Shown here piece after piece: positions 1 through 64,000 of a DNA stretch of 64,000 nt. The notes under the pieces are model-generated. The model was not told where the DNA came from. It did no database searches and saw only the letters and a program-made list of their open reading frames with translations. Both the position numbers and the translations under genes were made by a program. Origin of the DNA: Bacteroidia bacterium (GTDB lineage: Bacteria; Bacteroidota; Bacteroidia; J057). Every line of letters starts with the position of its first letter. Positions within the stretch are counted from its first letter, which is position 1. The stretch is taken from contig JAWPMV010000001.1 in assembly GCA_033391075.1 (NCBI GenBank), positions 6,076,001 to 6,140,000 of the forward strand, given 5' to 3'.

Positions 1-591
1 GTGAGTCAGAGTATGAGTTATGAAGAGTACAGGACCTTGATGGGAAGTCTGGTAGCAGAAGGAAAAACCAGTGGTCCCAATCAGAGTGAGTCGATGGCGA
101 ATTATACGAAGATGAATGAACATCGCATGAAGCGACTGGACAAAACTTTTAAGGTTTCAGAAGAGTTGGAGGAAATCGTTGCAACTTATGAGAAAGACTA
201 TATCTGGCTGGTAATTACGGAAGCATGGTGCGGAGATGCAGCGCAAACTGTACCTATTCTTCAAAAAATTGCCGCAGCCAGCGATAAGGTAGATCTGAGA
301 GTGGTACTAAGAGATGAGCATCCCGACTTGATGGAGAAATTCCTGACAGATGGAGCCAAGTCTATACCCAAGCTAATAATTGTAGATAAAGAAAGTATGC
401 AAGTAGAGCAAGATTGGGGTCCCAGACCGGCACCTGCCCAGGAGATGCTTATGGAATTTAAGGCCAATCCTGATCTTTCTTATAGTGAGTTTAGTCTCAG
501 CTTGCAAAAATGGTATAACCAGGATAAGGGAGAGACAACTCAAAATGAATTGATCCAGACCTTGAAGTCTCCGGCTCAATTGTATATCTAG
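1..591 (+). CDS. Thioredoxin-family protein, possibly 5'-truncated
   Basis: The frame is open from base 1 (a GTG codon), and a better start may be the ATG at 13 (MSYEEYRTLM) or lie outside the window. The 196-residue product has a thioredoxin-like core. After a hydrophobic beta strand (residues about 67-73) comes W-C-G-D-A (76-80), the place of the usual WCxxC, and a later cis-proline-type segment (KSIPKLIIVD). The second active-site Cys is Ala, so a classical dithiol oxidoreductase reaction is unlikely; a monothiol or structural role is inferred. The lack of a signal peptide suggests a cytoplasmic location, but the true N-terminus is uncertain. The next gene follows on the same strand after 56 bp. 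Confidence 0.75.
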   Translation: MSQSMSYEEYRTLMGSLVAEGKTSGPNQSESMANYTKMNEHRMKRLDKTFKVSEELEEIVATYEKDYIWLVITEAWCGDAAQTVPILQKIAAASDKVDLRVVLRDEHPDLMEKFLTDGAKSIPKLIIVDKESMQVEQDWGPRPAPAQEMLMEFKANPDLSYSEFSLSLQKWYNQDKGETTQNELIQTLKSPAQLYI

Positions 592-605
592 CACTTTTTT
601 TGCTA

Positions 606-637
606 TTTGAGTAAAACAACCCTTATTTCTACATTCA
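606..637 (+). promoter_or_regulatory. Candidate Bacteroidota promoter for the TonB-like gene
   Basis: TTTG at 606-609, a 20-bp spacer, then TACATTCA at 630-637. This resembles the Bacteroidota primary-sigma pattern TTTG-N19/20-TAnnTTTG with one or two mismatches in the downstream box. The predicted start of transcription would fall only a few bases before the ATG at 648. Confidence 0.35.
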
Positions 638-647
638 ATAAAAAAGA

Positions 648-1502
648 ATGTTTTCATCAGAATTAATCGCTCAGGAGCGTAAAAATATTCGAGTTAGTGC
701 TGTATCTACAACCGCAATCATGGTCGTTCTGGCTTTGTTGTGTTTGATTTTCACGGCCTATCGAAATCGCGTCCCTCCTCCGGGCAAGAAATATGAAGTT
801 TTGGGAGCGATTGACTTTGGAGATACGCGGGAAGGAAGCAAAAATGTAAACACCCGTGAACGTGCTGTACCAGATCCGGTAGAGAATCAGACTCCTAAGC
901 CAACTCCTCCTCAACCAACTCCGCAACCTGTAGAGGCTGCTCCAACGCCTCCTCCCAGGGTTACCACTCCCAAGCCTACGCCTGTGGCAGTGCCCGATCC
1001 TCCGGTAAAAAAACCTGAGCCGGTCGAACAACCCAAAGTGGAGAAACCGCAGGAACCCAAGCCTACCCCTAAACCGACCAATACGCAGACCAAGCCTACA
1101 GAAAGTAAGCCTGCAGATAAACCTTCCACCAATACCAGTAGTAAACCTTCTGGTTCAAATGATGGTAGTGCAGATAGTGGAACCGGAAATAAGGGTACTC
1201 CTAATACCAATGTCCTGAATAATGATGGACTTTATTCTTTCGGTGAAGGCATAGGCGGATCAAATGGTAGAGGCATTCTTTCGATTCGTGATCCAGATTA
1301 TAAGTGCCAGGAAGAAGGTACGCTTACCTTCAAATTCCAGATTATGCCCAATGGTTCTGTAGGTCGTGTATACAGACCGATTTCAAACAAAAGATGTTTG
1401 GTTCAAATCGGGATGGCCGCTATCAGAAGCTGGAAGTTTACTTCCTCACCTGGATCTGGCACCTTGGAAACCAATGTTACCATCAAATTCAAATTGAATT
1501 AA
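648..1502 (+). CDS. TonB-like energy transducer protein
   Basis: This 284-residue protein is built like TonB. A short cytoplasmic N-terminus is followed by one membrane helix (about residues 20-40, VSTTAIMVVLALLCLIFTAY). Then comes a long Pro/Lys/Thr-rich periplasm-spanning stretch (about 75-165), a Ser/Gly/Asn linker (165-200) and a compact C-terminal domain (about 205-284) ending in an amphipathic strand. TonB proteins pass proton-motive energy from ExbBD to outer-membrane receptors. No exbB or exbD lies next to it here. The two Cys in the C-terminal domain (DYKC and KRC) could form a disulphide; that is inference. Confidence 0.72.
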   Translation: MFSSELIAQERKNIRVSAVSTTAIMVVLALLCLIFTAYRNRVPPPGKKYEVLGAIDFGDTREGSKNVNTRERAVPDPVENQTPKPTPPQPTPQPVEAAPTPPPRVTTPKPTPVAVPDPPVKKPEPVEQPKVEKPQEPKPTPKPTNTQTKPTESKPADKPSTNTSSKPSGSNDGSADSGTGNKGTPNTNVLNNDGLYSFGEGIGGSNGRGILSIRDPDYKCQEEGTLTFKFQIMPNGSVGRVYRPISNKRCLVQIGMAAIRSWKFTSSPGSGTLETNVTIKFKLN

Positions 1503-1516
1503 TCGATATTTTGAAT

Positions 1517-1553
1517 AAAGAAAAGGGGCTTGCAATGCAAGCCCCTTTTCTTT
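1517..1553. terminator. Bidirectional terminator between convergent genes
   Basis: Perfect inverted repeat: AAAGAAAAGGGGCTTGCA at 1517-1534 and its complement at 1536-1553. It forms a GC-rich stem with A-runs on one side and T-runs on the other, so it can terminate transcription from both sides. It sits between the TonB-like gene (ends 1502) and the minus-strand BFN gene (ends 1573). Confidence 0.9.
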
Positions 1554-1572
1554 AGGTATATTTTTCGCTGAT

Positions 1573-2247
1573 CTAATCTTTATTCAAACGATTGATCTCA
1601 TCTCTAAGTCTCGCGGCCGCTTCATAATCCTCACCTGCCAGGGCTTCATCCAGTTGCTTCTGCAATTGCTTGAGAGTTTTATTGCTGGACTTCTTTGGTT
1701 TAACAGGAATCTTATCCTCTTCTCCTTCTCCTCCTCCTTCTACTTCCTCCTCTTCAATCGGATCTGATTTTTCAACCTCCGCCAAAGAAAACTCGCTTTC
1801 CTCACCTGTTGCAAAGGTCTCTCCTTCTTCTCCACTTTCGTCAATAACAATTCCCGCTTCTGAAAGCACCGTCTCATAGGTATAGATAGGCACCTTAAAG
1901 CGTACGCCTATTGCAACGGCATCACTGGGTCGACTATCGATTTCATGAATTTCTCCATCCACCTCAAGAATCAATCTTGCATAAAAAATACCTTCATGAA
2001 GATCATTAATTACAACTTCCAGAAGGTTTATTTCAAAATGGCGGGCAAGATTGTATATCAGGTCATGAGTCATCGGCCGGTTGGTCTTGATATTCTCCAA
2101 CTCAAGGGCTATTGCCTGAGCCTCTGCCCCGCCAATAATAATGGGTAATCTCCGATTCCCATTACTCTCACCTAACACTAAGGCATAGTGTCCTATTTGA
2201 GAATGGCTGGAAGACAAGCCGATGATGTCCAGTCGAATCTTTTTCAC
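1573..2247 (-). CDS. Bifunctional nuclease family (BFN/DUF151) protein with UVR motif
   Basis: The 224-residue product starts at GTG (MKKIRLDIIGLSSS). The first ~130 residues match the BFN/DUF151 fold, with the typical SRPSDAVAIGVRFKVPIY segment and the GGAEAQAIALELE motif. A Glu-rich linker (about 135-175) leads to a C-terminal UvrB/UvrC-type coiled-coil motif (LQKQLDEALAGEDYEAAARL). Plant BFN proteins have been reported to cut DNA and RNA; the role of bacterial members is poorly known. The UVR motif is normally a protein-protein contact module in UvrB/UvrC and Clp partners, so a regulatory or adaptor role is possible. Confidence 0.85.
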   Translation of the reverse strand: MKKIRLDIIGLSSSHSQIGHYALVLGESNGNRRLPIIIGGAEAQAIALELENIKTNRPMTHDLIYNLARHFEINLLEVVINDLHEGIFYARLILEVDGEIHEIDSRPSDAVAIGVRFKVPIYTYETVLSEAGIVIDESGEEGETFATGEESEFSLAEVEKSDPIEEEEVEGGGEGEEDKIPVKPKKSSNKTLKQLQKQLDEALAGEDYEAAARLRDEINRLNKD

Positions 2248-2425
2248 CTAATAGTTTTTATCATCCACACTAATTGTACCTACGCACTGTCCAATTGGCC
2301 GGATAGGGTTCATGTCTTATTTGCACCGGCTTGCTTCAAACGAAGTTACAAGAATTATCGTCATCTGACAAGCAGGCCTTTTACTATCTAAAAGGATATA
2401 AATTAGCGAAAAATAATCCTCAAAA

Positions 2426-3400
2426 CTAGGCAGTTGCCTTAATAGACTTTACAGCCTCAATCAGTTTTGGAACTACTTCAAACAAATCTCCTACGATCCC
2501 AAAATCAGCGATTTTGAAGAAGGGAGCCTCAGGATCCTTATTGATCACAACGATGTTTTTGGAAGAACTAACCCCAGCCAAATGCTGGATAGCACCGGAA
2601 ATTCCGATCGCAATGTACAGGGTAGGTGCAATTTGAATACCAGTTTGTCCCACGTGTTCGTGGTGAGGACGCCAGCCCATATCTGCAGTAGGCTTAGAAC
2701 AAGCTGTTGCAGCACCTAAAAGCTCTGCAAGCTCTTCGATCATCCCCCAGTTTTCTGGCCCTTTCATTCCTCTACCCGCAGAAACTACATTATCAGCTTC
2801 TGTCAAAGAAATACCTTCAGAAGCCTTTACGATTTCTTTGGCAATTTCTTTCAAATCTTTTTCAATAGGGTTGAATTCAAATGCTTCTATGCTGATACTG
2901 CTTGGATTTTCTTCAGTTTTATATCCATTGGATTTAACTGTGATAACCATTTTTTCAGCATTCACGCTCAAAGCTTCTACTCCTTTACCAGAGTAAGACA
3001 TTTTGCTTGAACCGAAGCTATTTGCGGCATCTGCGAGGGTAAATACTCCGGAAAGAGGAGCAGCTTTAAGTTTTACAGCTATTCTGGGTGCAACGGCACG
3101 ACCATTATAGGTTTGGGCAAATACCACTGCTTTTGCTTCAGAAGCCAGAGCTACTTTTGTTATAGCAGCTGCATAAGCGGAATTGATAAAATCGTTCAGT
3201 TTATCATTTCCAACGGTATATACTTTGGAAACTCCATAGTTTCCCAATTTATTCAATTCATCCTCGGACACAGCTCCTACAGAAACTGCTTCTAATGCAA
3301 CTCCCATAGACTGAGCCAAATCGTAGGCATAGGTGGCAGCCTCGAAAATGGTTTTCTTAAATGTGCCCTGGTTATTTTCTGCAAAAAGTAATACAGACAT
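2426..3400 (-). CDS. etfA: Electron transfer flavoprotein alpha subunit
   Basis: 324 residues. The C-terminal FAD domain is clear: GRGMKGPENW, the C-S-K-P-T-A-D-M-G-W segment, YIAIGISGAIQHLAG and the final NKDPEAPFFKIADFGIVGD. The N-terminal half is the ETF alpha/beta-type nucleotide fold. ETF accepts electrons from acyl-CoA and other dehydrogenases and passes them to ETF-quinone oxidoreductase in the membrane. It lies 34 bp downstream of etfB on the same strand, the usual etfB-etfA order, so the two are almost surely co-transcribed. Confidence 0.96.
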   Translation of the reverse strand: MSVLLFAENNQGTFKKTIFEAATYAYDLAQSMGVALEAVSVGAVSEDELNKLGNYGVSKVYTVGNDKLNDFINSAYAAAITKVALASEAKAVVFAQTYNGRAVAPRIAVKLKAAPLSGVFTLADAANSFGSSKMSYSGKGVEALSVNAEKMVITVKSNGYKTEENPSSISIEAFEFNPIEKDLKEIAKEIVKASEGISLTEADNVVSAGRGMKGPENWGMIEELAELLGAATACSKPTADMGWRPHHEHVGQTGIQIAPTLYIAIGISGAIQHLAGVSSSKNIVVINKDPEAPFFKIADFGIVGDLFEVVPKLIEAVKSIKATA

Positions 3401-3434
3401 ATATTTATGATATCAGTTTAAGGTGGAAAAGGAA

Positions 3435-4181
3435 TTAAAAGAGGCCTTTAGCAGCCAATGCCTCAGCCAAAGACGCAGTATCTTCCGTTTCGAAATACTG
3501 ACATGGCTCCTTAGCAGGAGGATAGCTAAATTTTACGGTACTAACTGGTTGAGGAACATCAGATGGACTGGTTACAGAAAGGGGCTTCTTACGTGCAGCC
3601 ATAATTCCTCTCATGTTTGGGATGCGCCATTCTGAAATTCCTTTCTGACAGCTAACTACCACAGGGAGATTTACTTCCAATACCTCCTCACCTCCATCAA
3701 TTTCTCTTTTCAAGCTGGCAAGCTGACCGTTCTCTCCGCCTAGCTCCATATGCGTAGCAAATGAGACAAAGCCATAATCGAGACTTTCGGCAATCATTCC
3801 CGGAACCATAGAACCATTGAAGTCAATGGACTCTTTTCCTGTAAAAATTATTTTAAATTCTTTTCCGTCAGCATACTTTGCAATTTGTTGAGCAACAGAA
3901 GCGGAATCTGTAGCAGCGGCATCTATCCTAACTGCATCATCAGCACCGATTGCCAGCGCTTTTCTCAAGGTCGGTTCAACTTCCGGGCCTCCCACACACA
4001 ATGCAGTTATTGACACTTGTTTCCCCTCTTCCTTAAAGCCAATTGCGCGAGACAATCCATATTCACAATATGGATTTATAACAAAAGTTACACCTGCTCT
4101 ATTTAACTTGCTACCATCAGCTTCAAACTGAATTTTGGTGGTGGTGTCAGGCACATGGCTGATACACACTAATATCTTCAT
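3435..4181 (-). CDS. etfB: Electron transfer flavoprotein beta subunit
   Basis: 248 residues from the ATG at 4181 (MKILVCISHVPDTTTKIQFE). The frame stays open to 4235, but the extra 18 residues are not family-like. Features include the beta-subunit signature around residues 100-150 (GKESIDFNGSMVPGMIAESL) and the C-terminal LPVVVSCQKGISEWRIPNMRGIMAARKKPL segment (given here only as family recognition). The beta subunit binds AMP and completes the heterodimer with EtfA. It is the first gene of the etfBA operon and is divergent from the TPR gene at 4247. Confidence 0.95.
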   Translation of the reverse strand: MKILVCISHVPDTTTKIQFEADGSKLNRAGVTFVINPYCEYGLSRAIGFKEEGKQVSITALCVGGPEVEPTLRKALAIGADDAVRIDAAATDSASVAQQIAKYADGKEFKIIFTGKESIDFNGSMVPGMIAESLDYGFVSFATHMELGGENGQLASLKREIDGGEEVLEVNLPVVVSCQKGISEWRIPNMRGIMAARKKPLSVTSPSDVPQPVSTVKFSYPPAKEPCQYFETEDTASLAEALAAKGLF

Positions 4182-4213
4182 AGTATCGAAGTAATTATTA
4201 AAATTTTGGGACA

Positions 4214-4221
4214 CAAAATTA
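4214..4221 (-). promoter_or_regulatory. TAnnTTTG promoter box upstream of etfBA
   Basis: On the minus strand the sequence TAATTTTG (plus-strand CAAAATTA, 4214-4221) fits the Bacteroidota TAnnTTTG box. It is placed 33 bp before the etfB ATG. The region about 20 bp further upstream is a T-run rather than a clear TTG, so only the downstream box is well supported. Confidence 0.45.
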
Positions 4222-4246
4222 ATAAATTCTACCATTAAAAAAACCT

Positions 4247-4579
4247 ATGGACGAGAACAAACTGGAACAACTTCTTAGATTCTTGGACATGGCTCCAAAT
4301 GATCCGTTTAGCCTCTATTCCGTTGCTTATGAATACTATAGGGTAGAAAAATACCCGAAAGCACTCGAATATTATACGCGTTTAACAAATGAGCACCCGG
4401 ACTATGTTGGCACTTATTATCAGTTGGGGAAACTTTGGGAACTGATGGATAATATTGAAAAAGCAGTCGAAACGTACGAGAAAGGGATATCTGTGGCCCA
4501 AAAGCAAAAAGACTTTCATACCTTGGGGGAATTGCAAAGAGCCTTACAACAAGCTCAAGATGAGTATGAGGATTATTGA
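4247..4579 (+). CDS. Small tetratricopeptide-repeat protein
   Basis: 110 residues, all helical. At least two TPR units are visible: around residues 14-47 (NDPFSLYSVAYEYYRVEKYPKAL) and 48-82 (DYVGTYYQLGKLWELMDNIEKAV), with the usual small and aromatic residues at TPR positions. No signal peptide or membrane segment. TPR proteins are scaffolds for protein contacts; no partner is evident. It is divergent from etfB and is followed after 21 bp by nfu, with a promoter box in the gap. Confidence 0.8.
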   Translation: MDENKLEQLLRFLDMAPNDPFSLYSVAYEYYRVEKYPKALEYYTRLTNEHPDYVGTYYQLGKLWELMDNIEKAVETYEKGISVAQKQKDFHTLGELQRALQQAQDEYEDY

Positions 4580-4588
4580 CAGATTGTG

Positions 4589-4596
4589 TAATTTTG
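4589..4596 (+). promoter_or_regulatory. TAnnTTTG promoter box abutting the nfu start codon
   Basis: TAATTTTG at 4589-4596 is a full match to the Bacteroidota TAnnTTTG box and lies only 4 bp before the ATG at 4601. The usual start-site distance would put the 5' end at or next to the ATG, so the mRNA may be leaderless or nearly so. About 20 bp upstream is ATG rather than TTG, a weak partner element. Confidence 0.4.
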
Positions 4597-4600
4597 CGGC

Positions 4601-5182
4601 ATGAATAGAACGGTTGTATTACATATAGAAGGAGTTCCGAATCCAGATGCGATGAAATTTGTCCTGGAAAATGGAATTCTTACAGATGAGCCTTATGAAT
4701 TCAAAAATCTCGTAGATGCAGAGAATTCTCCGCTGGTACGGAGGCTTATGATGTTGAGGTATGTAGATCGGGTATTGATGTATCACAACTACGTAGCTGT
4801 AGTCAAGGATAATAAATACCTAAAGGAGTGGAAACAGGAAACTCTTTTTGAACTCAAGTCCCTGATTCAACAACATTTGGCGGCTAATGAGCCTATCCTC
4901 TATTTTGGAGCAAAAGCTATCGTTCACGAAAAGTCCGAGGATGCGATTGTTGCCATCATTCGGGATGTTCTGGATAAAAAGATACGCCCTGCTGCCAGAG
5001 AAGATGGTGGGGACATAGTTTTTGAATCTTATGCAGATGGTGTGCTAAACCTCTCTATGTTGGGTGCATGCCATCATTGTCCCTATGCTAAACAAACCAT
5101 GGAGCAAGGCGTAGAAAAGGTAATGAAGGCCCTGGTTCCTGAAGTAAAAAAGGTTACAGCGACCGCCAATAATCTCCTTTAA
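4601..5182 (+). CDS. NifU/Nfu-family iron-sulfur cluster carrier protein
   Basis: 193 residues with two domains: an N-terminal Nfu_N domain (residues 1-90, starting with the typical EGVPNPDAMKFVLENG) and a C-terminal NifU domain (about 105-193) with C157-H-H-C160, the CxxC that holds a [4Fe-4S] cluster between two subunits, and the preceding REDGGDIVFESYADGVLNL segment. Nfu proteins deliver clusters to late targets such as lipoyl synthase and aconitase. The lipB gene follows 16 bp downstream. This suggests a functional unit in which Nfu supports the Fe-S enzyme LipA while LipB attaches octanoate; that link is inference. Confidence 0.92.
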   Translation: MNRTVVLHIEGVPNPDAMKFVLENGILTDEPYEFKNLVDAENSPLVRRLMMLRYVDRVLMYHNYVAVVKDNKYLKEWKQETLFELKSLIQQHLAANEPILYFGAKAIVHEKSEDAIVAIIRDVLDKKIRPAAREDGGDIVFESYADGVLNLSMLGACHHCPYAKQTMEQGVEKVMKALVPEVKKVTATANNLL

Positions 5183-5198
5183 GCCAAAAGAAGGATTT

Positions 5199-5915
5199 AT
5201 GCAAAAGACAAAAAGCAAGAATCTGGTAAATTTTGAAGACATGGGCAGGATTTCCTATCAGGAAGCCTGGGATTTACAAGAATCTCTGCTTAGAGTCAAT
5301 ACGGGCTTAAAATCAGCTGCCAGGAAGACCAAAAATCCTCAATTGGTTGCGACCCAGCATCATTTGCTTTTTTGCGAGCATCCCCACGTATATACTTTAG
5401 GAAAGAGTGGAAAGATTGATCACCTCTTATTGCAGGAGGAAGGACTAAAGGCGAAAGGCATTGAGTTTTTCAAGATCAATCGGGGAGGAGATATCACTTA
5501 TCACGGTCCGGGCCAGATTACCGGTTATCCGATTTTTGATTTAGAGAAATTCAAAACGGATATCAATTGGTATTTACGGACTATGGAAGAGGTAATGATT
5601 CGTGTCTTAGCGGATTACGGATTGGAGGGAGGAAGGATAGCTAAAGAAACGGGCGTATGGCTGGGAGTTGGAAGCATGAATCCTCGTAAGATTTGTGCGT
5701 TTGGGGTAAAGGCCAGTCGGTGGGTAACCATGCACGGCTTCGCTTTCAACGTAAATACGGATTTAAGCTATTTCAATCATATTGTACCTTGTGGAATAGC
5801 CGATAAGGGAGTTACGTCCTTACAAAAGGAACTAGGCCATCAGGTAGATATGGAAGAAGTAAAAGAGAAACTCAGAAAATACTTCTCCGAGCTATTTGAG
5901 TTTGAGTTTGCCTAA
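5199..5915 (+). CDS. lipB: Octanoyl-[acyl-carrier-protein]:protein N-octanoyltransferase LipB
   Basis: 238 residues. LipB moves octanoate from ACP to the lipoyl domains of 2-oxoacid dehydrogenases and glycine cleavage H protein. The family signature RGGDITYHGPGQ is at 95-106. The likely catalytic pair is Lys164 in KICAFGVK and Cys198 in NHIVPCGI, by position relative to known LipB proteins. The N-terminal ~15 residues are family-atypical, and a start at the later ATG in DMGRISYQ is possible. It is probably co-transcribed with nfu. Confidence 0.95.
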   Translation: MQKTKSKNLVNFEDMGRISYQEAWDLQESLLRVNTGLKSAARKTKNPQLVATQHHLLFCEHPHVYTLGKSGKIDHLLLQEEGLKAKGIEFFKINRGGDITYHGPGQITGYPIFDLEKFKTDINWYLRTMEEVMIRVLADYGLEGGRIAKETGVWLGVGSMNPRKICAFGVKASRWVTMHGFAFNVNTDLSYFNHIVPCGIADKGVTSLQKELGHQVDMEEVKEKLRKYFSELFEFEFA

Positions 5916-6066
5916 GACATATTCTTTCCCTGTCTTATCACGCTTATCATTTCCAGACGAGATATTTCCCTTCTTCTCTAGAAGATTGAAAGCTATTCTC
6001 AATTAACAGCTCAAGTCAGTTTTCATAAACAAAAAGAGAGGCTGGTGCAGAAGGCTCGTTTCTCCC

Positions 6067-6100
6067 AAAAAAATGAGCCGCCTTTTTCCAAAGGCGGCTC
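6067..6100 (-). terminator. Terminator at the end of the ribosomal superoperon
   Basis: Stem GAGCCGCCTTT (6075-6085) pairs perfectly with 6090-6100 around a TTCC loop. On the minus strand it is followed by a run of seven T (plus-strand A-run at 6067-6073). It lies 25 bp after the rplQ stop codon. The remaining lipB-rplQ gap (5916-6066) shows no gene. Confidence 0.93.
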
Positions 6101-6124
6101 CGAAATAATTTCTTAAGAAAAAGC

Positions 6125-7084
6125 TTATTCTTTTCCTCCGTCAAGTTCGTCTTGCCATTTTTTCAGCTCATCCCACTGACCTGCAGCAGCCATTTCAGCT
6201 TGCTTGGGCCATGTACCGGGATTGTGGCGGGCATAACGAGAACCAGCGTTGGTAAGGACCTCTTTGATCTGCTCAGGTGTTGCAGCAGCAACAGAAGCGA
6301 AGGTTGGCAATCCAGCAGCGATCAGGAGTTCCTTGATCTTAGGACCGATACCTTCGATTTTTGTGAGGTCATCAGCTTCTACTTCAGCAGCAGGAGCTTC
6401 TTCAACTACTTCTTCTACAGCAGCTTCTACTTCGGGAGCCGCTTCTTCAACGACTTCCTCTACAGCAGCTTCTACTTCTGCAGGAGCTTCCTCTACCACT
6501 TCTTCCGCTACCTCTTCAGCAGCTTCAGCTACTTCTTCTACTGTTTCCTCTACAACTTCTTCTACCTGATCAACAGCCTCTTCTACCACTTCAGCTTCTT
6601 CGATTACTTCCGCTTCTTCAACTACGGCTGTAGCTTCCGCTTTTGGCTTTCCTTTTCCTTTGCCTCCTCCTCTTCTACGGCGAGACTTCTTCTTGCCTTT
6701 AGAAGGTGCACTCTCAAGCGCCAATTCGTTGAAATCCACCAATTCGATCATAGCCAATTCTGCATTGTCTCCCAGACGATTTCCGATTTTGAGGATACGT
6801 GTGTAACCTCCGGGTCTGTCTGCAATTTTATCAGCTACAGTTCCGAATAGTTCTTTAACGGCTTCCTTATTTTTCAAATAGGAAAATACCACTCTACGAG
6901 AGTGCATGGTATCCGTCTTAGACTTAGTGATGATTGGTTCAACGTATTTACGCAGCGCCTTGGCTTTGGCTACGGTAGTTTTGATACGTTTGTGCTCGAT
7001 AAGTGAGCATGCCATATTGGCCAACATGGCCTTACGGTGTGCCGATTTACGGCTGAGGTGGTTAAACTTCTTTCCGTGTCTCAT
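6125..7084 (-). CDS. rplQ: 50S ribosomal protein L17 with acidic linker and helix-hairpin-helix tail
   Basis: 319 residues, against about 120-140 for a usual L17. Residues 1-118 are the L17 core ([20 protein letters not shown]). Then come a basic Lys/Arg/Gly stretch (129-148), a low-complexity acidic linker rich in Glu/Val/Ala (about 150-236), and a C-terminal helix-hairpin-helix-like domain ([17 protein letters not shown], 238-254) with a Trp-containing helical end. L17 sits near the exit tunnel of the large subunit. The extra domain is of a type that often contacts nucleic acid; its role on the ribosome is unknown. Last gene of the superoperon, separated from rpoA by a terminator-like hairpin. 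Confidence 0.95.
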
Positions 7085-7102
7085 TGTTAAAGCTTTGCTT
7101 GG

Positions 7103-7137
7103 CCAGAGGCATTCCTTTACGGGTCATAGTCCTCTGG
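7103..7137 (-). promoter_or_regulatory. Possible structured leader of rplQ
   Basis: CCAGAGG (7103-7109) and CCTCTGG (7131-7137) form a perfect 7-bp stem in the 119-bp rpoA-rplQ gap, about 20 bp before the rplQ start. It lies just after a terminator-like hairpin, so it would be in any transcript that begins in, or reads through, this gap. Autoregulation by L17 is a guess. Confidence 0.3.
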
Positions 7138-7158
7138 GCAATGAGTAAAACAAAATGT

Positions 7159-7194
7159 AAAAAAACGAAACTGAGCTGTAAGACAGCCCAGTTT
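7159..7194 (-). terminator. Terminator-like hairpin between rpoA and rplQ
   Basis: On the minus strand AAACTGGGCTGT (7194-7183) pairs with ACAGCTCAGTTT (7179-7168), a 12-bp stem with one G-U pair and a 3-nt loop. It is followed by CG and seven T (A-run 7159-7165). This is a classic Rho-independent terminator placed 10 bp after the rpoA stop, inside the operon. It may lower rplQ expression or mark a separate rplQ transcript. Confidence 0.8.
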
Positions 7195-7203
7195 CTATGA
7201 AAA

Positions 7204-8190
7204 TTAATCTTCGTCTAGTTTGAATTTGCTGACATCCATGCCGAAGCTCAGACTCTTATCAGCAACCAGTTCTTCCAATTCAGTCAGAGACTTCTTACCA
7301 AAGTTACGGAACTTAAGTAGGTCAGCGATATTGTAGCTAACGAGATCTCCGAGAGATTTGATATCTGCGGCTTTCAGACAGTTGTATGCACGTACTGAAA
7401 GGTCCAACTCTGATAGAGGAGTTTTGAGCAACTTGCGCATTTGCAAGAAGTTCTCATCAACTTCGTCTTTCTTCTCAACCTCTTCAGATTTGAGCGTGAT
7501 AGACTCATCAGAGAATAGCATCAAGTGGCGAAGCAAAATATTAGCACCTTCTTTAAGTGCAGATTCTGCGTCAATGGTTCCATCGGTTTGAACATCAATT
7601 TCCAACTGTTCGTAGTCAGTTTTCTGTTCTACACGATAAGGATCCACTTTATATTTCACATTGCGTATTGGAGTAAAGATAGCATCAATTGCAACCTCTC
7701 CGATAGGCGCATTGGCAATCTTATTTTCTTCGGCGGGAACGTATCCACGACCTTTTCCAACAGTCAACTCAATATCGAACTGAGTCTTTGGGTCAATGTG
7801 CGCGATAATGTGATCGCGATTGGTAATTTCGAATGCAGTGGTGTGGTCGGCAATATCACCTGCAGTGAAAGTATCTTTTCCTCTAACGGAAACAAAGATC
7901 TTTGCATCACCATCGTTCACCTTTTTCATTCTCACCCCTTTGAGGTTGAGGATGACTTCGGTAACATCTTCCACAACACCGGGCACAACTGAAAATTCAT
8001 GGTCAACACCAGGAATTTTGATAGAGGTAATCGCGTGTCCTTCGAGAGACGAAAGAAGAACGCGACGCAAGGCATTGCCTACAGTAATACCGTATCCTCT
8101 TTCTAGTGGACGAAGGAGAAAGCGACCAAAAAAATCGTTTTCCTTTTCTAGTACTACCTTTTCAGGCATTTGGAAATTTAACAGTGCCAT
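7204..8190 (-). CDS. rpoA: DNA-directed RNA polymerase alpha subunit
   Basis: 328 residues, normal length. N-terminal dimerisation domain (residues about 1-235) with [24 protein letters not shown], then a linker and the C-terminal helix-hairpin DNA/activator-binding domain (about 258-315, [21 protein letters not shown]). Part of the alpha section of the superoperon, after rpsD. Confidence 0.99.
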
Positions 8191-8247
8191 ACAGTGCTTT
8201 CCTTTGTGTTAAAAGACTTCTATAGAATAAATAAAGCGGGTTCTCTA

Positions 8248-8847
8248 TTATTTGGAGTAAAGCTCCACGATCAGGTTCTCTTTGAAAGTCTCCGGAATTT
8301 CTTCACGATCCGGATAGTTCATGAAAGTACCTTTCATCTCTTTTTCATTCACATCGATCCAGGCGAAACGCTCTGCTCTTCCAAGATGAGCTTTTGCGAT
8401 CTCCAGATTTTTGCTTTTGTCGCGCATCTCAACTACATCACCTGGCTTCAACATATAAGATGGGATATTTGAGACAACCCCATTAACCATAACGTGTTTA
8501 TGGCTCACCAATTGTCTTGCCTGGCGACGAGTTCCAGCAAAGCCCATGCGAAATACCAGATTATCAAGACGAGATTCCAGCATTTGAAGGAAAACGGTAC
8601 CAGTTACACCTTTCTTGCGGGAAGCTTTTTGGAAAGTATTACGGAACTGACGCTCCAGGATACCATAGGCATATTTCGCCTTTTGCTTCTCCATCAACTG
8701 AATGGCATATTCAGAACTTTTTCTTCTGCGGCTTTTTCCGTGCTGACCAGGGCCAAATTTACGGCGGTCCAATACTTTGGTAGGACCGAAGATAGGCTCT
8801 TTGAATCTTCTGGCGATCTTTCCCTTGGGACCTCTATATCTTGCCAT
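8248..8847 (-). CDS. rpsD: 30S ribosomal protein S4
   Basis: 199 residues. An S4 domain is visible around residues 90-150 ([28 protein letters not shown]). The N-terminus has no Cys cluster, so this is the zinc-free form. S4 is a primary 16S rRNA binder and in several bacteria represses the alpha operon. Gene order rpsM-rpsK-rpsD-rpoA-rplQ is kept. Confidence 0.98.
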
Positions 8848-8897
8848 TTATCTTAATTTGATTTTGTTTCTTCTAATTAACCCAGCGGGTTGAAAAT

Positions 8898-9281
8898 TTA
8901 TACTCTTCTTCTTTTTGGAGGACGGCAACCATTGTGAGGCAGCGGAGTGATGTCCGTAATCATGGTTACATCAATTCCTGCAGCTGCAACTGCTCTGATC
9001 GCTGATTCACGACCGGATCCAGTTCCTTTCACAAATACTTCTACCTTGCGAAGTCCCATATCATAGGCTTTTTTCGCGCAGTCTGTAGCAGCTACCTGAG
9101 CAGCATAAGGCGTATTCTTTTTGGAACCGCGGAATCCCATTTTACCAGCAGCTGACCAGGAGATTGTATTTCCGGAAAGATCAGTGATGGTGATGATGAT
9201 ATTATTGAAAGAAGAGCTAATGTGAACCTGACCATTCGGTTCGACCTTCTTCTTCTTTTTTCCTTTAGATGACTTTGCCAT
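8898..9281 (-). CDS. rpsK: 30S ribosomal protein S11
   Basis: 127 residues. The central strand [23 protein letters not shown] and the C-terminal [15 protein letters not shown] are diagnostic of S11, a platform protein at the mRNA exit path. The basic Lys-rich N-terminus ([10 protein letters not shown]) is common. Confidence 0.98.
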
Positions 9282-9349
9282 TTATAGATATTTTTTTGAT
9301 TCGCGGAAAGTAGAAGTAGCTTCTCATCCCGGACAAATCTTCTATTATA

Positions 9350-9727
9350 TTATTTAACTGCTTTCTTCTTGCCTGCAACAGTTTTCTTACGACCCTTACG
9401 AGTACGAGCATTCGTCTGCGTACGCTGACCACGGAGAGGAAGACCTTTACGGTGGCGCTGTCCACGATAGCAACCGATATCCATCAAACGTTTGATATTC
9501 AATTGAATCTCGGAACGAAGGGCACCTTCCACTTTGTAATCATCACCAATGATCCGACGGATGCTAACGATATCATCATCAGTCCAGTCATTGACTTTTT
9601 TATTAGGATCAATCCCGGCCTTATCCAGGATCTGCTGAGCGGAGGTTTTTCCTATTCCGAAAACATAGGTAAGTCCAATTACCCCACGCTTATTTTTTGG
9701 TAAGTCTACTCCAGATATTCTTGCCAT
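9350..9727 (-). CDS. rpsM: 30S ribosomal protein S13
   Basis: 125 residues. It begins [21 protein letters not shown] and has the helix-two-turn-helix head-binding region and the [18 protein letters not shown] motif of S13, which contacts P-site tRNA and the L5 bridge. It is followed by a basic Lys-rich tail. Confidence 0.98.
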
Positions 9728-9729
9728 AA

Positions 9730-9846
9730 TTATCCTTGTCGCTGTTTACACTTAGGGTTCTTTTTGTTGATCACGTACACCCTTCCTTTGCGGCGGATGA
9801 TTTTGCAATCTGCAGTACGTTTTTTAACTGATGCTCTAACTTTCAT
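9730..9846 (-). CDS. rpmJ: 50S ribosomal protein L36
   Basis: A 38-residue reading frame: [20 protein letters not shown] at the start and NPKCKQRQG at the end. Of the usual zinc-binding set (Cys11, Cys14, Cys27, His33) only the Cys14 position is kept, with a Cys in place of His33, so the zinc ribbon is incomplete. This is common in this phylum. It lies between infA and rpsM with 5-bp and 2-bp gaps. Confidence 0.96.
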
Positions 9847-9851
9847 CTTTC

Positions 9852-10070
9852 TTATTTATATCTGTAAACAATACGTCCTTTACTCAGGTCATAAGGAGGA
9901 ATCTCCAAAGCTACTTTATCACCAGGTAGAATTTTAATGTAGTGCATACGCATTTTTCCAGCGATATGTGCAAGTAATTCATGCCCGTTTTCCAGTTTTA
10001 CCCGGAAGGTAGCGTTTGGTAGTGCTTCCGTTACTACGCCGTCGATTTTTATAGGAGCTTGTTTAGCCAA
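9852..10070 (-). CDS. infA: Translation initiation factor IF-1
   Basis: 72 residues when read from the TTG at 10070 ([20 protein letters not shown]), which gives the family-standard MAKQ start and length. The frame is open to an ATG at 10100, but that would add ten atypical residues and overlap the map stop codon region. The OB-fold signature [25 protein letters not shown] is intact. IF-1 blocks the A site during initiation. An adjacent ATT could also start the protein one codon earlier. Confidence 0.95.
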
Positions 10071-10080
10071 AATTCTTGTA

Positions 10081-10875
10081 TTAATTCTCGATAAATTCAA
10101 ATGTTGATAAAATCTCCGCTTTGTCTTTTCCGATTACAATGCAATGCTCATAATGAGCAGAAGGCTGACGGTCAGTTGAAAATACAGTCCATCCATCCTG
10201 TGCAATCTTGATAAAGCGTTTACCCATATTAATCATGGGTTCGATTGCGATCACCAATCCTTCCTGAAGAGGAATGCCTGATCTTTTTCTGCCATAGTTA
10301 GGAACTTCTGGTGGCTCATGCAGGTTTTTACCTAATCCATGACCGACCATTTCCCTTACCACACTAAATCCATAGCCTTCTACATATCGTTGAATGGCAT
10401 TGGAAATATCTCCGAGTCTGTTACCAACTTTGGCCTGCTCAATTCCTTTATACAAAGCTGTTTTGGTAACCTCCATCAAGCGTTTTTTCTTGGCTGAAAC
10501 CTCGCCCACCGCAAAGGTGTAAGCAGAGTCGCCATAATATCCATTGATTTTGACACCACAATCTATTGATATGATATCGCCATCTTTAAGGATTTGCTTG
10601 GCGGAAGGCATCCCGTGCACAACTTCCTCGTTGAGAGAAGTACAAAGGGTTCCTGGAAAAGGAGTTTCGCCAAAAGCTGCCTGATAGTTTTTGAAAGCCG
10701 GTATGGCTCCATGATCCCTGATGAAGGTTTCCGCAATGGTATCCAACTCCAAGGTACTAACGCCAGGCTTCACATGCTTCCCAACTTCTCCAAGCGTTTT
10801 ACCAACAAGTAAAGAACTTTCTCTTATCAGTTCGACCTCTTCCGGGGTCTTGAGTTTTATTTTTCCAGCCGCCAT
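10081..10875 (-). CDS. map: Type I methionine aminopeptidase
   Basis: 264 residues. The five metal ligands are in place: D105 (SIDCGV), D116 (YYGDSA), H179 (GHGLG), E212 (AIEPMI) and E243 (HYEHC). There is no N-terminal zinc-finger extension, so this is the class Ia form. It removes the start Met from nascent proteins. It follows secY by 9 bp; adk, often found here in other phyla, is absent. Confidence 0.98.
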
Positions 10876-10884
10876 AATCTGATT

Positions 10885-12222
10885 CTATACTGCAGCCAGG
10901 CCACCACCTCTCTTACGTCCTCTCACTCTGCCAGACTGCATCAAACCATCGTAATGACGCATCAATAAGTAACTTTCAACCTGCTGCAGGGTATCCAACA
11001 CTACTCCAATCATAATGAGGAGGGTAGTTCCACCGAAGAATTGAGCGAATCCAGAAGATGCTCCCAATTGCATAGCTATAGCAGGGAAAATGGATACGAA
11101 GGCAAGGAAGATAGATCCCGGCAAGGTAATACGAGACAATACTGTATCGATATAATTTGCGGTTTTCTTTCCAGGCTTCACACCAGGTATAAATCCACCG
11201 TTTCTTTTAAGCTGATCTGCAATCTCATTAGGATTAACTGTGATCGCTGTATAGAAGTAGGTGAAGATGATAATCATGAAGAAGAAGATGACGTTATACC
11301 AAAATCCGGTATAGTCAGCGAGAACTGCGGCCAATCCTGAAGTTCCGTCTCCAAACAATCCCAGAAGAGAAGTAGGAAGGAACATAATTGCCTGTGCAAA
11401 GATGATAGGCATTACCCCAGCTGAATTCACTTTCAAAGGAATGTACTGACGAGCAGCATTTCCGCGTCCCATTTGTCCAAGTCTGTTTCCAGCCATTTGA
11501 CGGGCGTAGTGAACCGGTATCTTTCGAGTTGCCTGGGTAAGTGCGACCACAGCCATCGTAACAACCCCCAGTGCCAGTATCTCAATGAAGAAGATCATAG
11601 GTAGACGAGCGGCCCATTCCTGCAATAGGGCAGAAGGCAGACCTGCAATGATACCAATCATGATCAGGAGAGATACTCCATTTCCGATTCCATTATCTGT
11701 AATTCTTTCTCCCAACCATACGAGGAACATAGTACCTGCAGTAAGGATAAATACAGTGGTGATCCAGAAAATAAAGGAGTTTTCAACAACTGCTCCGGGG
11801 CTTTGGTTCAGGTAAACTACATAACCAGCTGCCTGACCGCCTGTAATAGCAACAGTGAGGTAACGGGTCATCTGGTTCATTTTCTTCTGACCGCTTTCCC
11901 CTTCAGTTCTCAATTTTTGTATAGAAGGAATAACTGCGCCTAAGAGCTGCACAACGATAGATGCAGAGATATAGGGCATAATTCCCAAAGCCAGGATAGA
12001 TCCACGGGCAAAAGCACCTCCGAGAAATGTGTTGAACAGATCCAGCAGGCCACCACCGTCTCCGGAACCGAATGCCGCACTCAATTGTGTGGAATCAATA
12101 CCAGGAAGGACCACGAAGGTTCCCAATCGAAACACCGCTAACAACAGCAGTGTATACAGGATCCTTTCCCTCAGTTCCTGAATCTTGAATATATTTCTTA
12201 ATGTATCTATTAAGGCTCTCAT
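10885..12222 (-). CDS. secY: Protein translocase subunit SecY
   Basis: 445 residues, ten predicted membrane helices. Family marks: LLGAVIPSIQKLRTEGESGQ near the N-terminal third, the plug-region FLGGAFARGSILALGIMPYISA, and the conserved cytosolic loop before helix 10. SecY forms the protein-conducting channel with SecE and SecG. Sits between rplO and map as in typical spc operons. Confidence 0.98.
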   Translation of the reverse strand: MRALIDTLRNIFKIQELRERILYTLLLLAVFRLGTFVVLPGIDSTQLSAAFGSGDGGGLLDLFNTFLGGAFARGSILALGIMPYISASIVVQLLGAVIPSIQKLRTEGESGQKKMNQMTRYLTVAITGGQAAGYVVYLNQSPGAVVENSFIFWITTVFILTAGTMFLVWLGERITDNGIGNGVSLLIMIGIIAGLPSALLQEWAARLPMIFFIEILALGVVTMAVVALTQATRKIPVHYARQMAGNRLGQMGRGNAARQYIPLKVNSAGVMPIIFAQAIMFLPTSLLGLFGDGTSGLAAVLADYTGFWYNVIFFFMIIIFTYFYTAITVNPNEIADQLKRNGGFIPGVKPGKKTANYIDTVLSRITLPGSIFLAFVSIFPAIAMQLGASSGFAQFFGGTTLLIMIGVVLDTLQQVESYLLMRHYDGLMQSGRVRGRKRGGGLAAV

Positions 12223-12227
12223 AAATT

Positions 12228-12677
12228 CTAAACTTCAGCAGCCGTTCCACCTGCGGACTCAATCGCCTCTTTCGCGGACTGGCTAAATTTATTCACTTTA
12301 ACATCAACTTTTGCCTTGAGTTCTCCTCTACCGAGAACCTTCACTAATTGTTTTGTACTGGAAATGATTCCATTATCAAGTAACAATTGGTGATCTATTT
12401 CTTTTCCTTTATTGGCTTCGGCAAGAACCTGCAAGGTATCAAGATTTACGACCTTATACTCTACACGGTTTCTGTTTTTAAAACCAAACTTAGGAATACG
12501 GCGTTGCAAAGGCATCTGCCCACCTTCAAACCAGGGGCGGAACTTGTATCCACTACGAGACTGAGCACCTTTATGACCTTTGGTCGAAGTACCTCCTCTA
12601 GTAGAACCTTGTCCTCTACCTATGCGTTTACGGGTCTTAGTTGCTCCCGCTGCCGGTTTTAGTGTATGAAGTTTCAT
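12228..12677 (-). CDS. rplO: 50S ribosomal protein L15
   Basis: 149 residues. The Gly/Arg-rich N-terminus ([21 protein letters not shown]) that threads into 23S rRNA and the globular C-terminal domain are both visible. 5-bp gap to secY. Confidence 0.98.
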
Positions 12678-12678
12678 G

Positions 12679-12864
12679 TTATTCAGTCTCTTCGATTTTG
12701 ATCAAATGGCTCACCTTCTTAATCATACCCAAAATCTGAGGGGTACATTCTTTTTCAACAGTGCGGTTGAGCTTACCAAGACCTAAAGCCAGAATAGTGG
12801 CTTTCTGATCTTTGGGGCGATTGATCGCACTTTTTACCTGTGTTAATTTAACCTTAGGGTACAT
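12679..12864 (-). CDS. rpmD: 50S ribosomal protein L30
   Basis: 61 residues, the normal short bacterial form: [20 protein letters not shown] and a beta-alpha-beta fold. One base separates it from rplO, suggesting translational coupling. Confidence 0.96.
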
Positions 12865-12869
12865 CAGAT

Positions 12870-13385
12870 TTATCCTTTATAAACTTTACTTACATCAATT
12901 CCCCTTACGCCTGCAAAATCGTTAGCAGTACGCATGTTCGCCAATGCTTTGATAGTAGCCTTTACTACGTTGTGAGGATTAGAAGAACCGAGGCTCTTAC
13001 CGATCACGTCTTTCACACCCGCAGCTTCAAGCACTGCACGCATCGCACCACCAGCCAGTACTCCTGTACCAGGAGCAGCAGGACGAAGCAGAACTTTCGC
13101 GGCACCATATTTAGTGAAGGATTCATGAGGAATAGTTCCTTTTTGAACTTTCACTTTGATCAGGTTTTTCTTAGCGTCGTCAACTCCTTTGGCGATGGAA
13201 TCAGTTACCTCATTTGCCTTACCCAATCCATATCCAACGATACCATCTCCATTACCAACTACCACGATAGCGGAAAAACTGAAGCGGCGACCACCTTTTA
13301 CAACCTTTGCAACACGTTTAATCTTAACTACTTTTTCTTGTAGTTCGACGTCGCTGCTCTTAATTCTGTTTTCTTTCTGACTCAT
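12870..13385 (-). CDS. rpsE: 30S ribosomal protein S5
   Basis: 171 residues from the ATG at 13385 ([20 protein letters not shown]). The frame is open to 13406, but that start would overlap rplR and adds atypical residues. Central motif [28 protein letters not shown] and C-terminal [17 protein letters not shown] are diagnostic. S5 takes part in accuracy and mRNA unwinding. Confidence 0.98.
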
Positions 13386-13389
13386 AATG

Positions 13390-13752
13390 TTAGAAATTAA
13401 GGCCACCTTCGCGTGCGCCTTCAGCCAAAGCTTTTACTCTACCGTGATATTTATAGCCGCCTCTGTCAAAAACAACCACCTCAATTCCTTTTCCTTTCGC
13501 AATTTCAGCCAATTTTTTACCGACTTCTTTGCTCGTATCCATTTTTGAAAGGGCCTGCAAATTTAGCTCTTTTTCGCGAGAAGAACAACTTGCGAGCGTT
13601 ACGCCAGCATCGTCATCAATCAACTGAGCATAGATTTGCTTATTACTTCTGAAGACAGAAAGACGGGGCTTGTCTGCTGTACCGCTGATGCGAGAACGAA
13701 GACGCCTGCGAATTCTGTTTCTCCTCCTAACTTTAAGTGCTGTTCTAGCCAT
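13390..13752 (-). CDS. rplR: 50S ribosomal protein L18
   Basis: 120 residues. Basic N-terminus ([20 protein letters not shown]) and the C-terminal [24 protein letters not shown] typical of L18, a 5S rRNA-binding protein. Confidence 0.98.
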
Positions 13753-13794
13753 AATATTATTATTTCAGGATGTGGCTCAATGAATTCCGACCCA

Positions 13795-14349
13795 TTAAGC
13801 TCCTGCTGTTTTACCTGCTTTTCTTCTGAGTTGCTCACCCACAAACTTGATACCTTTACCTTTGTAGGGCTCTGGTGGTCTGAGGCCGCGGATTTTTGCT
13901 GCGATTTGACCGATCAATTGTTTGTCAATGCTGGTCAGTGTGATTAGGGGATTGCTACCTCTTTTAGATTCTGTCTCAACTTTGACTTCATTAGGGAGTA
14001 CCATAATGATCGGGTGAGAGAATCCGAGAGAAAGTTCCAGCATATTGCCTTTGGCTTCTGCTTTATAACCTACCCCTACAACTTCCATTTTCTTTTCGTA
14101 TCCCTGAGAAACTCCGATAACCATATTGTTGAGCAGAGAGCGAAACAAGCCGTGCATAGCTTTGTGTCTCTTCTGGTCAGTAGGTCTCTTTACTTCCAGG
14201 TTTCCATCTTCTACAGTAACCTCCAGATCTGCGTCAATTTGCTGCTTCAATTCTCCTTTAGGTCCTTTTACAGTAACCACATTGGAGTTGTCAACATTCA
14301 CGCTAACACCGGCTGGAAGGGATATAATTGCTTTACCTATTCTAGACAT
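13795..14349 (-). CDS. rplF: 50S ribosomal protein L6
   Basis: 184 residues, two repeated L6 folds. Starts MSRIGKAIISLPAGVSV and ends with the diagnostic PPEPYKGKGIKFVGE segment. L6 lies by the sarcin-ricin loop, near the factor-binding site. Confidence 0.98.
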   Translation of the reverse strand: MSRIGKAIISLPAGVSVNVDNSNVVTVKGPKGELKQQIDADLEVTVEDGNLEVKRPTDQKRHKAMHGLFRSLLNNMVIGVSQGYEKKMEVVGVGYKAEAKGNMLELSLGFSHPIIMVLPNEVKVETESKRGSNPLITLTSIDKQLIGQIAAKIRGLRPPEPYKGKGIKFVGEQLRRKAGKTAGA

Positions 14350-14358
14350 TATTCCGGA

Positions 14359-14757
14359 TTAATAAATGTAACACAATATTTCTCCTCCAACGTTTTGCTC
14401 TTGCGCATTCTTTCCGGTCATTACACCGTTGGGAGTAGATACGATAGCTATTCCTAGTCCATTTAGCACTCTTGGAATTGCTTTTACCTTGGAGTATTTT
14501 CTCAAACCAGGCTTACTTACTCTTTCGAGTTTCGTGATAGCTGGTCTTTTAGTAGCCTTATCGTATTTAAGGGCTATTTTGATACTTCCCTGAGGACCAT
14601 CATCAACAAATTTGAATTTTCTGATGTATCCCTGGTCATGAAGTACCTTGGTAATCTCTTTCTTCAGATTCGATGCAGGTATCTCTACCACTTTGTGGCC
14701 TACCGCCTGCGCGTTTCTGATCCGCGTGAGATAATCTGAGATTGGATCTGTATTCAT
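14359..14757 (-). CDS. rpsH: 30S ribosomal protein S8
   Basis: 132 residues. MNTDPISDYLTRIRNAQ start and a C-terminal GIAIVSTPNGVMTGKNA strand-turn that binds helix 21 of 16S rRNA. In E. coli S8 is the spc operon repressor; no matching target was looked for here. Confidence 0.98.
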   Translation of the reverse strand: MNTDPISDYLTRIRNAQAVGHKVVEIPASNLKKEITKVLHDQGYIRKFKFVDDGPQGSIKIALKYDKATKRPAITKLERVSKPGLRKYSKVKAIPRVLNGLGIAIVSTPNGVMTGKNAQEQNVGGEILCYIY

Positions 14758-14758
14758 A

Positions 14759-15028
14759 TTACCAACTTGTTTTCTTAACTCCTGGGATTTTGCCCTGAAG
14801 TGCTAGTTCTCTAAACTTAATTCTTGAAATTCCGAAGCGACGGATATATCCTCTAGGTCTTCCTGTGAGTTTGCAACGATTGTGCAGGCGTACAGGAGAA
14901 GAGTTTCTGGGTAGCAGAGCTAGTCCCTGGTAATCTCCGGCTTCTTTCAAAGCTTTTCTTTTCGCAGCGAATTTGGCTACTAGCCTCTCGCGCTTTTCTT
15001 GTCTTGCTATGATCGCTTTTCTAGCCAT
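14759..15028 (-). CDS. rpsN: 30S ribosomal protein S14, zinc-free type
   Basis: 89 residues, the long C-minus form with no CxxC pairs; [17 protein letters not shown] is the S14 signature. One base from rpsH. Head protein near the decoding centre. Confidence 0.98.
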
Positions 15029-15034
15029 ATTCGA

Positions 15035-15592
15035 TTATTGCTTAATTTCTGTTCCTTGGAATGGCATACCGAAAGCTTTCAACAATGCGAAGGCTTCTTC
15101 ATCGGTAGGCGCCGAAGTAACAAAAGTGATATCCATTCCGTCGATACGGTTGATCTTGTCAACGTCGATTTCAGGAAAAATGATCTGCTCTTTGATCCCC
15201 ATAGTGAAGTTCCCTCTACCGTCAAATCCCTTTCTAGGAATTCCTCTAAAATCCCTTACACGAGGGAGGGCAACATTAATGAAGCGGTCAAGGAATTCGA
15301 ACATTCTCACTTTTCTCAGCGTAACTTTACAACCAATAGGCATTCCATCACGCAATTTGAAGTTAGAGATACTCTTTTTGGCAATGGTAACAACAGGTTG
15401 TTGTCCTGAGATCATGCTAAATTCCTGTACAGCAGCATCGATCAATTTCTTATCTCCTACAGCATCACCCACTCCTCTGTTGAGGACGATTTTCTGTAGA
15501 ACAGGTACCTGCATGACGGAGTCATAGTTGAACTCTTTGTTCAGCGCAGATACGATCTCTTCTTTGTATTTGGTATATAATCTAGGTTCCAT
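15035..15592 (-). CDS. rplE: 50S ribosomal protein L5
   Basis: 185 residues. The [13 protein letters not shown] motif and the [20 protein letters not shown] loop are diagnostic. L5 holds 5S rRNA and forms the bridge to S13 in the small-subunit head. Confidence 0.98.
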
Positions 15593-15596
15593 TGCT

Positions 15597-15923
15597 TTAC
15601 TTGATTATTTCTCCACTTTTCTTGGAATATCTCACCCAGCCTTTCTTTCCTTCTTCTCTTTTTCTTCCAACGCGAGTTGGGTTCTTAGAACTAGGATCGA
15701 TCAGCATCAGATTGGAGATATGAATAGCTGCTTCCTGTTGGATGATTCCTCCATCGGGATTTTGTTGTGAGGGCTTCATGTGCTTACTCACCAGTTTCAT
15801 CCCTTCGACGATAGCGGTTTGATCTTGAGGGAAAACGCGAAGGACTTTCCCGTCTTTTCCTCTATCAGCACCTGCCAGTACACGGACAGTATCGCCTTTC
15901 TTTATATGTAATTTATTAGCCAT
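15597..15923 (-). CDS. rplX: 50S ribosomal protein L24
   Basis: 108 residues. KOW motif at the N-terminus ([20 protein letters not shown]) followed by the SH3-like barrel and the [20 protein letters not shown] tail. An early assembly protein of the large subunit. Confidence 0.97.
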
Positions 15924-15971
15924 TGCTTTTTCGTATGCGTCGTTATTTATAAAAGACTCTCTTACTTAAGA

Positions 15972-16340
15972 TTAAATCACCTCTGGTGCGAGAGAAACGA
16001 TCTTCATATAATTCTTCTCACGAAGCTCACGGGCAACCGGGCCGAAGATACGCGTACCTCTGGGACCACCGTCATTTGCCAGGAGCACAGCTGCGTTGTC
16101 GTCAAATCTGATATAGGAACCATCCTGGCGACGAATTTCTTTGCGTGTGCGAACAACCACTGCTTTTACCACATCTCCCTTCTTAACACTAGAGGAAGGG
16201 TCAGCGGATTTAACTGAGCAGATGATACTATCCCCGATACGCGCGTAGCGCTTACGAGTACCACCGAGGACCCGGATACAGAGCAATTCCTTTGCTCCGC
16301 TATTATCTGCAACTTTAAGTCTACTCTCCTGCTGTATCAT
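15972..16340 (-). CDS. rplN: 50S ribosomal protein L14
   Basis: 122 residues, standard length. [19 protein letters not shown] start and [20 protein letters not shown] end. L14 contacts the small subunit and is the docking site for the silencing factor RsfS. Confidence 0.98.
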
Positions 16341-16392
16341 TGTTTTATCAGATTATGAAAATGAATTTGAGTCGGTGCAAAAATTCTTTTTC

Positions 16393-16662
16393 CTATTTTG
16401 CTTTTTCGATGATTTCAACCAGTCTCCAGCGCTTGCGCTTACTTAAAGGTCTGGTTTCCATAATGCGAACGGTATCTCCCATTCCGCATTGATTATCTTC
16501 GTCATGGGCCATGAATCGTGAAGTCTTTTTCACAAACTTTCCATAGATAGGGTGCTTTACCCTTCTTTCTACAGAAACTACGATAGACTTATCCATTTTG
16601 TCGCTCACGACTTTGCCTACACGAACTTTTCTAAGATTTCTATTTATTGCTATTTCGCTCAT
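16393..16662 (-). CDS. rpsQ: 30S ribosomal protein S17
   Basis: 89 residues. OB-fold with [20 protein letters not shown] and [16 protein letters not shown]. Primary 16S rRNA binder; follows rpmC by 9 bp. Confidence 0.98.
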
Positions 16663-16671
16663 GACTCAAAT

Positions 16672-16878
16672 TTATTGGTTGTCTTGTTCGGCACTCTGCC
16701 GTTCACGAAGAATGGTGCTTAGCCTAGCCAGGGTTCTGCGGGATGCCCGAATATCAGAAGGGCTCTCGATAGCAGAAACTGCATGATTGAGTCTCAGTCG
16801 AAGCAGTTTGTCTTTTTCGTCGACAATTCTTGCTTCTATTTCCTGAGTAGTCAGTTCTCTAATTTCCTTTGCCTTCAT
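16672..16878 (-). CDS. rpmC: 50S ribosomal protein L29
   Basis: 68 residues, two long helices: MKAKEIRELTTQEIEARIVD start and an IRASRRTLARLSTILRER motif. L29 forms part of the docking site for trigger factor and SRP at the exit tunnel. Confidence 0.97.
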   Translation of the reverse strand: MKAKEIRELTTQEIEARIVDEKDKLLRLRLNHAVSAIESPSDIRASRRTLARLSTILRERQSAEQDNQ

Positions 16879-16883
16879 CTTTA

Positions 16884-17303
16884 TTAAGCTTGTAGATCTC
16901 TTCTAATTACAAATTTGGTTTTCACCGGAAGTTTGTTGGCTGCCAGACGCAAGGCTTCACGCGCAATAGCTTCGGGTACACCATCAAGTTCAAACAAGAT
17001 GCGACCAGGTTTTACAACAGCAGCCCATAGTTCAGGGTTACCTTTACCTTTACCCATCCGTACCTCAGCAGGCTTTTTAGTGATAGACTTGTCAGGAAAA
17101 ATCCTGATCCAAACGTTACCTTCCCTTTTCATTGCACGGGAAATCGTCTGACGACAAGCTTCAATCTGGCGGGAAGTGATAAAATCACTTTCCATGGATT
17201 TCAGCCCATAGGAACCGAATGCTATTTCAGCACCACGCCCTGCGTTGCCTTTCATCCTGCCTTTCTGCGGCTTCCTGTATTTTACTTTTTTCGGCTGTAA
17301 CAT
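16884..17303 (-). CDS. rplP: 50S ribosomal protein L16
   Basis: 139 residues. [19 protein letters not shown] start, [20 protein letters not shown] and [20 protein letters not shown] are diagnostic. L16 contacts the acceptor arm of A-site tRNA. Confidence 0.98.
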
Positions 17304-17354
17304 TGCTTAACGTTATTTTTTGTGATCGCAGTCAGAGACTACAATACTGTTTAT

Positions 17355-18095
17355 CTATCTTTGTCTCCGCTTTTTACCCCCGCTATTTCCGCCTCTGTTT
17401 CCTCTGTTTCCACCTCTATTTCCTCCGCCTCTCTTACGGTCAGATTTTACATTTGGAGAAAGGTCTACTTTACCGAAGATCTCTTTCTTGAAGATCCACA
17501 CTTTCACACCGATTACTCCATAGATCGTTTTTGCTTCAACCAGGGCGTAATCAATATCTGCGCGAAGTGTTTGGAGAGGAATACGACCTTGCTTGTACTG
17601 CTCGGTACGTGCCATTTCAGCTCCTCCTAATCTTCCAGAACACATGATCTTGCAACCTTCAGCTCCTGCACGCATGGTGGCAGCAAGTGCTGACTTCATC
17701 GCGCGACGGAAGGAAACACGTCCCTCCAGCTGTTGGGCAACCTGCTGACCTACCAGGGTAGCGTCAAGTTCAGGTCTTTTGATCTCAAAGATGTTGATTT
17801 GAACATCCTTGCTGGTTACTTTCTTGATCTCTTCGCGAAGTTTATCAACTTCTTTTCCTCCTTTACCAATCACAATACCTGGACGTGAAGTATGAACAGT
17901 GATAGTGATTTTGCGAAGGGTACGCTCAATGATAATTCTTGAGATACCACCGCGAGGAATACGGGCATTTAGATAAGCCCTGATTTTTTCATCTTCGACC
18001 AGTTTGTCGGCAAAGTTCTTTCCTCCGAACCAGTTGGATTCCCAACCTTTGATGATGCCGAGTCTAAGTCCTGTTGGATGCGTCTTCTGTCCCAA
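17355..18095 (-). CDS. rpsC: 30S ribosomal protein S3
   Basis: 246 residues. It starts [20 protein letters not shown] at a TTG codon. In this frame a TAA lies three codons upstream, and the family-standard N-terminus matches the TTG exactly, so the non-ATG start is forced. KH domain with [17 protein letters not shown], then the S3 C-terminal domain. The last ~25 residues are a Gly/Arg/Asn-rich basic tail ([14 protein letters not shown]) longer than in E. coli. S3 lines the mRNA entry channel. Confidence 0.97.
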
Positions 18096-18113
18096 TTTCT
18101 TTTATATTATTGG

Positions 18114-18575
18114 TTATTCTTCGTCTGGAATTTCATCGATGACCAAAGTCACGTGGCAAAAGCGTTTGCGAATCAAGTGCGCTCTCCCTTGAGGTGCAGG
18201 CTGCAATCTTTTCAACATGCGAGCTGCATCTACACTGGCTTCTGCTACAAAGTGAGTCCCCACATCAATTCTATCTCCTTCAAATTTCTCTTCGTAGCTG
18301 GAAACTGCAGATTTGAGTAGGCGGAGCACAGCAGGAGCTGCAGCACGTGAAGTCAATTTTAGCGTATTGATCGCGTCGAAGACTTCCATTCCTCTAATCT
18401 GATCTATCACCATTCTCATTTTTCTAGCTGAAGAACGGTAGTTGCGAAGTTTTACAACGCAAACATCCTCTTTGTCAGCTTTGAGTTGATTGGCGTAGGC
18501 AGTTTTGCGTTTGGGCTCCTTTGGAATCCCGGCAGCAATCTTCTCCTTACGGGTCATTTTAACTGTATCTGCCAT
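18114..18575 (-). CDS. rplV: 50S ribosomal protein L22
   Basis: 153 residues against about 110 in E. coli. The extra length is a basic N-terminal extension (residues 1-38, MADTVKMTRKEKIAAGIPKE). The core holds VKLRNYRSSARKMRMVIDQI and the tunnel loop region ending RKRFCHVTLVIDE. L22 lines the exit tunnel and is a macrolide contact. The ATG is 3 bp after the rpsS stop. Confidence 0.97.
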   Translation of the reverse strand: MADTVKMTRKEKIAAGIPKEPKRKTAYANQLKADKEDVCVVKLRNYRSSARKMRMVIDQIRGMEVFDAINTLKLTSRAAAPAVLRLLKSAVSSYEEKFEGDRIDVGTHFVAEASVDAARMLKRLQPAPQGRAHLIRKRFCHVTLVIDEIPDEE

Positions 18576-18577
18576 TT

Positions 18578-18856
18578 CTATCTTCTTTTATCTTTTCTGT
18601 TACCGGCGTGGCCACGAAAGTTTCTAGTAGGAGCAAATTCTCCCAGCTTGTGTCCCACCATGTTTTCTGTGACAAATACCGGAATGTGAGTCTTCCCATT
18701 ATGCACAGCGATTGTATGCCCTACAAAGTCCGGAGAGATCATGGATCTTCGCGCCCAGGTTTTGATCAGACGCTTGTTCCCTGAGTCATTCATCTTCAGG
18801 ACTTTCCTTTCGAGTTTGGGATCAATAAAAGGTCCCTTTTTTAGTGATCTGGCCAT
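18578..18856 (-). CDS. rpsS: 30S ribosomal protein S19
   Basis: 92 residues. [20 protein letters not shown] start, [20 protein letters not shown] and a [19 protein letters not shown] end. S19 pairs with S13 in the head. Confidence 0.98.
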
Positions 18857-18871
18857 AAGTATATTATTACC

Positions 18872-19699
18872 TTATCTTTTCTTTTTTCTGCTGATGATAA
18901 GTTTGCTGGAAGCTTTGTTCTTATCACGTGTTTTGTATCCTTTGGCTGGCAAGCCGTTTCTGTTTCTTGGGTGTCCACCTGAAGCTCTACCTTCACCACC
19001 ACCCATTGGGTGATCGACCGGGTTCATAGCTACCCCTCTTACGCGAGGTCTCTTACCAAGCCAGCGGTTTCTACCAGCTTTACCTAATTGGATGTTTTGG
19101 TGTTCTGAATTACCAACTACTCCAATGGTTGCCATTCCTTCTCCCAGTACCATGCGAGTTTCACCAGAAGGCAGGCGAAGGATCACATATTTCCCTTCTC
19201 TTGCAGTCAGCTGAGCATAGGTCCCTGCACTCCGAGCCATCGTTGCTCCCATACCTGGGCGAAGCTCTATACAATGGACAGATGTACCTAAAGGAATATT
19301 TTTCATTTTCATTGCATTCCCACGAGATGGCTCAACTTTATCACCAGAAACGATGACTTGTCCAACCTCCAGCTTATCTGGAGCAATGATGTATCTTTTT
19401 TCTCCGTCAGCGTAGAAAAGCAGTGCAATTCTAGCAGATCTGTTCGGATCGTATTCTATCGCCTTTACGGTTGCCGGTACTCCGAATTTTTCTCTTTTGA
19501 AGTCTACAACACGGTAGCGCTTCTTATGACCACCTCCGCGGTTACGCATGGTGATTCTACCCGCACGGTTTCTTCCTCCGAAGCTTTTTACAGGAGCAGT
19601 CAATGACTTTTCAGGAGTTGATTTCGTAATTTCTGCGAAATCACTGATAGACATGTCGCGCTGTCCGGGTGTATTTGGCTTTAATTTTCTGATTCCCAT
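18872..19699 (-). CDS. rplB: 50S ribosomal protein L2
   Basis: 275 residues, standard length. [20 protein letters not shown] start; the [20 protein letters not shown] loop holds the conserved His next to the peptidyl-transferase centre. It lies between rplW and rpsS as in typical S10 operons. Confidence 0.99.
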
Positions 19700-19739
19700 C
19701 TTCTCAGTTTTTGATTGGTCGAATCTGGTTCAAGATATC

Positions 19740-20033
19740 TTAGATATGCTTGTAGAAATCTATTTCGTTACCTTCTTTCAATGTGATGATCGCTTTCTTG
19801 TAGTTGGGAGATTTACCTTTAATAAATCCTTTTTTGGTATATCTCTGGCGTCTCTTCCCACGAACGACCATGGTGTTAACACTTTCCACTTCCACTTCAT
19901 AAACACGCTCTACCTCATCTCTGATCTGCTCCTTTGTAGCATTCATATGCACACGGAAGCCAAACTTGGCCAGGCCTTTCTCAGTATAGGCAGCGGTTTT
20001 TTCTGTGATGATTGGTTTCTTTAGTATACTCAT
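19740..20033 (-). CDS. rplW: 50S ribosomal protein L23
   Basis: 97 residues. ILKKPIITEKTAAYTEKG start and an extended loop (VVRGKRRQRYTKKGFIKGKS). L23 forms the exit-site contact for trigger factor and SRP. Two bases after rplD. Confidence 0.97.
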   Translation of the reverse strand: MSILKKPIITEKTAAYTEKGLAKFGFRVHMNATKEQIRDEVERVYEVEVESVNTMVVRGKRRQRYTKKGFIKGKSPNYKKAIITLKEGNEIDFYKHI

Positions 20034-20035
20034 GA

Positions 20036-20668
20036 TTAGTTGGCTAATCTTTCGTTTATCACTTTAACAGCACCCTCAGTAAGAATCAATGTCTCTGCAT
20101 TGAGGATGTCATAGGTATTGAGTTCAGATGCAGTACAAACTTCAGCCTTAGGAATATTTCTTCCTGAGAGGTAGATGTTTTTATCATCATCAGCCAATAC
20201 CATCAACACTTTTTTACCATTCAGTTCAAAACCGTTGAGAATATTGATGAACTCTTTTGTTTTAGGTGCGTCGAAACCGAAGTTTTCAACAACTTTAACC
20301 TGCTCTTCGCGAGCTTTATAGGTCAAGGCACTTTTACGAGCGATGGTTTTCACCTTTTTATTCAGGCCGAATCCATAGTCGCGAGGTTTTGGTCCAAAAA
20401 CGCGTCCACCATGTCTCCACAATGGAGATTTACGACTTCCTGCACGTGCATTACCTGTTCCCTTCTGGCGGTAAGGCTTCTTCTTTGTACCCGCAATTTC
20501 TCCTCTTTCCTTGGATTTATGCGTTCCCTGACGACGATTTGCCTGGATAAGTCTTACATCCTGGTAGATCGCATGATCGTTCGGCGTTTCCAATCCGAAA
20601 ATTGAATCAGAAAGCTCTACTTTCCTGGAGGTCTTACCACCGTCGATTTTATATACTATTGCTTCCAT
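20036..20668 (-). CDS. rplD: 50S ribosomal protein L4
   Basis: 210 residues. The long tunnel loop is visible ([20 protein letters not shown] and [19 protein letters not shown]). In E. coli L4 represses the S10 operon by attenuation; here rpsJ is upstream and separate from rplC by 88 bp. Confidence 0.97.
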
Positions 20669-20672
20669 TTTT

Positions 20673-21296
20673 CTACTTCTCTAGAATAACGTATGCTCCT
20701 TTATGGCCGGGGATAGACCCGGAAACTACAATCAGATTCTTTTCAGGAATGATCTTAACAACCTTGAGGTTTTGAACTTTTACACGATCACCACCCATGC
20801 GGCCTCCCATTTTCATTCCTTTGAAAACGCGAGAGGGAGTAGAACCTGGTCCCAAAGAACCTGGGGCACGCTCTCTGTTGTGCTGACCGTGCGTACGGCC
20901 ACCAACTCCTGCGAATCCATGTCGCTTAACGACACCCTGAAAACCTTTTCCTTTAGAGATTCCGACTACATCAACGAAGTCTCCCTCTTCAAAAAGGTCA
21001 ACACCTACTGTATCACCGAGTCCAAGGTCTATCTCTGATCCAGAGAAGTCGAACTCAACAACTTTGCGCTTAGGAGAAGTTTGGGCTTTGCGAAAGTGTC
21101 CCATTTCTGCACGGGAAGTATTCTTTTCTTTCGCTTCGTCAAAGCCTAGCTGAACTGCTTCATATCCGTCTGTTTCCTCAGATTTAAGCTGAGTAACTAC
21201 ATTGGGTTCAGCATATATGAGCGTACAGGCGATATTTTTCCGATTTTCATCGAAAACGCTGGTCATCCCTACTTTCTTTCCTATTATTCCTGCCAT
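20673..21296 (-). CDS. rplC: 50S ribosomal protein L3
   Basis: 207 residues. [20 protein letters not shown] start; the [20 protein letters not shown] loop reaches the peptidyl-transferase centre. First 50S gene after rpsJ; the 88-bp gap upstream (21297-21384) shows no gene or clear hairpin. Confidence 0.98.
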
Positions 21297-21384
21297 TGCA
21301 TTAGGTTAATAGATTTTGATAAATTTTTCCGAACAAGCCCCTCATATGCGAATCAAGCACTGGGCGTTCCGTTCGATTCAAGAA

Positions 21385-21690
21385 TTAAACTTTGATTTCA
21401 ACATCAACTCCACTGGGCAGTTCCAACTTCATCAGAACGTCAACAGTCTTGGAGCTTGAGCTGAAGATGTCAATCAAACGCTTGTAAGAACTATACTCAA
21501 ATTGCTCCCTGGATTTTTTATTCACGTGGGGAGAACGGTTTACCGTAACAACAGTACGCTCTGTTGGGAGTGGAATAGGACCACTCACAATGGCACCTGT
21601 TGATTTTACGGTTCTCACGATTCGCTCAGCAGACTTATCTACGAGGTTGTGATCGTAAGACTTAAGCTTGATTCTGATCTTCTGAGTCAT
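21385..21690 (-). CDS. rpsJ: 30S ribosomal protein S10
   Basis: 101 residues. [20 protein letters not shown] start and the [20 protein letters not shown] loop. S10 also binds NusB in antitermination. It follows fusA by 31 bp, joining the str and S10 blocks; no tuf lies between them. Confidence 0.98.
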
Positions 21691-21721
21691 TGCTGTTTTA
21701 TTAGAACTTGATAGGGCAACC

Positions 21722-23824
21722 CTATACTTTGGTCAATCCTTTTGCTTTTTCTACTACTTCTTCCTGGATGTTGCTAGGAGCCTGCTCATAATGAGAGAAC
21801 TGCATAGTCGAAGCCGCGCGTCCGGAAGAAATGGTACGCAGGTCAGTTACATATCCGAAGAGTTCAGAGAGAGGCACTTTAGCTTTTACAACTTTAGAGT
21901 TTCCTCTGTCTCCCATATTTTCGATCTTTCCTCTACGCTTATTCAAGTCTCCTACTACAGATCCCATATATTCTTCGGGAGTAACAACTTCTACAGCCAT
22001 GATAGGCTCTTTCAAAATCGGCTTAGCAGCTTTTGTTGCAGCTTTAAAGGCCAAACGCCCTGCTAATTCGAAAGAAAGTTGATCGGAGTCCACATCGTGG
22101 AAACTTCCATCATATAGCTTCACTTTCAATCCATCCAGTGGGAATCCAGCCAAAACCCCATCTCCCATTGCATTTTTGAAACCTTTCTCAACAGAAGGAA
22201 TAAATTCTCTTGGAATTGCTCCCCCTTTGATCACGTTTTCAAATTCAAATCCTTCTCCACTTTCTGTAGGTCCAACTTCAACCTGGATATCAGCGAATTT
22301 ACCACGACCACCCGTCTGCTTCTTATAAGTCTCTCTGTGGTTAACTGTAGAAAGAATCGCTTCACGATAAGATACCTGAGGACGTCCCTGGTTAATTTCA
22401 ACCTTGAACTCTCTTCTCAGACGGTCAACGATAATTTCGAGGTGAAGCTCACCCATACCAGCGATGATGGTTTGGGCAGTTTCTTCGTCTGTAGAAACCT
22501 TGAAAGTAGGATCCTCTTCTGAAAGCTTAGCGAGTCCAGTAGAAAGCTTTGCTTCGTCAGCTTGAGACTTAGGCTCAACAGCCAGTCTGATTACCGGATC
22601 AGGGAAGTCCATAGACTCCAATTCGATCGGAGAACCAACGATAGAAAGGGTATCACCTGTACGAATGTCTTTGAATCCAACACCCGCTGCGATATCTCCA
22701 GCTTCTACTTTATCTATTTGATTACGCTTGTTAGCGTGCATCTGCATGATACGGCTGATACGCTCTTTGTTACCCGTACGGTTGTTCAGAATATAAGAAC
22801 CACCTTCCAGTACTCCAGAGTAAACACGGAAGAAGCACAGACGACCTACGTGAGGGTCAGTCATAATTTTGAAAGCGAGTGCTGTAAATGGCTCATTTAC
22901 ATCCGCTTTACGAATTACTTCTTCGTCAGTATCAGGGTTAGTTCCAACGATGTCAGCAACATCAGTCGGAGCAGGCATATAAGCACAAACTGCATCAAGT
23001 ACAGCCTGAACACCTTTATTTTTGAAGGCAGATCCACACATCATAGGAGTGATCGTAAGATCCAGAGTAGCTGCACGAATGGCGGCCATGATCTCTTCGC
23101 GAGAGATTGAATCAGGATCTTCGAAGTATTTCTCCATGATAGACTCATCATACTCAGCTACTGCTTCGATGAGGTGAGTTCTCCACTCTTCTACTGTATC
23201 GAGCAAATCATCAGGAATCGGCACTTCTTCGAAAGTCATTCCGAAGTCGTTTTCATTCCAAACGATCGCTTTATTATCTACAAGGTCAACTACTCCTTTG
23301 AAGTCTTGCTCATTTCCGATAGGCACTTGAATGGGCACAGGATTCGCACCCAACATTTCTTTTACCTGACGAACTACTTCAAAAAAGTCAGCCCCGGAGC
23401 GGTCCATTTTATTTACGAATCCGATTCGGGGCACATTATACTTATCAGCTTGACGCCAAACAGTTTCTGATTGCGGCTCAACTCCATCAACGGAGCTAAA
23501 CAGGGCTACAACACCATCCAGAACCCTCAGCGAACGTTCAACTTCTACGGTGAAGTCAACGTGACCGGGAGTATCAATAATGTTGATGCGGTGATCTGAA
23601 CCTTGATACGGCCAGAAAGTCGTGGTAGCTGCAGAGGTAATGGTAATCCCACGCTCTTGCTCCTGCTCCATCCAGTCCATGGTTGCAGCACCATCGTGTA
23701 CTTCTCCAATTTTATGAGAAATCCCTGTATAAAAAAGGATACGCTCGGTAGTTGTAGTCTTACCAGCATCGATGTGAGCAACGATTCCAATATTCCGGGT
23801 ATCTTTTAAGGGTATCTTTTTCAT
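21722..23824 (-). CDS. fusA: Elongation factor G
   Basis: 700 residues with canonical GTPase motifs: G1 AHIDAGKTT (16-24), switch [10 protein letters not shown] with Thr61, G3 DTPGHVDF with the catalytic His88, and G4 NKMD (138-141). Domains II-V follow, including [20 protein letters not shown] in domain V. It catalyses translocation and, with RRF, ribosome recycling. It is the housekeeping copy; a divergent paralogue lies at 59172-61295. Confidence 0.99.
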
Positions 23825-23862
23825 TTCGAAAATAAACTTTTAGAAGTTTCTGTGATTATTTG

Positions 23863-24330
23863 TTAAAATCTGAAATGCGAGAATGCTTTGTTCGCCTCTG
23901 CCATTCTATGCGTATCTTCTTTCTTCTTTACAGCAGCTCCTTCATTTTTCGCAGCAGCCAGAATTTCAGCAGCTAACTTATCTCTCATGGATTTACCATT
24001 ACGAGATTTTGAATAGCGGATGAGCCAGCGAATTCCAAGACCTTCTTTACGCTTGGGCTTCACTTCAGTAGGAACCTGAAAGGTAGCACCACCAACACGA
24101 CGACTTTTTACCTCAACCTGAGGCATGATATTATTAAGTGCTGCTTTGAACAACTCAACTCCACTTTCTCCCGTCTTCTCTTCAACAATGTCCATAGCAC
24201 CATAAAAGATGCGGAAAGCAGTACTCTTCTTGCCATCCAGCATCAGGTTATTTACAAACTTGGTTACCTGAGTATCTCCGTAACGTGGATCCGGAACCAA
24301 CTGACGATCTTTTGCTCTACTTTTTCTCAT
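23863..24330 (-). CDS. rpsG: 30S ribosomal protein S7
   Basis: 155 residues. MRKSRAKDRQLVPDPRYGD start, KAALNNIMPQVEVKSRRVGG and GLGIRWLIRYSKSRNGKSM are diagnostic. S7 nucleates the 3' head domain of 16S rRNA and in E. coli regulates the str operon. 7 bp after rpsL. Confidence 0.98.
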   Translation of the reverse strand: MRKSRAKDRQLVPDPRYGDTQVTKFVNNLMLDGKKSTAFRIFYGAMDIVEEKTGESGVELFKAALNNIMPQVEVKSRRVGGATFQVPTEVKPKRKEGLGIRWLIRYSKSRNGKSMRDKLAAEILAAAKNEGAAVKKKEDTHRMAEANKAFSHFRF

Positions 24331-24337
24331 GAGTCAA

Positions 24338-24712
24338 TTACTTTTTGGGTCTACGAGTACCATATTTTGAACGTCCCTGCATCCTTCCTTCAACTCCAGC
24401 TGTGTCAAGGGCTCCGCGTACAACGTGATATCGTACACCAGGCAAGTCTTTTACACGACCGCCACGCACCAATACAATAGAGTGTTCCTGCAAGTTGTGT
24501 CCTTCTCCTCCGATATAGGCGTTTACTTCCTTCCCGTTGGTAAGACGCACCCTTGCAACTTTCCTTAGAGCAGAGTTAGGCTTCTTGGGAGTCGTTGTAT
24601 AAACTCTCAGACATACTCCACGACGCTGAGGACAGTTGTCCAGAGCGGGTGATTTACTTTTCTCGGCTTTGACCTTCCGGCCTTTTCGTACTAGTTGTTG
24701 TATAGTAGGCAT
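24338..24712 (-). CDS. rpsL: 30S ribosomal protein S12
   Basis: 124 residues. [20 protein letters not shown] start; both loops tied to streptomycin response show wild-type Lys residues ([14 protein letters not shown] and [16 protein letters not shown]). First gene of the 33-gene superoperon, 42 bp downstream of a well-matched promoter box. Confidence 0.98.
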
Positions 24713-24753
24713 AAATAAATGCTATACGTTTCAATTTTTTCGTAAAAGGGCTG

Positions 24754-24784
24754 CAAAAGTACTCACGATTTGAGCCTATTACAA
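24754..24784 (-). promoter_or_regulatory. Bacteroidota-type promoter of the ribosomal superoperon
   Basis: On the minus strand, TTG (plus-strand CAA at 24782-24784), a 20-bp spacer, then TACTTTTG (24761-24754), a full match to TAnnTTTG. The expected start site is near 24747, giving an rpsL leader of about 35 nt. It is the best promoter match seen in the window and is placed exactly where the superoperon must begin. Confidence 0.7.
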
Positions 24785-24817
24785 GCTTTTACAAATTTTA
24801 TTTCGGTTGGATGATTC

Positions 24818-25012
24818 GGCAGGCTGTCTAAGCCATGAATTCATCCGGAGAAGATGCACTTTCATGAAGTACCTGCCATGGTTAAGTATCTAGGTGGGTG
24901 GTTAACCAAGTCAAATGTAGAGGGCGCTTACACGCAGCATTCGGACAGACCGAATCTCTACACCTATACTTAATGAACCTTCCGGGATACTTCTGCTGCT
25001 AAGCAGTCTAGA
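24818..25012. ncRNA. Candidate structured RNA of unknown class (strand undetermined)
   Basis: Three consecutive hairpin units fill this gene-free stretch. Unit 1: GGCAGG (24818) pairs with CCTGCC (24872-24877), enclosing ATGAA/TTCAT and CATC/GATG. Unit 2: TTAAGTA+TAGGTG (24882-24896, 2-nt bulge) pairs with CACCTATACTTAA (24961-24973), enclosing TAGAG/CTCTA and ATTCGG/CCGAAT with an ACAGA loop. Unit 3: CTGCT/AGCAG around 24993-25005. It does not match tRNA, tmRNA, SRP RNA or RNase P as far as I can recognise. It could be a small RNA, or a leader for the plus-strand gene at 25352. The rpsL promoter lies outside it, so a role as rpsL leader would need another promoter. Confidence 0.4.
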
Positions 25013-25020
25013 GGCATTGC

Positions 25021-25351
25021 CATGAAGGGCTATCTATGTTTGATTCTTCTAAACAAGCGTTTTTCAGAATCGGAGCGCAAGTTACACACTCTATATCGTA
25101 ATTCAAAGAGAGGAACAGAAAATTCATGGAGGGAAATGAGGGATATTTTTGAATTTCGCAGTTTAATTAAAATAGGGGCAGATTTACCTTTGAAAAAAAA
25201 AATACTTTTTCACCCCTCTCGTAGCTTGCACGACAACTGTAGTGATTTTATCCTCTTTAATTCGAGTTTTTTGCATGGGATTCTTATTAACTTCTCAATC
25301 CAATTTTACTTACACACATTATTAACCTCTACCTCCTTTAATATTCATTTT
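25021..25351. other. AT-rich gene-free leader region
   Basis: 331 bases between the hairpin block and the GOGAT-like gene. The frame of that gene is open through it, but the translation has no protein character. It contains a long A-run near 25191 and no clear TAnnTTTG box or terminator on either strand. It probably holds the promoter and leader of the gene at 25352. Confidence 0.5.
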
Positions 25352-26995
25352 ATGGATTTCTATAAAGCTTTTGAAAAGATGTTCCAGGCTGAGCAAGTTG
25401 CGGTCTTTGCTGAACTCCCGGAAAAGGAACCTCAATATGCCTTGGTTGCAGAAACGGATCTGGTCGTCATTCGCTATGGTGAAGATGTTTCTGTACTCTA
25501 TGGAAGATGCCTGCATAGAGGAGCCTTGCTCAGTGATGGAAGGATAGAAGGAGACAATTTGATCTGTGGCCTCCACAATTGGGACTATAGATTTGATACA
25601 GGTGTAAGTGCCTACAATCCCGCTGAAATTCTGGAAAAATTTCCAGCTGCCATCAAAGACGGGAAAGTCTATATAGATAAAGCAGATGTAATCGCTTTCG
25701 AAGAAAAGGTTCCTTCTCGTTTCAACAGAGATGAATACCTCGGTCTATATGCCGATACCCACATGGAAGATACTGAGCCCTATACCTTATTTATAAAAGA
25801 GTTGGCTCAAAATGGCCTCAAGAACTTTGGGCATCATGGTCCAACAGCTGCCATGGGCGTAGATCGCAATACCCTCCCAAAATGGGATAATATTCAGATT
25901 CTTCCTGCTCAGCTGGCACAAAGACCTTTATTGGATGAAGAGGGTGTAGGGACGAAAGTTGTGATTGGCCCCAGAGCGAAAAAGCCCCTGGAACTGGATA
26001 TCCCACTTTTCGTTTCGGATATGTCTTTTGGGTCTCTTTCCCGGGAAGCGAAAATAGCTTTGTCAAAAGGAGCTGAAATGTCAGGTACCGGGATTTGTTC
26101 GGGTGAGGGGGGAATGCTGCCGGATGAGCAAGCCAATAATAGTAAATACTTTTATGAATTGGCCTCGGCAAAATTTGGATTTAGCTGGGAAAAGGTAGCT
26201 AAATCTCAAGCCTTCCATTTCAAAGGAGGACAGGGTGCAAAAGTTGGTACAGGAGGGCACCTACCCGGCAATAAAGTTACGCCTGATATATCTGCCGTTA
26301 GGGATATTCCAGTAGGAACCTCGGCCATTAGCCCGGCCACTTTTACCGATATGAATAGCATGCAGGATTTCATCGATTTTGCTGCAGAAGTACGAAAAGT
26401 AAGTGGGGGAATACCCGTAGGCTACAAACTCGCAGCAAGCCGGATCGAAGCAGATATAGATTTTGCCCTTGAGGCAGGTGCCGATTATATCATTCTGGAT
26501 GGCAGAGGCGGAGGTACAGGAGCAGCTCCGACCATCCTGAGAGATCACATTTGTGTCCCTACTATTGTCGCTCTGGCAAGAGCAAGAAAACATTTGGATA
26601 AAAGAAGAGCGAAAGATATCAGCCTCGTAATCACAGGGGGCCTGAGAGTGGCCCAGGACTTTGCCAAAGCCCTTGCTATGGGAGCAGATGCCATAGCTGT
26701 TTCCAATTCGGCTCTACAAGCCATCGGCTGCCTCGGTATGCGTGCCTGTAACAGCAATAACTGCCCGGTAGGAGTTGCTACTCAAAAAGATCATCTTCGC
26801 GCCCGTTTCGAGATTGACAAATCCGCCCAACAACTCAAAAACTTCTTCAGCGCCACCACAGACCTCATGAAGGTTCTCGCAAGAGCCTGCGGCCATGATC
26901 ACCTGAGCAAATTTACCCAACAAGACCTGAGCACCTTTGATTATGATATGCACCGATTGACGGGTATACAGTATGCAGGGGTGAATCCGATTTAA
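25352..26995 (+). CDS. Rieske [2Fe-2S]-fused glutamate synthase-like FMN protein
   Basis: 547 residues from the ATG at 25352 (MDFYKAFEKMFQAEQVAVFA). Residues about 15-110 are a Rieske domain: C53-L-H55 and C72-G-L-H75, the complete CxH...CxxH cluster set with 16 residues between. Residues about 160-547 match the FMN domain of the glutamate synthase large subunit, with DGRGGGTGAAPTIL (383-396) and a C-x5-C-x4-C set (C460, C466, C471, ending CPVGVATQ) for a [3Fe-4S] cluster. The class II glutaminase domain and the GltD-type NADPH subunit are absent, and no gltD is next to it. It could be an ammonia- or other-donor GOGAT-like oxidoreductase fed through the Rieske centre. Substrate unknown. Confidence 0.85.
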   Translation: MDFYKAFEKMFQAEQVAVFAELPEKEPQYALVAETDLVVIRYGEDVSVLYGRCLHRGALLSDGRIEGDNLICGLHNWDYRFDTGVSAYNPAEILEKFPAAIKDGKVYIDKADVIAFEEKVPSRFNRDEYLGLYADTHMEDTEPYTLFIKELAQNGLKNFGHHGPTAAMGVDRNTLPKWDNIQILPAQLAQRPLLDEEGVGTKVVIGPRAKKPLELDIPLFVSDMSFGSLSREAKIALSKGAEMSGTGICSGEGGMLPDEQANNSKYFYELASAKFGFSWEKVAKSQAFHFKGGQGAKVGTGGHLPGNKVTPDISAVRDIPVGTSAISPATFTDMNSMQDFIDFAAEVRKVSGGIPVGYKLAASRIEADIDFALEAGADYIILDGRGGGTGAAPTILRDHICVPTIVALARARKHLDKRRAKDISLVITGGLRVAQDFAKALAMGADAIAVSNSALQAIGCLGMRACNSNNCPVGVATQKDHLRARFEIDKSAQQLKNFFSATTDLMKVLARACGHDHLSKFTQQDLSTFDYDMHRLTGIQYAGVNPI

Positions 26996-26999
26996 AGAC

Positions 27000-27058
27000 G
27001 TGTTCTGGTGTTCTCGTGTTCCTTCCCAGAGCACCAGAACACATGAACACCAGAACAC
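27000..27058 (+). repeat. Octamer-repeat hairpin (GTGTTCTG units), probable terminator
   Basis: Left arm: GTGTTCTG, GTGTTCTC, GTGTTCCT in register at 27000-27023. Right arm, read as complement: cagaacac at 27035-27042, atgaacac at 27043-27050, cagaacac at 27051-27058. The outer 14 bp (27000-27013 and 27045-27058) pair perfectly. A short T-run follows at 27059, so it may act as the terminator of the GOGAT-like gene. It belongs to the same 8-bp-period family as the repeats at 47.9 and 49.3 kb. Confidence 0.75.
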
Positions 27059-27094
27059 TTTTACTTTTCGTATATTGCCTTTGCATTAGAAGAT

Positions 27095-28162
27095 ATGGCA
27101 AAGACACAGGCGTCACAAGAAACCTACTTGCATCACTTTTGCCCCGAATGTGGGGGTGAAATGGATTATAAAGGGGGGATTAAAAAATTCTCTTGTAGAG
27201 ACTGTAGATACGAACGCCCCCTTCAAAAGAATTCGGATCAGGTTGTCGATCGCCCCCTGGCTTCTAATGTCAATTTCAAAAAGTTTAGAAGAGGTATGGG
27301 CCAGGCACTTAAACTCAAGGAGTTTCAGTGCGGAGGCTGCAGTGCCTTTGTAGCTGTGCCTGAAGAGCAAGAATTGGAAATTTGCCCCTTTTGCGAAGGA
27401 ACGGAGCTGACAGAATCCAAGCGTTTGAATAAAGTGCTTGAGCCCAAGGATGTGATTCCCTTTACCATTCCCCTGGAAAGAGCACGAAAAATCCTCAGGA
27501 GATTTCTCTTCAAACGCAATTACCTCTTTCTCCCCAATTCCATACAGAAAACAACCCAAAGAGACCGACTAAGAGGGGTGTATCTTCCTGTGTTTTTTAT
27601 CGATGCCTTTACCCGATCTACCTGGAAAGGACAAGCCGGTCGAAAGGTAAAACAGAACAAGCAAGACAAAATTTTCTGGAATCCCAGCAATGGTTACTGG
27701 GAGCACACCTTTGATCGCATGTTTATAGAAGCATCCAAAGGAATCCAGATGAAGCATTTCAAAAACATTCAACCCTATGATAAATTTAAACTGGTTCCTT
27801 ATGATCCCCTTTATCTAAGGGACTTCATAACAGAAGTTTATCAGAAAGAAGAAATAGAAGGAATAAGAAATGCTGATAAGCAAATTGAAAATGAAGTAAA
27901 ACGGCAATCCGAGTACCGTAGAAGAGGAGATGTATTTAAAGATTTTAAATACAATCGGGAAAATATGCTGCTAGCTTTCCGCCATGTCCTTGTGCCTGTT
28001 TGGATCGCAACCTATCAATACCGAGGGCAAAACTTCCAGCTTATGATCAATGGACAGAAAGGTTATGTAGCTGGAGACAAACCTCTTTCTATGAGGAAGA
28101 TCTGGATTGCCATCATCACGGGCATCGTGAGTATCAGTTTGATGGTTTGGTTACTTTCCTAG
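27095..28162 (+). CDS. Double zinc-ribbon protein with C-terminal membrane anchor, function unknown
   Basis: 355 residues. Two zinc ribbons are visible: C16-x2-C19 with C34-x2-C37 (FCPECGG, FSCRDCRY) and C79-x2-C82 with C97-x2-C100 (FQCGGCS, ICPFCEG). A central domain (about 115-320) without a recognised signature contains aromatic-rich strands (YLPVFFIDAFTRSTW). One membrane helix lies at the very end (about residues 334-354), so the bulk probably faces the cytoplasm as a tail-anchored protein. The stop codon overlaps that of the convergent T9SS gene in a CTAG. Similar proteins are sometimes annotated as PriA-like because of the ribbons, which I do not support. Confidence 0.75.
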   Translation: MAKTQASQETYLHHFCPECGGEMDYKGGIKKFSCRDCRYERPLQKNSDQVVDRPLASNVNFKKFRRGMGQALKLKEFQCGGCSAFVAVPEEQELEICPFCEGTELTESKRLNKVLEPKDVIPFTIPLERARKILRRFLFKRNYLFLPNSIQKTTQRDRLRGVYLPVFFIDAFTRSTWKGQAGRKVKQNKQDKIFWNPSNGYWEHTFDRMFIEASKGIQMKHFKNIQPYDKFKLVPYDPLYLRDFITEVYQKEEIEGIRNADKQIENEVKRQSEYRRRGDVFKDFKYNRENMLLAFRHVLVPVWIATYQYRGQNFQLMINGQKGYVAGDKPLSMRKIWIAIITGIVSISLMVWLLS

Positions 28163-30525
28163 CGAATCAGGGTAATCGAACCTGAACTCTGAAAGACATT
28201 CCCACTAAAATCTTCATATTCGACCATATATACATAAACACCTTCTGGAGCGGGCCGGCCACTATTGGTTCCATCCCAAGCCTGATCGATATTATCCGTT
28301 ACAAAGATTTCATTGCCCCATCGATTATAAATTCGCAACTGAAAACGGCTGAAAAAGCTCCCCTTAATTTCAAAGAGGTCATTGATGCCATCTCCATTGG
28401 GGGTAAAGGCATTGGCTGCGAAAACACTAGGTTCGAAACTGATACATTGTTCCAAAGACCAGGCTTCGCTTCGACAGCTATCCTGATTCTCAGGAATCGC
28501 CTGTATCCGATAGCAGTAAAGCCCTCCTTGCTCTAAAGAAATATCGCGGTCTATCCACTCCAGATTCAAGCCGGGAGCCAGGTTACCAAGTATCGTATCC
28601 GAATCAGCGGTCCTCCGCCAAATCACGTAATTGGAAATGCCGTCAACCCATCCTGCATAGTCCCCCCAATTAATCGTAATCTCGAGTTCATCATCAGTTG
28701 CTTCCAGGGGAATACTACAATGCTGGCCCGTCAGGACCTCCTGATCACAAGCCGAAAGCAAACCCAGTTCATAACAATAGGATTCTGCCGCATCAATGGC
28801 TTCTGTATCTATCCAAGTGGTCACCATGGGATCAAAGATTTCCTCTACCAATTGGGAATTGCCATTCACAACTTTATACACACGATAGGCTCGAAAACTA
28901 CTTCCCAAATTTTCTCTCCAGCTAATCTCTATAGCTCCATTCGAAGCTGAGACAGCACAAATACCTGCTCCCGTAGCCGGTTCAGAACAAAAGGTCAAAC
29001 TCGGCGGTCCACTTTCAAGGTTTGGGCATTCATAGAAAATTTCCAGCTGATAACAATAGTTTAGCTGGTCAGCATTATTGGCCGATATATCGACAAAACT
29101 ATTGGCTATGGGATTGGCGATCTGAGCAATTTCTACAAATCCCGCCCCATCATCTCGTGAAATAGAGAAATAGGAAAATCCATTTTGCTGATCTGCCGTC
29201 AAGCCCACCCAATCCAATTGTATGGTTTGATTATCGATGACCTGAACGCAGTTAAATTCCGGCATGATTAATTCAGGTGCAATCGTCTGAAAATAAATCG
29301 TATCCCGAATCCGGTTAGGCGCCGGACAATCATTCTGATCCTCTACTTCAAAAATGAGGGAGTTTAGGGGAAAGTCGATAAAATCACAGCCGGGTGCCCA
29401 GCAAAACTGAACCAGGAGGGAATCTATCCCTATACTTTGTACTTGTATATCCCCGGGATCAGGCAAAGCCAGATGAGGGCCATCGAAACGAAAACTAATC
29501 GAATCACTCCCTATACCCGGTCCATTTTGATCCGAAACAATGAAAGAGAAACAACTTTCCTGATCGCGCTCAAAAAAGAGAGTGTCCCCACTGATCAAAT
29601 CCGTATCAGGAAGTTGAATGTTCGGCGGAAAGTTGATTGGACAATCGATCACATTCACCTGAATATCCCTTCTAATCACTCCTATTACTTGCCCATTCCT
29701 TCTTTCAGTTACCCGAAGAGAAAATACATACTGCCCCAGATTCTGAGGACTAACGGTTAGAACTCCTGTTTGTTGGTCTACTCTCAAAGCTGGACTTCCA
29801 TCCATCACATTGCTCAATCCATATCCTGGCAGCCAGGCAATGGGGAGAAAGGGAGGAGGAGGCACAACCGGTACCGGATCCATCTGAGAGCCTGCGGTAA
29901 ACGGAGTAACAATATCATAGGTCAATTCATCTCCATCCGCATCCGTCGCACTATGATCAAAGGAAAAGAGATCACTTCGACAGATATAAGTAGGCAGCTG
30001 ATTGGTAAAACTGGGAGAACTATTGCATAAAGCCGTATTGGGAATACGGGTATTTATCGCCATCCCAAACTCTCCAGGCTGTAAAATATTTTGGATGGTT
30101 TCATTTCGACAACACCTTCCCCATACCAATTCATAGCCCGATGTATTATCTCTAAGGCGGATAGTGGTCGTATATGTTCCCCGTGCATAACACAAATTTG
30201 CAGGAGGCGCAACACAGCTATCACTACCAGTCAGAGGTAGTACAAGGGTATCGGTCAAGGCAATAATTATCTCGGTTTCTAAAGAATTATTAAGTGCGTT
30301 GTATATCTGGATGGCTATTTCGGGGTCAAATGGAGTATTAGTAGGAAAGTCGATAGTAGGTTGGCAATCTCGGTAAACATTCAGGGTGATCTGATAGAGG
30401 TTAAAGCCCTGTTGATCTTTGCCCAGACAGGTATATTCCATATCTCCGCCTACCAAATGCTTCGCCTGGCTACTTAGGCACAGACCAAAGCATGCGAGAA
30501 TGAGTATGATCTTTTTTATTTCCAT
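28159..30525 (-). CDS. Large secreted protein with T9SS type B (gliding-motility-associated) C-terminal domain
   Basis: 788 residues from the ATG at 30525 (MEIKKIILILACFGLCLSSQ), a clear signal peptide. The frame opens 17 residues earlier without family support. The middle holds repeated beta-sandwich, fibronectin/cadherin-like segments (for instance DADGDELTYDIVTPF and QTGVLTVSPQNLGQYVFSL) and many Cys. The C-terminal ~85 residues carry the CHU_C/type B sorting signature: NAFTPNGDGINDLFEIKG, RIYNRWGNEIF and GTNSGRPAPEGVYVY. Export is expected through the type IX system to the cell surface or medium. Likely an adhesin or matrix protein; this is inference. Confidence 0.88.
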   Translation of the reverse strand: MEIKKIILILACFGLCLSSQAKHLVGGDMEYTCLGKDQQGFNLYQITLNVYRDCQPTIDFPTNTPFDPEIAIQIYNALNNSLETEIIIALTDTLVLPLTGSDSCVAPPANLCYARGTYTTTIRLRDNTSGYELVWGRCCRNETIQNILQPGEFGMAINTRIPNTALCNSSPSFTNQLPTYICRSDLFSFDHSATDADGDELTYDIVTPFTAGSQMDPVPVVPPPPFLPIAWLPGYGLSNVMDGSPALRVDQQTGVLTVSPQNLGQYVFSLRVTERRNGQVIGVIRRDIQVNVIDCPINFPPNIQLPDTDLISGDTLFFERDQESCFSFIVSDQNGPGIGSDSISFRFDGPHLALPDPGDIQVQSIGIDSLLVQFCWAPGCDFIDFPLNSLIFEVEDQNDCPAPNRIRDTIYFQTIAPELIMPEFNCVQVIDNQTIQLDWVGLTADQQNGFSYFSISRDDGAGFVEIAQIANPIANSFVDISANNADQLNYCYQLEIFYECPNLESGPPSLTFCSEPATGAGICAVSASNGAIEISWRENLGSSFRAYRVYKVVNGNSQLVEEIFDPMVTTWIDTEAIDAAESYCYELGLLSACDQEVLTGQHCSIPLEATDDELEITINWGDYAGWVDGISNYVIWRRTADSDTILGNLAPGLNLEWIDRDISLEQGGLYCYRIQAIPENQDSCRSEAWSLEQCISFEPSVFAANAFTPNGDGINDLFEIKGSFFSRFQLRIYNRWGNEIFVTDNIDQAWDGTNSGRPAPEGVYVYMVEYEDFSGNVFQSSGSITLIR

Positions 30526-30597
30526 GATATGCACGCAGGATATTTCCTGTCCATTTGTTTTTGTTTTACCTTGCACCTTAATAGCCCAGATAAGCTT

Positions 30598-32340
30598 ATG
30601 ACCCAGATGCAGTGGCTCTTTCGTCCCGGCTCTCCAGAAGAAGAAGTCAGAACCCTTGCTGAAAGTTTAAAAACCAGCCAGGTATTTCCCCTACCAATCG
30701 CGCAAATTCTTCTTCAAAGAAATATAAGCGATTTTTTGGCAGCAAGATCTTATTTCAAGCCAGACTTGAGCGAAATTCATGATCCCTATCTGCTTTGCGA
30801 TATGGATAAAGCAGTAGAGAGAATCCTCCTCGCCCGAAGCAATAACGAAAAAATATTGCTTTTTGGTGATTATGACGTAGATGGAACCACTGCCGTTACT
30901 TTATTGAGCCTCTTTTTCGAAAAATGGGGCTTTGATTTTGATTATTATATCCCGGATCGATATGGTGAAGGCTATGGAGTCTCTTATAAAGGGATAGATT
31001 ATGCCGAAAAAATTGGAGCCCGTCTGATCATTAGCCTGGATTGTGGGATTAAAGCTATCGAACAGGTTCGCTATGCGAGACTGAAAGAACTGGATTTCAT
31101 CATTTGTGACCACCATAAACCCGGGAACGAGCTGCCAGAAGCTCTCGCCATTCTGGATCCTATGCGCAGTGATTGTGCCTACCCCTACAAATACCTCACA
31201 GGATGCGGAGTGGGATTTAAACTGGCTCAGGCCCTTCATCCCAAACTTCAGGAAGCGGGATATAGCTGCAAAGGTATAGATCAGTCTCCACTCGACCTTT
31301 ATGGCGACCTCCTGACGCTGAGTATTGCCTGCGATATTGTGCCTGTTACGGGAGAAAATCGCTCCCTGGCTTATCACGGTTTGCAAAAGATTAGAAAAAA
31401 CCCGCTCAAAGGAATCTCTGCCATCATGGCCCAGGCTAAATATGAACGGGAATGGGATATCTCAGATTTGGTTTTCTTCATTGGCCCGAGGGTAAATGCA
31501 GCAGGCAGACTTTCTCATGCAAAAGAAGCAGTAGAAGTTTTGCTGGGAAAAAATGAAGCCCTCAAAAGTCTTGCGGAACAATTGCAGGTGTCCAATGAGG
31601 AGCGAAAAAACATGGACAGGGAAACCACTCAGGAAGCCCTGGAAATGATCTCACAGGACGAAACTTATCTCAAAAAATCCTCCACGGTTCTCTATCATCC
31701 CGAATGGCATAAAGGCATCATCGGAATTGTTGCTTCTCGTTTGATTGAACATCACTATCGACCTACAGTAATGCTTACTCGTTCAGAGGAAGGTACACTC
31801 GTAGGTTCTGCTCGTAGTGTAGCCGGTTTTGATTTGTACCAAAGTCTTTACGCATGTAAAGAGCATATTCTTCAGTTTGGAGGACATGCCTATGCTGCCG
31901 GTTTGAGCATTCGTGAAGAAGATTTTCCCCGCTTCTCAGCACAATTTGAAGAAGAAGTTGCCCGAACTCTTACACCCGAACAGAAAAGGCCCATTTTGTA
32001 TATCGATCATATGCTCGAATTTCCCCAAATTACCGATCGCTTTATCCGATTGATCAATAGAATGGCACCTTTTGGACCAGAAAATGAAAAACCGGTCTTC
32101 GCCACACGATCCGTAAAAGTGAGGCATGCAAAAATCCTAAAAGGAGAGCATGTAAAATTTGTATTGGAAAAAGATCGTTGTATGATCGAAGCCATCGGTT
32201 TCAATCTCGCAGCTAAATGGGAAAACATGGGTACCCAATTTTTACACATAGCATATCAACCTATTTTCAATACTTGGAAAAATAAAACACAAATAAATCT
32301 ACGACTAAAAGACATTAAGCATCCGGATGAAAATATCTAG
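30598..32340 (+). CDS. recJ: Single-stranded-DNA-specific exonuclease RecJ
   Basis: 580 residues from the ATG at 30598 (MTQMQWLFRPGSPEEEV). DHH phosphoesterase motifs are intact: DYDVDGTT (91-98), SLDCG near 147-151 and DHHKPG (171-176). The DHHA1 domain shows the GGHAYAAG motif. RecJ degrades 5' ssDNA ends in recombination and mismatch or base-excision repair. The frame extends to 30529, but those residues are not RecJ-like. The next gene starts inside its last codons. Confidence 0.96.
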   Translation: MTQMQWLFRPGSPEEEVRTLAESLKTSQVFPLPIAQILLQRNISDFLAARSYFKPDLSEIHDPYLLCDMDKAVERILLARSNNEKILLFGDYDVDGTTAVTLLSLFFEKWGFDFDYYIPDRYGEGYGVSYKGIDYAEKIGARLIISLDCGIKAIEQVRYARLKELDFIICDHHKPGNELPEALAILDPMRSDCAYPYKYLTGCGVGFKLAQALHPKLQEAGYSCKGIDQSPLDLYGDLLTLSIACDIVPVTGENRSLAYHGLQKIRKNPLKGISAIMAQAKYEREWDISDLVFFIGPRVNAAGRLSHAKEAVEVLLGKNEALKSLAEQLQVSNEERKNMDRETTQEALEMISQDETYLKKSSTVLYHPEWHKGIIGIVASRLIEHHYRPTVMLTRSEEGTLVGSARSVAGFDLYQSLYACKEHILQFGGHAYAAGLSIREEDFPRFSAQFEEEVARTLTPEQKRPILYIDHMLEFPQITDRFIRLINRMAPFGPENEKPVFATRSVKVRHAKILKGEHVKFVLEKDRCMIEAIGFNLAAKWENMGTQFLHIAYQPIFNTWKNKTQINLRLKDIKHPDENI

Positions 32341-34963
32341 AACACCGCTCCTCTACTTGCTTTGTATCGGAATCGGAGTCTTTTTCCCCACAGAAACTAC
32401 CCAGGCCCAGGCTTTGGACTGGAGCTTCGAAAATATCATCACCGACATTCAGGAATCCGGCGCCAATCCAGATGTGGTCATGGGTTCTGATGGTGATCTC
32501 CATGTATCCTACTGGCAGGCCGATGAAGATCGCCTGAAATATGGTCGTCGCGATGCAGCAAATGGAAATTGGGCTTTTGAGACTTTGGATGTGGGCGACA
32601 ACTTTCATGGCTTCAAATCAGCCATCGCACTGGATGATAATGGAAATGTACATATCGCCTATGTAAAAAGGGTTCAATCAAATGCTCAGATTCGCTACAT
32701 CACCAATGAGTCGGGCAGTTGGCAGGTCGAAATTCCGCTGCCTACCGAGCATATTGGGAAATACGGCATTGACCAGGAATTCCCCATTTTTGCCCAAACT
32801 TCTCTGGACATATTTTTTCAGGCAGATGGAAATCCCGTAATTATCTATTTTGATGGGAAAGTAAATACCCTCGGAAATTGTGGGCCCATAGTCAACCGGA
32901 CTTATCTGGATTATGATCTGGATATGAATATGCTGGTGAAACTCAATGACGGAAGCTGGGATCCTGCTCCTTTTGACAATATCCCGGACGAGAAAGGATT
33001 TGGATGTTTACTGGATGGTGACCGTTTTGGAGAATTTTGCCAGGTTTTGACGACCTCTGATAATCGTTTCTTTGGCCTGACCAATTCTTTACATAATCAT
33101 GATGTGCTCCTGTATTCCTCTAGCAATCTCATAAACTGGGAGGTAAATGCTATTGACTCTTCAGATAGATTTTTCAATACCGTCAATGAAAATCACTTCC
33201 GTGAAGGTTTTGAATTCATCCAGGCAGATTTGCTGGGAGATTCAATTATGAATGTCGTTTATACGGTTTCCAATCACTATGGAAATGGAGATGTATTCGG
33301 GCCCAGGCGTCCGATGTTTTTCACTCGTTTTCATCCAGACTCTATTGGCCAGGCCGGTTATAGCCCCTTTCATAGAGGAATCGGAGGCTCAGGACAATTT
33401 TATCGAAATTATGCCAGCGTAAAAGCCTTGAGTCCAGACAGTCTGTTTATTTCCTTTTTTGATTTAGATAATGGGCTTTTACAATTGGGAAGATCAATAG
33501 ATGGTGGACAAAACTGGCTGTATGAAACGATCAGCAATAGCCCAACAAATACCGGCACCCAGGTGCTCATAGACGGAGATAGCGTTAGGGTTCTACACTA
33601 TAATTCCTCAAGCGATCAATTGCTTTTGAGCTCAAGAGCTATAGATGGATCCAACTGGAGAGTTGAGAATGCTACCCGAAGTGAATTGAGAGGAAATATC
33701 CTTAGCAGTGAGGTAATCAGAAATGGAAATACAGATTCAAAATTTGTAGCCTATCTGGAAGACATTTCCGGAAGCTTTCAATATGCTTCCAATACTGGTT
33801 CGGGATGGAATTTCGAAGAAATCCTCTCGGATGCTTCAGGAATCATGGATATTAGCATGGAAATGGATGCGGCAAATAGTCCGCTTATTGTTTATGCAGA
33901 AGATAGCCTCGAACAAATCAGGATTGCATGGAATCAGAATGGATGGAATTCCAGATTCATCATTAGCAATACCCGAGCAAGAGACCTTGACTTCCAATTT
34001 ATAAATGGGCAATACCACATTGCATACTTCAACCTCAATACCGGCCATTTACATTATGTCACCTCCAATTCCCTCAATGGCCCCTGGAATATGACCGTAG
34101 TTGACAATAGTAGCAATATCATTGGCAGGGGATTGGATATGGATTTTGAAACAAATGGGACGATCCATATTTCTTATGTTGACGTAATCAATCCCAAAGT
34201 AAAGCATGCAACCCTCAGCCCGGGAGCCAGCTGGCAAATCGAAGACATTACCCAGGCCTTTAATTTCAATCCAAATTTCACCTCTATCGGTATCAATAGT
34301 TCAGATTTGACAAGTATTGCCTTTAAGGATGCCACGGCCAATGAGATTCAGATAGCTGAAAATGATGGCACAGGATGGAATATTAGCCGCGTTGCTGCTC
34401 AAAGTGGAAACCTCATCGGAAATCCTATGGAACTCCTACTGGATGATCAGGACAGGCCCTGGGTATTGTACAACATATCTGATATTCGGGATGAAATGGG
34501 CCTCAGGAGAAGAGATGAATTTGGGAATTGGAACCAGGTTTCAATCAATAATAATTCAGCAGAAATCGCCCGTAGTTTTGATCTGCATCTGCTAGGAGAA
34601 GATTTTTATATCATCGGGAAGAAAAATCAACTTTCGAATAACGGCCTCGGATTATTATTCGCTGAAAGAGGAGTAAAAACCAATCTCAAAGACCTCATTG
34701 AGCGTACCCAATTGAGCATTGCTCCAAATCCGGCAAAAGAGAGCATCCAAATCAGTTTTGAACTCGCAGCATCTCAGGCTTTTTCATTCGACTTATACAA
34801 CCTCAATGGACAATTCATTCACCCTTTGCAGGAGACATCTACTTTTAGCATTGGAAAACAGGAATTGAATTTGTCCTTGCCGAGTCTGGAAGCCGGCATT
34901 TATTTGCTGGTCATGAAAGGAGAAAAATATCAGATTCCCCATAAATTAGTCATAATGCCCTGA
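32327..34963 (+). CDS. Secreted beta-propeller-like protein with T9SS type A C-terminal sorting domain
   Basis: 878 residues with a signal peptide ([20 protein letters not shown], cut probably after TQAQA). The body is made of repeated strand motifs of the type [12 protein letters not shown], with at least one Asp-box (SIDGGQNW), as in sialidase-like propellers. The last ~75 residues are the type A sorting domain ([35 protein letters not shown]). No catalytic residues could be assigned, so the activity is unknown. It overlaps recJ by 14 bp, suggesting coupling despite the unrelated functions. Confidence 0.85.
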
Positions 34964-34992
34964 GCAAGATTAATTTACAAAGGAAATATTCC

Positions 34993-35028
34993 AAAAAAAG
35001 CGATGTCTTTAATGGCATCGCTTTTTTT
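34993..35028. terminator. Bidirectional-looking terminator
   Basis: AAAAAAAGCGATG (34993-35005) pairs perfectly with CATCGCTTTTTTT (35016-35028) around a 10-nt loop. It ends the T9SS type A gene and separates it from lptB. Confidence 0.9.
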
Positions 35029-35049
35029 ATTATCTTAAAATCTTATAAT

Positions 35050-35790
35050 ATGCGCCTTATGCAGCAGCTTTCCGCTAAAAATTTGGTTAAAAAGTACAAA
35101 ACCAGAACAGTTGTTAATCAAGTGTCTCTGGAAGTAAAACAAGGTGAAATTGTAGGGCTATTGGGACCAAATGGCGCGGGAAAGACGACTACTTTCTATA
35201 TGATTGTAGGTTTGATCAGGCCCAATGCAGGCCAGATTTTCCTGGACGATCAGGACATTACCCGACAACCCATGTACAAAAGAGGCAAAATGGGTATCGG
35301 CTATCTGGCTCAGGAAGCATCCGTCTTTCGAAATCTATCTGTAGAGGACAATATTACGGCTGTACTTGAAATGGCCACCAAATTAAATAAGAAGGAGAGG
35401 AAAGAGCGTACAGAGGAGTTATTGGAGGAATTCAGCATTACCCATATCAGAAAAAATATGGGAAAAGTGCTATCAGGAGGAGAAAGAAGGAGAACGGAAA
35501 TCGCTCGGGCGCTGGCTGTAAATCCAAACTTCATCCTACTGGATGAACCCTTTGCAGGCATTGATCCTATTGCGGTGGAAGAGATTCAAAATCTGGTTAC
35601 AAAACTCGTAAAACGAAATATTGGCATTCTCATTACTGACCACAATGTTCATGAAACACTCAACATCACGGATAGAGCTTACCTTTTATATGAAGGATCG
35701 CTCAAGATGTCGGGAACTGCTGAAGAATTGGCAGATAATGAGGAAGCCCGGAGACTTTATCTGGGCGAAAAATTCCAGCTGAACCGATGA
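35050..35790 (+). CDS. lptB: LPS export ABC transporter ATP-binding protein LptB
   Basis: 246 residues. Walker [10 protein letters not shown] (39-47), Q-loop [16 protein letters not shown], signature [15 protein letters not shown], Walker [12 protein letters not shown] and the H-loop [10 protein letters not shown]. The [13 protein letters not shown] context is typical of LptB, which powers LPS transfer from the inner membrane with LptFG. The partner genes are not in the window. It overlaps the next gene by 4 bp (ATGA). Confidence 0.92.
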
Positions 35791-37310
35791 AACTACTAGT
35801 ACACAAAATCGCAAGTTGGGTACTCAAGCGGCGGATGGAGCAGATTGAAAATTTTTCGAGGCACCCACACAAAACTCAGGACATGGTCCTTTCCAGGCTT
35901 ATTCAAAAAGGAAGAGAGACTGAATGGGGCAAGACCTATGGTTATAAGAACATCCATTCCATAGAGAATTTTCGGTCCCAGGTACCTATCAGTTCCTATG
36001 AAGACCTGCATCCCTGGATAGAAAGAGCATTCAAAGGAGAATCCCATGTGCTTTGGCCAGGGAAAACCCAGCAGTTTGCAAAATCTTCAGGTACCACAAA
36101 TGATAAGAGTAAATACATTCCTGTCAGTTTAGAATCCATGGATGATTCTCATATCAAAGCGGGTCAGGATATGCTTTGTATGTACTTTACCAATAAGCCG
36201 GAAAGTAAACTCTTTGCAGGTAAAACCCTCTCTATTGGAGGAAGTCATCAAACACATAGCGAATATGGGGATGTGATAAGCGGAGACCTCAGTGCTTTGA
36301 TCGTAGAGAATGTTCCTCGCTTCTATGAGTTATGTAGAGCTCCCAGCAAATCCGTCGCACTTATGGATAACTGGGAGGAGAAACTCCCTCGGATGGCGGA
36401 GGAAATTATAGATGACGATATTACAGGAATAGCCGGAGTTCCTACCTGGACCCTCGTTTTGATCCACAAATTGATGGAGATGCGAGGCACCGACAATCTC
36501 CTCGATATCTGGCCAAATCTTGAACTCTACCTGCATGGAGGAGTCAACTTTGATCCCTACCGGGAGCAGTTCAAATCCCTGATCCCCAGTGATCAAATGA
36601 GTTATCTCAATTGTTACAATGCTTCCGAAGGCTTTTTTGCTGTGCAAAATGAATTGGAAGCAGATGATATGCTCCTATTGCTGGATTATGGGATTTACTT
36701 CGAATTTGTCCCTGCAGAAAATATCCACGAGGATCACCCAAAGGCATATTCTCTGGATGAAGTTGAGTTAGGGAGAAACTATGCCATGATCATCAGTACC
36801 AATGGTGGCCTCTGGCGCTACAACATCGGAGATACCATTTGCTTTACCTCGAAAGATCCCTTCAAGATTCGGGTAACAGGCAGAACCAAGCATTTTATCA
36901 ATGCCTTTGGAGAAGAACTCATGGTAGACAATGCCGAAAGAGCCATAACCAAAGCAGCTAGAGAGACAGAGGCTATTGTAGGAGACTATACAGCTGCGCC
37001 GATCTATTTTGAAGGCCTAAACAAAGGAGGGCACGAATGGCTCATAGAATTTGAAAAGGAACCTACGGATATAAACAGCTTCACCCATATTATGGATGAA
37101 ACCCTCAAAAGCCTGAATTCAGATTATGAGGCAAAACGAAAAGGCAATCTCGCTCTGGGATTCCCTTTACTGAGGGTCATGCCTAAAGGGACTTTTCATC
37201 ACTGGATGAAAAAGCGCGGGAAGCTGGGAGGCCAGAATAAAGTTCCCAGACTCGCCAATAACCGTAAATATGTTGAGGATATTCTGAATATGCTTTCCGT
37301 CAGGAAATAA
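35787..37310 (+). CDS. GH3-family acyl-adenylate-forming enzyme
   Basis: 507 residues of the GH3 (auxin-responsive promoter) family. The ATP-binding loop [18 protein letters not shown], the [14 protein letters not shown] segment, the [14 protein letters not shown] motif and [16 protein letters not shown] fit the ANL-like fold of the family. Plant GH3 enzymes join amino acids to auxin or jasmonate; bacterial substrates are mostly unknown. The 4-bp overlap with lptB means the two are co-translated, which is suggestive of an envelope-related acyl or lipid substrate; that is inference. Confidence 0.85.
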
Positions 37311-37312
37311 GC

Positions 37313-37966
37313 TTATTCGACTGTAGCTATCAGACTTCTACCCGCTTTGGTTTTATCTCCCAATTTCACCTGAACCTTGCAGGAAACAGGCATCAGGATA
37401 TCTATCCTTGAACCAAAGCGTATAAAGCCGTATTCAGCCCCTTGCTCTACTTCCTGGCCCTCTTCTACATACCACTTGATCCTTCTTGCCAGAAAACCTG
37501 CAATCTGTTTGTAGGCCACTGCTACGCGATTATTTTCCGTAACGACATAGGTCTGTTCATTGAGGCTGGAGGATTTTGGATTAAAGGCCATGAGGTATTT
37601 TCCCGGAAAGTATTTCAGGAAACGAATCTTCCCTCCAATGGGATTGCGATTCACATGGACATTGAGGGGAGACATAAAGATGCTCACCTGCAGCACCTTC
37701 CCTTTAAAATAAACCTGATCCTCTACCTCTTCAATAACAACTACCTCTCCATCGCAGGGCGCGAGGATATGAGAATCATTGGTCGGGATATCAAATTCAG
37801 GATTTCGAAAAAAGTTAACCACCAGAAAGCCAAGCACAGACCCCAATACCAGGAAAACATGTCCCAGAATAGGATGCATAACATATGCAGTTGAGATTAA
37901 AAGACTGATAATTAAAAGGCTTACAGGGATGATCCTTCTTCCTTCTTTGTGTAATTTTAGGCGCAT
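37313..37966 (-). CDS. psd: Phosphatidylserine decarboxylase family proenzyme
   Basis: 217 residues from the ATG at 37966 (MRLKLHKEGRRIIPVSLLII). Short, archaeal-type PSD: N-terminal hydrophobic helix pair (about 15-55), the PCDGEVVVIEEV motif, SIFMSPLNVHVNR and the processing site IRFGSRIDILMP, where self-cleavage at Gly-Ser makes the pyruvoyl alpha subunit. It makes phosphatidylethanolamine from phosphatidylserine. The stop lies 2 bp from the convergent GH3 stop. A perfect TATATTTG box lies 18 bp upstream. Confidence 0.92.
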   Translation of the reverse strand: MRLKLHKEGRRIIPVSLLIISLLISTAYVMHPILGHVFLVLGSVLGFLVVNFFRNPEFDIPTNDSHILAPCDGEVVVIEEVEDQVYFKGKVLQVSIFMSPLNVHVNRNPIGGKIRFLKYFPGKYLMAFNPKSSSLNEQTYVVTENNRVAVAYKQIAGFLARRIKWYVEEGQEVEQGAEYGFIRFGSRIDILMPVSCKVQVKLGDKTKAGRSLIATVE

Positions 37967-37983
37967 AGAATCCGTTTGAAGTT

Positions 37984-37991
37984 CAAATATA
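37984..37991 (-). promoter_or_regulatory. Perfect TATATTTG promoter box for psd
   Basis: On the minus strand TATATTTG (plus-strand CAAATATA) is an exact match to the Bacteroidota TAnnTTTG box. It gives a predicted leader of about 10 nt before the psd ATG at 37966. The upstream element 20 bp away reads ATG instead of TTG. Confidence 0.55.
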
Positions 37992-38032
37992 TACAAAGGA
38001 TTCTCAATTATCATTGGAAAAGATCGTTTATC

Positions 38033-38431
38033 ATGAAAGTAGAACACATCGGTATAGCTGTAAAGAGCCTGAAAGACGCAGACAAGTTATTCGAAGAGTT
38101 GTTAGGAATTGCCCCTTATAAACAGGAAAAGGTTGAAAGCGAATCAGTAACAACGAGTTTTTTTCAGCTGGGAGAAAGTAAAATCGAATTGCTGGAATCG
38201 GATAAGGAAGACTCGGCTATAGGAAAGTTTATTGCAAGAAAAGGAGAGGGAATCCATCATATAGCCTTTGAAGTGGAGGATATTTATGCGGAAATGGAGC
38301 GATTGAGAGGGCTGGGCTACAGATTATTAAATGAAGAGCCAAAGAAAGGGGCAGACAACAAAATGATCTGTTTTATTCATCCTAAAGACTGTTCCGGTGT
38401 TCTGGTTGAATTATGTCAGGAAATTAAATAG
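38033..38431 (+). CDS. mce: Methylmalonyl-CoA epimerase
   Basis: 132 residues from the ATG at 38033 (MKVEHIGIAVKSLKDADKLF). Glyoxalase/VOC fold with the metal ligands expected at His5 (VEHIGIAV), the EGIHHIAFEVED His and the C-terminal GVLVELCQ Glu. The family interconverts (R)- and (S)-methylmalonyl-CoA in propionate metabolism. Methylmalonyl-CoA mutase is not in the window. The frame is open to 37976, but only this start matches the family. Confidence 0.9.
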   Translation: MKVEHIGIAVKSLKDADKLFEELLGIAPYKQEKVESESVTTSFFQLGESKIELLESDKEDSAIGKFIARKGEGIHHIAFEVEDIYAEMERLRGLGYRLLNEEPKKGADNKMICFIHPKDCSGVLVELCQEIK

Positions 38432-38514
38432 GTAAGAAAGAAGGACTTATTGTAATTACATCACTTAGCAGAAACATTAGGAATTGCTAGATTTGCAGAA
38501 GTCTGTTAGTTACT

Positions 38515-41500
38515 ATGGATCGATATATCGCCTTTTCAAAAATATTCATATTCGGAGTACTTTTCATTGCCTTGCAGGGAGTACTTCAGGCTCAGGACCA
38601 AAATGCTGTTGCGGAGATACTGAGAAAATACAATATCAATCCAACGGAAATTCCCGCGGAAAACCTCACCCAAATTGAAGCACGTGTCCAAAGTCTCCAG
38701 GAAGCCGGAAGCTCTGAAGAAGAGATCATCGCTGCTCTCAGGAGCGAAGGCCTGATCCCTGCAGTTTCTCAAGCCTCAGATAGCAGCCAGACTCTCAGTC
38801 CGGTAACTCCACCTATTCTAGATAGCATAAAGGAAGAAAAGCAGGAAGTTATTCAGGTTAAACCTCTACCAAAACCGAGTCAGCCAGAGAAAGAAGCGGT
38901 CAACCAAATCTTCGGTCATGAAATTTTTCACGACACTACGGGTGCCTTTATCCGAGCCATACCTAGCACTCCTCCTGAAAACTATATCATTGGGACAGGG
39001 GATGCTTTCAATGTTACCATTTGGGGCTGTAGTGAATTATCAGAAAGCTTAATCGTTGAAGAAGACGGCTCCGTATCTCGTAAGTATCTGGGTAAAGTAT
39101 ATCTGGCCGGCCTGAAATATGCGCAGGCACAAAAGGTTCTTTTGGATAAATACCGACGTTATTTTGCCTCCTGTTCCCAGGTAGAGATATTTATGGGGAG
39201 AAGTAAGCGAACAATCACCGTCAATATTGCAGGAGAAGTAGAACGCCCTGGGGCCTATGTAATCAATGCAGCAACTCCGGCCTTCAATGCTTTGTTTGAA
39301 GCAGGAGGAGTTAAGGAAAAAGGAAGTGTCAGAAATATCTATATCAAGAGAAATGGCAAAACCGTACAGATTGTTGACATCTATGAATATCTCATAGGAG
39401 GAGAAGACAAACCATTATTCCTGCAAAACAATGATTTTCTCTTTGTACCCGTTCAGGATAAAATTGTCAGAATTTCTGGAGCTGTTGAAAGAGAGGGCCT
39501 CTATGAACTCAGAGAAGACGAGCAACTCAAATCGCTCATACTCTTTTCCGGAGGATTGAGTTTTTTCGCCAGAAAAGAGAGAGCCCGTATAGATCGTTTT
39601 GAATTGGGAGAAAAGAATGTATTCACCTTTGAACTGGAAAAACATCTGGGAACCAATACTCCCGATTATCCGCTGGTAGAAGGGGATGAAGTATTTATCC
39701 GTTCTCAAAATCTTAGGTTGAGAAACTATGTAGGCGTAAGAGGAAGTGTGCGTTTTCCCGACAATTATCAGTTTCAGGCCGGAGATAGAATCTCAGACCT
39801 ACTGGATCGCTCGGGAGGGCTGGAAGAAGATGCCCTGGTCGGACAGGCCTATATCATGCGTAGCCAGATCGGCACCTACAATCTGAGATATATTCCCATA
39901 GATATGCCTCAGGTTGTAGCCAAAAACCCTAACGCAAATATTCCCTTACAAAACCGCGACATCCTCTATGTATTTTCGAATGAATTGCTTGAGGATAAAC
40001 CTATGATTGCGATAGGAGGAGAGGTGAGGAGTCCCGGCGTATTTGAGAATGCCAACGATCTCAATCTTAAGACCCTCCTTTATCTGGCAAATGGACCTAA
40101 AATCAGCGCAAATATTCACAATATCGAGTTGATGTTAGTACCAGAGATTTCAGATTTACATCCTACTAAGATAAAGCCCCACATAGATCAGTATGATCCT
40201 TCCCTGGAAACCTACAGAAACAAAGTACAATATTCTTTACGGATAAGCATAGGAGAAAATTGGCAAAACAATAGCCAGTTGGATTCGATCTTTTTGCGGC
40301 CTTTCAATCGCATCCATATTTACTCCAAATATGAATTCATGCAGTTTGAACAGGTCAGCATAGAAGGATCCGTAAATGCACCCGGAACCTACCGCCTTAT
40401 GGAGGGCATGGACCTAAAAGATCTGATCTATCAGGCCAAGGGAGTTACTGCGGGATCCGATCGCTTTGAAGTTGAGCTGCATAGTAAAGTAGCGATTTCT
40501 GAAAAAGGACTTTATGGAACAAAACCCACGGACAAACAAATCGTGCGCTTTTCTATTGATCGTAACTGGGAATCAGAAGAAGCCCTTGAAAATGTAAGTC
40601 TGGATGGGATTGAAAGAGTAATTCTTATCTCAGAAAATACCTTCGCTGAAAATACCTACATACAAATAAAAGGAGAGATAAGAAATCCTGGCCAATATCT
40701 ATTGGTCCCCAATATGACCCTCAAAGACCTGATCTATCAGGCAGGAGGCCTAAAGCTCTTTGCCGATTTCCAAAATATTGAACTCACACGGATTATCGAA
40801 TTGGAAGAGGATGGAAATATCATTCCTACCCCTATCGTACAACAAACTATAAGTGTAAATCAGGATTGGCAAAATGATCCCAGCCTGGCAGAAGTGGAAA
40901 TCAATGCTTTCGATCAAATCTTCGTTCGAAAAAATCCCGATTTCGAAGTCCAGGAAAGTGTATACCTCGAAGGAGAAGTAGTAAGTCCGGGCGAATACAA
41001 TAAAATTAGAAAATTCGAGCGGGTCAGTTCTTTGGTAAAAAGAGCCAATGGACCGACTGATCTCGCTGATATTGAAGGGGCTCAAATTTTTAGAGAGGGG
41101 ATCAATGGTCCGATATCTCTAAAACTCAAAAAAGCCCTGTCAAATCCGGGTGGGAAATTTGACGTCCCCCTACTTGCAGGAGACAAATTACTGATTCCCC
41201 CACTTCAGAATACAGTTACCATTTCGGGTAATGTCCTGAGACCCGGGATCACAGTTATGTATGAGAAAGGCAAAACTCGCTATAAGTATTATGTAAAGAA
41301 ATATGCAGGTGGTTATGCCAAACGAACCTTGAAACGAGAGAATACAATTGCCTATGCTGATGGAAGTGTAAGAGGGACCGGGCGTTTCTTCTGGAAAAAG
41401 TTTTATCCAAAAGTAAGACAGGGTTCAACCATAGTTGTAGCTTCCAAACCAGAGAAAAAGAAAAAAGATAAAGAAGGAGAAAACAGATTCAAGATCAATA

Positions 41501-41574
41501 CGCAGGAACTCATTGCAACCCTGACGGCTTTATTGACCTTCGCTGTTCTCCTGAGAAATACTGCCAATAATTAA
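38515..41574 (+). CDS. Polysaccharide export outer-membrane protein with eight SLBB-type repeats
   Basis: 1019 residues. Signal peptide 1-26 (MDRYIAFSKIFIFGVLFIAL), a helical segment with two short hairpins (30-90), then the Poly_export domain (about 155-230, ENYIIGTGDAFNVTIWG). Eight SLBB units follow, each with a G-x-V-x-x-P-G-x-Y type strand: near residues 237, 317, 406, 498, 614, 716, 817 and 901. A Lys-rich linker (978-986) and a terminal membrane helix (about 997-1013) close it. Wza-type exporters usually have two or three SLBB units, so this is a very long channel or periplasmic tube. A Wzz-like gene follows after 6 bp. Confidence 0.87.
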   Translation: MDRYIAFSKIFIFGVLFIALQGVLQAQDQNAVAEILRKYNINPTEIPAENLTQIEARVQSLQEAGSSEEEIIAALRSEGLIPAVSQASDSSQTLSPVTPPILDSIKEEKQEVIQVKPLPKPSQPEKEAVNQIFGHEIFHDTTGAFIRAIPSTPPENYIIGTGDAFNVTIWGCSELSESLIVEEDGSVSRKYLGKVYLAGLKYAQAQKVLLDKYRRYFASCSQVEIFMGRSKRTITVNIAGEVERPGAYVINAATPAFNALFEAGGVKEKGSVRNIYIKRNGKTVQIVDIYEYLIGGEDKPLFLQNNDFLFVPVQDKIVRISGAVEREGLYELREDEQLKSLILFSGGLSFFARKERARIDRFELGEKNVFTFELEKHLGTNTPDYPLVEGDEVFIRSQNLRLRNYVGVRGSVRFPDNYQFQAGDRISDLLDRSGGLEEDALVGQAYIMRSQIGTYNLRYIPIDMPQVVAKNPNANIPLQNRDILYVFSNELLEDKPMIAIGGEVRSPGVFENANDLNLKTLLYLANGPKISANIHNIELMLVPEISDLHPTKIKPHIDQYDPSLETYRNKVQYSLRISIGENWQNNSQLDSIFLRPFNRIHIYSKYEFMQFEQVSIEGSVNAPGTYRLMEGMDLKDLIYQAKGVTAGSDRFEVELHSKVAISEKGLYGTKPTDKQIVRFSIDRNWESEEALENVSLDGIERVILISENTFAENTYIQIKGEIRNPGQYLLVPNMTLKDLIYQAGGLKLFADFQNIELTRIIELEEDGNIIPTPIVQQTISVNQDWQNDPSLAEVEINAFDQIFVRKNPDFEVQESVYLEGEVVSPGEYNKIRKFERVSSLVKRANGPTDLADIEGAQIFREGINGPISLKLKKALSNPGGKFDVPLLAGDKLLIPPLQNTVTISGNVLRPGITVMYEKGKTRYKYYVKKYAGGYAKRTLKRENTIAYADGSVRGTGRFFWKKFYPKVRQGSTIVVASKPEKKKKDKEGENRFKINTQELIATLTALLTFAVLLRNTANN

Positions 41575-41580
41575 TATACT

Positions 41581-42612
41581 GTGGCTCTTGAAGAATTAAA
41601 TGCCAGACTAGAGGTTTATAAGGCAAAGATAAACCGAAATCGACCCTTCATTATTGCGGTCTCCCTTATTCTGGGAATCCTTTTGGCGATCTACGCTTTT
41701 ACTGCGCCTGTATTTTATACAGCACATGCGAGTTTTCATCCTGAAACCGGCACAAATAATTCACCAAGTCTGGCAGGAAGTCCTCTATCTTTTCTACTTG
41801 GTTCCGGAGGATTGGATGGAGATGAAGCAGGTATGATGGAAGAGGTCTTGAAAAGCCGAAATCTAAGCGAAGAAGTAGTAAAAGATACCGTTTCTTTCGA
41901 AGGGGAAGAGAGATTGATTGCAGACCTGGTAATTGAGAAGTTTCCCAAAAGCATATCTCCTATCCAGCTAGCAAAACGCCTCTTGAGTAGTGGCGACGAA
42001 CGTTCCTATGCCAGTAAGATCATCCTGGCAGGAAGATTTGTGCGGGGAAGTGTAATCATCGAAAAGGAAGAAAATGGCTTCCTTACCATGGATCTCAGCT
42101 TTTCAGATGATTCCCTTACGGGTATATTGAGCAGTACTTATATTGAAAAGCTCAGTAATTATTATAGAAAGCAAAAAACAGAAAAAGCCCGTATCAATCT
42201 TGATTTTTTCACTGCTCGTGCAGACTCAATCAAAGGAGAATTGGATAATGCGGCACAGGCTCTCGCCCGATTCCAGGATCGCAACAAGGGTCTGGTCTTT
42301 TCCAGCAGAATGGTTTCGGCTAAAGAATTGGAAGTAAAGCTGGAGTATCTGAAAGAAATGTATATCACCCTGGTCACCAATCGTGAGCAAGCGGCCTCCC
42401 AACTACAAAGGGTAACTCCCATTATCCAGGTATTAGACGAACCCATTCCTCCCTTTATCCTATCTAAAAAGAATCCCATCCTCTTTGCCCTCATAGGATT
42501 GATTCTGGGATTGATCTTTACTATCGGATGGTTGAGTCGTAAGTTACTCTGGCAGGATTTGATGTCTTACGTCAAATCCAGTCTGGAAAATCCTCCTAAA
42601 GAGGAAGATTAA
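41581..42612 (+). CDS. Wzz-like chain-length determinant protein
   Basis: 343 residues from a GTG start (MALEELNARLEVYKAKINRN). Two membrane helices (about 22-42 and 296-317) enclose a long periplasmic helical domain, the layout of Wzz/PCP proteins. No tyrosine kinase domain is attached. Such proteins set polymer length and contact the Wza-type exporter. The 6-bp gap to the SLBB gene shows they form one transport unit. Other capsule or exopolysaccharide genes (wzx, wzy, transferases) are not adjacent. Confidence 0.8.
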   Translation: MALEELNARLEVYKAKINRNRPFIIAVSLILGILLAIYAFTAPVFYTAHASFHPETGTNNSPSLAGSPLSFLLGSGGLDGDEAGMMEEVLKSRNLSEEVVKDTVSFEGEERLIADLVIEKFPKSISPIQLAKRLLSSGDERSYASKIILAGRFVRGSVIIEKEENGFLTMDLSFSDDSLTGILSSTYIEKLSNYYRKQKTEKARINLDFFTARADSIKGELDNAAQALARFQDRNKGLVFSSRMVSAKELEVKLEYLKEMYITLVTNREQAASQLQRVTPIIQVLDEPIPPFILSKKNPILFALIGLILGLIFTIGWLSRKLLWQDLMSYVKSSLENPPKEED

Positions 42613-42619
42613 TTAGCCC

Positions 42620-45301
42620 TTAGGCTCCTATTCCTTTTTTCTGTAAAATTCTTTGACCCCAGTGAGAAATGGCTTTCTCAAGGTCTTCCAGCTTAAAGGG
42701 TTTGCTGATATAGTCATCCATTCCTGCACTTAGGTATTGTTCACGAACCCCTGCCATAGCATTTGCAGTCATCGCGATAATCACAGGACGTTTATCATTG
42801 CCATAGGTTTCGATAATCTCCTGGGTAGCGCTTAAGCCGTCCAGTTCGGGCATTTGGATATCCATAAAAATGAGGTCAAAGCCGCTATCTTTGAGCATAT
42901 CTACTGCCTCTCTTCCATTATCTGCCAACTCAATATCAAAACCCATCTTCTCCAGGATACCTTCTATCACGGTTTGGTTAATCATATTATCCTCTGCAAC
43001 CATAATTCGCAGGGGAAATCTTTCGCCCAACATCTTATCAAATCCGGTATCAACCTTAGGCTGTTCTCTTTTTTCAGCTTCCCTATCAATGATACCCTGG
43101 ATAGTAAACTTGAAGGTCGAACCTAAGCCTTCTTTACTTTCCACATGAATGTCTCCATGCATAAGGTGAACCAGCTTTCTCGAGATCGCCAATCCTAAAC
43201 CTACACCATCAAACTTACGGGAAACAGAGTTGTCAACTTGCTGGAAGGATTCAAAAATGCTTTCCTGAGCATCTTTGGGAATACCTATACCTGTATCTTT
43301 TACTGCAAAGTTTATTTCACAAATTTCTCCGTGCTCAAAATTCATCCGATTGGCATCTGAGAGCCAGACCAAAATATCGATACTACCTTCAGTAGTAAAT
43401 TTCAGGGCATTGTTGACCAAATTGACCAGGACCTGTCTCAAACGATTGGGATCAGTCCGTATAAAACGAGGAACTTCTTTTCCTAAATGAAAGGCCAGTT
43501 TCAGGCCTTTTTCTTTAGCTCCATTCTCAAAAAGTGCTGTAACCTCTGCCAGGAGTCCTCTTACCTCAAATGTTTTGATTTCCAGGTCAAGTTTACCAGC
43601 CTCTACACGAGAATAATCCAGGATATCATTCAGGATAGAAAGTAGGTTATTGCTACTAGTCGCAATTGTCCCCACATAATCCTTTTGCTGAGGATTCAGG
43701 TAGGTGTCTTTCAATAAGCTCGTCATCCCAATAATTCCGTTCATCGGGGTGCGAATCTCATGAGACATGGTAGCGAGGAAGTTGGATTTGGCAACCGAAG
43801 CAGCTTCTGCCTGGTGCTTGGCCTCTTCCAGGCTCTTATTGATTTTATGCAGTTGTTGATTCTGCATATGGATCACCTTATTTCGATTGGCCAACTGATC
43901 GTTGGTTTTTTGCTTGGAGCGGGTTTGTCGGTAAAGCACTACTGCCAAGAGGACAATGAGTGCCAATACGATAAAACTCGCATATAGCAGAATGGTCAGA
44001 TTCTGGGTTTGCAAGCTGGCTTTCTCGCTTGCACCATCTGCTATGAGTCGCTTTTGGCGTTCATCATATACCTCCTTGGTTTTTTCCAGGGCAAACTCTT
44101 TTTGCGCATTACTCAATGAGTCATTGAGCTCAGTATAAAGCTTATAGTAATCAAAGGCATTACTAAAATCCTGCGACGCATTGAAGATATCACTCATGAG
44201 TTCGTAGATATCTTTCCGCATCGTATCGCGGGGAGTTCGCTGTGCAAGTGAAAGCGCATTACTCAGGACACTGATTGCGTCCTCATATTCCCCATTTCGA
44301 TAATAGGCATTGGCCATATTGAACAGAGGGGGGACCGTAGAGTCCTGGCTAAGCAGTTGCTGATCCAGGGCAATACCATAATGCCGTAAGGCCCGATCAT
44401 AATTCCCTTGAGCCATGTACACATCACCAAAGCTGCTATTGATTTCCGTCAACAGCCGCTCGTCTTTAATTTCCTGTATATACACATAGGCCTGATCCAA
44501 ATAGGTTTCGGCCTTATTCATACTGTCTATTTCCAAATAAAGCATCCCCATATCCTGGTAGAGCTCTCCCAACTGGAATTGATCCTGTACATCCCGAAGA
44601 ATCTTTTCCGCATGCTCATAGGTCTCTATCGCTCGCACATAATTATCAGAGGCCCAGTAAACCTTGGCTACTCCAGTAAGAGCAGTCACCAACAAGCTAC
44701 TATCCTTAGCTCTTTTGCTGATATCTATGGCTGCAAAGAATCGGTTATATGCGTCTTCGTACAAACGAAGTTTTTCATACATATAACCCATTTTGATATT
44801 GGCTTCAGCTACAGCGATAGAATCATTTTCTCCCTCCGCCAGCTTTATTGCTTCTTCATAAAATGGAATGGCTTCGTCATACCGATGCAATTCTACACAG
44901 GTTTTTACCACCCGATTGATAGCTACGCGAATCTTGCTGGGAACACCCTCTCTTTGTCTAAGGGAAAAAGCTCTTTTGTAAAATGTAAGGGCCAGTCCGG
45001 GGTCTTCCAGCAAATGGTGGATATTCCCTAAAGACATTAGGGCCGATCCTTGCAGATCGATATCGCCAGAACTTAAAGAGATTTTGTAGCCATACTGCGC
45101 GATGGCCATTGCATCTGTACGTTTCCCTTTGGCAGCATATTGATTGGCTAGCTTGCGAACTTCGCTCACCTGCTCCTTAAAGGGAAGACCTTTGATCTCT
45201 CCTTCTATGCTATCTACCACTTGAGAAAACGAGGGAATGTTGAGGACTAAAATCCCCAAAATTAGTGAGAAGACAATACGGTATGCCTTTCTTATCTGCA
45301 T
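42620..45301 (-). CDS. TPR-containing hybrid histidine kinase/response regulator
   Basis: 893 residues from the ATG at 45301; an in-frame TTG four codons earlier is less likely. Order: signal or membrane segment (about 8-26), six or more TPR units in the periplasm (about 40-400), membrane helix (437-457), coiled coil (465-505), HisKA with H514 in [14 protein letters not shown], HATPase with N-box NLVNNALKF and G-boxes DTGIGIP and GVGLGLAI, then a receiver domain with D814 ([12 protein letters not shown]) and Lys867 (ISKPFK). Phosphorelay kinase; the signal is unknown. It is convergent with the polysaccharide export pair (7-bp gap). No separate regulator gene is next to it. Confidence 0.92.
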
Positions 45302-45404
45302 GCGGACGTTCAATTAACCAGCATTAAGACAACATTCGAGCCATAATCCCCTTTTGCCACATCGAATGCGCCTACCTATCCAACACCCGAAGATAGACAA
45401 TTTA

Positions 45405-45433
45405 ACCCAACTTATAAAAGATATAAGTTGGGT
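45405..45433 (-). terminator. Hairpin downstream of the efflux operon
   Basis: ACCCAACTTATA (45405-45416) pairs perfectly with TATAAGTTGGGT (45422-45433) around a 5-nt loop. It lies about 45 bp after the adaptor-protein stop on the minus strand. The following T-tract is weak (TTAAATT), so termination strength is uncertain. A second TTGGGTCAG copy sits at about 45458, possibly a partial duplicate of the arm. Confidence 0.55.
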
Positions 45434-45477
45434 CAGGATAATAAACAGCTGTCGCTGCTTGGGTCAGATTCGTAGAT

Positions 45478-46596
45478 CTAGTTAGTAGTTTTTTCTTTTT
45501 TATCGTCTTCGCGGATAGGGTTGGGGTTCTTAACCTTTGATTGGTCATCTATGCCTGACAATAGCTCGACATTTATCCCATCCGATATCCCTGTTTTTAT
45601 CGCGATCTTCTCAAATTCCTGAGGAGAAGTCTCAACCTCCACAAACGTACTGTCGCCTTCAAAAAGCAAGAGGGCTTCGGATAAGGCTAGCACACTGTCC
45701 TTTCTATCAAGAACGATATCTGCATTTGCACTATATCCAGCTCTGATGAATTGATCTTCCTTCAGATTGATGGCAGCACGTATTTTAAACTGTATCGCTC
45801 CATTATCCTCAACTCCTTTAGGGGAAATATGCTCTAGTTTAGCATTAAAAGTTTCTCCCTCAATCGCAGCAATGGTAAGTTCGAGGTCCATATTATTCTT
45901 GAGTTTTCCAACCTCAGACTCATCAACAGTACCTTCGAAAATCATTTCTTCCATATTAGCAACGATGGCAATGGTTGTTCCATCATTGAAGGTATTGGAT
46001 TCAATTACCGAATTACCTTCTTCTATGGGGACATCCAGAACCATCCCGGCAATGGTTGCTCTTACATTGGTATTAGCCGTACGTCCTGAGCGCTTGGTTG
46101 ATCCTTTTCGGATCAGCTCCAGGTTGTCCTGAGCAGCGCCCAATTCTTCTTCTGCATTGTCATAGGCCAGTTGAAATTCCTGAAAACGAGCAGCAGCAAT
46201 GACTCCCTCCTTGTAGAGAGGCTCATTTCGCTCATAGTCCTGCTTGGCATTTTTCAGGGTAATTTTGGCCCTGCGAACCCGGTTCTCAGCATTGTTCAGA
46301 CTCACCATATCAGGTACGATCTGAACAGTTGCAATCAGGTCTCCTTTCTTCACCTCATCCCCGGCTTCTACATAAAGTTTGCTGATTAAACCAGAAACCT
46401 GAGGCTTGATTTCAATTTCTTTTCTGGGAATGACAGAACCCGTAGCTACCGTTTTTTCAACGATATCCGTAACAAAGGCTTGCTCTGTCTTAAACATGAC
46501 CGGTTTCTCCTGGTCTTTTTTCACCAGGTAAAATCCTCCTCCGATAAAACTCAGGAGAATTACTCCCAGGATGATTAAGGTACTTGTTCTACTCAT
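45478..46596 (-). CDS. Periplasmic adaptor protein of a MacAB-type efflux system
   Basis: 372 residues. N-terminal membrane anchor (about 6-24), then a lipoyl/barrel-sandwich half (VIPRKEIEIKPQVSGLISKL), a coiled-coil hairpin (about 105-165) and the second half (NVRATIAGMVLDVPIEEGNS), followed by beta-barrel domains. It links an inner-membrane ABC transporter to an outer-membrane channel. It is the last gene of the ATPase-permease-permease-adaptor cluster; no TolC homologue is in the window. Confidence 0.9.
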   Translation of the reverse strand: MSRTSTLIILGVILLSFIGGGFYLVKKDQEKPVMFKTEQAFVTDIVEKTVATGSVIPRKEIEIKPQVSGLISKLYVEAGDEVKKGDLIATVQIVPDMVSLNNAENRVRRAKITLKNAKQDYERNEPLYKEGVIAAARFQEFQLAYDNAEEELGAAQDNLELIRKGSTKRSGRTANTNVRATIAGMVLDVPIEEGNSVIESNTFNDGTTIAIVANMEEMIFEGTVDESEVGKLKNNMDLELTIAAIEGETFNAKLEHISPKGVEDNGAIQFKIRAAINLKEDQFIRAGYSANADIVLDRKDSVLALSEALLLFEGDSTFVEVETSPQEFEKIAIKTGISDGINVELLSGIDDQSKVKNPNPIREDDKKEKTTN

Positions 46597-46626
46597 TGTA
46601 TGATTCAGTCTTGTATGGTGTCTTAT

Positions 46627-47889
46627 TTATTCTGTTCTGAGTGCTTCTATGGGTTTTATGCGCACAGCTCTCGAAGCGGGTAACAAACCAGCAAAGGCTC
46701 CTGCAATAATCAGGATAAAGAGGGCATTGAGCATAAGGTCAATTTCCACATATGGCGGGGCAAACATCCCAAGATCGGCCCCCGATTCGGTGAGGGCAAA
46801 ACTCACCAACTCCAACAAACCTACTCCCAATACCAGGCCGGTATATCCAGCTATAGTAGTCAGGAAAACAGCTTCTGTCATAATTTGGCTAATGATTCCC
46901 CAGGGCTTGGCCCCAATAGCTCTTCGAATTCCGATTTCTTTGGTACGCTCCTTTACATTGATCAACATGATATTGCTGATGCCAATGGCTCCAGCTAAAA
47001 GGGTGAAAAATCCCACAATCCAGCTGATGGCATTGATCCCGAAAAACACATTTTGAATTTCCTTCAACTCTTCTTCCAAATTGAAATGACCAAAGCCTCT
47101 TTCATCTAAAGGAGAGACTTTATGCCTTCTTTTTAAGAGGGCGATCATTTTTTCTTCTGCAATCGAAGCGGGGGTATCATCTTGAGAAACTACCGAAAAC
47201 CAGCTGATGCGATTCCCGTAATTGAAGGTCTTTTGAAAAGTGGTGAAAGGGGTATAAATTCGCTGCGTTTCTCTTTCTCCTCTTTCGCCTGTTTGGTTAG
47301 AGGAAAAAAGGCCTACCACCTGGAAATAGGTATTATTAATGGCTATCTGCTTACCGATCGGATCCTCATCCTCTTCAAACATCTGAACGCGCACTCCTTC
47401 TCCTATCACACAAATCTTACGACTTCTCTTCAGATCTACATGATTGAGAAAGCGGCCTTTATCCATATTAAATTTTTCGGCAAACCTTATCTCCGGATAA
47501 TCACCAGTTACCTCGAAAGCTCCGGCTTTCCCATTATAGGTCACATTATTTCCCCCTCTATAACCTCCCAGTTGATTTCTAGGACAAACATACTTGGCTT
47601 CTTTAACCAAGGCTTTTACTGCAAAATAATCATCATTGGTCATCCGGATTCTTCTCCCCGGTTGAAATCCGGCATAAGGCTCAGTAGTAACACTTCCCCA
47701 AAGGAAAAAACTGTTACTTGCCCGATCAGACATATCTGTTTTTACTCCTTTCTCCAGGCCATTCCCAAAACCAATCATAAGGATCAGCATGAGGATGCCC
47801 CAAAACACACCCAGTGCCGTCAGCACGGTCCGCAATGGCTTCTTGGCCAATGCCTGCAATATTTCCTGCCATTTATCGAGGTCAAACAT
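46627..47889 (-). CDS. MacB-like ABC transporter permease (second copy)
   Basis: 420 residues. Membrane helix near 20-40, large periplasmic MacB_PCD domain (about 45-255), then three helices of the FtsX domain (about 290-410) with NIMLINVKERTKEIGIRRAIGA. No ATPase domain is fused. Similar in design to the permease at 47997 (both begin MFDLDKWQEI), so the two likely arose by duplication and form a heterodimer served by the ATPase at 49387. The C-terminus RAVRIKPIEALRTE is family-typical. Confidence 0.92.
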   Translation of the reverse strand: MFDLDKWQEILQALAKKPLRTVLTALGVFWGILMLILMIGFGNGLEKGVKTDMSDRASNSFFLWGSVTTEPYAGFQPGRRIRMTNDDYFAVKALVKEAKYVCPRNQLGGYRGGNNVTYNGKAGAFEVTGDYPEIRFAEKFNMDKGRFLNHVDLKRSRKICVIGEGVRVQMFEEDEDPIGKQIAINNTYFQVVGLFSSNQTGERGERETQRIYTPFTTFQKTFNYGNRISWFSVVSQDDTPASIAEEKMIALLKRRHKVSPLDERGFGHFNLEEELKEIQNVFFGINAISWIVGFFTLLAGAIGISNIMLINVKERTKEIGIRRAIGAKPWGIISQIMTEAVFLTTIAGYTGLVLGVGLLELVSFALTESGADLGMFAPPYVEIDLMLNALFILIIAGAFAGLLPASRAVRIKPIEALRTE

Positions 47890-47897
47890 AAGGGAGA

Positions 47898-47921
47898 GTG
47901 TTAGGGTGTTATAGTCTTATC
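47898..47921 (+). repeat. Short octamer-repeat array (GTGTTAGG family)
   Basis: In the 107-bp gap between the two permease genes: GTGTTAGG (47898-47905), GTGTTATA (47906-47913), GTCTTATC (47914-47921), all in 8-bp register. The 15-bp word covering 47897-47911 is repeated exactly at 49301-49315. Another small hairpin, AAAGTTT/AAACTTT, lies further on in the gap. Confidence 0.65.
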
Positions 47922-47996
47922 GCGCGCAGGTTTATCATAATTATTCTGGTGTAGTTCAAAGTTTCTAAAGCCAAACTTTAACACACGCGCACATTC

Positions 47997-49280
47997 CTAC
48001 TCATATCTCAAGGCTTCTATAGGTCTTATTCTTGCTGCTCTTCTTGCTGGGACCCAACCTGCGAGGGCTCCTGCGATGATCAAAAAGACCGTAGCTTGTA
48101 TAGCGACTGTCAGATCAACCTCTGGGTTGTAAAATATGCCCAGATTATCCATACTTACTCCTTCCATCATACCAAAGGATTGAAAGAAGTCAAGCCAAAT
48201 GCCGGAACTGAATACTTCCAGGAGTACCACCCCACACAATAATCCGATATAACCCGCAAGGGCTGTAACGAGTATGGCTTCCTGCATAATGAGGGAGACT
48301 ACCGTTTTGGGAGTTGCTCCCAGGGCTTTTCGCACTCCGATCTCTTTTGTTCGCTCTTTCACGACAATGATCATGATATTGCTCACTCCAATGATACCTG
48401 CTAGCAAAGTACCAGATGCGATAAACCAGATAAATACCCGAATAGCCGTCATCACTCCTTTGAATTCCTGATAGCCTTCTACCCGGTTTGAGATTCGCAT
48501 AGCTCCTCGATCATCTGGTGAAAAACGATGCTTCTTGGATAATTTCTTCAGTACCTGTTCTTCTATAATGAGGCTTTCCTCAACCGTTACATCTCCCATC
48601 GTCAGGAGCAGTTGATGAATCCGTCTTTTTCCATTGAATGCCTTCTGGGCAGTAGTAATAGGTAGATAAATCACTTCTTCCTCTTCCCCATCTCTACCTT
48701 CTTCTATAAATACTCCAACTACCTTAAAAGCAATGCCATTTACTTCTATAGATTTGCCAATAGGGTTTTCTTTTTTGAAAAGGCCTTCAGCTGCTTTTTT
48801 CCCAATGGCTGCTACCTTTCTATGTTCGGTCAGATCGGCCTCATTGATAAAGCGACCTTCTGCAACCAGAGAATTTTCCAATATCTGGTGATCCGGATGT
48901 ACGGCACGAATAGGATAATCTCCTGAGTTGGTTTTGTAGTTAACGATTTGGATACCGCCCAGGTAAAATCTCCCGGTGATGTGTTCCACTCCTTCTATGG
49001 CCTCTTTTATCTCTTCATAATCATCATTGGTCAGGCGAATTCTTCTTCCGGGTTGAAGACCAGCATGAGGTTTTTGGGTGACTCCCGGGAAAATGCGGAG
49101 ACTATTGATCGCATCTCCCGACATTTCCAGCTCCACTCCATTTTCCAGTCCCTTTCCAGAGCCGAGCAGGATGATCAGCATGAATATTCCCCAGCCCACA
49201 CAGAAGCCTGTGAGGAAAGTCCGGAGTTTATTTTGCCGGATCGTGGTGAAAATTTCCTGCCATTTATCTAAATCGAACAT
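47997..49280 (-). CDS. MacB-like ABC transporter permease (first copy)
   Basis: 427 residues with the same plan as its neighbour: first helix about 20-40, periplasmic domain (about 45-265), three C-terminal helices with NIMIIVVKERTKEIGVRKAL. The N-terminus MFDLDKWQEIFTTIRQNKLR and C-terminus ARIRPIEALRYE mirror the second permease. It is flanked on both sides by gaps holding the GTGTTnnn octamer repeats. Confidence 0.92.
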   Translation of the reverse strand: MFDLDKWQEIFTTIRQNKLRTFLTGFCVGWGIFMLIILLGSGKGLENGVELEMSGDAINSLRIFPGVTQKPHAGLQPGRRIRLTNDDYEEIKEAIEGVEHITGRFYLGGIQIVNYKTNSGDYPIRAVHPDHQILENSLVAEGRFINEADLTEHRKVAAIGKKAAEGLFKKENPIGKSIEVNGIAFKVVGVFIEEGRDGEEEEVIYLPITTAQKAFNGKRRIHQLLLTMGDVTVEESLIIEEQVLKKLSKKHRFSPDDRGAMRISNRVEGYQEFKGVMTAIRVFIWFIASGTLLAGIIGVSNIMIIVVKERTKEIGVRKALGATPKTVVSLIMQEAILVTALAGYIGLLCGVVLLEVFSSGIWLDFFQSFGMMEGVSMDNLGIFYNPEVDLTVAIQATVFLIIAGALAGWVPARRAARIRPIEALRYE

Positions 49281-49285
49281 TTGAC

Positions 49286-49341
49286 GTGTTGAAGTTTTGT
49301 AGTGTTAGGGTGTTAGCGTTTTTGTGTGTTAGAGTGAATCA
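49286..49341 (+). repeat. Octamer-repeat array, six to seven units in register
   Basis: Consecutive 8-bp units: GTGTTGAA (49286), GTTTTGTA (49294), GTGTTAGG (49302), GTGTTAGC (49310), GTTTTTGT (49318), GTGTTAGA (49326), GTGAATCA (49334). An inverted CCCTAACAC at 49359-49367 can pair with GTGTTAGGG at 49302-49310. It lies in the 106-bp gap between the ATPase gene and the first permease gene. Confidence 0.75.
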
Positions 49342-49386
49342 ATAATTTAACTGGTATACCCTAACACGCATGCACACAAATACTGA

Positions 49387-50067
49387 TTACATCACTTTCT
49401 CTACCTCTCTTTCAATCATTCCATCTCTGAGTCGAATGATACGCTGAGTTTCTGCCGCTACTTCATTTTCATGGGTAACAATGACGATGGTAATGCCACT
49501 GGCATTTATATCTTTTAGTAGATCCATCACTTCTATAGAGGTTTTGGAATCGAGGGCACCGGTGGGCTCATCAGCGAGGATGACAGAAGGCTGAGAGATA
49601 AGTGCACGGGCAATCGCTACTCTCTGTTTTTGTCCTCCAGACAATTGGTTGGGTAAATGGTCTGCCCAATCTTTCAATCCCACTTTATCCAGGTAGTCGA
49701 GAGCAATTTCATTTCTGCGTTTTCTATTTACTCCCTGATAGTAAAGGGGTAGGGCCACATTTTCCATGGCATTTTTAAAGGAGATAAGATTAAAGGATTG
49801 GAAAACAAATCCGATCATCTTATTACGCATAATAGCAGCCTGGGTCTCATTGAGATTTTTGATGAGTTTATTATTGAGGTAATAATCTCCTTCATCATAG
49901 TTGTCGAGAATTCCCAGGATATTCAGCAGGGTAGATTTACCGGAGCCGGAAGCCCCCATAATGGAGACCAATTCACCTTCTTCTATCTTGAGATCTATCC
50001 CTTTCAAAACCTTTAGGGAGTTGGCGCCTGTCTGGTAAGATTTATGAATATTGTTAAGCTGTATCAT
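49387..50067 (-). CDS. ABC transporter ATP-binding protein (MacB/LolD type)
   Basis: 226 residues. Walker A GASGSGKST (about 34-42), Q-loop FVFQSFNLISFKNAMENV, signature LSGGQKQRVAIARAL, Walker B VILADEPTGALDS and the H-loop VIVTHENEVA. The DEPTGALDS and EGELVSIMGASGSGKST wording is typical of the MacB/LolD/FtsE group. First gene of the minus-strand efflux cluster. Substrate unknown: antibiotic, lipoprotein or peptide export are all possible for this family. Confidence 0.93.
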   Translation of the reverse strand: MIQLNNIHKSYQTGANSLKVLKGIDLKIEEGELVSIMGASGSGKSTLLNILGILDNYDEGDYYLNNKLIKNLNETQAAIMRNKMIGFVFQSFNLISFKNAMENVALPLYYQGVNRKRRNEIALDYLDKVGLKDWADHLPNQLSGGQKQRVAIARALISQPSVILADEPTGALDSKTSIEVMDLLKDINASGITIVIVTHENEVAAETQRIIRLRDGMIEREVEKVM

Positions 50068-50202
50068 ATATGCCCTTGTAGATTGCCCTTAGTTAGTATG
50101 TAAACCTACGCCTGCCTTACAGCGAGGTGTCAGATTTTGCAGAGAGAAACAGATACTTGGTCGAAATCAAACTTAGGAGCCGAATAAACCGTATTTTTAG
50201 AC

Positions 50203-51120
50203 ATGCAATACATCAATCCTCTTGCACTCCTCGGTCTTGAGCCCGAAGAAGCCCTTCAGGGAATCAGCAGCGCTCGCCTCAAACGTGAGAAAAAAAAGCT
50301 GATGGCAGAATTTGAACTTAATGAAGCTTCTAATATCGAATTGAGAGGAATCTCCCTTAATAAGAATCAAGTACTGGATTTATTTGACCAATTAGGAGAT
50401 CCTAAAATCATAGAGCATCATGCCAAGGTTCTTTCCAAACTCAGTCTTTTGGCTTTTCTGGAAGAATCAAGCCTGGATTATTTTTATTCAGGTGATATCA
50501 GCATGTTATCTGCACAGTCCGAATCCTTCCTCAAATTTATTGCACCCTATTTCGCTTTTCAATACAATAAGCGTTTGCTCCATGCTTTCAAGCAGCGAGA
50601 TTGGGAGGAAATTCAGACAATGTCTACACATCCCTTACCTATCCCCAGCAAATTTTTTGCACAGACTTATAAGGATACCTTTCACCTCATTCACACCCAT
50701 ATCAAGGAAATCGAGGACACGACCTTTAAAATTGAGAAAGGAAGTCTACCTGATGGGAAAATGCAGGAATACTGCGATGAAATGTACATCGCTGCAATGA
50801 ATCGATTGCCAGATTACTTTGCAGGGAGTCGGGATCGATACGCTTTAGCTTTAGAAAATCTGGCCATTTCCGTTCATAATGTCCATAAGCGGCCCAAATT
50901 GGCGGTTTTCATCTTAAAGCAAGGATTAAAAATGCATTTAGGAGAAGATGCCCGATCGGCGTTAATGCATGTACTCCACCAATTAGAAGCACAGGATCCC
51001 GTAGCAGGAATCTTCGATATGTTTGGGACCAAAGACAAGGAAAAAGACTCAAGTGTCCCCTGGTTGGTAGCTGCCGGAACAGGATTAGCAGCAATCTTGC
51101 TTTACAGATGGCTTAAATAA
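50203..51120 (+). CDS. Hypothetical protein with C-terminal membrane helix
   Basis: 305 residues, not recognised. The N-terminus (MQYINPLALLGLEPEEALQG) loosely recalls the start of a J-domain, but no HPD motif is present. The protein is mainly helical and ends with one membrane segment (VPWLVAAGTGLAAILLYRWL), so it is probably tail-anchored with a cytoplasmic bulk. It is divergent from the efflux cluster. Codon use looks like that of the neighbours. Confidence 0.7.
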   Translation: MQYINPLALLGLEPEEALQGISSARLKREKKKLMAEFELNEASNIELRGISLNKNQVLDLFDQLGDPKIIEHHAKVLSKLSLLAFLEESSLDYFYSGDISMLSAQSESFLKFIAPYFAFQYNKRLLHAFKQRDWEEIQTMSTHPLPIPSKFFAQTYKDTFHLIHTHIKEIEDTTFKIEKGSLPDGKMQEYCDEMYIAAMNRLPDYFAGSRDRYALALENLAISVHNVHKRPKLAVFILKQGLKMHLGEDARSALMHVLHQLEAQDPVAGIFDMFGTKDKEKDSSVPWLVAAGTGLAAILLYRWLK

Positions 51121-51448
51121 TGCACTTTTTCTTACAGGCCTAAAAAAAAAAAAGACGACACATGCCGCAAAAGCCTTTTTCGCCTTTCGTCAAGAGAAAT
51201 CCGTCTGTTTTTCACCAAAAGCGAACATTTTCGCAAAGGGTCAAATTTCCACTTATAAAAATAAATGAGCGAAAAAAATCTTTTCGCGAAAAAAATGCTA
51301 CACTTCCAACTTAGGCCTGATTTCCTTCCTAGATTTTTTTGTTGTTACTTCGATTCAAGGATTCAATGTGATACAATGTCGAATGGCATTTTTTATTCTT
51401 CGTTAGGAGGTTTACTCCGAAACGGCATCGCAACAACTTTAACCTGCC
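51121..51448. other. Gene-free region with repeated GCGAAAA/TTTTCGC words
   Basis: 328 bases. A 12-A run lies near 51143. The word TTTTCGC or its complement occurs several times (about 51178, 51231, 51268 and 51284), forming small hairpins such as GCGAAAA-AAATC-TTTTCGC at 51269-51287. An AGGAGG-like string near 51405 is 40 bp before the next ATG and is too far for ribosome binding. No convincing ORF. Confidence 0.45.
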
Positions 51449-52036
51449 ATGCGCGTTATGCGAAACAGTTCTTTAGCACACTTGCTCAATCCTGATGCTC
51501 TCTATTCGACCCTTTTCAAATCGCTGTTCATACAGCCTCTTCGGATACATCAGCTGAATTTCTCAGCTCCTGCCGAGAGCAAGGCCTTTGCGCCTGTGAA
51601 TAGCTCCACCCTGGGGTCATTCCCATCTTTCTCAAACACCCGGAAAAAACTTAAACTTAGACGCCGTGCGCCTCTGCTTCTGGCATTTCTTGCCATCTTT
51701 TGCTTTGGCATGGGTCTGGGGATACAGCAGATCTTCCCTAATTCTGAACTTTTTCAGGATAGTGAAGTGGTGATGGACTCAAACCAGAGCCGCATGGGTG
51801 TCTGCACAGTTTCCGAGGATAATATCAATCTGGATCTGATGCTCAGTTCCAGTCCCAGAATAAAGATATTCATCAAACATTTTGGAGGTGAAGTTGTCTA
51901 CCGCAGGGACGTAAATCTCGGCAGACAGAAGAAATTAAATATGGACATAGACCTGAGTGTATTTCCCGAAGGTCTATATATGCTAAAAGTGGAATCAGGC
52001 GACCAACAGCTGGTTCGATTGATCACCCACTCATAA
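51449..52036 (+). CDS. Hypothetical membrane-anchored protein with T9SS-tail-like C-terminus
   Basis: 195 residues, not recognised as a family. A basic stretch (RKKLKLRRRA, 65-74) precedes one membrane helix (about 75-93), then a small beta-rich domain (about 110-195). Its end (LSVFPEGLYMLKVESGDQQL) resembles the type A sorting domain motif GxYxLKV, but the surrounding NP motif is missing. The unusual 70-residue N-terminus suggests the real start may be one of the later codons. A terminator follows 58 bp downstream. Confidence 0.55.
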   Translation: MRVMRNSSLAHLLNPDALYSTLFKSLFIQPLRIHQLNFSAPAESKAFAPVNSSTLGSFPSFSNTRKKLKLRRRAPLLLAFLAIFCFGMGLGIQQIFPNSELFQDSEVVMDSNQSRMGVCTVSEDNINLDLMLSSSPRIKIFIKHFGGEVVYRRDVNLGRQKKLNMDIDLSVFPEGLYMLKVESGDQQLVRLITHS

Positions 52037-52094
52037 TGATTTAAACCCCAATCAATCAAGGTCATTTTGATCTTGAAGTTCTTTGCAGCAAGGC

Positions 52095-52140
52095 CCTGTC
52101 AGGTAGAGTTTTCGGACTCGTTTCCTGACAGGTTTTTTTT
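52095..52140 (+). terminator. Rho-independent terminator
   Basis: CCTGTCAGG (52095-52103) pairs with CCTGACAGG (52124-52132), followed by eight T (52133-52140). The 20-nt interior loop is larger than usual. It ends the gene at 51449-52036. Confidence 0.8.
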
Positions 52141-52280
52141 ATCAGCAGAGGTAAATCTATGTCAATTGGCGCATTTTCGACGAACAAATGAGAATTTGGC
52201 ACTCATTTGGATACAATTTCCTTGTGAGTTAACAAATCATCTTGCTTTAACCTGTGTTACTCTGACTGCAAACCTCACTT

Positions 52281-52982
52281 ATGGAGCAATTTGAAAAGGC
52301 TCACGATAAATTTGATGAATATTTGCGTCAGCTCGAGGCTAAGGAAAAGGCCACAAGACGAAAAAGAATATTCTATGTACTCCCGGTATTAATATTGGGG
52401 GGCATATTGGCATTTCAGTATTTCTTCCCTAGCAAACCTAGCACCCAACCTCGCGAAAAGCTCCTGCAGGTTTATCAGGCATCCGATCTTAATACAGGAA
52501 AAATTCGAGAAATCTTCCAGATTGACAATGCAGAGATTGTAGTCGAGCATCCTATTTTTGGTACAGACACCATCAATTCTGCTGCCGAATACGAAGAGAT
52601 CGTCCGCTTTACCAAGCAAGCAGAAGAAGATAAAGCAGCCATTAATTCCAGCCAAAGCGAAGCCGATAGTATTCGTTTCGCAGCCAAAGGAACCCTGGAA
52701 GTTTATCCGGTAGATGTGGCAGGCGAAAGAATGGTCGGCAGCCCTCTCACCTTTACTATAGAAAATTACGATCCGGAAGTCACCTATATTCTGGATTTTG
52801 GCAATGGCATTACTCGCAATGTAAAACAACAAAGTATCTACACCTATCCCCTCAAAGGTCACTTTGTTATGCAACTGGTAGCTAGAAAATCAGGGAAAGG
52901 TGCCTCTGTTTATACCAAAAAATACGAGATCAAGGACAAAGAATCTCAAGAGGAAGCTGAGATTACCGATCTGGACACATAG
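52281..52982 (+). CDS. Hypothetical single-pass membrane protein with PKD-like domain
   Basis: 233 residues. A charged N-terminal helix (MEQFEKAHDKFDEYLRQLEA) is followed by one membrane helix (about 31-48) and an extracytoplasmic part. The C-terminal ~90 residues read like a PKD/Ig fold (SPLTFTIENYDPEVTYILDFG and TYPLKGHFVMQLVARKSGKG). Function unknown; surface sensing or structure is possible. The next gene starts 78 bp later on the same strand. Confidence 0.65.
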   Translation: MEQFEKAHDKFDEYLRQLEAKEKATRRKRIFYVLPVLILGGILAFQYFFPSKPSTQPREKLLQVYQASDLNTGKIREIFQIDNAEIVVEHPIFGTDTINSAAEYEEIVRFTKQAEEDKAAINSSQSEADSIRFAAKGTLEVYPVDVAGERMVGSPLTFTIENYDPEVTYILDFGNGITRNVKQQSIYTYPLKGHFVMQLVARKSGKGASVYTKKYEIKDKESQEEAEITDLDT

Positions 52983-53060
52983 TCTTTGGCCACAACAAAT
53001 TCCCGATTTCGATTCAATTTTTCCCAACTTTCTTTATTTTGCCCCTCCAGAGGAAAATCC

Positions 53061-53711
53061 ATGGACTTAAAAAGCTATTTCTCAGAAGCAGAACTCAAAG
53101 AGATCGAGACAGCAGTATCTCAGGCAGAAACGGAAACTTCGGGCGAAATTGTCCCTGTCTTCGTTGCTCAATGTGAACGCTACCCGGAAGCCGTTTACAA
53201 AGGGGGAATATTTCTCGCTATGATTGTCTTCCTCATCGTTTCCGCCATGGAACTCTTTTGGTTGGACTTTCCTGTCTTACATTTGGTACCGATCATGGGG
53301 ATGGTAGTAGCTGGAGGGATAATAGGAGCTCTATTGACCCAATATATCGATCCCCTCAAAAGACTGATGGCCGGCAGAAACAAGCTTGAGATCGCAGCCA
53401 TTCGAAGATCGGAGCATTTCTTCATTCGGGAAGAAGTATTCCTCACCAGAGAGCGGACAGGTATCCTCATTTTCATGGCCCTTTTTGAACATGAAGTAGT
53501 CGTACTTGCTGATGAAGGTATCAATGGAGCTGTGGAACAAGAGACCTGGAATGACCTCATTGATGAAACCGTTCATGCGATCAAAAAGAAAAATGTGTGC
53601 CAGGGAATCATCAATGCCATCAATCGGAGTGCAAAAATTCTTAAAGAAAAAGGTGTAGAAATTCGCCCGGATGATACGGATGAATTGCCGAATCAGCTGA
53701 GGACGGATTAA
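53061..53711 (+). CDS. TPM-domain (TLP18.3/Psb32/MOLO-1) membrane protein
   Basis: 216 residues from the ATG at 53061 (MDLKSYFSEAELKEIETAVS). A TTG 25 codons upstream is in frame but gives an atypical N-terminus. The TPM domain shows AETETSGEIVPVFVAQCERY near the start and GILIFMALFEHEVVVLADEG later, with two membrane helices inserted between (about 55-75 and 80-100). Members of this YgcG-like family are linked to membrane-protein upkeep, with no fixed biochemical role. Confidence 0.8.
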   Translation: MDLKSYFSEAELKEIETAVSQAETETSGEIVPVFVAQCERYPEAVYKGGIFLAMIVFLIVSAMELFWLDFPVLHLVPIMGMVVAGGIIGALLTQYIDPLKRLMAGRNKLEIAAIRRSEHFFIREEVFLTRERTGILIFMALFEHEVVVLADEGINGAVEQETWNDLIDETVHAIKKKNVCQGIINAINRSAKILKEKGVEIRPDDTDELPNQLRTD

Positions 53712-53725
53712 GGATTGAAGAACAA

Positions 53726-53804
53726 AGAATAAGGAGTGTAAAAGGAAGAAATTTTATCTGAGCAAGCTTACTTCTAACTTCTCCATTCCTTGTTCCTTAT
53801 TCTT
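53726..53804. repeat. Long intergenic inverted repeat
   Basis: AAGAATAAGGA (53726-53736) is complementary to TCCTTATTCTT (53794-53804). The flanks are a purine-rich arm and a pyrimidine-rich arm with further partial matches (for example GGAAGAA against TTCTAACTTC). It lies directly after the TPM gene and may act as its terminator or be a dispersed element. Confidence 0.5.
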
Positions 53805-53831
53805 AATTCTCTTATGGCCCTCCAGAAGGAA

Positions 53832-53936
53832 AGGCCCCGCATATGACATGCTGTAATCTTATTTGGGCGGATTGTAATCTGCCGCTACAATCTGTGATTT
53901 TGTCCTTGGGGCCTGTGGCGGAGGCTAGCCTTCGCC
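53832..53936. repeat. REP-like palindromic element cluster
   Basis: AGGCCCC (53832-53838) pairs with GGGGCCT (53908-53914), enclosing GATTGTA (53870-53876)/TACAATC (53886-53892) and an alternative GGCGGAT/ATCTGCC stem at 53866-53883. TGTAATCT occurs twice (53852, 53873). A second palindrome, GGCGGAGGCTAGCCTTCGCC, follows at about 53917-53936. GC-rich imperfect palindromes of this type are typical of dispersed REP elements. No RAYT transposase gene is nearby. Confidence 0.5.
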
Positions 53937-53983
53937 TCAAAAATATTTCTCCATTATTCTGATTTCCTTTCTAACTTCGCCGC

Positions 53984-54847
53984 ATGAAGCGATGGGTCCC
54001 CTTTATTTCCCTTTCACTTTTGTGGGGGAGTTCCTTTATCCTGATGAAAAGAGGGCTGGATGCCTTTACACCTATGCAGATAGCTGCGCTCAGGATCACG
54101 ATTGCGGGCCTTGTTATGGTCCCGTTTATTCTGGGAAAAGCAAAGAATGTCCCCAAAAAAGCCTGGCCCTTTATTCTGATTATTGGGATTTTAGGCAATG
54201 CGATACCCGCCTTTCTCTTTCCCCTGGCCGAAACCAAAATCAATAGCTCAAGTACGGGCATTCTCAACGTAATGAGTCCGGTATTCACCTTGATACTAGG
54301 GGTCATGTTTTTTGGATTCAGGTTTAAGAAGACTCAAAATTATGGGGTCTTTGTAGGATTTCTGGGAGCCCTTATTTTATTGCTCATGGGTGGGGGAGAA
54401 GTAAATGTAGAAGAGCATATATTTTATTCCCTGCTGGTCATATTTGCTACCGTACTCTATGGCCTTAGTACCAATATCACCAAGCGATATCTTCAAGAGG
54501 TTTCTCCCATTTATGCCTCTGGATTTGCCCTCGTTTTTGTGTCTATCCCCTATTGGATTTACCTCCTGGGATTTTCTGATATCCTTAGCGTATTTCAAAC
54601 CAATGAATATGCATGGGCCTCTCTCGGCTATATTTCCATCCTGGCCGCACTGGGAACCTCCCTCGCATTGGTGCTCTTTTATTATCTCGTACAGCAAACA
54701 AGTACTATCTTCTCTGCCTCTGTAACCTATATCATTCCCATCGTTGCATTAGCCTGGGGTTTGTTAGATGGAGAAACATTTAGCCCTTGGGAATTATTTG
54801 GGATGTTCGTAATTATGCTTGGGGTCTATTTGGTCAATTCCAAATAA
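53984..54847 (+). CDS. EamA-family (DMT) transporter
   Basis: 287 residues, ten hydrophobic segments in two EamA repeats. The first repeat begins LLWGSSFILMKRGLDAFTPM, typical of DMT metabolite exporters. The second ends IPIVALAWGLLDGETFSPWE. Probable small-metabolite or amino-acid exporter; substrate unknown. A weak box TAACTTCG lies 4 bp before the ATG. Confidence 0.9.
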   Translation: MKRWVPFISLSLLWGSSFILMKRGLDAFTPMQIAALRITIAGLVMVPFILGKAKNVPKKAWPFILIIGILGNAIPAFLFPLAETKINSSSTGILNVMSPVFTLILGVMFFGFRFKKTQNYGVFVGFLGALILLLMGGGEVNVEEHIFYSLLVIFATVLYGLSTNITKRYLQEVSPIYASGFALVFVSIPYWIYLLGFSDILSVFQTNEYAWASLGYISILAALGTSLALVLFYYLVQQTSTIFSASVTYIIPIVALAWGLLDGETFSPWELFGMFVIMLGVYLVNSK

Positions 54848-54879
54848 TACTAAGGCCTCTTTTAAGACGTTTTTAGTTC

Positions 54880-55815
54880 ATGGACATGCAAAGATTTCTA
54901 ATAGCCTTTCTTCTCATTTTTTCGAGTTTACAGCTTGCTGCCCAGAATGGCAGATATGCTTCTCTGGAAGATTTCCCAGAGGTAAAAAGCTCCACCTTAC
55001 TCGTAGTATTGTACGAGGACGATGATACCTATAATGATAAAATCAAGGAAATCATCGAATCACACTGGACCTTTACTCCCTATCAATTTGTCGATACCAC
55101 AGAACTTTATGAGATCTCCAAGAATAAAGGAGATAAAGAATATTCCATGCTGGTTCGCAATAATTCCCATCGACTCGTGAGAAGAGTAAGTGGAACGGAT
55201 AAGATCCAGAACAATCATTTGGCCCTTTACCTCATGGATACCGGTACAGATTTGAGAAATTATACTGGTAAAGATGCGCTCACACATTTCCAACTGAATG
55301 ATGTGCGCAATACCATGGAATATTTCCACAAGTTGCCGGCTTTCATCAAATACATGCAACTATATCTTAAGCATGTAGAAGAAAAAAATCCCACCGAGGA
55401 TACGCATGGGAAGCTGCTCCGCGCCTTTAATTCTGAAAATACCCAGAAGCTCAAGGATTATACCCTCTTGATGGATAAAGAGGAAGTAGGAGATTTTATG
55501 AGTCAGGAAGAGATTGCGGAAATCTATGGACATAAGGTCGAGTTGGTAGAAGCTGCTGTAATCATGGCTGCGGTCCATAATGAAGAAGAACAAAAAGCTT
55601 TTTTACACCTGGATCCTCGCATCAAGCAGATGACGATTATGGATGCCGCAACAGGAGAAGTACTTTATTTAGAAAGGACTGATACCTCCGGAGAGTTGAA
55701 CAAAGCCGACTTCAAAAAACTGGGAAGAGCTGCTTTGGGAGATGTTGATAAACCCAGCAAGAAACTCAAGGATCGGATTCGTCGTTTCAACCGCTCGAAA
55801 AAAACGGGCAACTAG
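54880..55815 (+). CDS. Hypothetical secreted protein
   Basis: 311 residues with a signal peptide (MDMQRFLIAFLLIFSSLQLA, cut probably after LAAQ). No family recognised. The mature part is charged and helical/beta mixed. The first ~100 residues (SSTLLVVLYEDDDTYNDKIK) could be a degenerate thioredoxin-like fold without Cys. The C-terminus is very basic (KKLKDRIRRFNRSKK). Expected in the periplasm. It follows the transporter by 32 bp and may share its transcript. Confidence 0.65.
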   Translation: MDMQRFLIAFLLIFSSLQLAAQNGRYASLEDFPEVKSSTLLVVLYEDDDTYNDKIKEIIESHWTFTPYQFVDTTELYEISKNKGDKEYSMLVRNNSHRLVRRVSGTDKIQNNHLALYLMDTGTDLRNYTGKDALTHFQLNDVRNTMEYFHKLPAFIKYMQLYLKHVEEKNPTEDTHGKLLRAFNSENTQKLKDYTLLMDKEEVGDFMSQEEIAEIYGHKVELVEAAVIMAAVHNEEEQKAFLHLDPRIKQMTIMDAATGEVLYLERTDTSGELNKADFKKLGRAALGDVDKPSKKLKDRIRRFNRSKKTGN

Positions 55816-55898
55816 CATTCCTTTACGATTATTTATCAGAGCTTGAAATTTTTGGTATTTTTAGGCGAATGTGAACCTAATGTTCCTTCTCTCTCCCT

Positions 55899-56984
55899 AT
55901 GCTAAAATGTGAACTGAGCTATCCGGATAAAATGCCCGCAGAGGAAATCCTCTCTCTTCCCCTCAGCGGCAAGCTAAACCGAAAAGCTCAGGAACAAGCC
56001 AGAGGGAAATTCTATTTCGGGGACAATTTTCCTATCCTACAGCATTTAGGTTTGAGTCTTAAAGGTTCCGTAGATCTTGTGTACATAGATCCTCCTTTTG
56101 GAACCGGGCAAACCTTTAGCAAAATCTCTGATAAGAAAGCCTATGAAGACTGGAATCCTGATCATCACTTTCTCGAATTTATCCGAAGGCGGCTCTATTT
56201 ACTTCGAGAACTCCTCTCCGATCAAGGAAGTCTCTATTTACATATAGATAAAAAGCTGGGGCATTACCTTAAAATCATCCTGGATGAGGTTTTCGGATCA
56301 GAAAATTTCCTCAACGACATCAGCCGCATCAAGTGCAATCCTAAAAATTTCGCGCGTAAAGCGTATGGGAATTTTTCAGATATGATTTTGGTGTATGCGA
56401 AAGAGCGAGATCAAAATATCTGGAATGAAGTTCGGGAAGCCCTGAATGAAGAAGAAGTCAAACAGCTATTTCCAAAAAGAGATAAAAAGAAAGGAGCTTA
56501 CACGACTCATCCGCTGCATGCTCCGGGCAAAACGCTGGAAGGTGATACAGGGAAGGATTGGAAGGGCTTGAGTCCTCCTCCGGGCCGGCATTGGCGCTAT
56601 GGACGCAAGGTACTGGACGAACTCGATGAAGCGGGTCTGATAGAGTGGTCGGATAGTGGAAATCCTCGCAAAAAGGTATTTGCCCATGATCATAAAGGCA
56701 AGAAACTACAGGATGTCTGGGAATTTAAAGACAAGGGCCTTTCCTATGTCAGCTATCCCACAGAAAAGAATGCCGATCTTCTGGAAAGAATTATTGCGCA
56801 ATCCTCTCATTCGGACAGTTTGATCCTGGATGCCTTTGCGGGTTCAGGAAGCACCCTACTGGCGGCCGAAAAACTGGGCAGGAAATGGATTGGTATAGAT
56901 CAATCGCCAGAATCTCTGGAAACAGTCCAACAAAATTTTCAGAAAGCAGATATCAACTGTGAGTTTTGGGAATGGAAAGCCTAA
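55899..56984 (+). CDS. Site-specific DNA methyltransferase, beta class, apparently orphan
   Basis: 361 residues. Motif IV DPPF (64-67, in LVYIDPPFGTGQTF) comes before motif I DAFAGSGST (311-319), the order of beta-class N6-adenine or N4-cytosine methyltransferases, including type III Mod subunits. A middle region (YLHIDKKLGHYLKIILDEVF) also fits Mod proteins, but the protein is much shorter than a full Mod. No restriction subunit (Res) is in the window. It may act in gene regulation or be a remnant of a restriction system. The stop overlaps the convergent YjbR gene by 4 bp. Confidence 0.87.
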   Translation: MLKCELSYPDKMPAEEILSLPLSGKLNRKAQEQARGKFYFGDNFPILQHLGLSLKGSVDLVYIDPPFGTGQTFSKISDKKAYEDWNPDHHFLEFIRRRLYLLRELLSDQGSLYLHIDKKLGHYLKIILDEVFGSENFLNDISRIKCNPKNFARKAYGNFSDMILVYAKERDQNIWNEVREALNEEEVKQLFPKRDKKKGAYTTHPLHAPGKTLEGDTGKDWKGLSPPPGRHWRYGRKVLDELDEAGLIEWSDSGNPRKKVFAHDHKGKKLQDVWEFKDKGLSYVSYPTEKNADLLERIIAQSSHSDSLILDAFAGSGSTLLAAEKLGRKWIGIDQSPESLETVQQNFQKADINCEFWEWKA

Positions 56985-57343
56985 GATTCTATTTCCTCTA
57001 AAGCAATCTTATCCTTCTTTTTTAAGGTTTTCACCACTTCTTCATAAGAGTGATCTATGAGCGATTTAATCAGCTCATAAGAAAGGCTATCGATCAGAGA
57101 TACAGAGTTCCAGAGTTTTTTATTCATGTGCCAGCCAGGTCGTATCCTCCCATCATACTGCTCCCTCAGCTCCAGGGCATATTCAGGCTCACACTTCAGG
57201 TTTACAAATTCGGCATTATCAATGGATACCAGGGCAAACATTTTTCCCATTACTTTGAATACCAGGGTTTGTTCTCCAAATGGGAAGCCTTCCGTTACCC
57301 CTTTTTTAGCGATGCAGTGATTGCGAAGTGTTTCAATGTCCAT
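56981..57343 (-). CDS. MmcQ/YjbR-family protein
   Basis: 120 residues. The start MDIETLRNHCIAKKGVTEGF, the KMFALVSIDN strand and the PGWHMNKKLWNSVSL segment fit the MmcQ/YjbR family, which has a CyaY-like fold. Some members are proposed to bind DNA. No partner is evident. Confidence 0.88.
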   Translation of the reverse strand: MDIETLRNHCIAKKGVTEGFPFGEQTLVFKVMGKMFALVSIDNAEFVNLKCEPEYALELREQYDGRIRPGWHMNKKLWNSVSLIDSLSYELIKSLIDHSYEEVVKTLKKKDKIALEEIES

Positions 57344-57496
57344 GAGTGTCTGTAGCTTTCTTGTAAAGGATACAAGTTACATATTTTTACAGGGGAAGAC
57401 TCAAATAATTGATGTAATGATCAGCAGAATATTGAGTTTTATTTATTACGAATAGTCGTGATATTTGAATTATCAAATTTATTTAATCTTGCTCTG

Positions 57497-57670
57497 ATGA
57501 AATCGAAAGTTGCCGCTTTAGCCTTTCTATCCACCCTGTTTCTAGCCACTTTTTTGGGCGTCGCTCAAATCAATACTGCTAAAGAAAAATCCGACATAAG
57601 ACAACAGGCATTACAACAAACCCAGCAGGAATTGCCCATCGAAGAACGGGCACCCTCAGCCTTACCTTAA
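57497..57670 (+). CDS. Small secreted hypothetical protein
   Basis: 57 residues from the ATG at 57497 (MKSKVAALAFLSTLFLATFL). The first ~24 residues are a signal peptide or membrane helix; the rest is a Gln/Glu-rich short tail (QQALQQTQQELP). The frame opens 13 codons earlier with a poor N-terminus. A strong terminator 27 bp downstream supports it as a real gene. Function unknown. Confidence 0.55.
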   Translation: MKSKVAALAFLSTLFLATFLGVAQINTAKEKSDIRQQALQQTQQELPIEERAPSALP

Positions 57671-57696
57671 AACGGATTTAGTATATTTTCATTTTT

Positions 57697-57726
57697 AACG
57701 CTCGTCCTATGGGATGAGCGTTTTTA
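57697..57726 (+). terminator. Rho-independent terminator
   Basis: AACGCTCGTCC (57697-57707) pairs with GGATGAGCGTT (57712-57722) around a TATG loop with one G-U pair, followed by T's to 57726. It ends the small gene at 57497-57670. Confidence 0.88.
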
Positions 57727-57754
57727 TTTCGAGCGCTTTCCCTTAAATTCGGGT

Positions 57755-58201
57755 ATGTCAGTACCTTCCTATACAATAGAAAAAGCCGATCTCAAGCATC
57801 TGCCTATTCTCAAAAAGTTTTTGAGTGAAGTTGATTTACCCATCGAAGATATTGGAGAGAAAGTCCATCTTTTTTATTGGAAAGGAACAAAGGGTATTCC
57901 CTTTGCCTGCGGAGGATTTGAGCAATACGGAGATATTGGCTTATTGCGATCCGTAGCTATTCGTCCTCAACAACAAGGCTCAGGAAATGGAAAGGCATGG
58001 GTTTCGCGTCTCCTTGAAAAAGCCAGGGAAATGGGGATGAAGGATCTTTACCTTCTAACTACAACCGCAGAAGGCTTCTTCAAAAAAATGGGCTTCGAAA
58101 ATCAGGACAGAGAAAGCGTCCCACAAGCCATCAAAGAGAGTGAAGAATTCAGCAGTTTATGTCCAAGTACAGCGGTCTTGATGCATAAGAAACTCAATTG
58201 A
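57755..58201 (+). CDS. GNAT-family N-acetyltransferase, ArsN2-like
   Basis: 148 residues. The acetyl-CoA loop appears as RSVAIRPQQQGSGNGKAWVS (Q/R-x-x-G-x-G). The ending (FFKKMGFENQDRESVPQAIK, then EFSSLCPSTAVLM) fits the ArsN2 subgroup, where members next to arsenic genes are linked to resistance. No ars genes are near, so the substrate is open. Its 3' end overlaps the convergent YhhN gene by 8 bp. Confidence 0.85.
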   Translation: MSVPSYTIEKADLKHLPILKKFLSEVDLPIEDIGEKVHLFYWKGTKGIPFACGGFEQYGDIGLLRSVAIRPQQQGSGNGKAWVSRLLEKAREMGMKDLYLLTTTAEGFFKKMGFENQDRESVPQAIKESEEFSSLCPSTAVLMHKKLN

Positions 58202-58916
58202 CCTTTACGTTCAACAATCCTCGTATGATCAGGTATTGTGCTATGATATAGGTCAGCATGATCCAAAAGCCTGAATAAGACAGTTCCGCCATTTCGCTTC
58301 CAAAGCGACTGATAGCGATCAAGCTATCCGACAGGATAAAGAGGGAAGCTCCGACAAATACTTCCCGAAAGCTTGGGAGATTCACTTTTCCCTTACGACT
58401 CAAAGCGGACAATCCCATTCCCATGATCACCAGAGAATAGACACTGACGGGTATCTGCATTTCTCCCAAATATCCCCAAAGGCTATAGACAAGCAAGATC
58501 CCATATAGAATAAGCAAGCCGCCCAAAGCCATAAATATCATTTCAATCTTCCCCTTGTTCTGCTCAAAAGGACCATTTCGAAAGGCATAGATATAGGAAG
58601 CCTGTGCCAGAAGAAATGAACCCAAACCCAAGAGAAAATAAGTTGGGCCAGAAAAAAGCAAAAAGAAATCTCCAAAGAAGGAACAGATCAATGCCAGAAC
58701 AATGGGTGTCCGGTATTTTTTCTCCCATTCCTTGCTTTCCACAATAAAGTAGGCCAGCAAAGCAGGCATCAATAGCGACTTGGCAACAAAATGGACGGGA
58801 TAAGGGAGGGCAGGAATGAGGTTGCAGGCCAATTCCACCAGCGCAGCCAGGAGGAAGATTCCCATAAAAATCCGAGCCTTGCCTGCAGGAGTAGTTTGAA
58901 TAGATTCCGTAGTCAT
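58194..58916 (-). CDS. YhhN-family membrane protein (lysoplasmalogenase-like)
   Basis: 240 residues from the ATG at 58916 (MTTESIQTTPAGKARIFMGI); an upstream TTG is in frame but less likely. About eight membrane segments. The family motifs AKSLLMPALLAYFIVE, SFFGDFFLLFSGPTYFLLGL and ILSDSLIAISRF are clear. TMEM86/YhhN proteins split the vinyl ether of lysoplasmalogens in animals; the bacterial role is less certain. Confidence 0.88.
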   Translation of the reverse strand: MTTESIQTTPAGKARIFMGIFLLAALVELACNLIPALPYPVHFVAKSLLMPALLAYFIVESKEWEKKYRTPIVLALICSFFGDFFLLFSGPTYFLLGLGSFLLAQASYIYAFRNGPFEQNKGKIEMIFMALGGLLILYGILLVYSLWGYLGEMQIPVSVYSLVIMGMGLSALSRKGKVNLPSFREVFVGASLFILSDSLIAISRFGSEMAELSYSGFWIMLTYIIAQYLIIRGLLNVKVN

Positions 58917-59171
58917 AGAAAAAGCGGTCAAAAAATCAGATTTATTCTGAAAGTAGGGTCAAAAATATAGGCAAAAAAGTGAAAGTTATTATCTTTTTCT
59001 CTATATTATAAAAAATGCAATAACGGTATAGCAAGTACCTACTACTCAGGGAATCAGCAAGATTCCCCACCCATCCTTTATAGGTATTTCTCATAAACAA
59101 TTGGTAATCCATTCCGGAGATATCAGCTGTGCTTGCCTACCGTATTTCGAACTACTTAACACTCGCGCTAT

Positions 59172-61295
59172 ATGAAACAATACCAAAGTCAGAACATCAA
59201 AAATGTTGTCCTTGTTGGCAACTCGAAATCCGGCAAAACTACCCTCGCCGAATGCATGATGTTTGAAGGAGGCGTAATCAATCGCCGGGGATCCGTTGAC
59301 GACAAAAACACCGTTTCTGATTACCATGAAATTGAAATGGAAAGAGGAAACTCGATCTATTCATCGATCATGCATACAGAATGGAGGGGAACCAAGATCA
59401 ATATTATTGACACACCAGGTCTTGATGATTTTGCCGGTGAGCTTATTGGAGCACTTAGAGTAGCGGATACCGCTGTTTTGGTTCTCAATGCTCAGTATGG
59501 TGTAGAGGTCGGTTCTGAAATTGCCTGGCGCTATGTAAAGAAATATAGCAAGCCTACCATTTTTGTAGTAAATCAGTTGGATAACGGCAAAGCCGATTTT
59601 AACAATACCATCGAACAAGCCAAAGGACAATTTGGATCAGGAGTAGTAGTCATGCAGTATCCCTACAATACAGGGGAGGGCTTTGACTCCATCATAGATG
59701 TCCTGAAAATGATCATGTATAAATTCCCGGCTGATGGGGGTAAACCTGAAAAACTTCCCATACCAGACGAAGAGAAGGCACGTGCTGACGAACTTCATAA
59801 TACACTCGTAGAAGCAGCAGCCGAGCATGACGAAGAACTCATGGAGCTCTATTTTGAAAAAGGAGCATTGGATGAAGATGAAATGCGGAGAGGAATCCGG
59901 ATTGGTATGCTAAGTAGGGATATATTCCCTGTTTTCTGTACCTCTGTCAAAAACAATATGGGCAGTGGTCGTATGATGGGTTTCATTGGAAATGTAGCTC
60001 CTTCAGCAGGAGATATGCATGATGAAGAAACAGAAGAAGGAAACAAAATTACGGTCAATGACAGTGATACTACCCTTTTTGTTTTTAAGGCTTCAAATGA
60101 AAAACATACGGGCTCTATGAGCTATTTCAAAGTATGTTCCGGAGAGGTAAAAAGTGGGACTGAATTTGTCAACTCAAATACCGGTACCAAAAATAAAATC
60201 AACCAGCTCTATATCATTGATGGAAAAAACAAGCATTCTATAGAGGCACTGTCCGCGGGTGATATAGGAGCTACAGTCAAATTAAAAGATACAGGTGTTA
60301 ATCATACCCTGAGAGATAAGGACAATGGTGTCAAGATAAAAGCGATTGAGTTTCCGAATCCCAAAATTCGAACAGCTATTGAGCCGGAGAAGAGTGGCGA
60401 AGAAGAAAAACTTGCCATGGCCCTCAATAAAATATCAGAATCCGACCCGACCCTGGTTATCGAGTACTCAAAAGAGCTTAAGCAAACCATTATGAGTGGT
60501 CAGGGAGCTCTCCATCTACAGATAGTCAAAGGTCTATTGGAAAACATCTATGGGGTGCCGACCAAATTCATACAACCTCGAATTTCTTATAGAGAAACCA
60601 TCCAGAAATCTGCGGACGGATATTACAAGCATAAAAAACAAAGTGGGGGCTCCGGTCAGTATGGAGAGGTTTACCTAAAAGTTCAGCCCTGGACTGAGCA
60701 TATGACGCATCCTTCAGATCTCAAAGTGAGAGGACAAGATATGCATGAGTTGCCCTGGGGAGGAAAATTGCTATTCTGCAACTGTATTGTGGGAGGAGTA
60801 ATTGATGGAAGGTTTATGCCAGCCATACTCAAAGGCATCATGGAAACCATGGAAGAAGGACCGATTACAGGTTCCTATGCACAGGATGTAGCAATATATG
60901 TTTATGATGGCAAAATGCATCCGGTGGATTCCAATGAGATTTCCTTTAAAATAGCCGGCAAGGCAGCCTTTAAAGAAGCTTTCTTGCAATGTTCACCTAA
61001 ACTGCTTGAGCCTATTTATCGACTCGAAGTTCTGGTACCAGATGACTATATGGGAGATGTAATGACTGACCTTCAATCTCGCAGGGCCATCGTAGAAGGC
61101 TTTAATGCAGAAGGAAGAAATCAGAAAATCACGGCTCGGGTACCTTTGGCTGAACTCAACAGGTATTCTACCACTCTGAGCTCCATATCTCAAGGTAGAG
61201 CGACTTTCTCACAGGACTTCCTGGAGTATGCTCAAGTGCCCGGAGATGTACAGCAGAAACTTGCGCAGGAAAAAGAAACGCTTGAGACTGCCTAA
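59172..61295 (+). CDS. Elongation factor G paralogue (EF-G2-like) with altered GTPase motifs
   Basis: 707 residues, full EF-G domain set. The G motifs differ from those of the fusA product: G1 is GNSKSGKTT (16-24) instead of AHIDAGKTT; switch I is ERGNSIYSS, with Ser61 in the place of the Mg-binding Thr; G3 is DTPGLDDF, with Leu84 instead of the catalytic His; G4 is NQLD (134-137) instead of NKMD. Domains III-V are close to EF-G (RVPLAELNRYSTTLSSISQG). Bacteroides thetaiotaomicron has an EF-G2 reported to support translation without GTP hydrolysis, and this protein may be of that type; orthology is not proven here. A terminator follows. Confidence 0.9.
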   Translation: MKQYQSQNIKNVVLVGNSKSGKTTLAECMMFEGGVINRRGSVDDKNTVSDYHEIEMERGNSIYSSIMHTEWRGTKINIIDTPGLDDFAGELIGALRVADTAVLVLNAQYGVEVGSEIAWRYVKKYSKPTIFVVNQLDNGKADFNNTIEQAKGQFGSGVVVMQYPYNTGEGFDSIIDVLKMIMYKFPADGGKPEKLPIPDEEKARADELHNTLVEAAAEHDEELMELYFEKGALDEDEMRRGIRIGMLSRDIFPVFCTSVKNNMGSGRMMGFIGNVAPSAGDMHDEETEEGNKITVNDSDTTLFVFKASNEKHTGSMSYFKVCSGEVKSGTEFVNSNTGTKNKINQLYIIDGKNKHSIEALSAGDIGATVKLKDTGVNHTLRDKDNGVKIKAIEFPNPKIRTAIEPEKSGEEEKLAMALNKISESDPTLVIEYSKELKQTIMSGQGALHLQIVKGLLENIYGVPTKFIQPRISYRETIQKSADGYYKHKKQSGGSGQYGEVYLKVQPWTEHMTHPSDLKVRGQDMHELPWGGKLLFCNCIVGGVIDGRFMPAILKGIMETMEEGPITGSYAQDVAIYVYDGKMHPVDSNEISFKIAGKAAFKEAFLQCSPKLLEPIYRLEVLVPDDYMGDVMTDLQSRRAIVEGFNAEGRNQKITARVPLAELNRYSTTLSSISQGRATFSQDFLEYAQVPGDVQQKLAQEKETLETA

Positions 61296-61374
61296 GGTAT
61301 CAGAGTGGCTATTTATAGGCAAAAATAATGGTCTATAAATGACCCATATATTCTGTATTTAAAAACAACCCAAA

Positions 61375-62826
61375 TCAGGAGGCCGGATTTGATTCCGGCC
61401 TTTTTTTGCTTCGAATGCGAGCCTTTTCTTCCAACCATTTGGCCTGGTTGAGGGGGCGTGTCTTTTGGATTAGGTTCAATACCTGCTCATGCTCATAAGG
61501 GGTATAGGCAAGGACAAGTTTTCGAAACAGGCGAAAGCCATTGCCCATTCCGACTTTGAATTGCTGGGGAATGTTCTGATTGCGAACGAAACGAGCAAGC
61601 GTCTGAATCTGGCGTGCGATCCAGTCCGGTTCCTCATACTCGGTTTCATATTGAGCCTGCAACAAATGGATGCGGGCATCAATTTCATCAAATACATTAG
61701 AGAATTTTTGTCCGGCCAAACATGAGATTACTTCTTTGAAAGCTCCCTTAGCAAAATAATACCTGCCCAAATTGAATCTATAACATTCTTCCTGCCTCTT
61801 TTCAGGCAAAAGTTCTTTCAAAGACTCCAGATAATTCAGGGCTTTGTCAAATTTCTTGACTTTGAGGCATATCGTCAGGAGGTTTTTATAAATTACTTCA
61901 GGAAGGTTGTTGTCAATAAAGAAAAGACGAGAGCTAATCCCCCATTCAAATAAAGTAAACAACTCCAGGGCAGTTTTTTCCTCTCCCAATTGATTGAGAT
62001 TTCGAATGTTTGCATTGATCAGGGAAGTGAGAAAATTTCGTAACTCTTCCTGCGTCCACTGGCCTTCGGTTTTGCGGATGCGATCCAGCAGAATTTCCAG
62101 GCCATCTTTGACTTTCCCGCTCAATAAGCGATAAACCTGTACATATACCTGAATTCGATCATTTGCCTGCCAATAGGTTTCCTCTCTGAGCTTTTCCAAG
62201 AGTTCATCCAGCAAGAGTTCCTGTGCCTGAATTTTCTCTTGCTGCTTCATATTAATTTTCCCCAAAGCTAATTCAAGCTTTTCTTCTGCCCACCAACTAT
62301 CAAAACTATCCATCATCTGCCCATACTGGTTGGGAAACAGTTTCTCGCGCTCCAGATTACTACGCACGTATTTACTGAGATACCTTTGTATCTCCAGCTC
62401 CAGTTCAAAGCAATATCGATAGTAAGCAGCATCTTTGCCTTTTACCCGGGCTGCACTACGTTTTATCTTTCTGCTGGTTTTAAGGAAAAGGTCGGATGCT
62501 TCTCGATGATTCAACTCTTTGAGCAAAGCAATTTCCAGACCTCTCTGATCTGTTTTAAAGTTTTGATAGGCTAAAAAAGATTCTAACTGACTGCAGAGGT
62601 CTCTGCAGAGTTTTCGAAGGCGAGCATCATCATAAGGGTCAGAAAGATACAAGACTTCCCATACCTCCTGCATCGAGGGTGCAGAAGATTGTTTCAGTAA
62701 ACAGGCATAGAGCTTTTGTACGTATTGTTGCTTATCCCCGTATTCAAGCAACAACCATTTTTGAAAGTCTAGTTTTTCGGTACTCCTGAGCAAGCTGAAT
62801 AATTTCCAGACTTTTCTTTCCCGCAT
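61375..62826 (-). CDS. Hypothetical helical-repeat protein
   Basis: 483 residues, almost wholly helical, with TPR-like pairs in the second half (KFDKALNYLESLKELLPEKR and CYRFNLGRYYFAKGAFKEVI). No signal peptide or membrane helix; basic end (RIRSKKRPESNPAS). I recall similar long helical hypotheticals as a paralogous type in Saprospiraceae-like genomes, but cannot verify this. Its last codons also encode the terminator hairpin of the convergent EF-G2-like gene. Confidence 0.7.
   Translation of the reverse strand: MRERKVWKLFSLLRSTEKLDFQKWLLLEYGDKQQYVQKLYACLLKQSSAPSMQEVWEVLYLSDPYDDARLRKLCRDLCSQLESFLAYQNFKTDQRGLEIALLKELNHREASDLFLKTSRKIKRSAARVKGKDAAYYRYCFELELEIQRYLSKYVRSNLEREKLFPNQYGQMMDSFDSWWAEEKLELALGKINMKQQEKIQAQELLLDELLEKLREETYWQANDRIQVYVQVYRLLSGKVKDGLEILLDRIRKTEGQWTQEELRNFLTSLINANIRNLNQLGEEKTALELFTLFEWGISSRLFFIDNNLPEVIYKNLLTICLKVKKFDKALNYLESLKELLPEKRQEECYRFNLGRYYFAKGAFKEVISCLAGQKFSNVFDEIDARIHLLQAQYETEYEEPDWIARQIQTLARFVRNQNIPQQFKVGMGNGFRLFRKLVLAYTPYEHEQVLNLIQKTRPLNQAKWLEEKARIRSKKRPESNPAS
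61380..61407 (+). terminator. Terminator of the EF-G2-like gene inside the convergent gene's end
   Basis: AGGCCGGA (61380-61387) pairs with TCCGGCCT (61394-61401) and is followed by a T-run to 61407 on the plus strand. The same bases are the last codons of the minus-strand gene 61375-62826. Confidence 0.85.
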
Positions 62827-62973
62827 TACCTATACAATATGGCATCTATCGCGGAATTTTTGAATCCCATTTTCGTCAAACTTATTCATTTTCTTACATG
62901 CGGGATTCCTGCTTTGTTTGATATGAGGGAAATTTTAGGTATTTGAACTATCTGATTTTTGGGCAAAGGAAAA

Positions 62974-62994
62974 GGGCAACTTAGGAAGCTGCCC
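62974..62994 (-). terminator. Probable terminator of the small gene at 63023
   Basis: GGGCAACTT (62974-62982) pairs with AAGCTGCCC (62986-62994) with one A-C mismatch and a 3-nt loop. On the minus strand it is followed by a short TTTT. It lies 29 bp after the stop codon. Confidence 0.65.
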
Positions 62995-63022
62995 CTTCTT
63001 GTTTTCATTTCATACGACGAGT

Positions 63023-63382
63023 TTAGCTCGCTGAGCCAGGCTCAGGGGAACCCATACTTGATGCAATCAGAGAATAATCTCTGAACTTGCTAGGGTTTTC
63101 GGACCAAATCCTACGGCCTAACTCACAGATCGCGCCAATGGAATCTTTGATTTCCTGCTCGATCTTCTTTGAATCTGTCGATTGCTGGAGAGGACTAGCG
63201 GTATCCAGGGTAGATTCATAAAGCTCACACTTATGGGCTAACGCAACGATGAAATTGGCATTAATCCCATTTTTGGTGAATTCAGCAAGGTCTCTGGCTG
63301 CACAAACCAGTTTCTCATTACAAAACTGAATAAGTTCCTTGCGTGATAGTCCAAAAAGCTTCCGTTTAATCTGAGATTTCAT
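63023..63382 (-). CDS. Hypothetical small helical protein
   Basis: 119 residues from the ATG at 63382 (MKSQIKRKLFGLSRKELIQF). The frame opens 12 codons earlier through a poor segment. No known domain. The helix-rich N-terminus is basic; a Ser/Thr-rich stretch lies in the middle (TLDTASPLQQSTDS). Cytoplasmic by lack of signal. A terminator-like hairpin sits just upstream of the gene (63393-63445), suggesting attenuation. Confidence 0.6.
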   Translation of the reverse strand: MKSQIKRKLFGLSRKELIQFCNEKLVCAARDLAEFTKNGINANFIVALAHKCELYESTLDTASPLQQSTDSKKIEQEIKDSIGAICELGRRIWSENPSKFRDYSLIASSMGSPEPGSAS

Positions 63383-63400
63383 AGAATAATATTTAGACCT

Positions 63401-63440
63401 AAAAAAAAATAACTCCAACCCGATTACACGAGTGGAGCTT
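63401..63440 (-). terminator. Terminator-like hairpin upstream of the small gene (attenuator candidate)
   Basis: On the minus strand CTCCACTCG (about 63439-63431) pairs with CGGG-T-TGGAG (about 63424-63412) around a TGTAAT loop, followed by A and a nine-base T-run (plus-strand A-run at 63401-63409). It lies 20-50 bp upstream of the ATG at 63382, so a transcript started further upstream would be cut before the gene. Confidence 0.6.
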
Positions 63441-63748
63441 CGATAGTATCCCTTAAGTAGTATAGTACCTTTTTTACTCCGCCCATGTTCTTATAGAACT
63501 TTTATGAAAAACTAGAGTAAAAAACAGTAATTCTGTAATAAAAGAATTGCCGATTGATTTTCATACGTATACAATTGTACCGAAAAAAACGGAAAAATAC
63601 AAGGCAAAATTCCGTAAAAACGGCCCTTAACAGGAGGAATCTTACCTGAAATTCCAGTTCTTTATCTCCAATTATTTATAGCTTGTATAGGTAATTTATA
63701 ACATCACTCTGTTTACACTCTGTTATACGATTATATCATAACCTAGTT
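63441..63748. other. AT-rich, hairpin-dense gene-free region
   Basis: 308 bases with no ORF of note. Palindromes: TTTTTTACTC (63470-63479)/GAGTAAAAAA (63515-63524) enclosing GTTCT-TAT-AGAAC (63487-63499); AATTCT/AGAATT near 63530-63547; TACAATTGTA near 63570. A direct repeat CACTCTGTT occurs at 63705-63713 and 63716-63724, an 11-bp period, 25-45 bp before the next gene. It could be an operator region for one or both flanking genes. Confidence 0.5.
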
Positions 63749-64000
63749 TTGAAAACTTTAATTTGCTCTTTCATTATCGCCCTACTGTCCTTTAGTTTCC
63801 TTTTCGCCCAAAATAATGAAGAGGATATCTTTACTGACAGATCAAGAACTTCCCTCAGCTGCGCATGGTCAAGCACCCATCTATATGCCGGACCGGGTAG
63901 AAAATACCGCAGGAAAACTCGAATCAAATTCGGAGAGGTCGTTGAACGGCTGGGACAAAAGGCCTATAATAGCGCCGATCGCAGAAAATACATCGAAGTA
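63749..64000 (+). CDS. Secreted protein with SH3-like N-terminal domain, truncated by the window end
   Basis: 84 residues from a TTG start (MKTLICSFIIALLSFSFLFA), a strong signal peptide cut probably after FAQ; no ATG is near. The visible mature part (THLYAGPGRKYRRKTRIKFG, then EVVERLGQKA) resembles a bacterial SH3 (SH3b) domain with its GPGxxY motif. Such domains bind peptidoglycan or are found in secreted enzymes. The rest lies outside the window. Confidence 0.65.
   Translation, partial: MKTLICSFIIALLSFSFLFAQNNEEDIFTDRSRTSLSCAWSSTHLYAGPGRKYRRKTRIKFGEVVERLGQKAYNSADRRKYIEV

Follow-up and report, generated by a model that had tools for sequence, protein, structure and literature searches.

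Inward-facing arrays of a GT-anchored octamer occupy intergenic gaps in a Bacteroidia genome and may form 3′-end stem-loops

The genome of this Bacteroidia bacterium carries a family of short tandem octamer arrays that lie between genes and pair inward, with GTGTT units at the left edge of a gap and AACAC units at the right. This facing arrangement, the main feature of the family, had been missed in an earlier note on a 64,000-nucleotide stretch of the genome (the window). Genome-wide, inward pairs outnumbered outward pairs by 89 to 1, counting overlapping registers of a single element separately, with 0 for a reversed control, and, among the 71 array loci described below, those with exactly two arrays were inward in 28 cases and outward in 0. 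The typical element has two facing arms of about 3–4 octamers each, with the consensus GT[G/A/T][T/C][T/G]NNN, separated by a loop that is short and variable, and whole elements measure 55–96 bp (23 paired elements). Our preferred, though tentative, reading is that these are lineage-specific intergenic palindromic repeats, REP/BIME-like in kind, which may work as stem-loops at the 3′ ends of genes.

A strict pattern of three GTGTTNNN units matched 243 times in the 9.49-Mb genome, compared with 4 matches for the reversed pattern. This control is distinct from shuffled intergenic DNA, and a test based on word frequencies led to the same result. In a 1.62-Mb sample (1.624 Mb, partly picked around known matches, which biases densities, so that comparisons were kept within it), GTGTT at period 8 stood 170-fold above expectation, the top-ranking excess among all 5-mer and period combinations with at least 25 pairs. 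When arrays were required to have two or more exact GTGTT cores, and genes were called by a custom hexamer model with start codons extended, none of the 71 array loci fell inside a called gene. The proposal in the earlier note, a repeat family that extends across the genome in excess of chance and is limited to gaps, is thus borne out, and the outcome that the note named as refuting, a lack of excess elsewhere in the genome, did not occur.

All three arrays that had been reported in the window, near 27, 47 and 49 kb, were found in place, and the window holds 11 three-unit matches with up to 3 mismatches, a number that none of 100 dinucleotide shuffles (mean 1.06) reached. At the first site, a plus-strand left arm of subfamily A octamers (GTGTTCTG GTGTTCTC GTGTTCCT; 27000–27023), 4 nt from the stop codon of a glutamate-synthase-domain gene (25022–26995), faces a minus-strand right arm (CAGAGCAC CAGAACAC ATGAACAC CAGAACAC; 27027–27058), in which the three complementary AACAC units described before are accompanied by a fourth facing unit with the variant core AGCAC. 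The hairpin proposed at 27000–27058 fits the predicted folding of the gap (−34.5 kcal/mol, z −6.1), which is dominated by arm-arm pairing, and a T-rich, terminator-like tail (TTTTACTTTTC; 27059–27069, plus strand) lies on its 3′ side.

The plus-strand array at 47898–47921 (GTGTTAGG GTGTTATA GTCTTATC) had been credited with three units and holds two exact GTGTT cores, its third being a variant; it lies 8 nt from the start codon of a permease gene (46627–47889), upstream of it on the minus strand. At 49286–49333 (plus strand) there are six octamers (GTGTTGAA GTTTTGTA GTGTTAGG GTGTTAGC GTTTTTGT GTGTTAGA), four with exact GTGTT cores and two with GTTTT, whereas the seventh that had been suggested (GTGAATCA) is doubtful. 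With such variation in the core at both sites, the 47- and 49-kb versions differ from the 27-kb version beyond the variable bases, contrary to the original description. Both gaps also contain facing AACAC units absent from that description: a lone minus-strand copy at 47980–47984, close to the opposite edge of the 47-kb gap, whose right side is degenerate, and the minus-strand copy ACCCTAACAC at 49358–49367, a perfect complement of 49302–49311 with AACAC at 49363–49367. The 15-bp word at 47897–47911 does have its only second copy in the window at 49301–49315, the two flanking an FtsX/MacB permease gene (47997–49280, minus strand), and 5 nt separate the 49286–49333 array from the start codon of that gene, the array being on the upstream side in minus-strand terms.

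By their last three bases, the octamers fall into three subfamilies: A, C[T/A]N; B, [G/A/T]T[A/G]; and C, [A/T/G]GN. The two arms of an element belonged to the same subfamily in 23 of 29 cases (shuffle mean 9.9); under a looser rule, at least one label common to both arms, the figure was 39 of 40 (shuffle mean 19.1), this set being the 40 distinct loci listed from the whole-genome search, five of which are also in the 1.624-Mb sample. A subfamily B motif sits within a subfamily A pair at 24421, and the elements at 457509 and 627917 are mixed A/B.

Array calls depend on exact cores and subfamily labels are drawn from the variable bases, and because these define arrays and subfamilies, conservation at core and label positions is biased, except in middle units, which the definition leaves unselected. 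There, the first two bases were G in 66/66 and T in 64/66, an invariant GT, compared with G in 39/66 at base 3 (p = 9e-8), and neighbouring units agreed at bases 6–8 with frequencies of 0.58, 0.71 and 0.41. GT also continued in register one more unit inward (0.60 versus a background of 0.05). This pattern, with its strict 8-bp register, invariant GT and degenerate remainder, keeps alive the idea, raised in the earlier note, of a candidate binding array, in which a protein that binds DNA or RNA, with a footprint of 8 bases on GT/AC, would treat the inward pair as a two-sided gene-end site. Also in its favour, one gap followed across sister species keeps its GTGTT cores (in genomes G118 and G413, with two units in G418) but varies in the loop and in the final three bases of the units. 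We nevertheless consider such binding unlikely; against it, 8 bp is no helical repeat, and the three subfamilies would demand either one tolerant reader or three readers.

The arrays are placed close to gene ends: in 35 of 59 cases a stop codon lay no more than 10 nt from the array start, compared with 5.3 expected at random, while 7 of 46 were near a start codon (4.3 expected). Among gaps of at least 40 bp, arrays were present in 18/114 convergent, 43/544 codirectional and 7/169 divergent gaps; the frequency was higher in convergent than in divergent gaps (p = 0.001), and the difference between codirectional and divergent gaps was not significant (p = 0.12). Both arrays of the MacB operon adjoin start codons inside an apparent operon, and the placement at stop codons may perhaps reflect just the coding border. 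Arrays did not cluster significantly in neighbouring gaps (8 adjacent pairs versus 5.1 expected, p = 0.13).

Array-containing gaps of 60–135 nt (n = 26) had a median folding z of −4.4, with 22 of 26 below −2, compared with a median of −1.4 and 23 below −2 in 60 control gaps taken from 250. The 47-kb gap (z −1.65) showed no clear advantage over shuffles. A terminator function, suggested in the earlier note, fits the 27-kb site, with its hairpin and T-rich tail; across the family, however, an A/T-rich tail on the 3′ side was not significantly enriched (9/33 versus 3/30, p = 0.11). Canonical terminators were found in 1 of 9 short convergent gaps with an array and in 23 of 49 without (p = 0.067), and also in 11 of 68 array gaps. 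The 3′ arm, in transcript terms, was no richer in wobble-type core variants (10/120 versus 13/95 units, p = 0.27). Pairing between the two arms of one element was no better than after exchange of arms within a subfamily (p = 0.80; p = 0.19, 0.52 and 0.59 at three arm lengths for the 40 loci listed), so that locus-specific compensation is not seen, and a hairpin kept by such compensation is unsupported. Searches of Rfam gave no match above the gathering score in the window; five sub-threshold matches to the 27-kb hairpin, the best being mir-1540 at 37.2 bits against a cut-off of 90, are taken as chance likeness of long hairpins.

Under the reading that we favour, the transcript of the upstream gene would in most cases close with a copy folded as a stem-loop, which could end or insulate transcription or protect the 3′ end, and a single copy between convergent genes could act for both. 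In its favour are the excess across the genome, the confinement to gaps, the inward pairs of matching subfamily, the position at stop codons and the strong predicted folding; against it are the lack of locus-specific compensation and of strand asymmetry, the canonical terminators in some array gaps, the weak folding of the 47-kb gap and the arrays beside start codons in the MacB operon. Comparable 3′-end roles have been proposed for REP/BIME elements.

How the copies arose can be approached by comparing them. Two pairs of elements aligned over about 93–101 bp with 77–81% identity (6288865/6508649 and 6036701/7166534), and no near-identical pair occurred among the alignments listed, the 25 longest of 1313. 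Loops of the same subfamily had a mean best score of 0.14 per base, compared with 0.01 for shuffled loops (best 0.32; identical = 1), a similarity inflated by leftover units at loop edges. At 27 flank pairs, no target-site duplication was detected (mean longest match 3.33 versus 3.24 shuffled, p = 0.32), in a test for which element ends are fuzzy. The spread of the units as copies, as envisaged earlier, is therefore weakly supported. MITE- or REPIN-like mobile elements, whose arms would be transposase binding sites, could account for the two aligned pairs, for part of the loop similarity and for the nested and mixed A/B elements, and yet appear improbable given the lack of near-identical pairs and of direct duplications in these comparisons, and given the surroundings of the one Y1 transposase gene found. 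Within the 3.3 kb covered around that gene, the one Y1_Tnp match in the genome, no array adjoins it, there is none in the 1.5 kb covered on its 5′ side, and a short pair lies about 0.9 kb downstream; a RAYT/REP origin was accordingly rejected. A plasmid collection yielded no match to the 27-kb element.

The family is lineage-specific, with a strict array in 0 of 12 same-family genomes. The permease-permease gap, 107 bp here, is about 20–30 bp in four relatives (G001, G003, G004 and G006), an estimate based on where matches end, with the DNA itself also consulted for G001 and G004. In 100-kb samples, two of four relatives, G002 and G010, had other arrays with 6–8-bp units, and the MacB gap of G002 is filled with GAGAGCA and CGAAACC units; none of period 6–8 was listed for G003 or G006. 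Arrays in G002 and G010 did not significantly follow the same orientation rule (13 for, 9 against, p = 0.52), a count affected by poor gene calls that leaves out 6 arrays within called genes and 7 lacking a called gene on one side. The lineage specificity, the shorter gaps and other units in relatives, and the absence of per-locus compensation in the arm-swap tests speak for a mostly neutral intergenic satellite. Its units would expand by slippage, halted by coding sequence or by a promoter or leader that is needed, and hairpin-assisted template switching would supply the inverted partner; gaps would then look filled, and stop codons would look like anchors. This is a serious rival that we consider possible, if rather doubtful. 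Uneven conservation within the unit counts against neutrality, because a neutral array should decay evenly, and the 89-to-1 orientation and the matching of subfamilies require an extra cause.

Across the class, 28 of 395 genomes, this one (G000) included, matched the three-unit pattern, and about 20, judged by eye, matched its reversed control, so that single matches mean little; G118 (23 matches), G291 (24) and G392 (42) stood out. Among the matches listed, four-unit arrays also occur in the cultured Bacteroidota Pseudochryseolinea flava and Splendidivirga corallicola. G118 has a small gene flanked by two array gaps, and the outer genes are adjacent in 13 of 29 sister-species loci. Of these 13, G418 retains two GTGTT units and part of the small gene as a remnant, G413 has an array in a gap of 82 bp, and the remaining 11 lack an array, the gap in G381 being 1 bp. 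This pattern makes gene loss as likely as insertion, and cassette insertion in G118 was set aside. An inward two-plus-two pattern with a spacer of 12–42 had no match in 36 genomes of the G118 genus, G118 included, because the G118 pairs inspected have longer loops.

Among published repeats, the closest kind are the heptamers GGGAATC and GGGGA(C/T)T of Xanthomonas and Nostoc (Rehm et al. 2015, PMC4692102), which form inward, 'convergent' pairs, 70 and 75 in two xanthomonads and few in Nostoc. The Xanthomonas arrays share with ours short intergenic units (a preference for four there, 3–4 here), a position closer to the 5′-side ORF regardless of ORF orientation (84 of 105 here), inward pairing, rarity between divergent genes (here clear against convergent gaps alone), and drift in length and sequence among related genomes. 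Unlike those G-tract heptamers, the unit here is an octamer with an invariant GT and a drifting remainder, its arms fall into three matched subfamilies, and its host belongs to the Bacteroidota, a group unmentioned in the available part of PMC4692102. None of 105 arrays had G-quadruplex potential (four G3 tracts), so the quadruplex idea is inapplicable here.

Other families offer partial likenesses. Direct TAACTGA repeats of Beggiatoaceae, Cyanobacteria and five Bacteroidetes (MacGregor 2015, PMC4679880) are likewise intergenic, patchy and near start or stop codons, with shorter, repeat-free gaps in some relatives, but they consist of a fixed heptamer in one orientation, mostly directly upstream of start codons, and one 'indirect repeat' is the sole hint of paired inward arms in the part of the account covered. 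REP/BIME elements (Di Nocera et al. 2013, PMC3733652) are palindromes of 20–40 bp that carry a GTAG or CGTC tag. They resemble ours in being numerous, intergenic and often in facing pairs, found chiefly in convergent or codirectional gaps and on the downstream side of genes, a location matched by the gap frequencies given above; they differ in that our arms are tandem octamers without the terminal tag, and no array-flanked RAYT was found. GTAG here is a junction of subfamily B units, as seen by eye in listings and alignments, and not an end tag. BrickBuilt of Porphyromonas gingivalis, a MITE/minisatellite (Klein et al. 2015, PMC4596501), is also intergenic, from the Bacteroidota, and combines tandem and inverted repeats, but has 23-nt units within a MITE with leader and tail subunits. 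RbpB of Bacteroides was rejected as a reader, its top motif being 41 nt and no octamer being named in the available part of PMC11697453.

Overall, the layout resembles that of known intergenic repeats, but with its three subfamilies and its GT-anchored unit of 8 bases the family appears to be a new variant. The core of integron attC sites resembles GTTAGG/CCTAAC; such sites were dismissed, as the half-site order here is reversed and the arms are tandem.

It is conceivable, if quite unlikely, that the arrays are gene-end marks at which a dedicated factor touches GT/AC every eight bases and a two-sided complex sets transcript ends. If so, repeat 'dialects' would change by drift from lineage to lineage, with GTGTTNNN here and other short units in relatives, and the quadruplex explanation given for the Xanthomonas repeats would be one special case. 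The Xanthomonas-type layout recurs here with another unit length and without four G-tracts, and the same layout on a different unit points to a more general cause of such arrays, for which the three subfamilies and the invariant GT provide a handle for separating RNA structure, a binding protein and a mutational process.

The tandem 8-bp arrays with a GTGTT core (AACAC on the opposite strand) reported in the earlier note are present in the sequence at all three sites it named, although the unit counts need adjustment. At 27 kb, three octamers, the first unit lying 4 nt from a stop codon, face four on the opposite strand rather than the three proposed; the array from 47898, read as three units, comprises two exact units and one variant; and that from 49286, given as six to seven, has six, of which two carry GTTTT as their core. 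The 47-kb and 49-kb sites share a 15-bp word without mismatch, and these are its two occurrences in the window. Both of these gaps, which border MacB-operon permease genes (46627–47889 and 47997–49280, minus strand), also contain an AACAC copy in facing orientation close to the opposite edge. Elsewhere in the window, degenerate tandem repeats (6373–6620, periods 9–57) lie within a reading frame (6125–7084, minus strand).

These arrays are genuine members of a lineage-specific repeat family that extends across the genome and has a strict geometry. A relaxed three-unit pattern occurred 11 times in the window compared to 1.06 in shuffles, and a strict pattern 243 times in the whole genome compared to 4 for the reversed control. 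When all 5-mers were scanned at periods 5 to 30 in a 1.624-Mb sample, partly chosen around known matches, GTGTT at period 8 ranked first (146 pairs versus 0.9 expected, 170-fold), the next places going to GTGTT at periods 16 and 24 and to TGTTC, a word that overlaps it; among words listed, with at least 25 pairs, the best unrelated one reached only 6-fold. The earlier note would have been refuted by the lack of an excess elsewhere in the genome; the genome and scan results show such an excess.

When two exact cores separated by 16 bp were the sole criterion for an array, the unit between them was free of selection bias. Among 66 arrays without overlap, position 1 of this unit was G in 66 and position 2 was T in 64, but position 3 was G in just 39 (p = 9e-8), with positions 4 and 5 retained at 0.76 and 0.79; because of this per-position conservation, the unit is better written GTNNNNNN, with GTGTT preferred. 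For bases 6–8, agreement from one unit to the next was 0.58, 0.71 and 0.41, compared to 0.32 between different arrays. GT continued in register for about one further unit inward (0.60, background 0.05), with little outward (0.12).

Counting arrays with at least two exact cores, the sample held 105 at 71 loci, none inside called genes, with four octamers in 34, three in 33, two in 29 and more in 9. Array order was '+-' at 28 loci, a single array at 40, '+--' at two, '-+-' at one and '-+' at none, so that loci with exactly two arrays carry GTGTT on the left and AACAC on the right. Across the whole genome, a two-plus-two pattern matched 89 times inward, once outward and never in the reversed control, overlapping registers of a single element being tallied separately. 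The last three bases of the octamer define three subfamilies (A, B and C), and in the sample the two arms had the majority label in common in 23 of 29 cases (shuffling gave 9.9); in a second set of 40 loci, five of them also in the sample, at least one label was shared in 39 (19.1 by shuffling). The 23 same-subfamily paired elements span 55–96 bp, with loops of 3–45 bases. At 24421, a motif of subfamily B is enclosed by a pair of subfamily A.

Of 59 arrays outwardly neighbouring a gene 3′ end, 35 start no more than 10 nt from the stop codon, compared to 5.3 under random placement (2000 trials, maximum 13); the figure for start codons was 7 of 46 versus 4.3. The MacB-operon arrays are exceptions, with start codons 5 and 8 nt away. 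Canonical terminators within 120 nt after a stop begin at a median of 26 nt (10 of 126 within 10 nt), and arrays therefore tend to sit closer to stop codons. Among sample gaps of at least 40 bp, arrays occupied 18 of the 114 convergent ones, 43 of the 544 codirectional and 7 of the 169 divergent; the convergent share differed from the divergent (p = 0.001) and codirectional (p = 0.012) shares, with no significant difference between the latter two (p = 0.12). On the source contig, a second dispersed, GATGGGCTCTGCAGGGCC-like repeat adjoins some arrays (near 269124, 493747, 494180 and 7259181), and a repeat of the form CTGTCATTGCGAGCCTGTACTA...GCGAAGCAATCTCC, which seems to be a separate palindromic family, shares gaps starting at 7190431 and 7199384.

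Folding of 26 array gaps of 60–135 nt gave a median z of −4.4, with 22 below −2, compared to −1.4 and 23 of 60 for controls (60 taken from 250); the window gaps scored −6.1 (27-kb), −2.6 (49-kb) and −1.65 (47-kb). Own arms paired no better than arms swapped within the subfamily. A hairpin under selection as RNA should show wobble and U-tail asymmetries, but these were absent or not significant, so that hairpin potential is demonstrated for subfamilies and not for individual loci. The main rival to a transcribed stem-loop is a largely neutral origin of the arrays by slippage, which we consider somewhat less likely. A canonical terminator was found in 1 of 9 short convergent gaps with an array and 23 of 49 without (p = 0.067); both occurred together in 11 of 68 array gaps.

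The strict pattern was absent from 12 same-family genomes. The MacB-operon permease-permease gap, 107 bp in the source genome, measures roughly 20–30 bp in G001, G003, G004 and G006 (estimated from match ends, for G001 and G004 also from DNA), and is filled by other heptamers in G002 (GAGAGCA, then CGAAACC) and by CATTCAC-like units in G007. In 100-kb samples, 6–8-bp arrays built from other words were abundant in G002 and G010, and the listings for G003 and G006 contained none of such period. In L281:1–113 (G010) and other G002 and G010 stretches, hexamers, heptamers and octamers of other sequence form dense arrays that are mostly intergenic; among them is GTTTAGG, the plant telomere unit, in 16 copies. 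Units of GTGTTCAGGTGTTAATGTGTT type, perhaps a separate repeat family, occur in several species of family f10 (G023, G069, G137, G167, G196 and G223).

Four-unit arrays elsewhere are, among the matches listed, mostly from Bacteroidota. The source genome also belongs there, as its window proteins show: a T9SS sorting domain and an EF-G2 of Bacteroidota type score above cut-off. More than half of 80 matches listed bear Bacteroidota names, and about 20, judged by eye and some from the same genome, are Saprospiraceae or Saprospirales; inward pairs occur among the matches listed, for example in L130, L138, L200, L216 and L222. In the G118 genus, arrays occupy one orthologous gap in both G118 and G413, with two units there in G418, and in this single case the GTGTT cores are retained and other bases changed, the neighbouring gene being about 79% identical between G118 and G413. 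A binding array, a reading that such retention favours, ranks after neutral slippage and appears improbable. Arrays were absent from 11 other G118 sisters with the same gene order (the G381 gap is 1 bp), and G413 had no further strict arrays besides the shared gap. A small G118 gene between two array gaps (L225:4488–4856) persists as a remnant in G418 and is lacking at most of the loci compared in sister species.

Loops within a subfamily had a mean best score of 0.14 per base versus 0.01 shuffled (best 0.32, identical being 1), partly because leftover units remain at loop edges, and among the 25 longest of 1313 alignments two element pairs reached 77% and 81% over about 100 bp. Judged from these sequence similarities, the elements probably share descent to some extent. 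Neither the loop comparison nor these 25 alignments revealed recent copies, and a mobile element, ranked after a binding array, is a decidedly unlikely explanation.

Our search, covering part of the literature, found no title or abstract naming such octamer arrays. In the portion of Rehm et al. 2015 (PMC4692102) consulted, Xanthomonas GGGAATC heptamers have the same layout: they prefer four units, form inward pairs (70 and 75 in two genomes), are few between divergent genes and lie nearer to the ORF on their 5′ side in any ORF orientation, as do the octamer arrays, nearer to the 5′-side gene in 84 of 105 cases. G-quadruplexes are discussed there for the heptamers; four G3 tracts occurred in 0 of 105 octamer arrays. 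TAACTGA heptamers, also present in five Bacteroidetes, lie mostly upstream of start codons, according to the part of MacGregor 2015 (PMC4679880) used. REP elements, as described in PMC3733652, share location and facing pairs with the arrays but are tagged palindromes; the tests for such a tag and for a RAYT were both negative here. We file the octamer family as a variant of intergenic paired short-unit repeats, novel as a variant. Its most likely role, put forward tentatively, would be that of a transcribed 3′-end stem-loop acting like REP/BIME elements.
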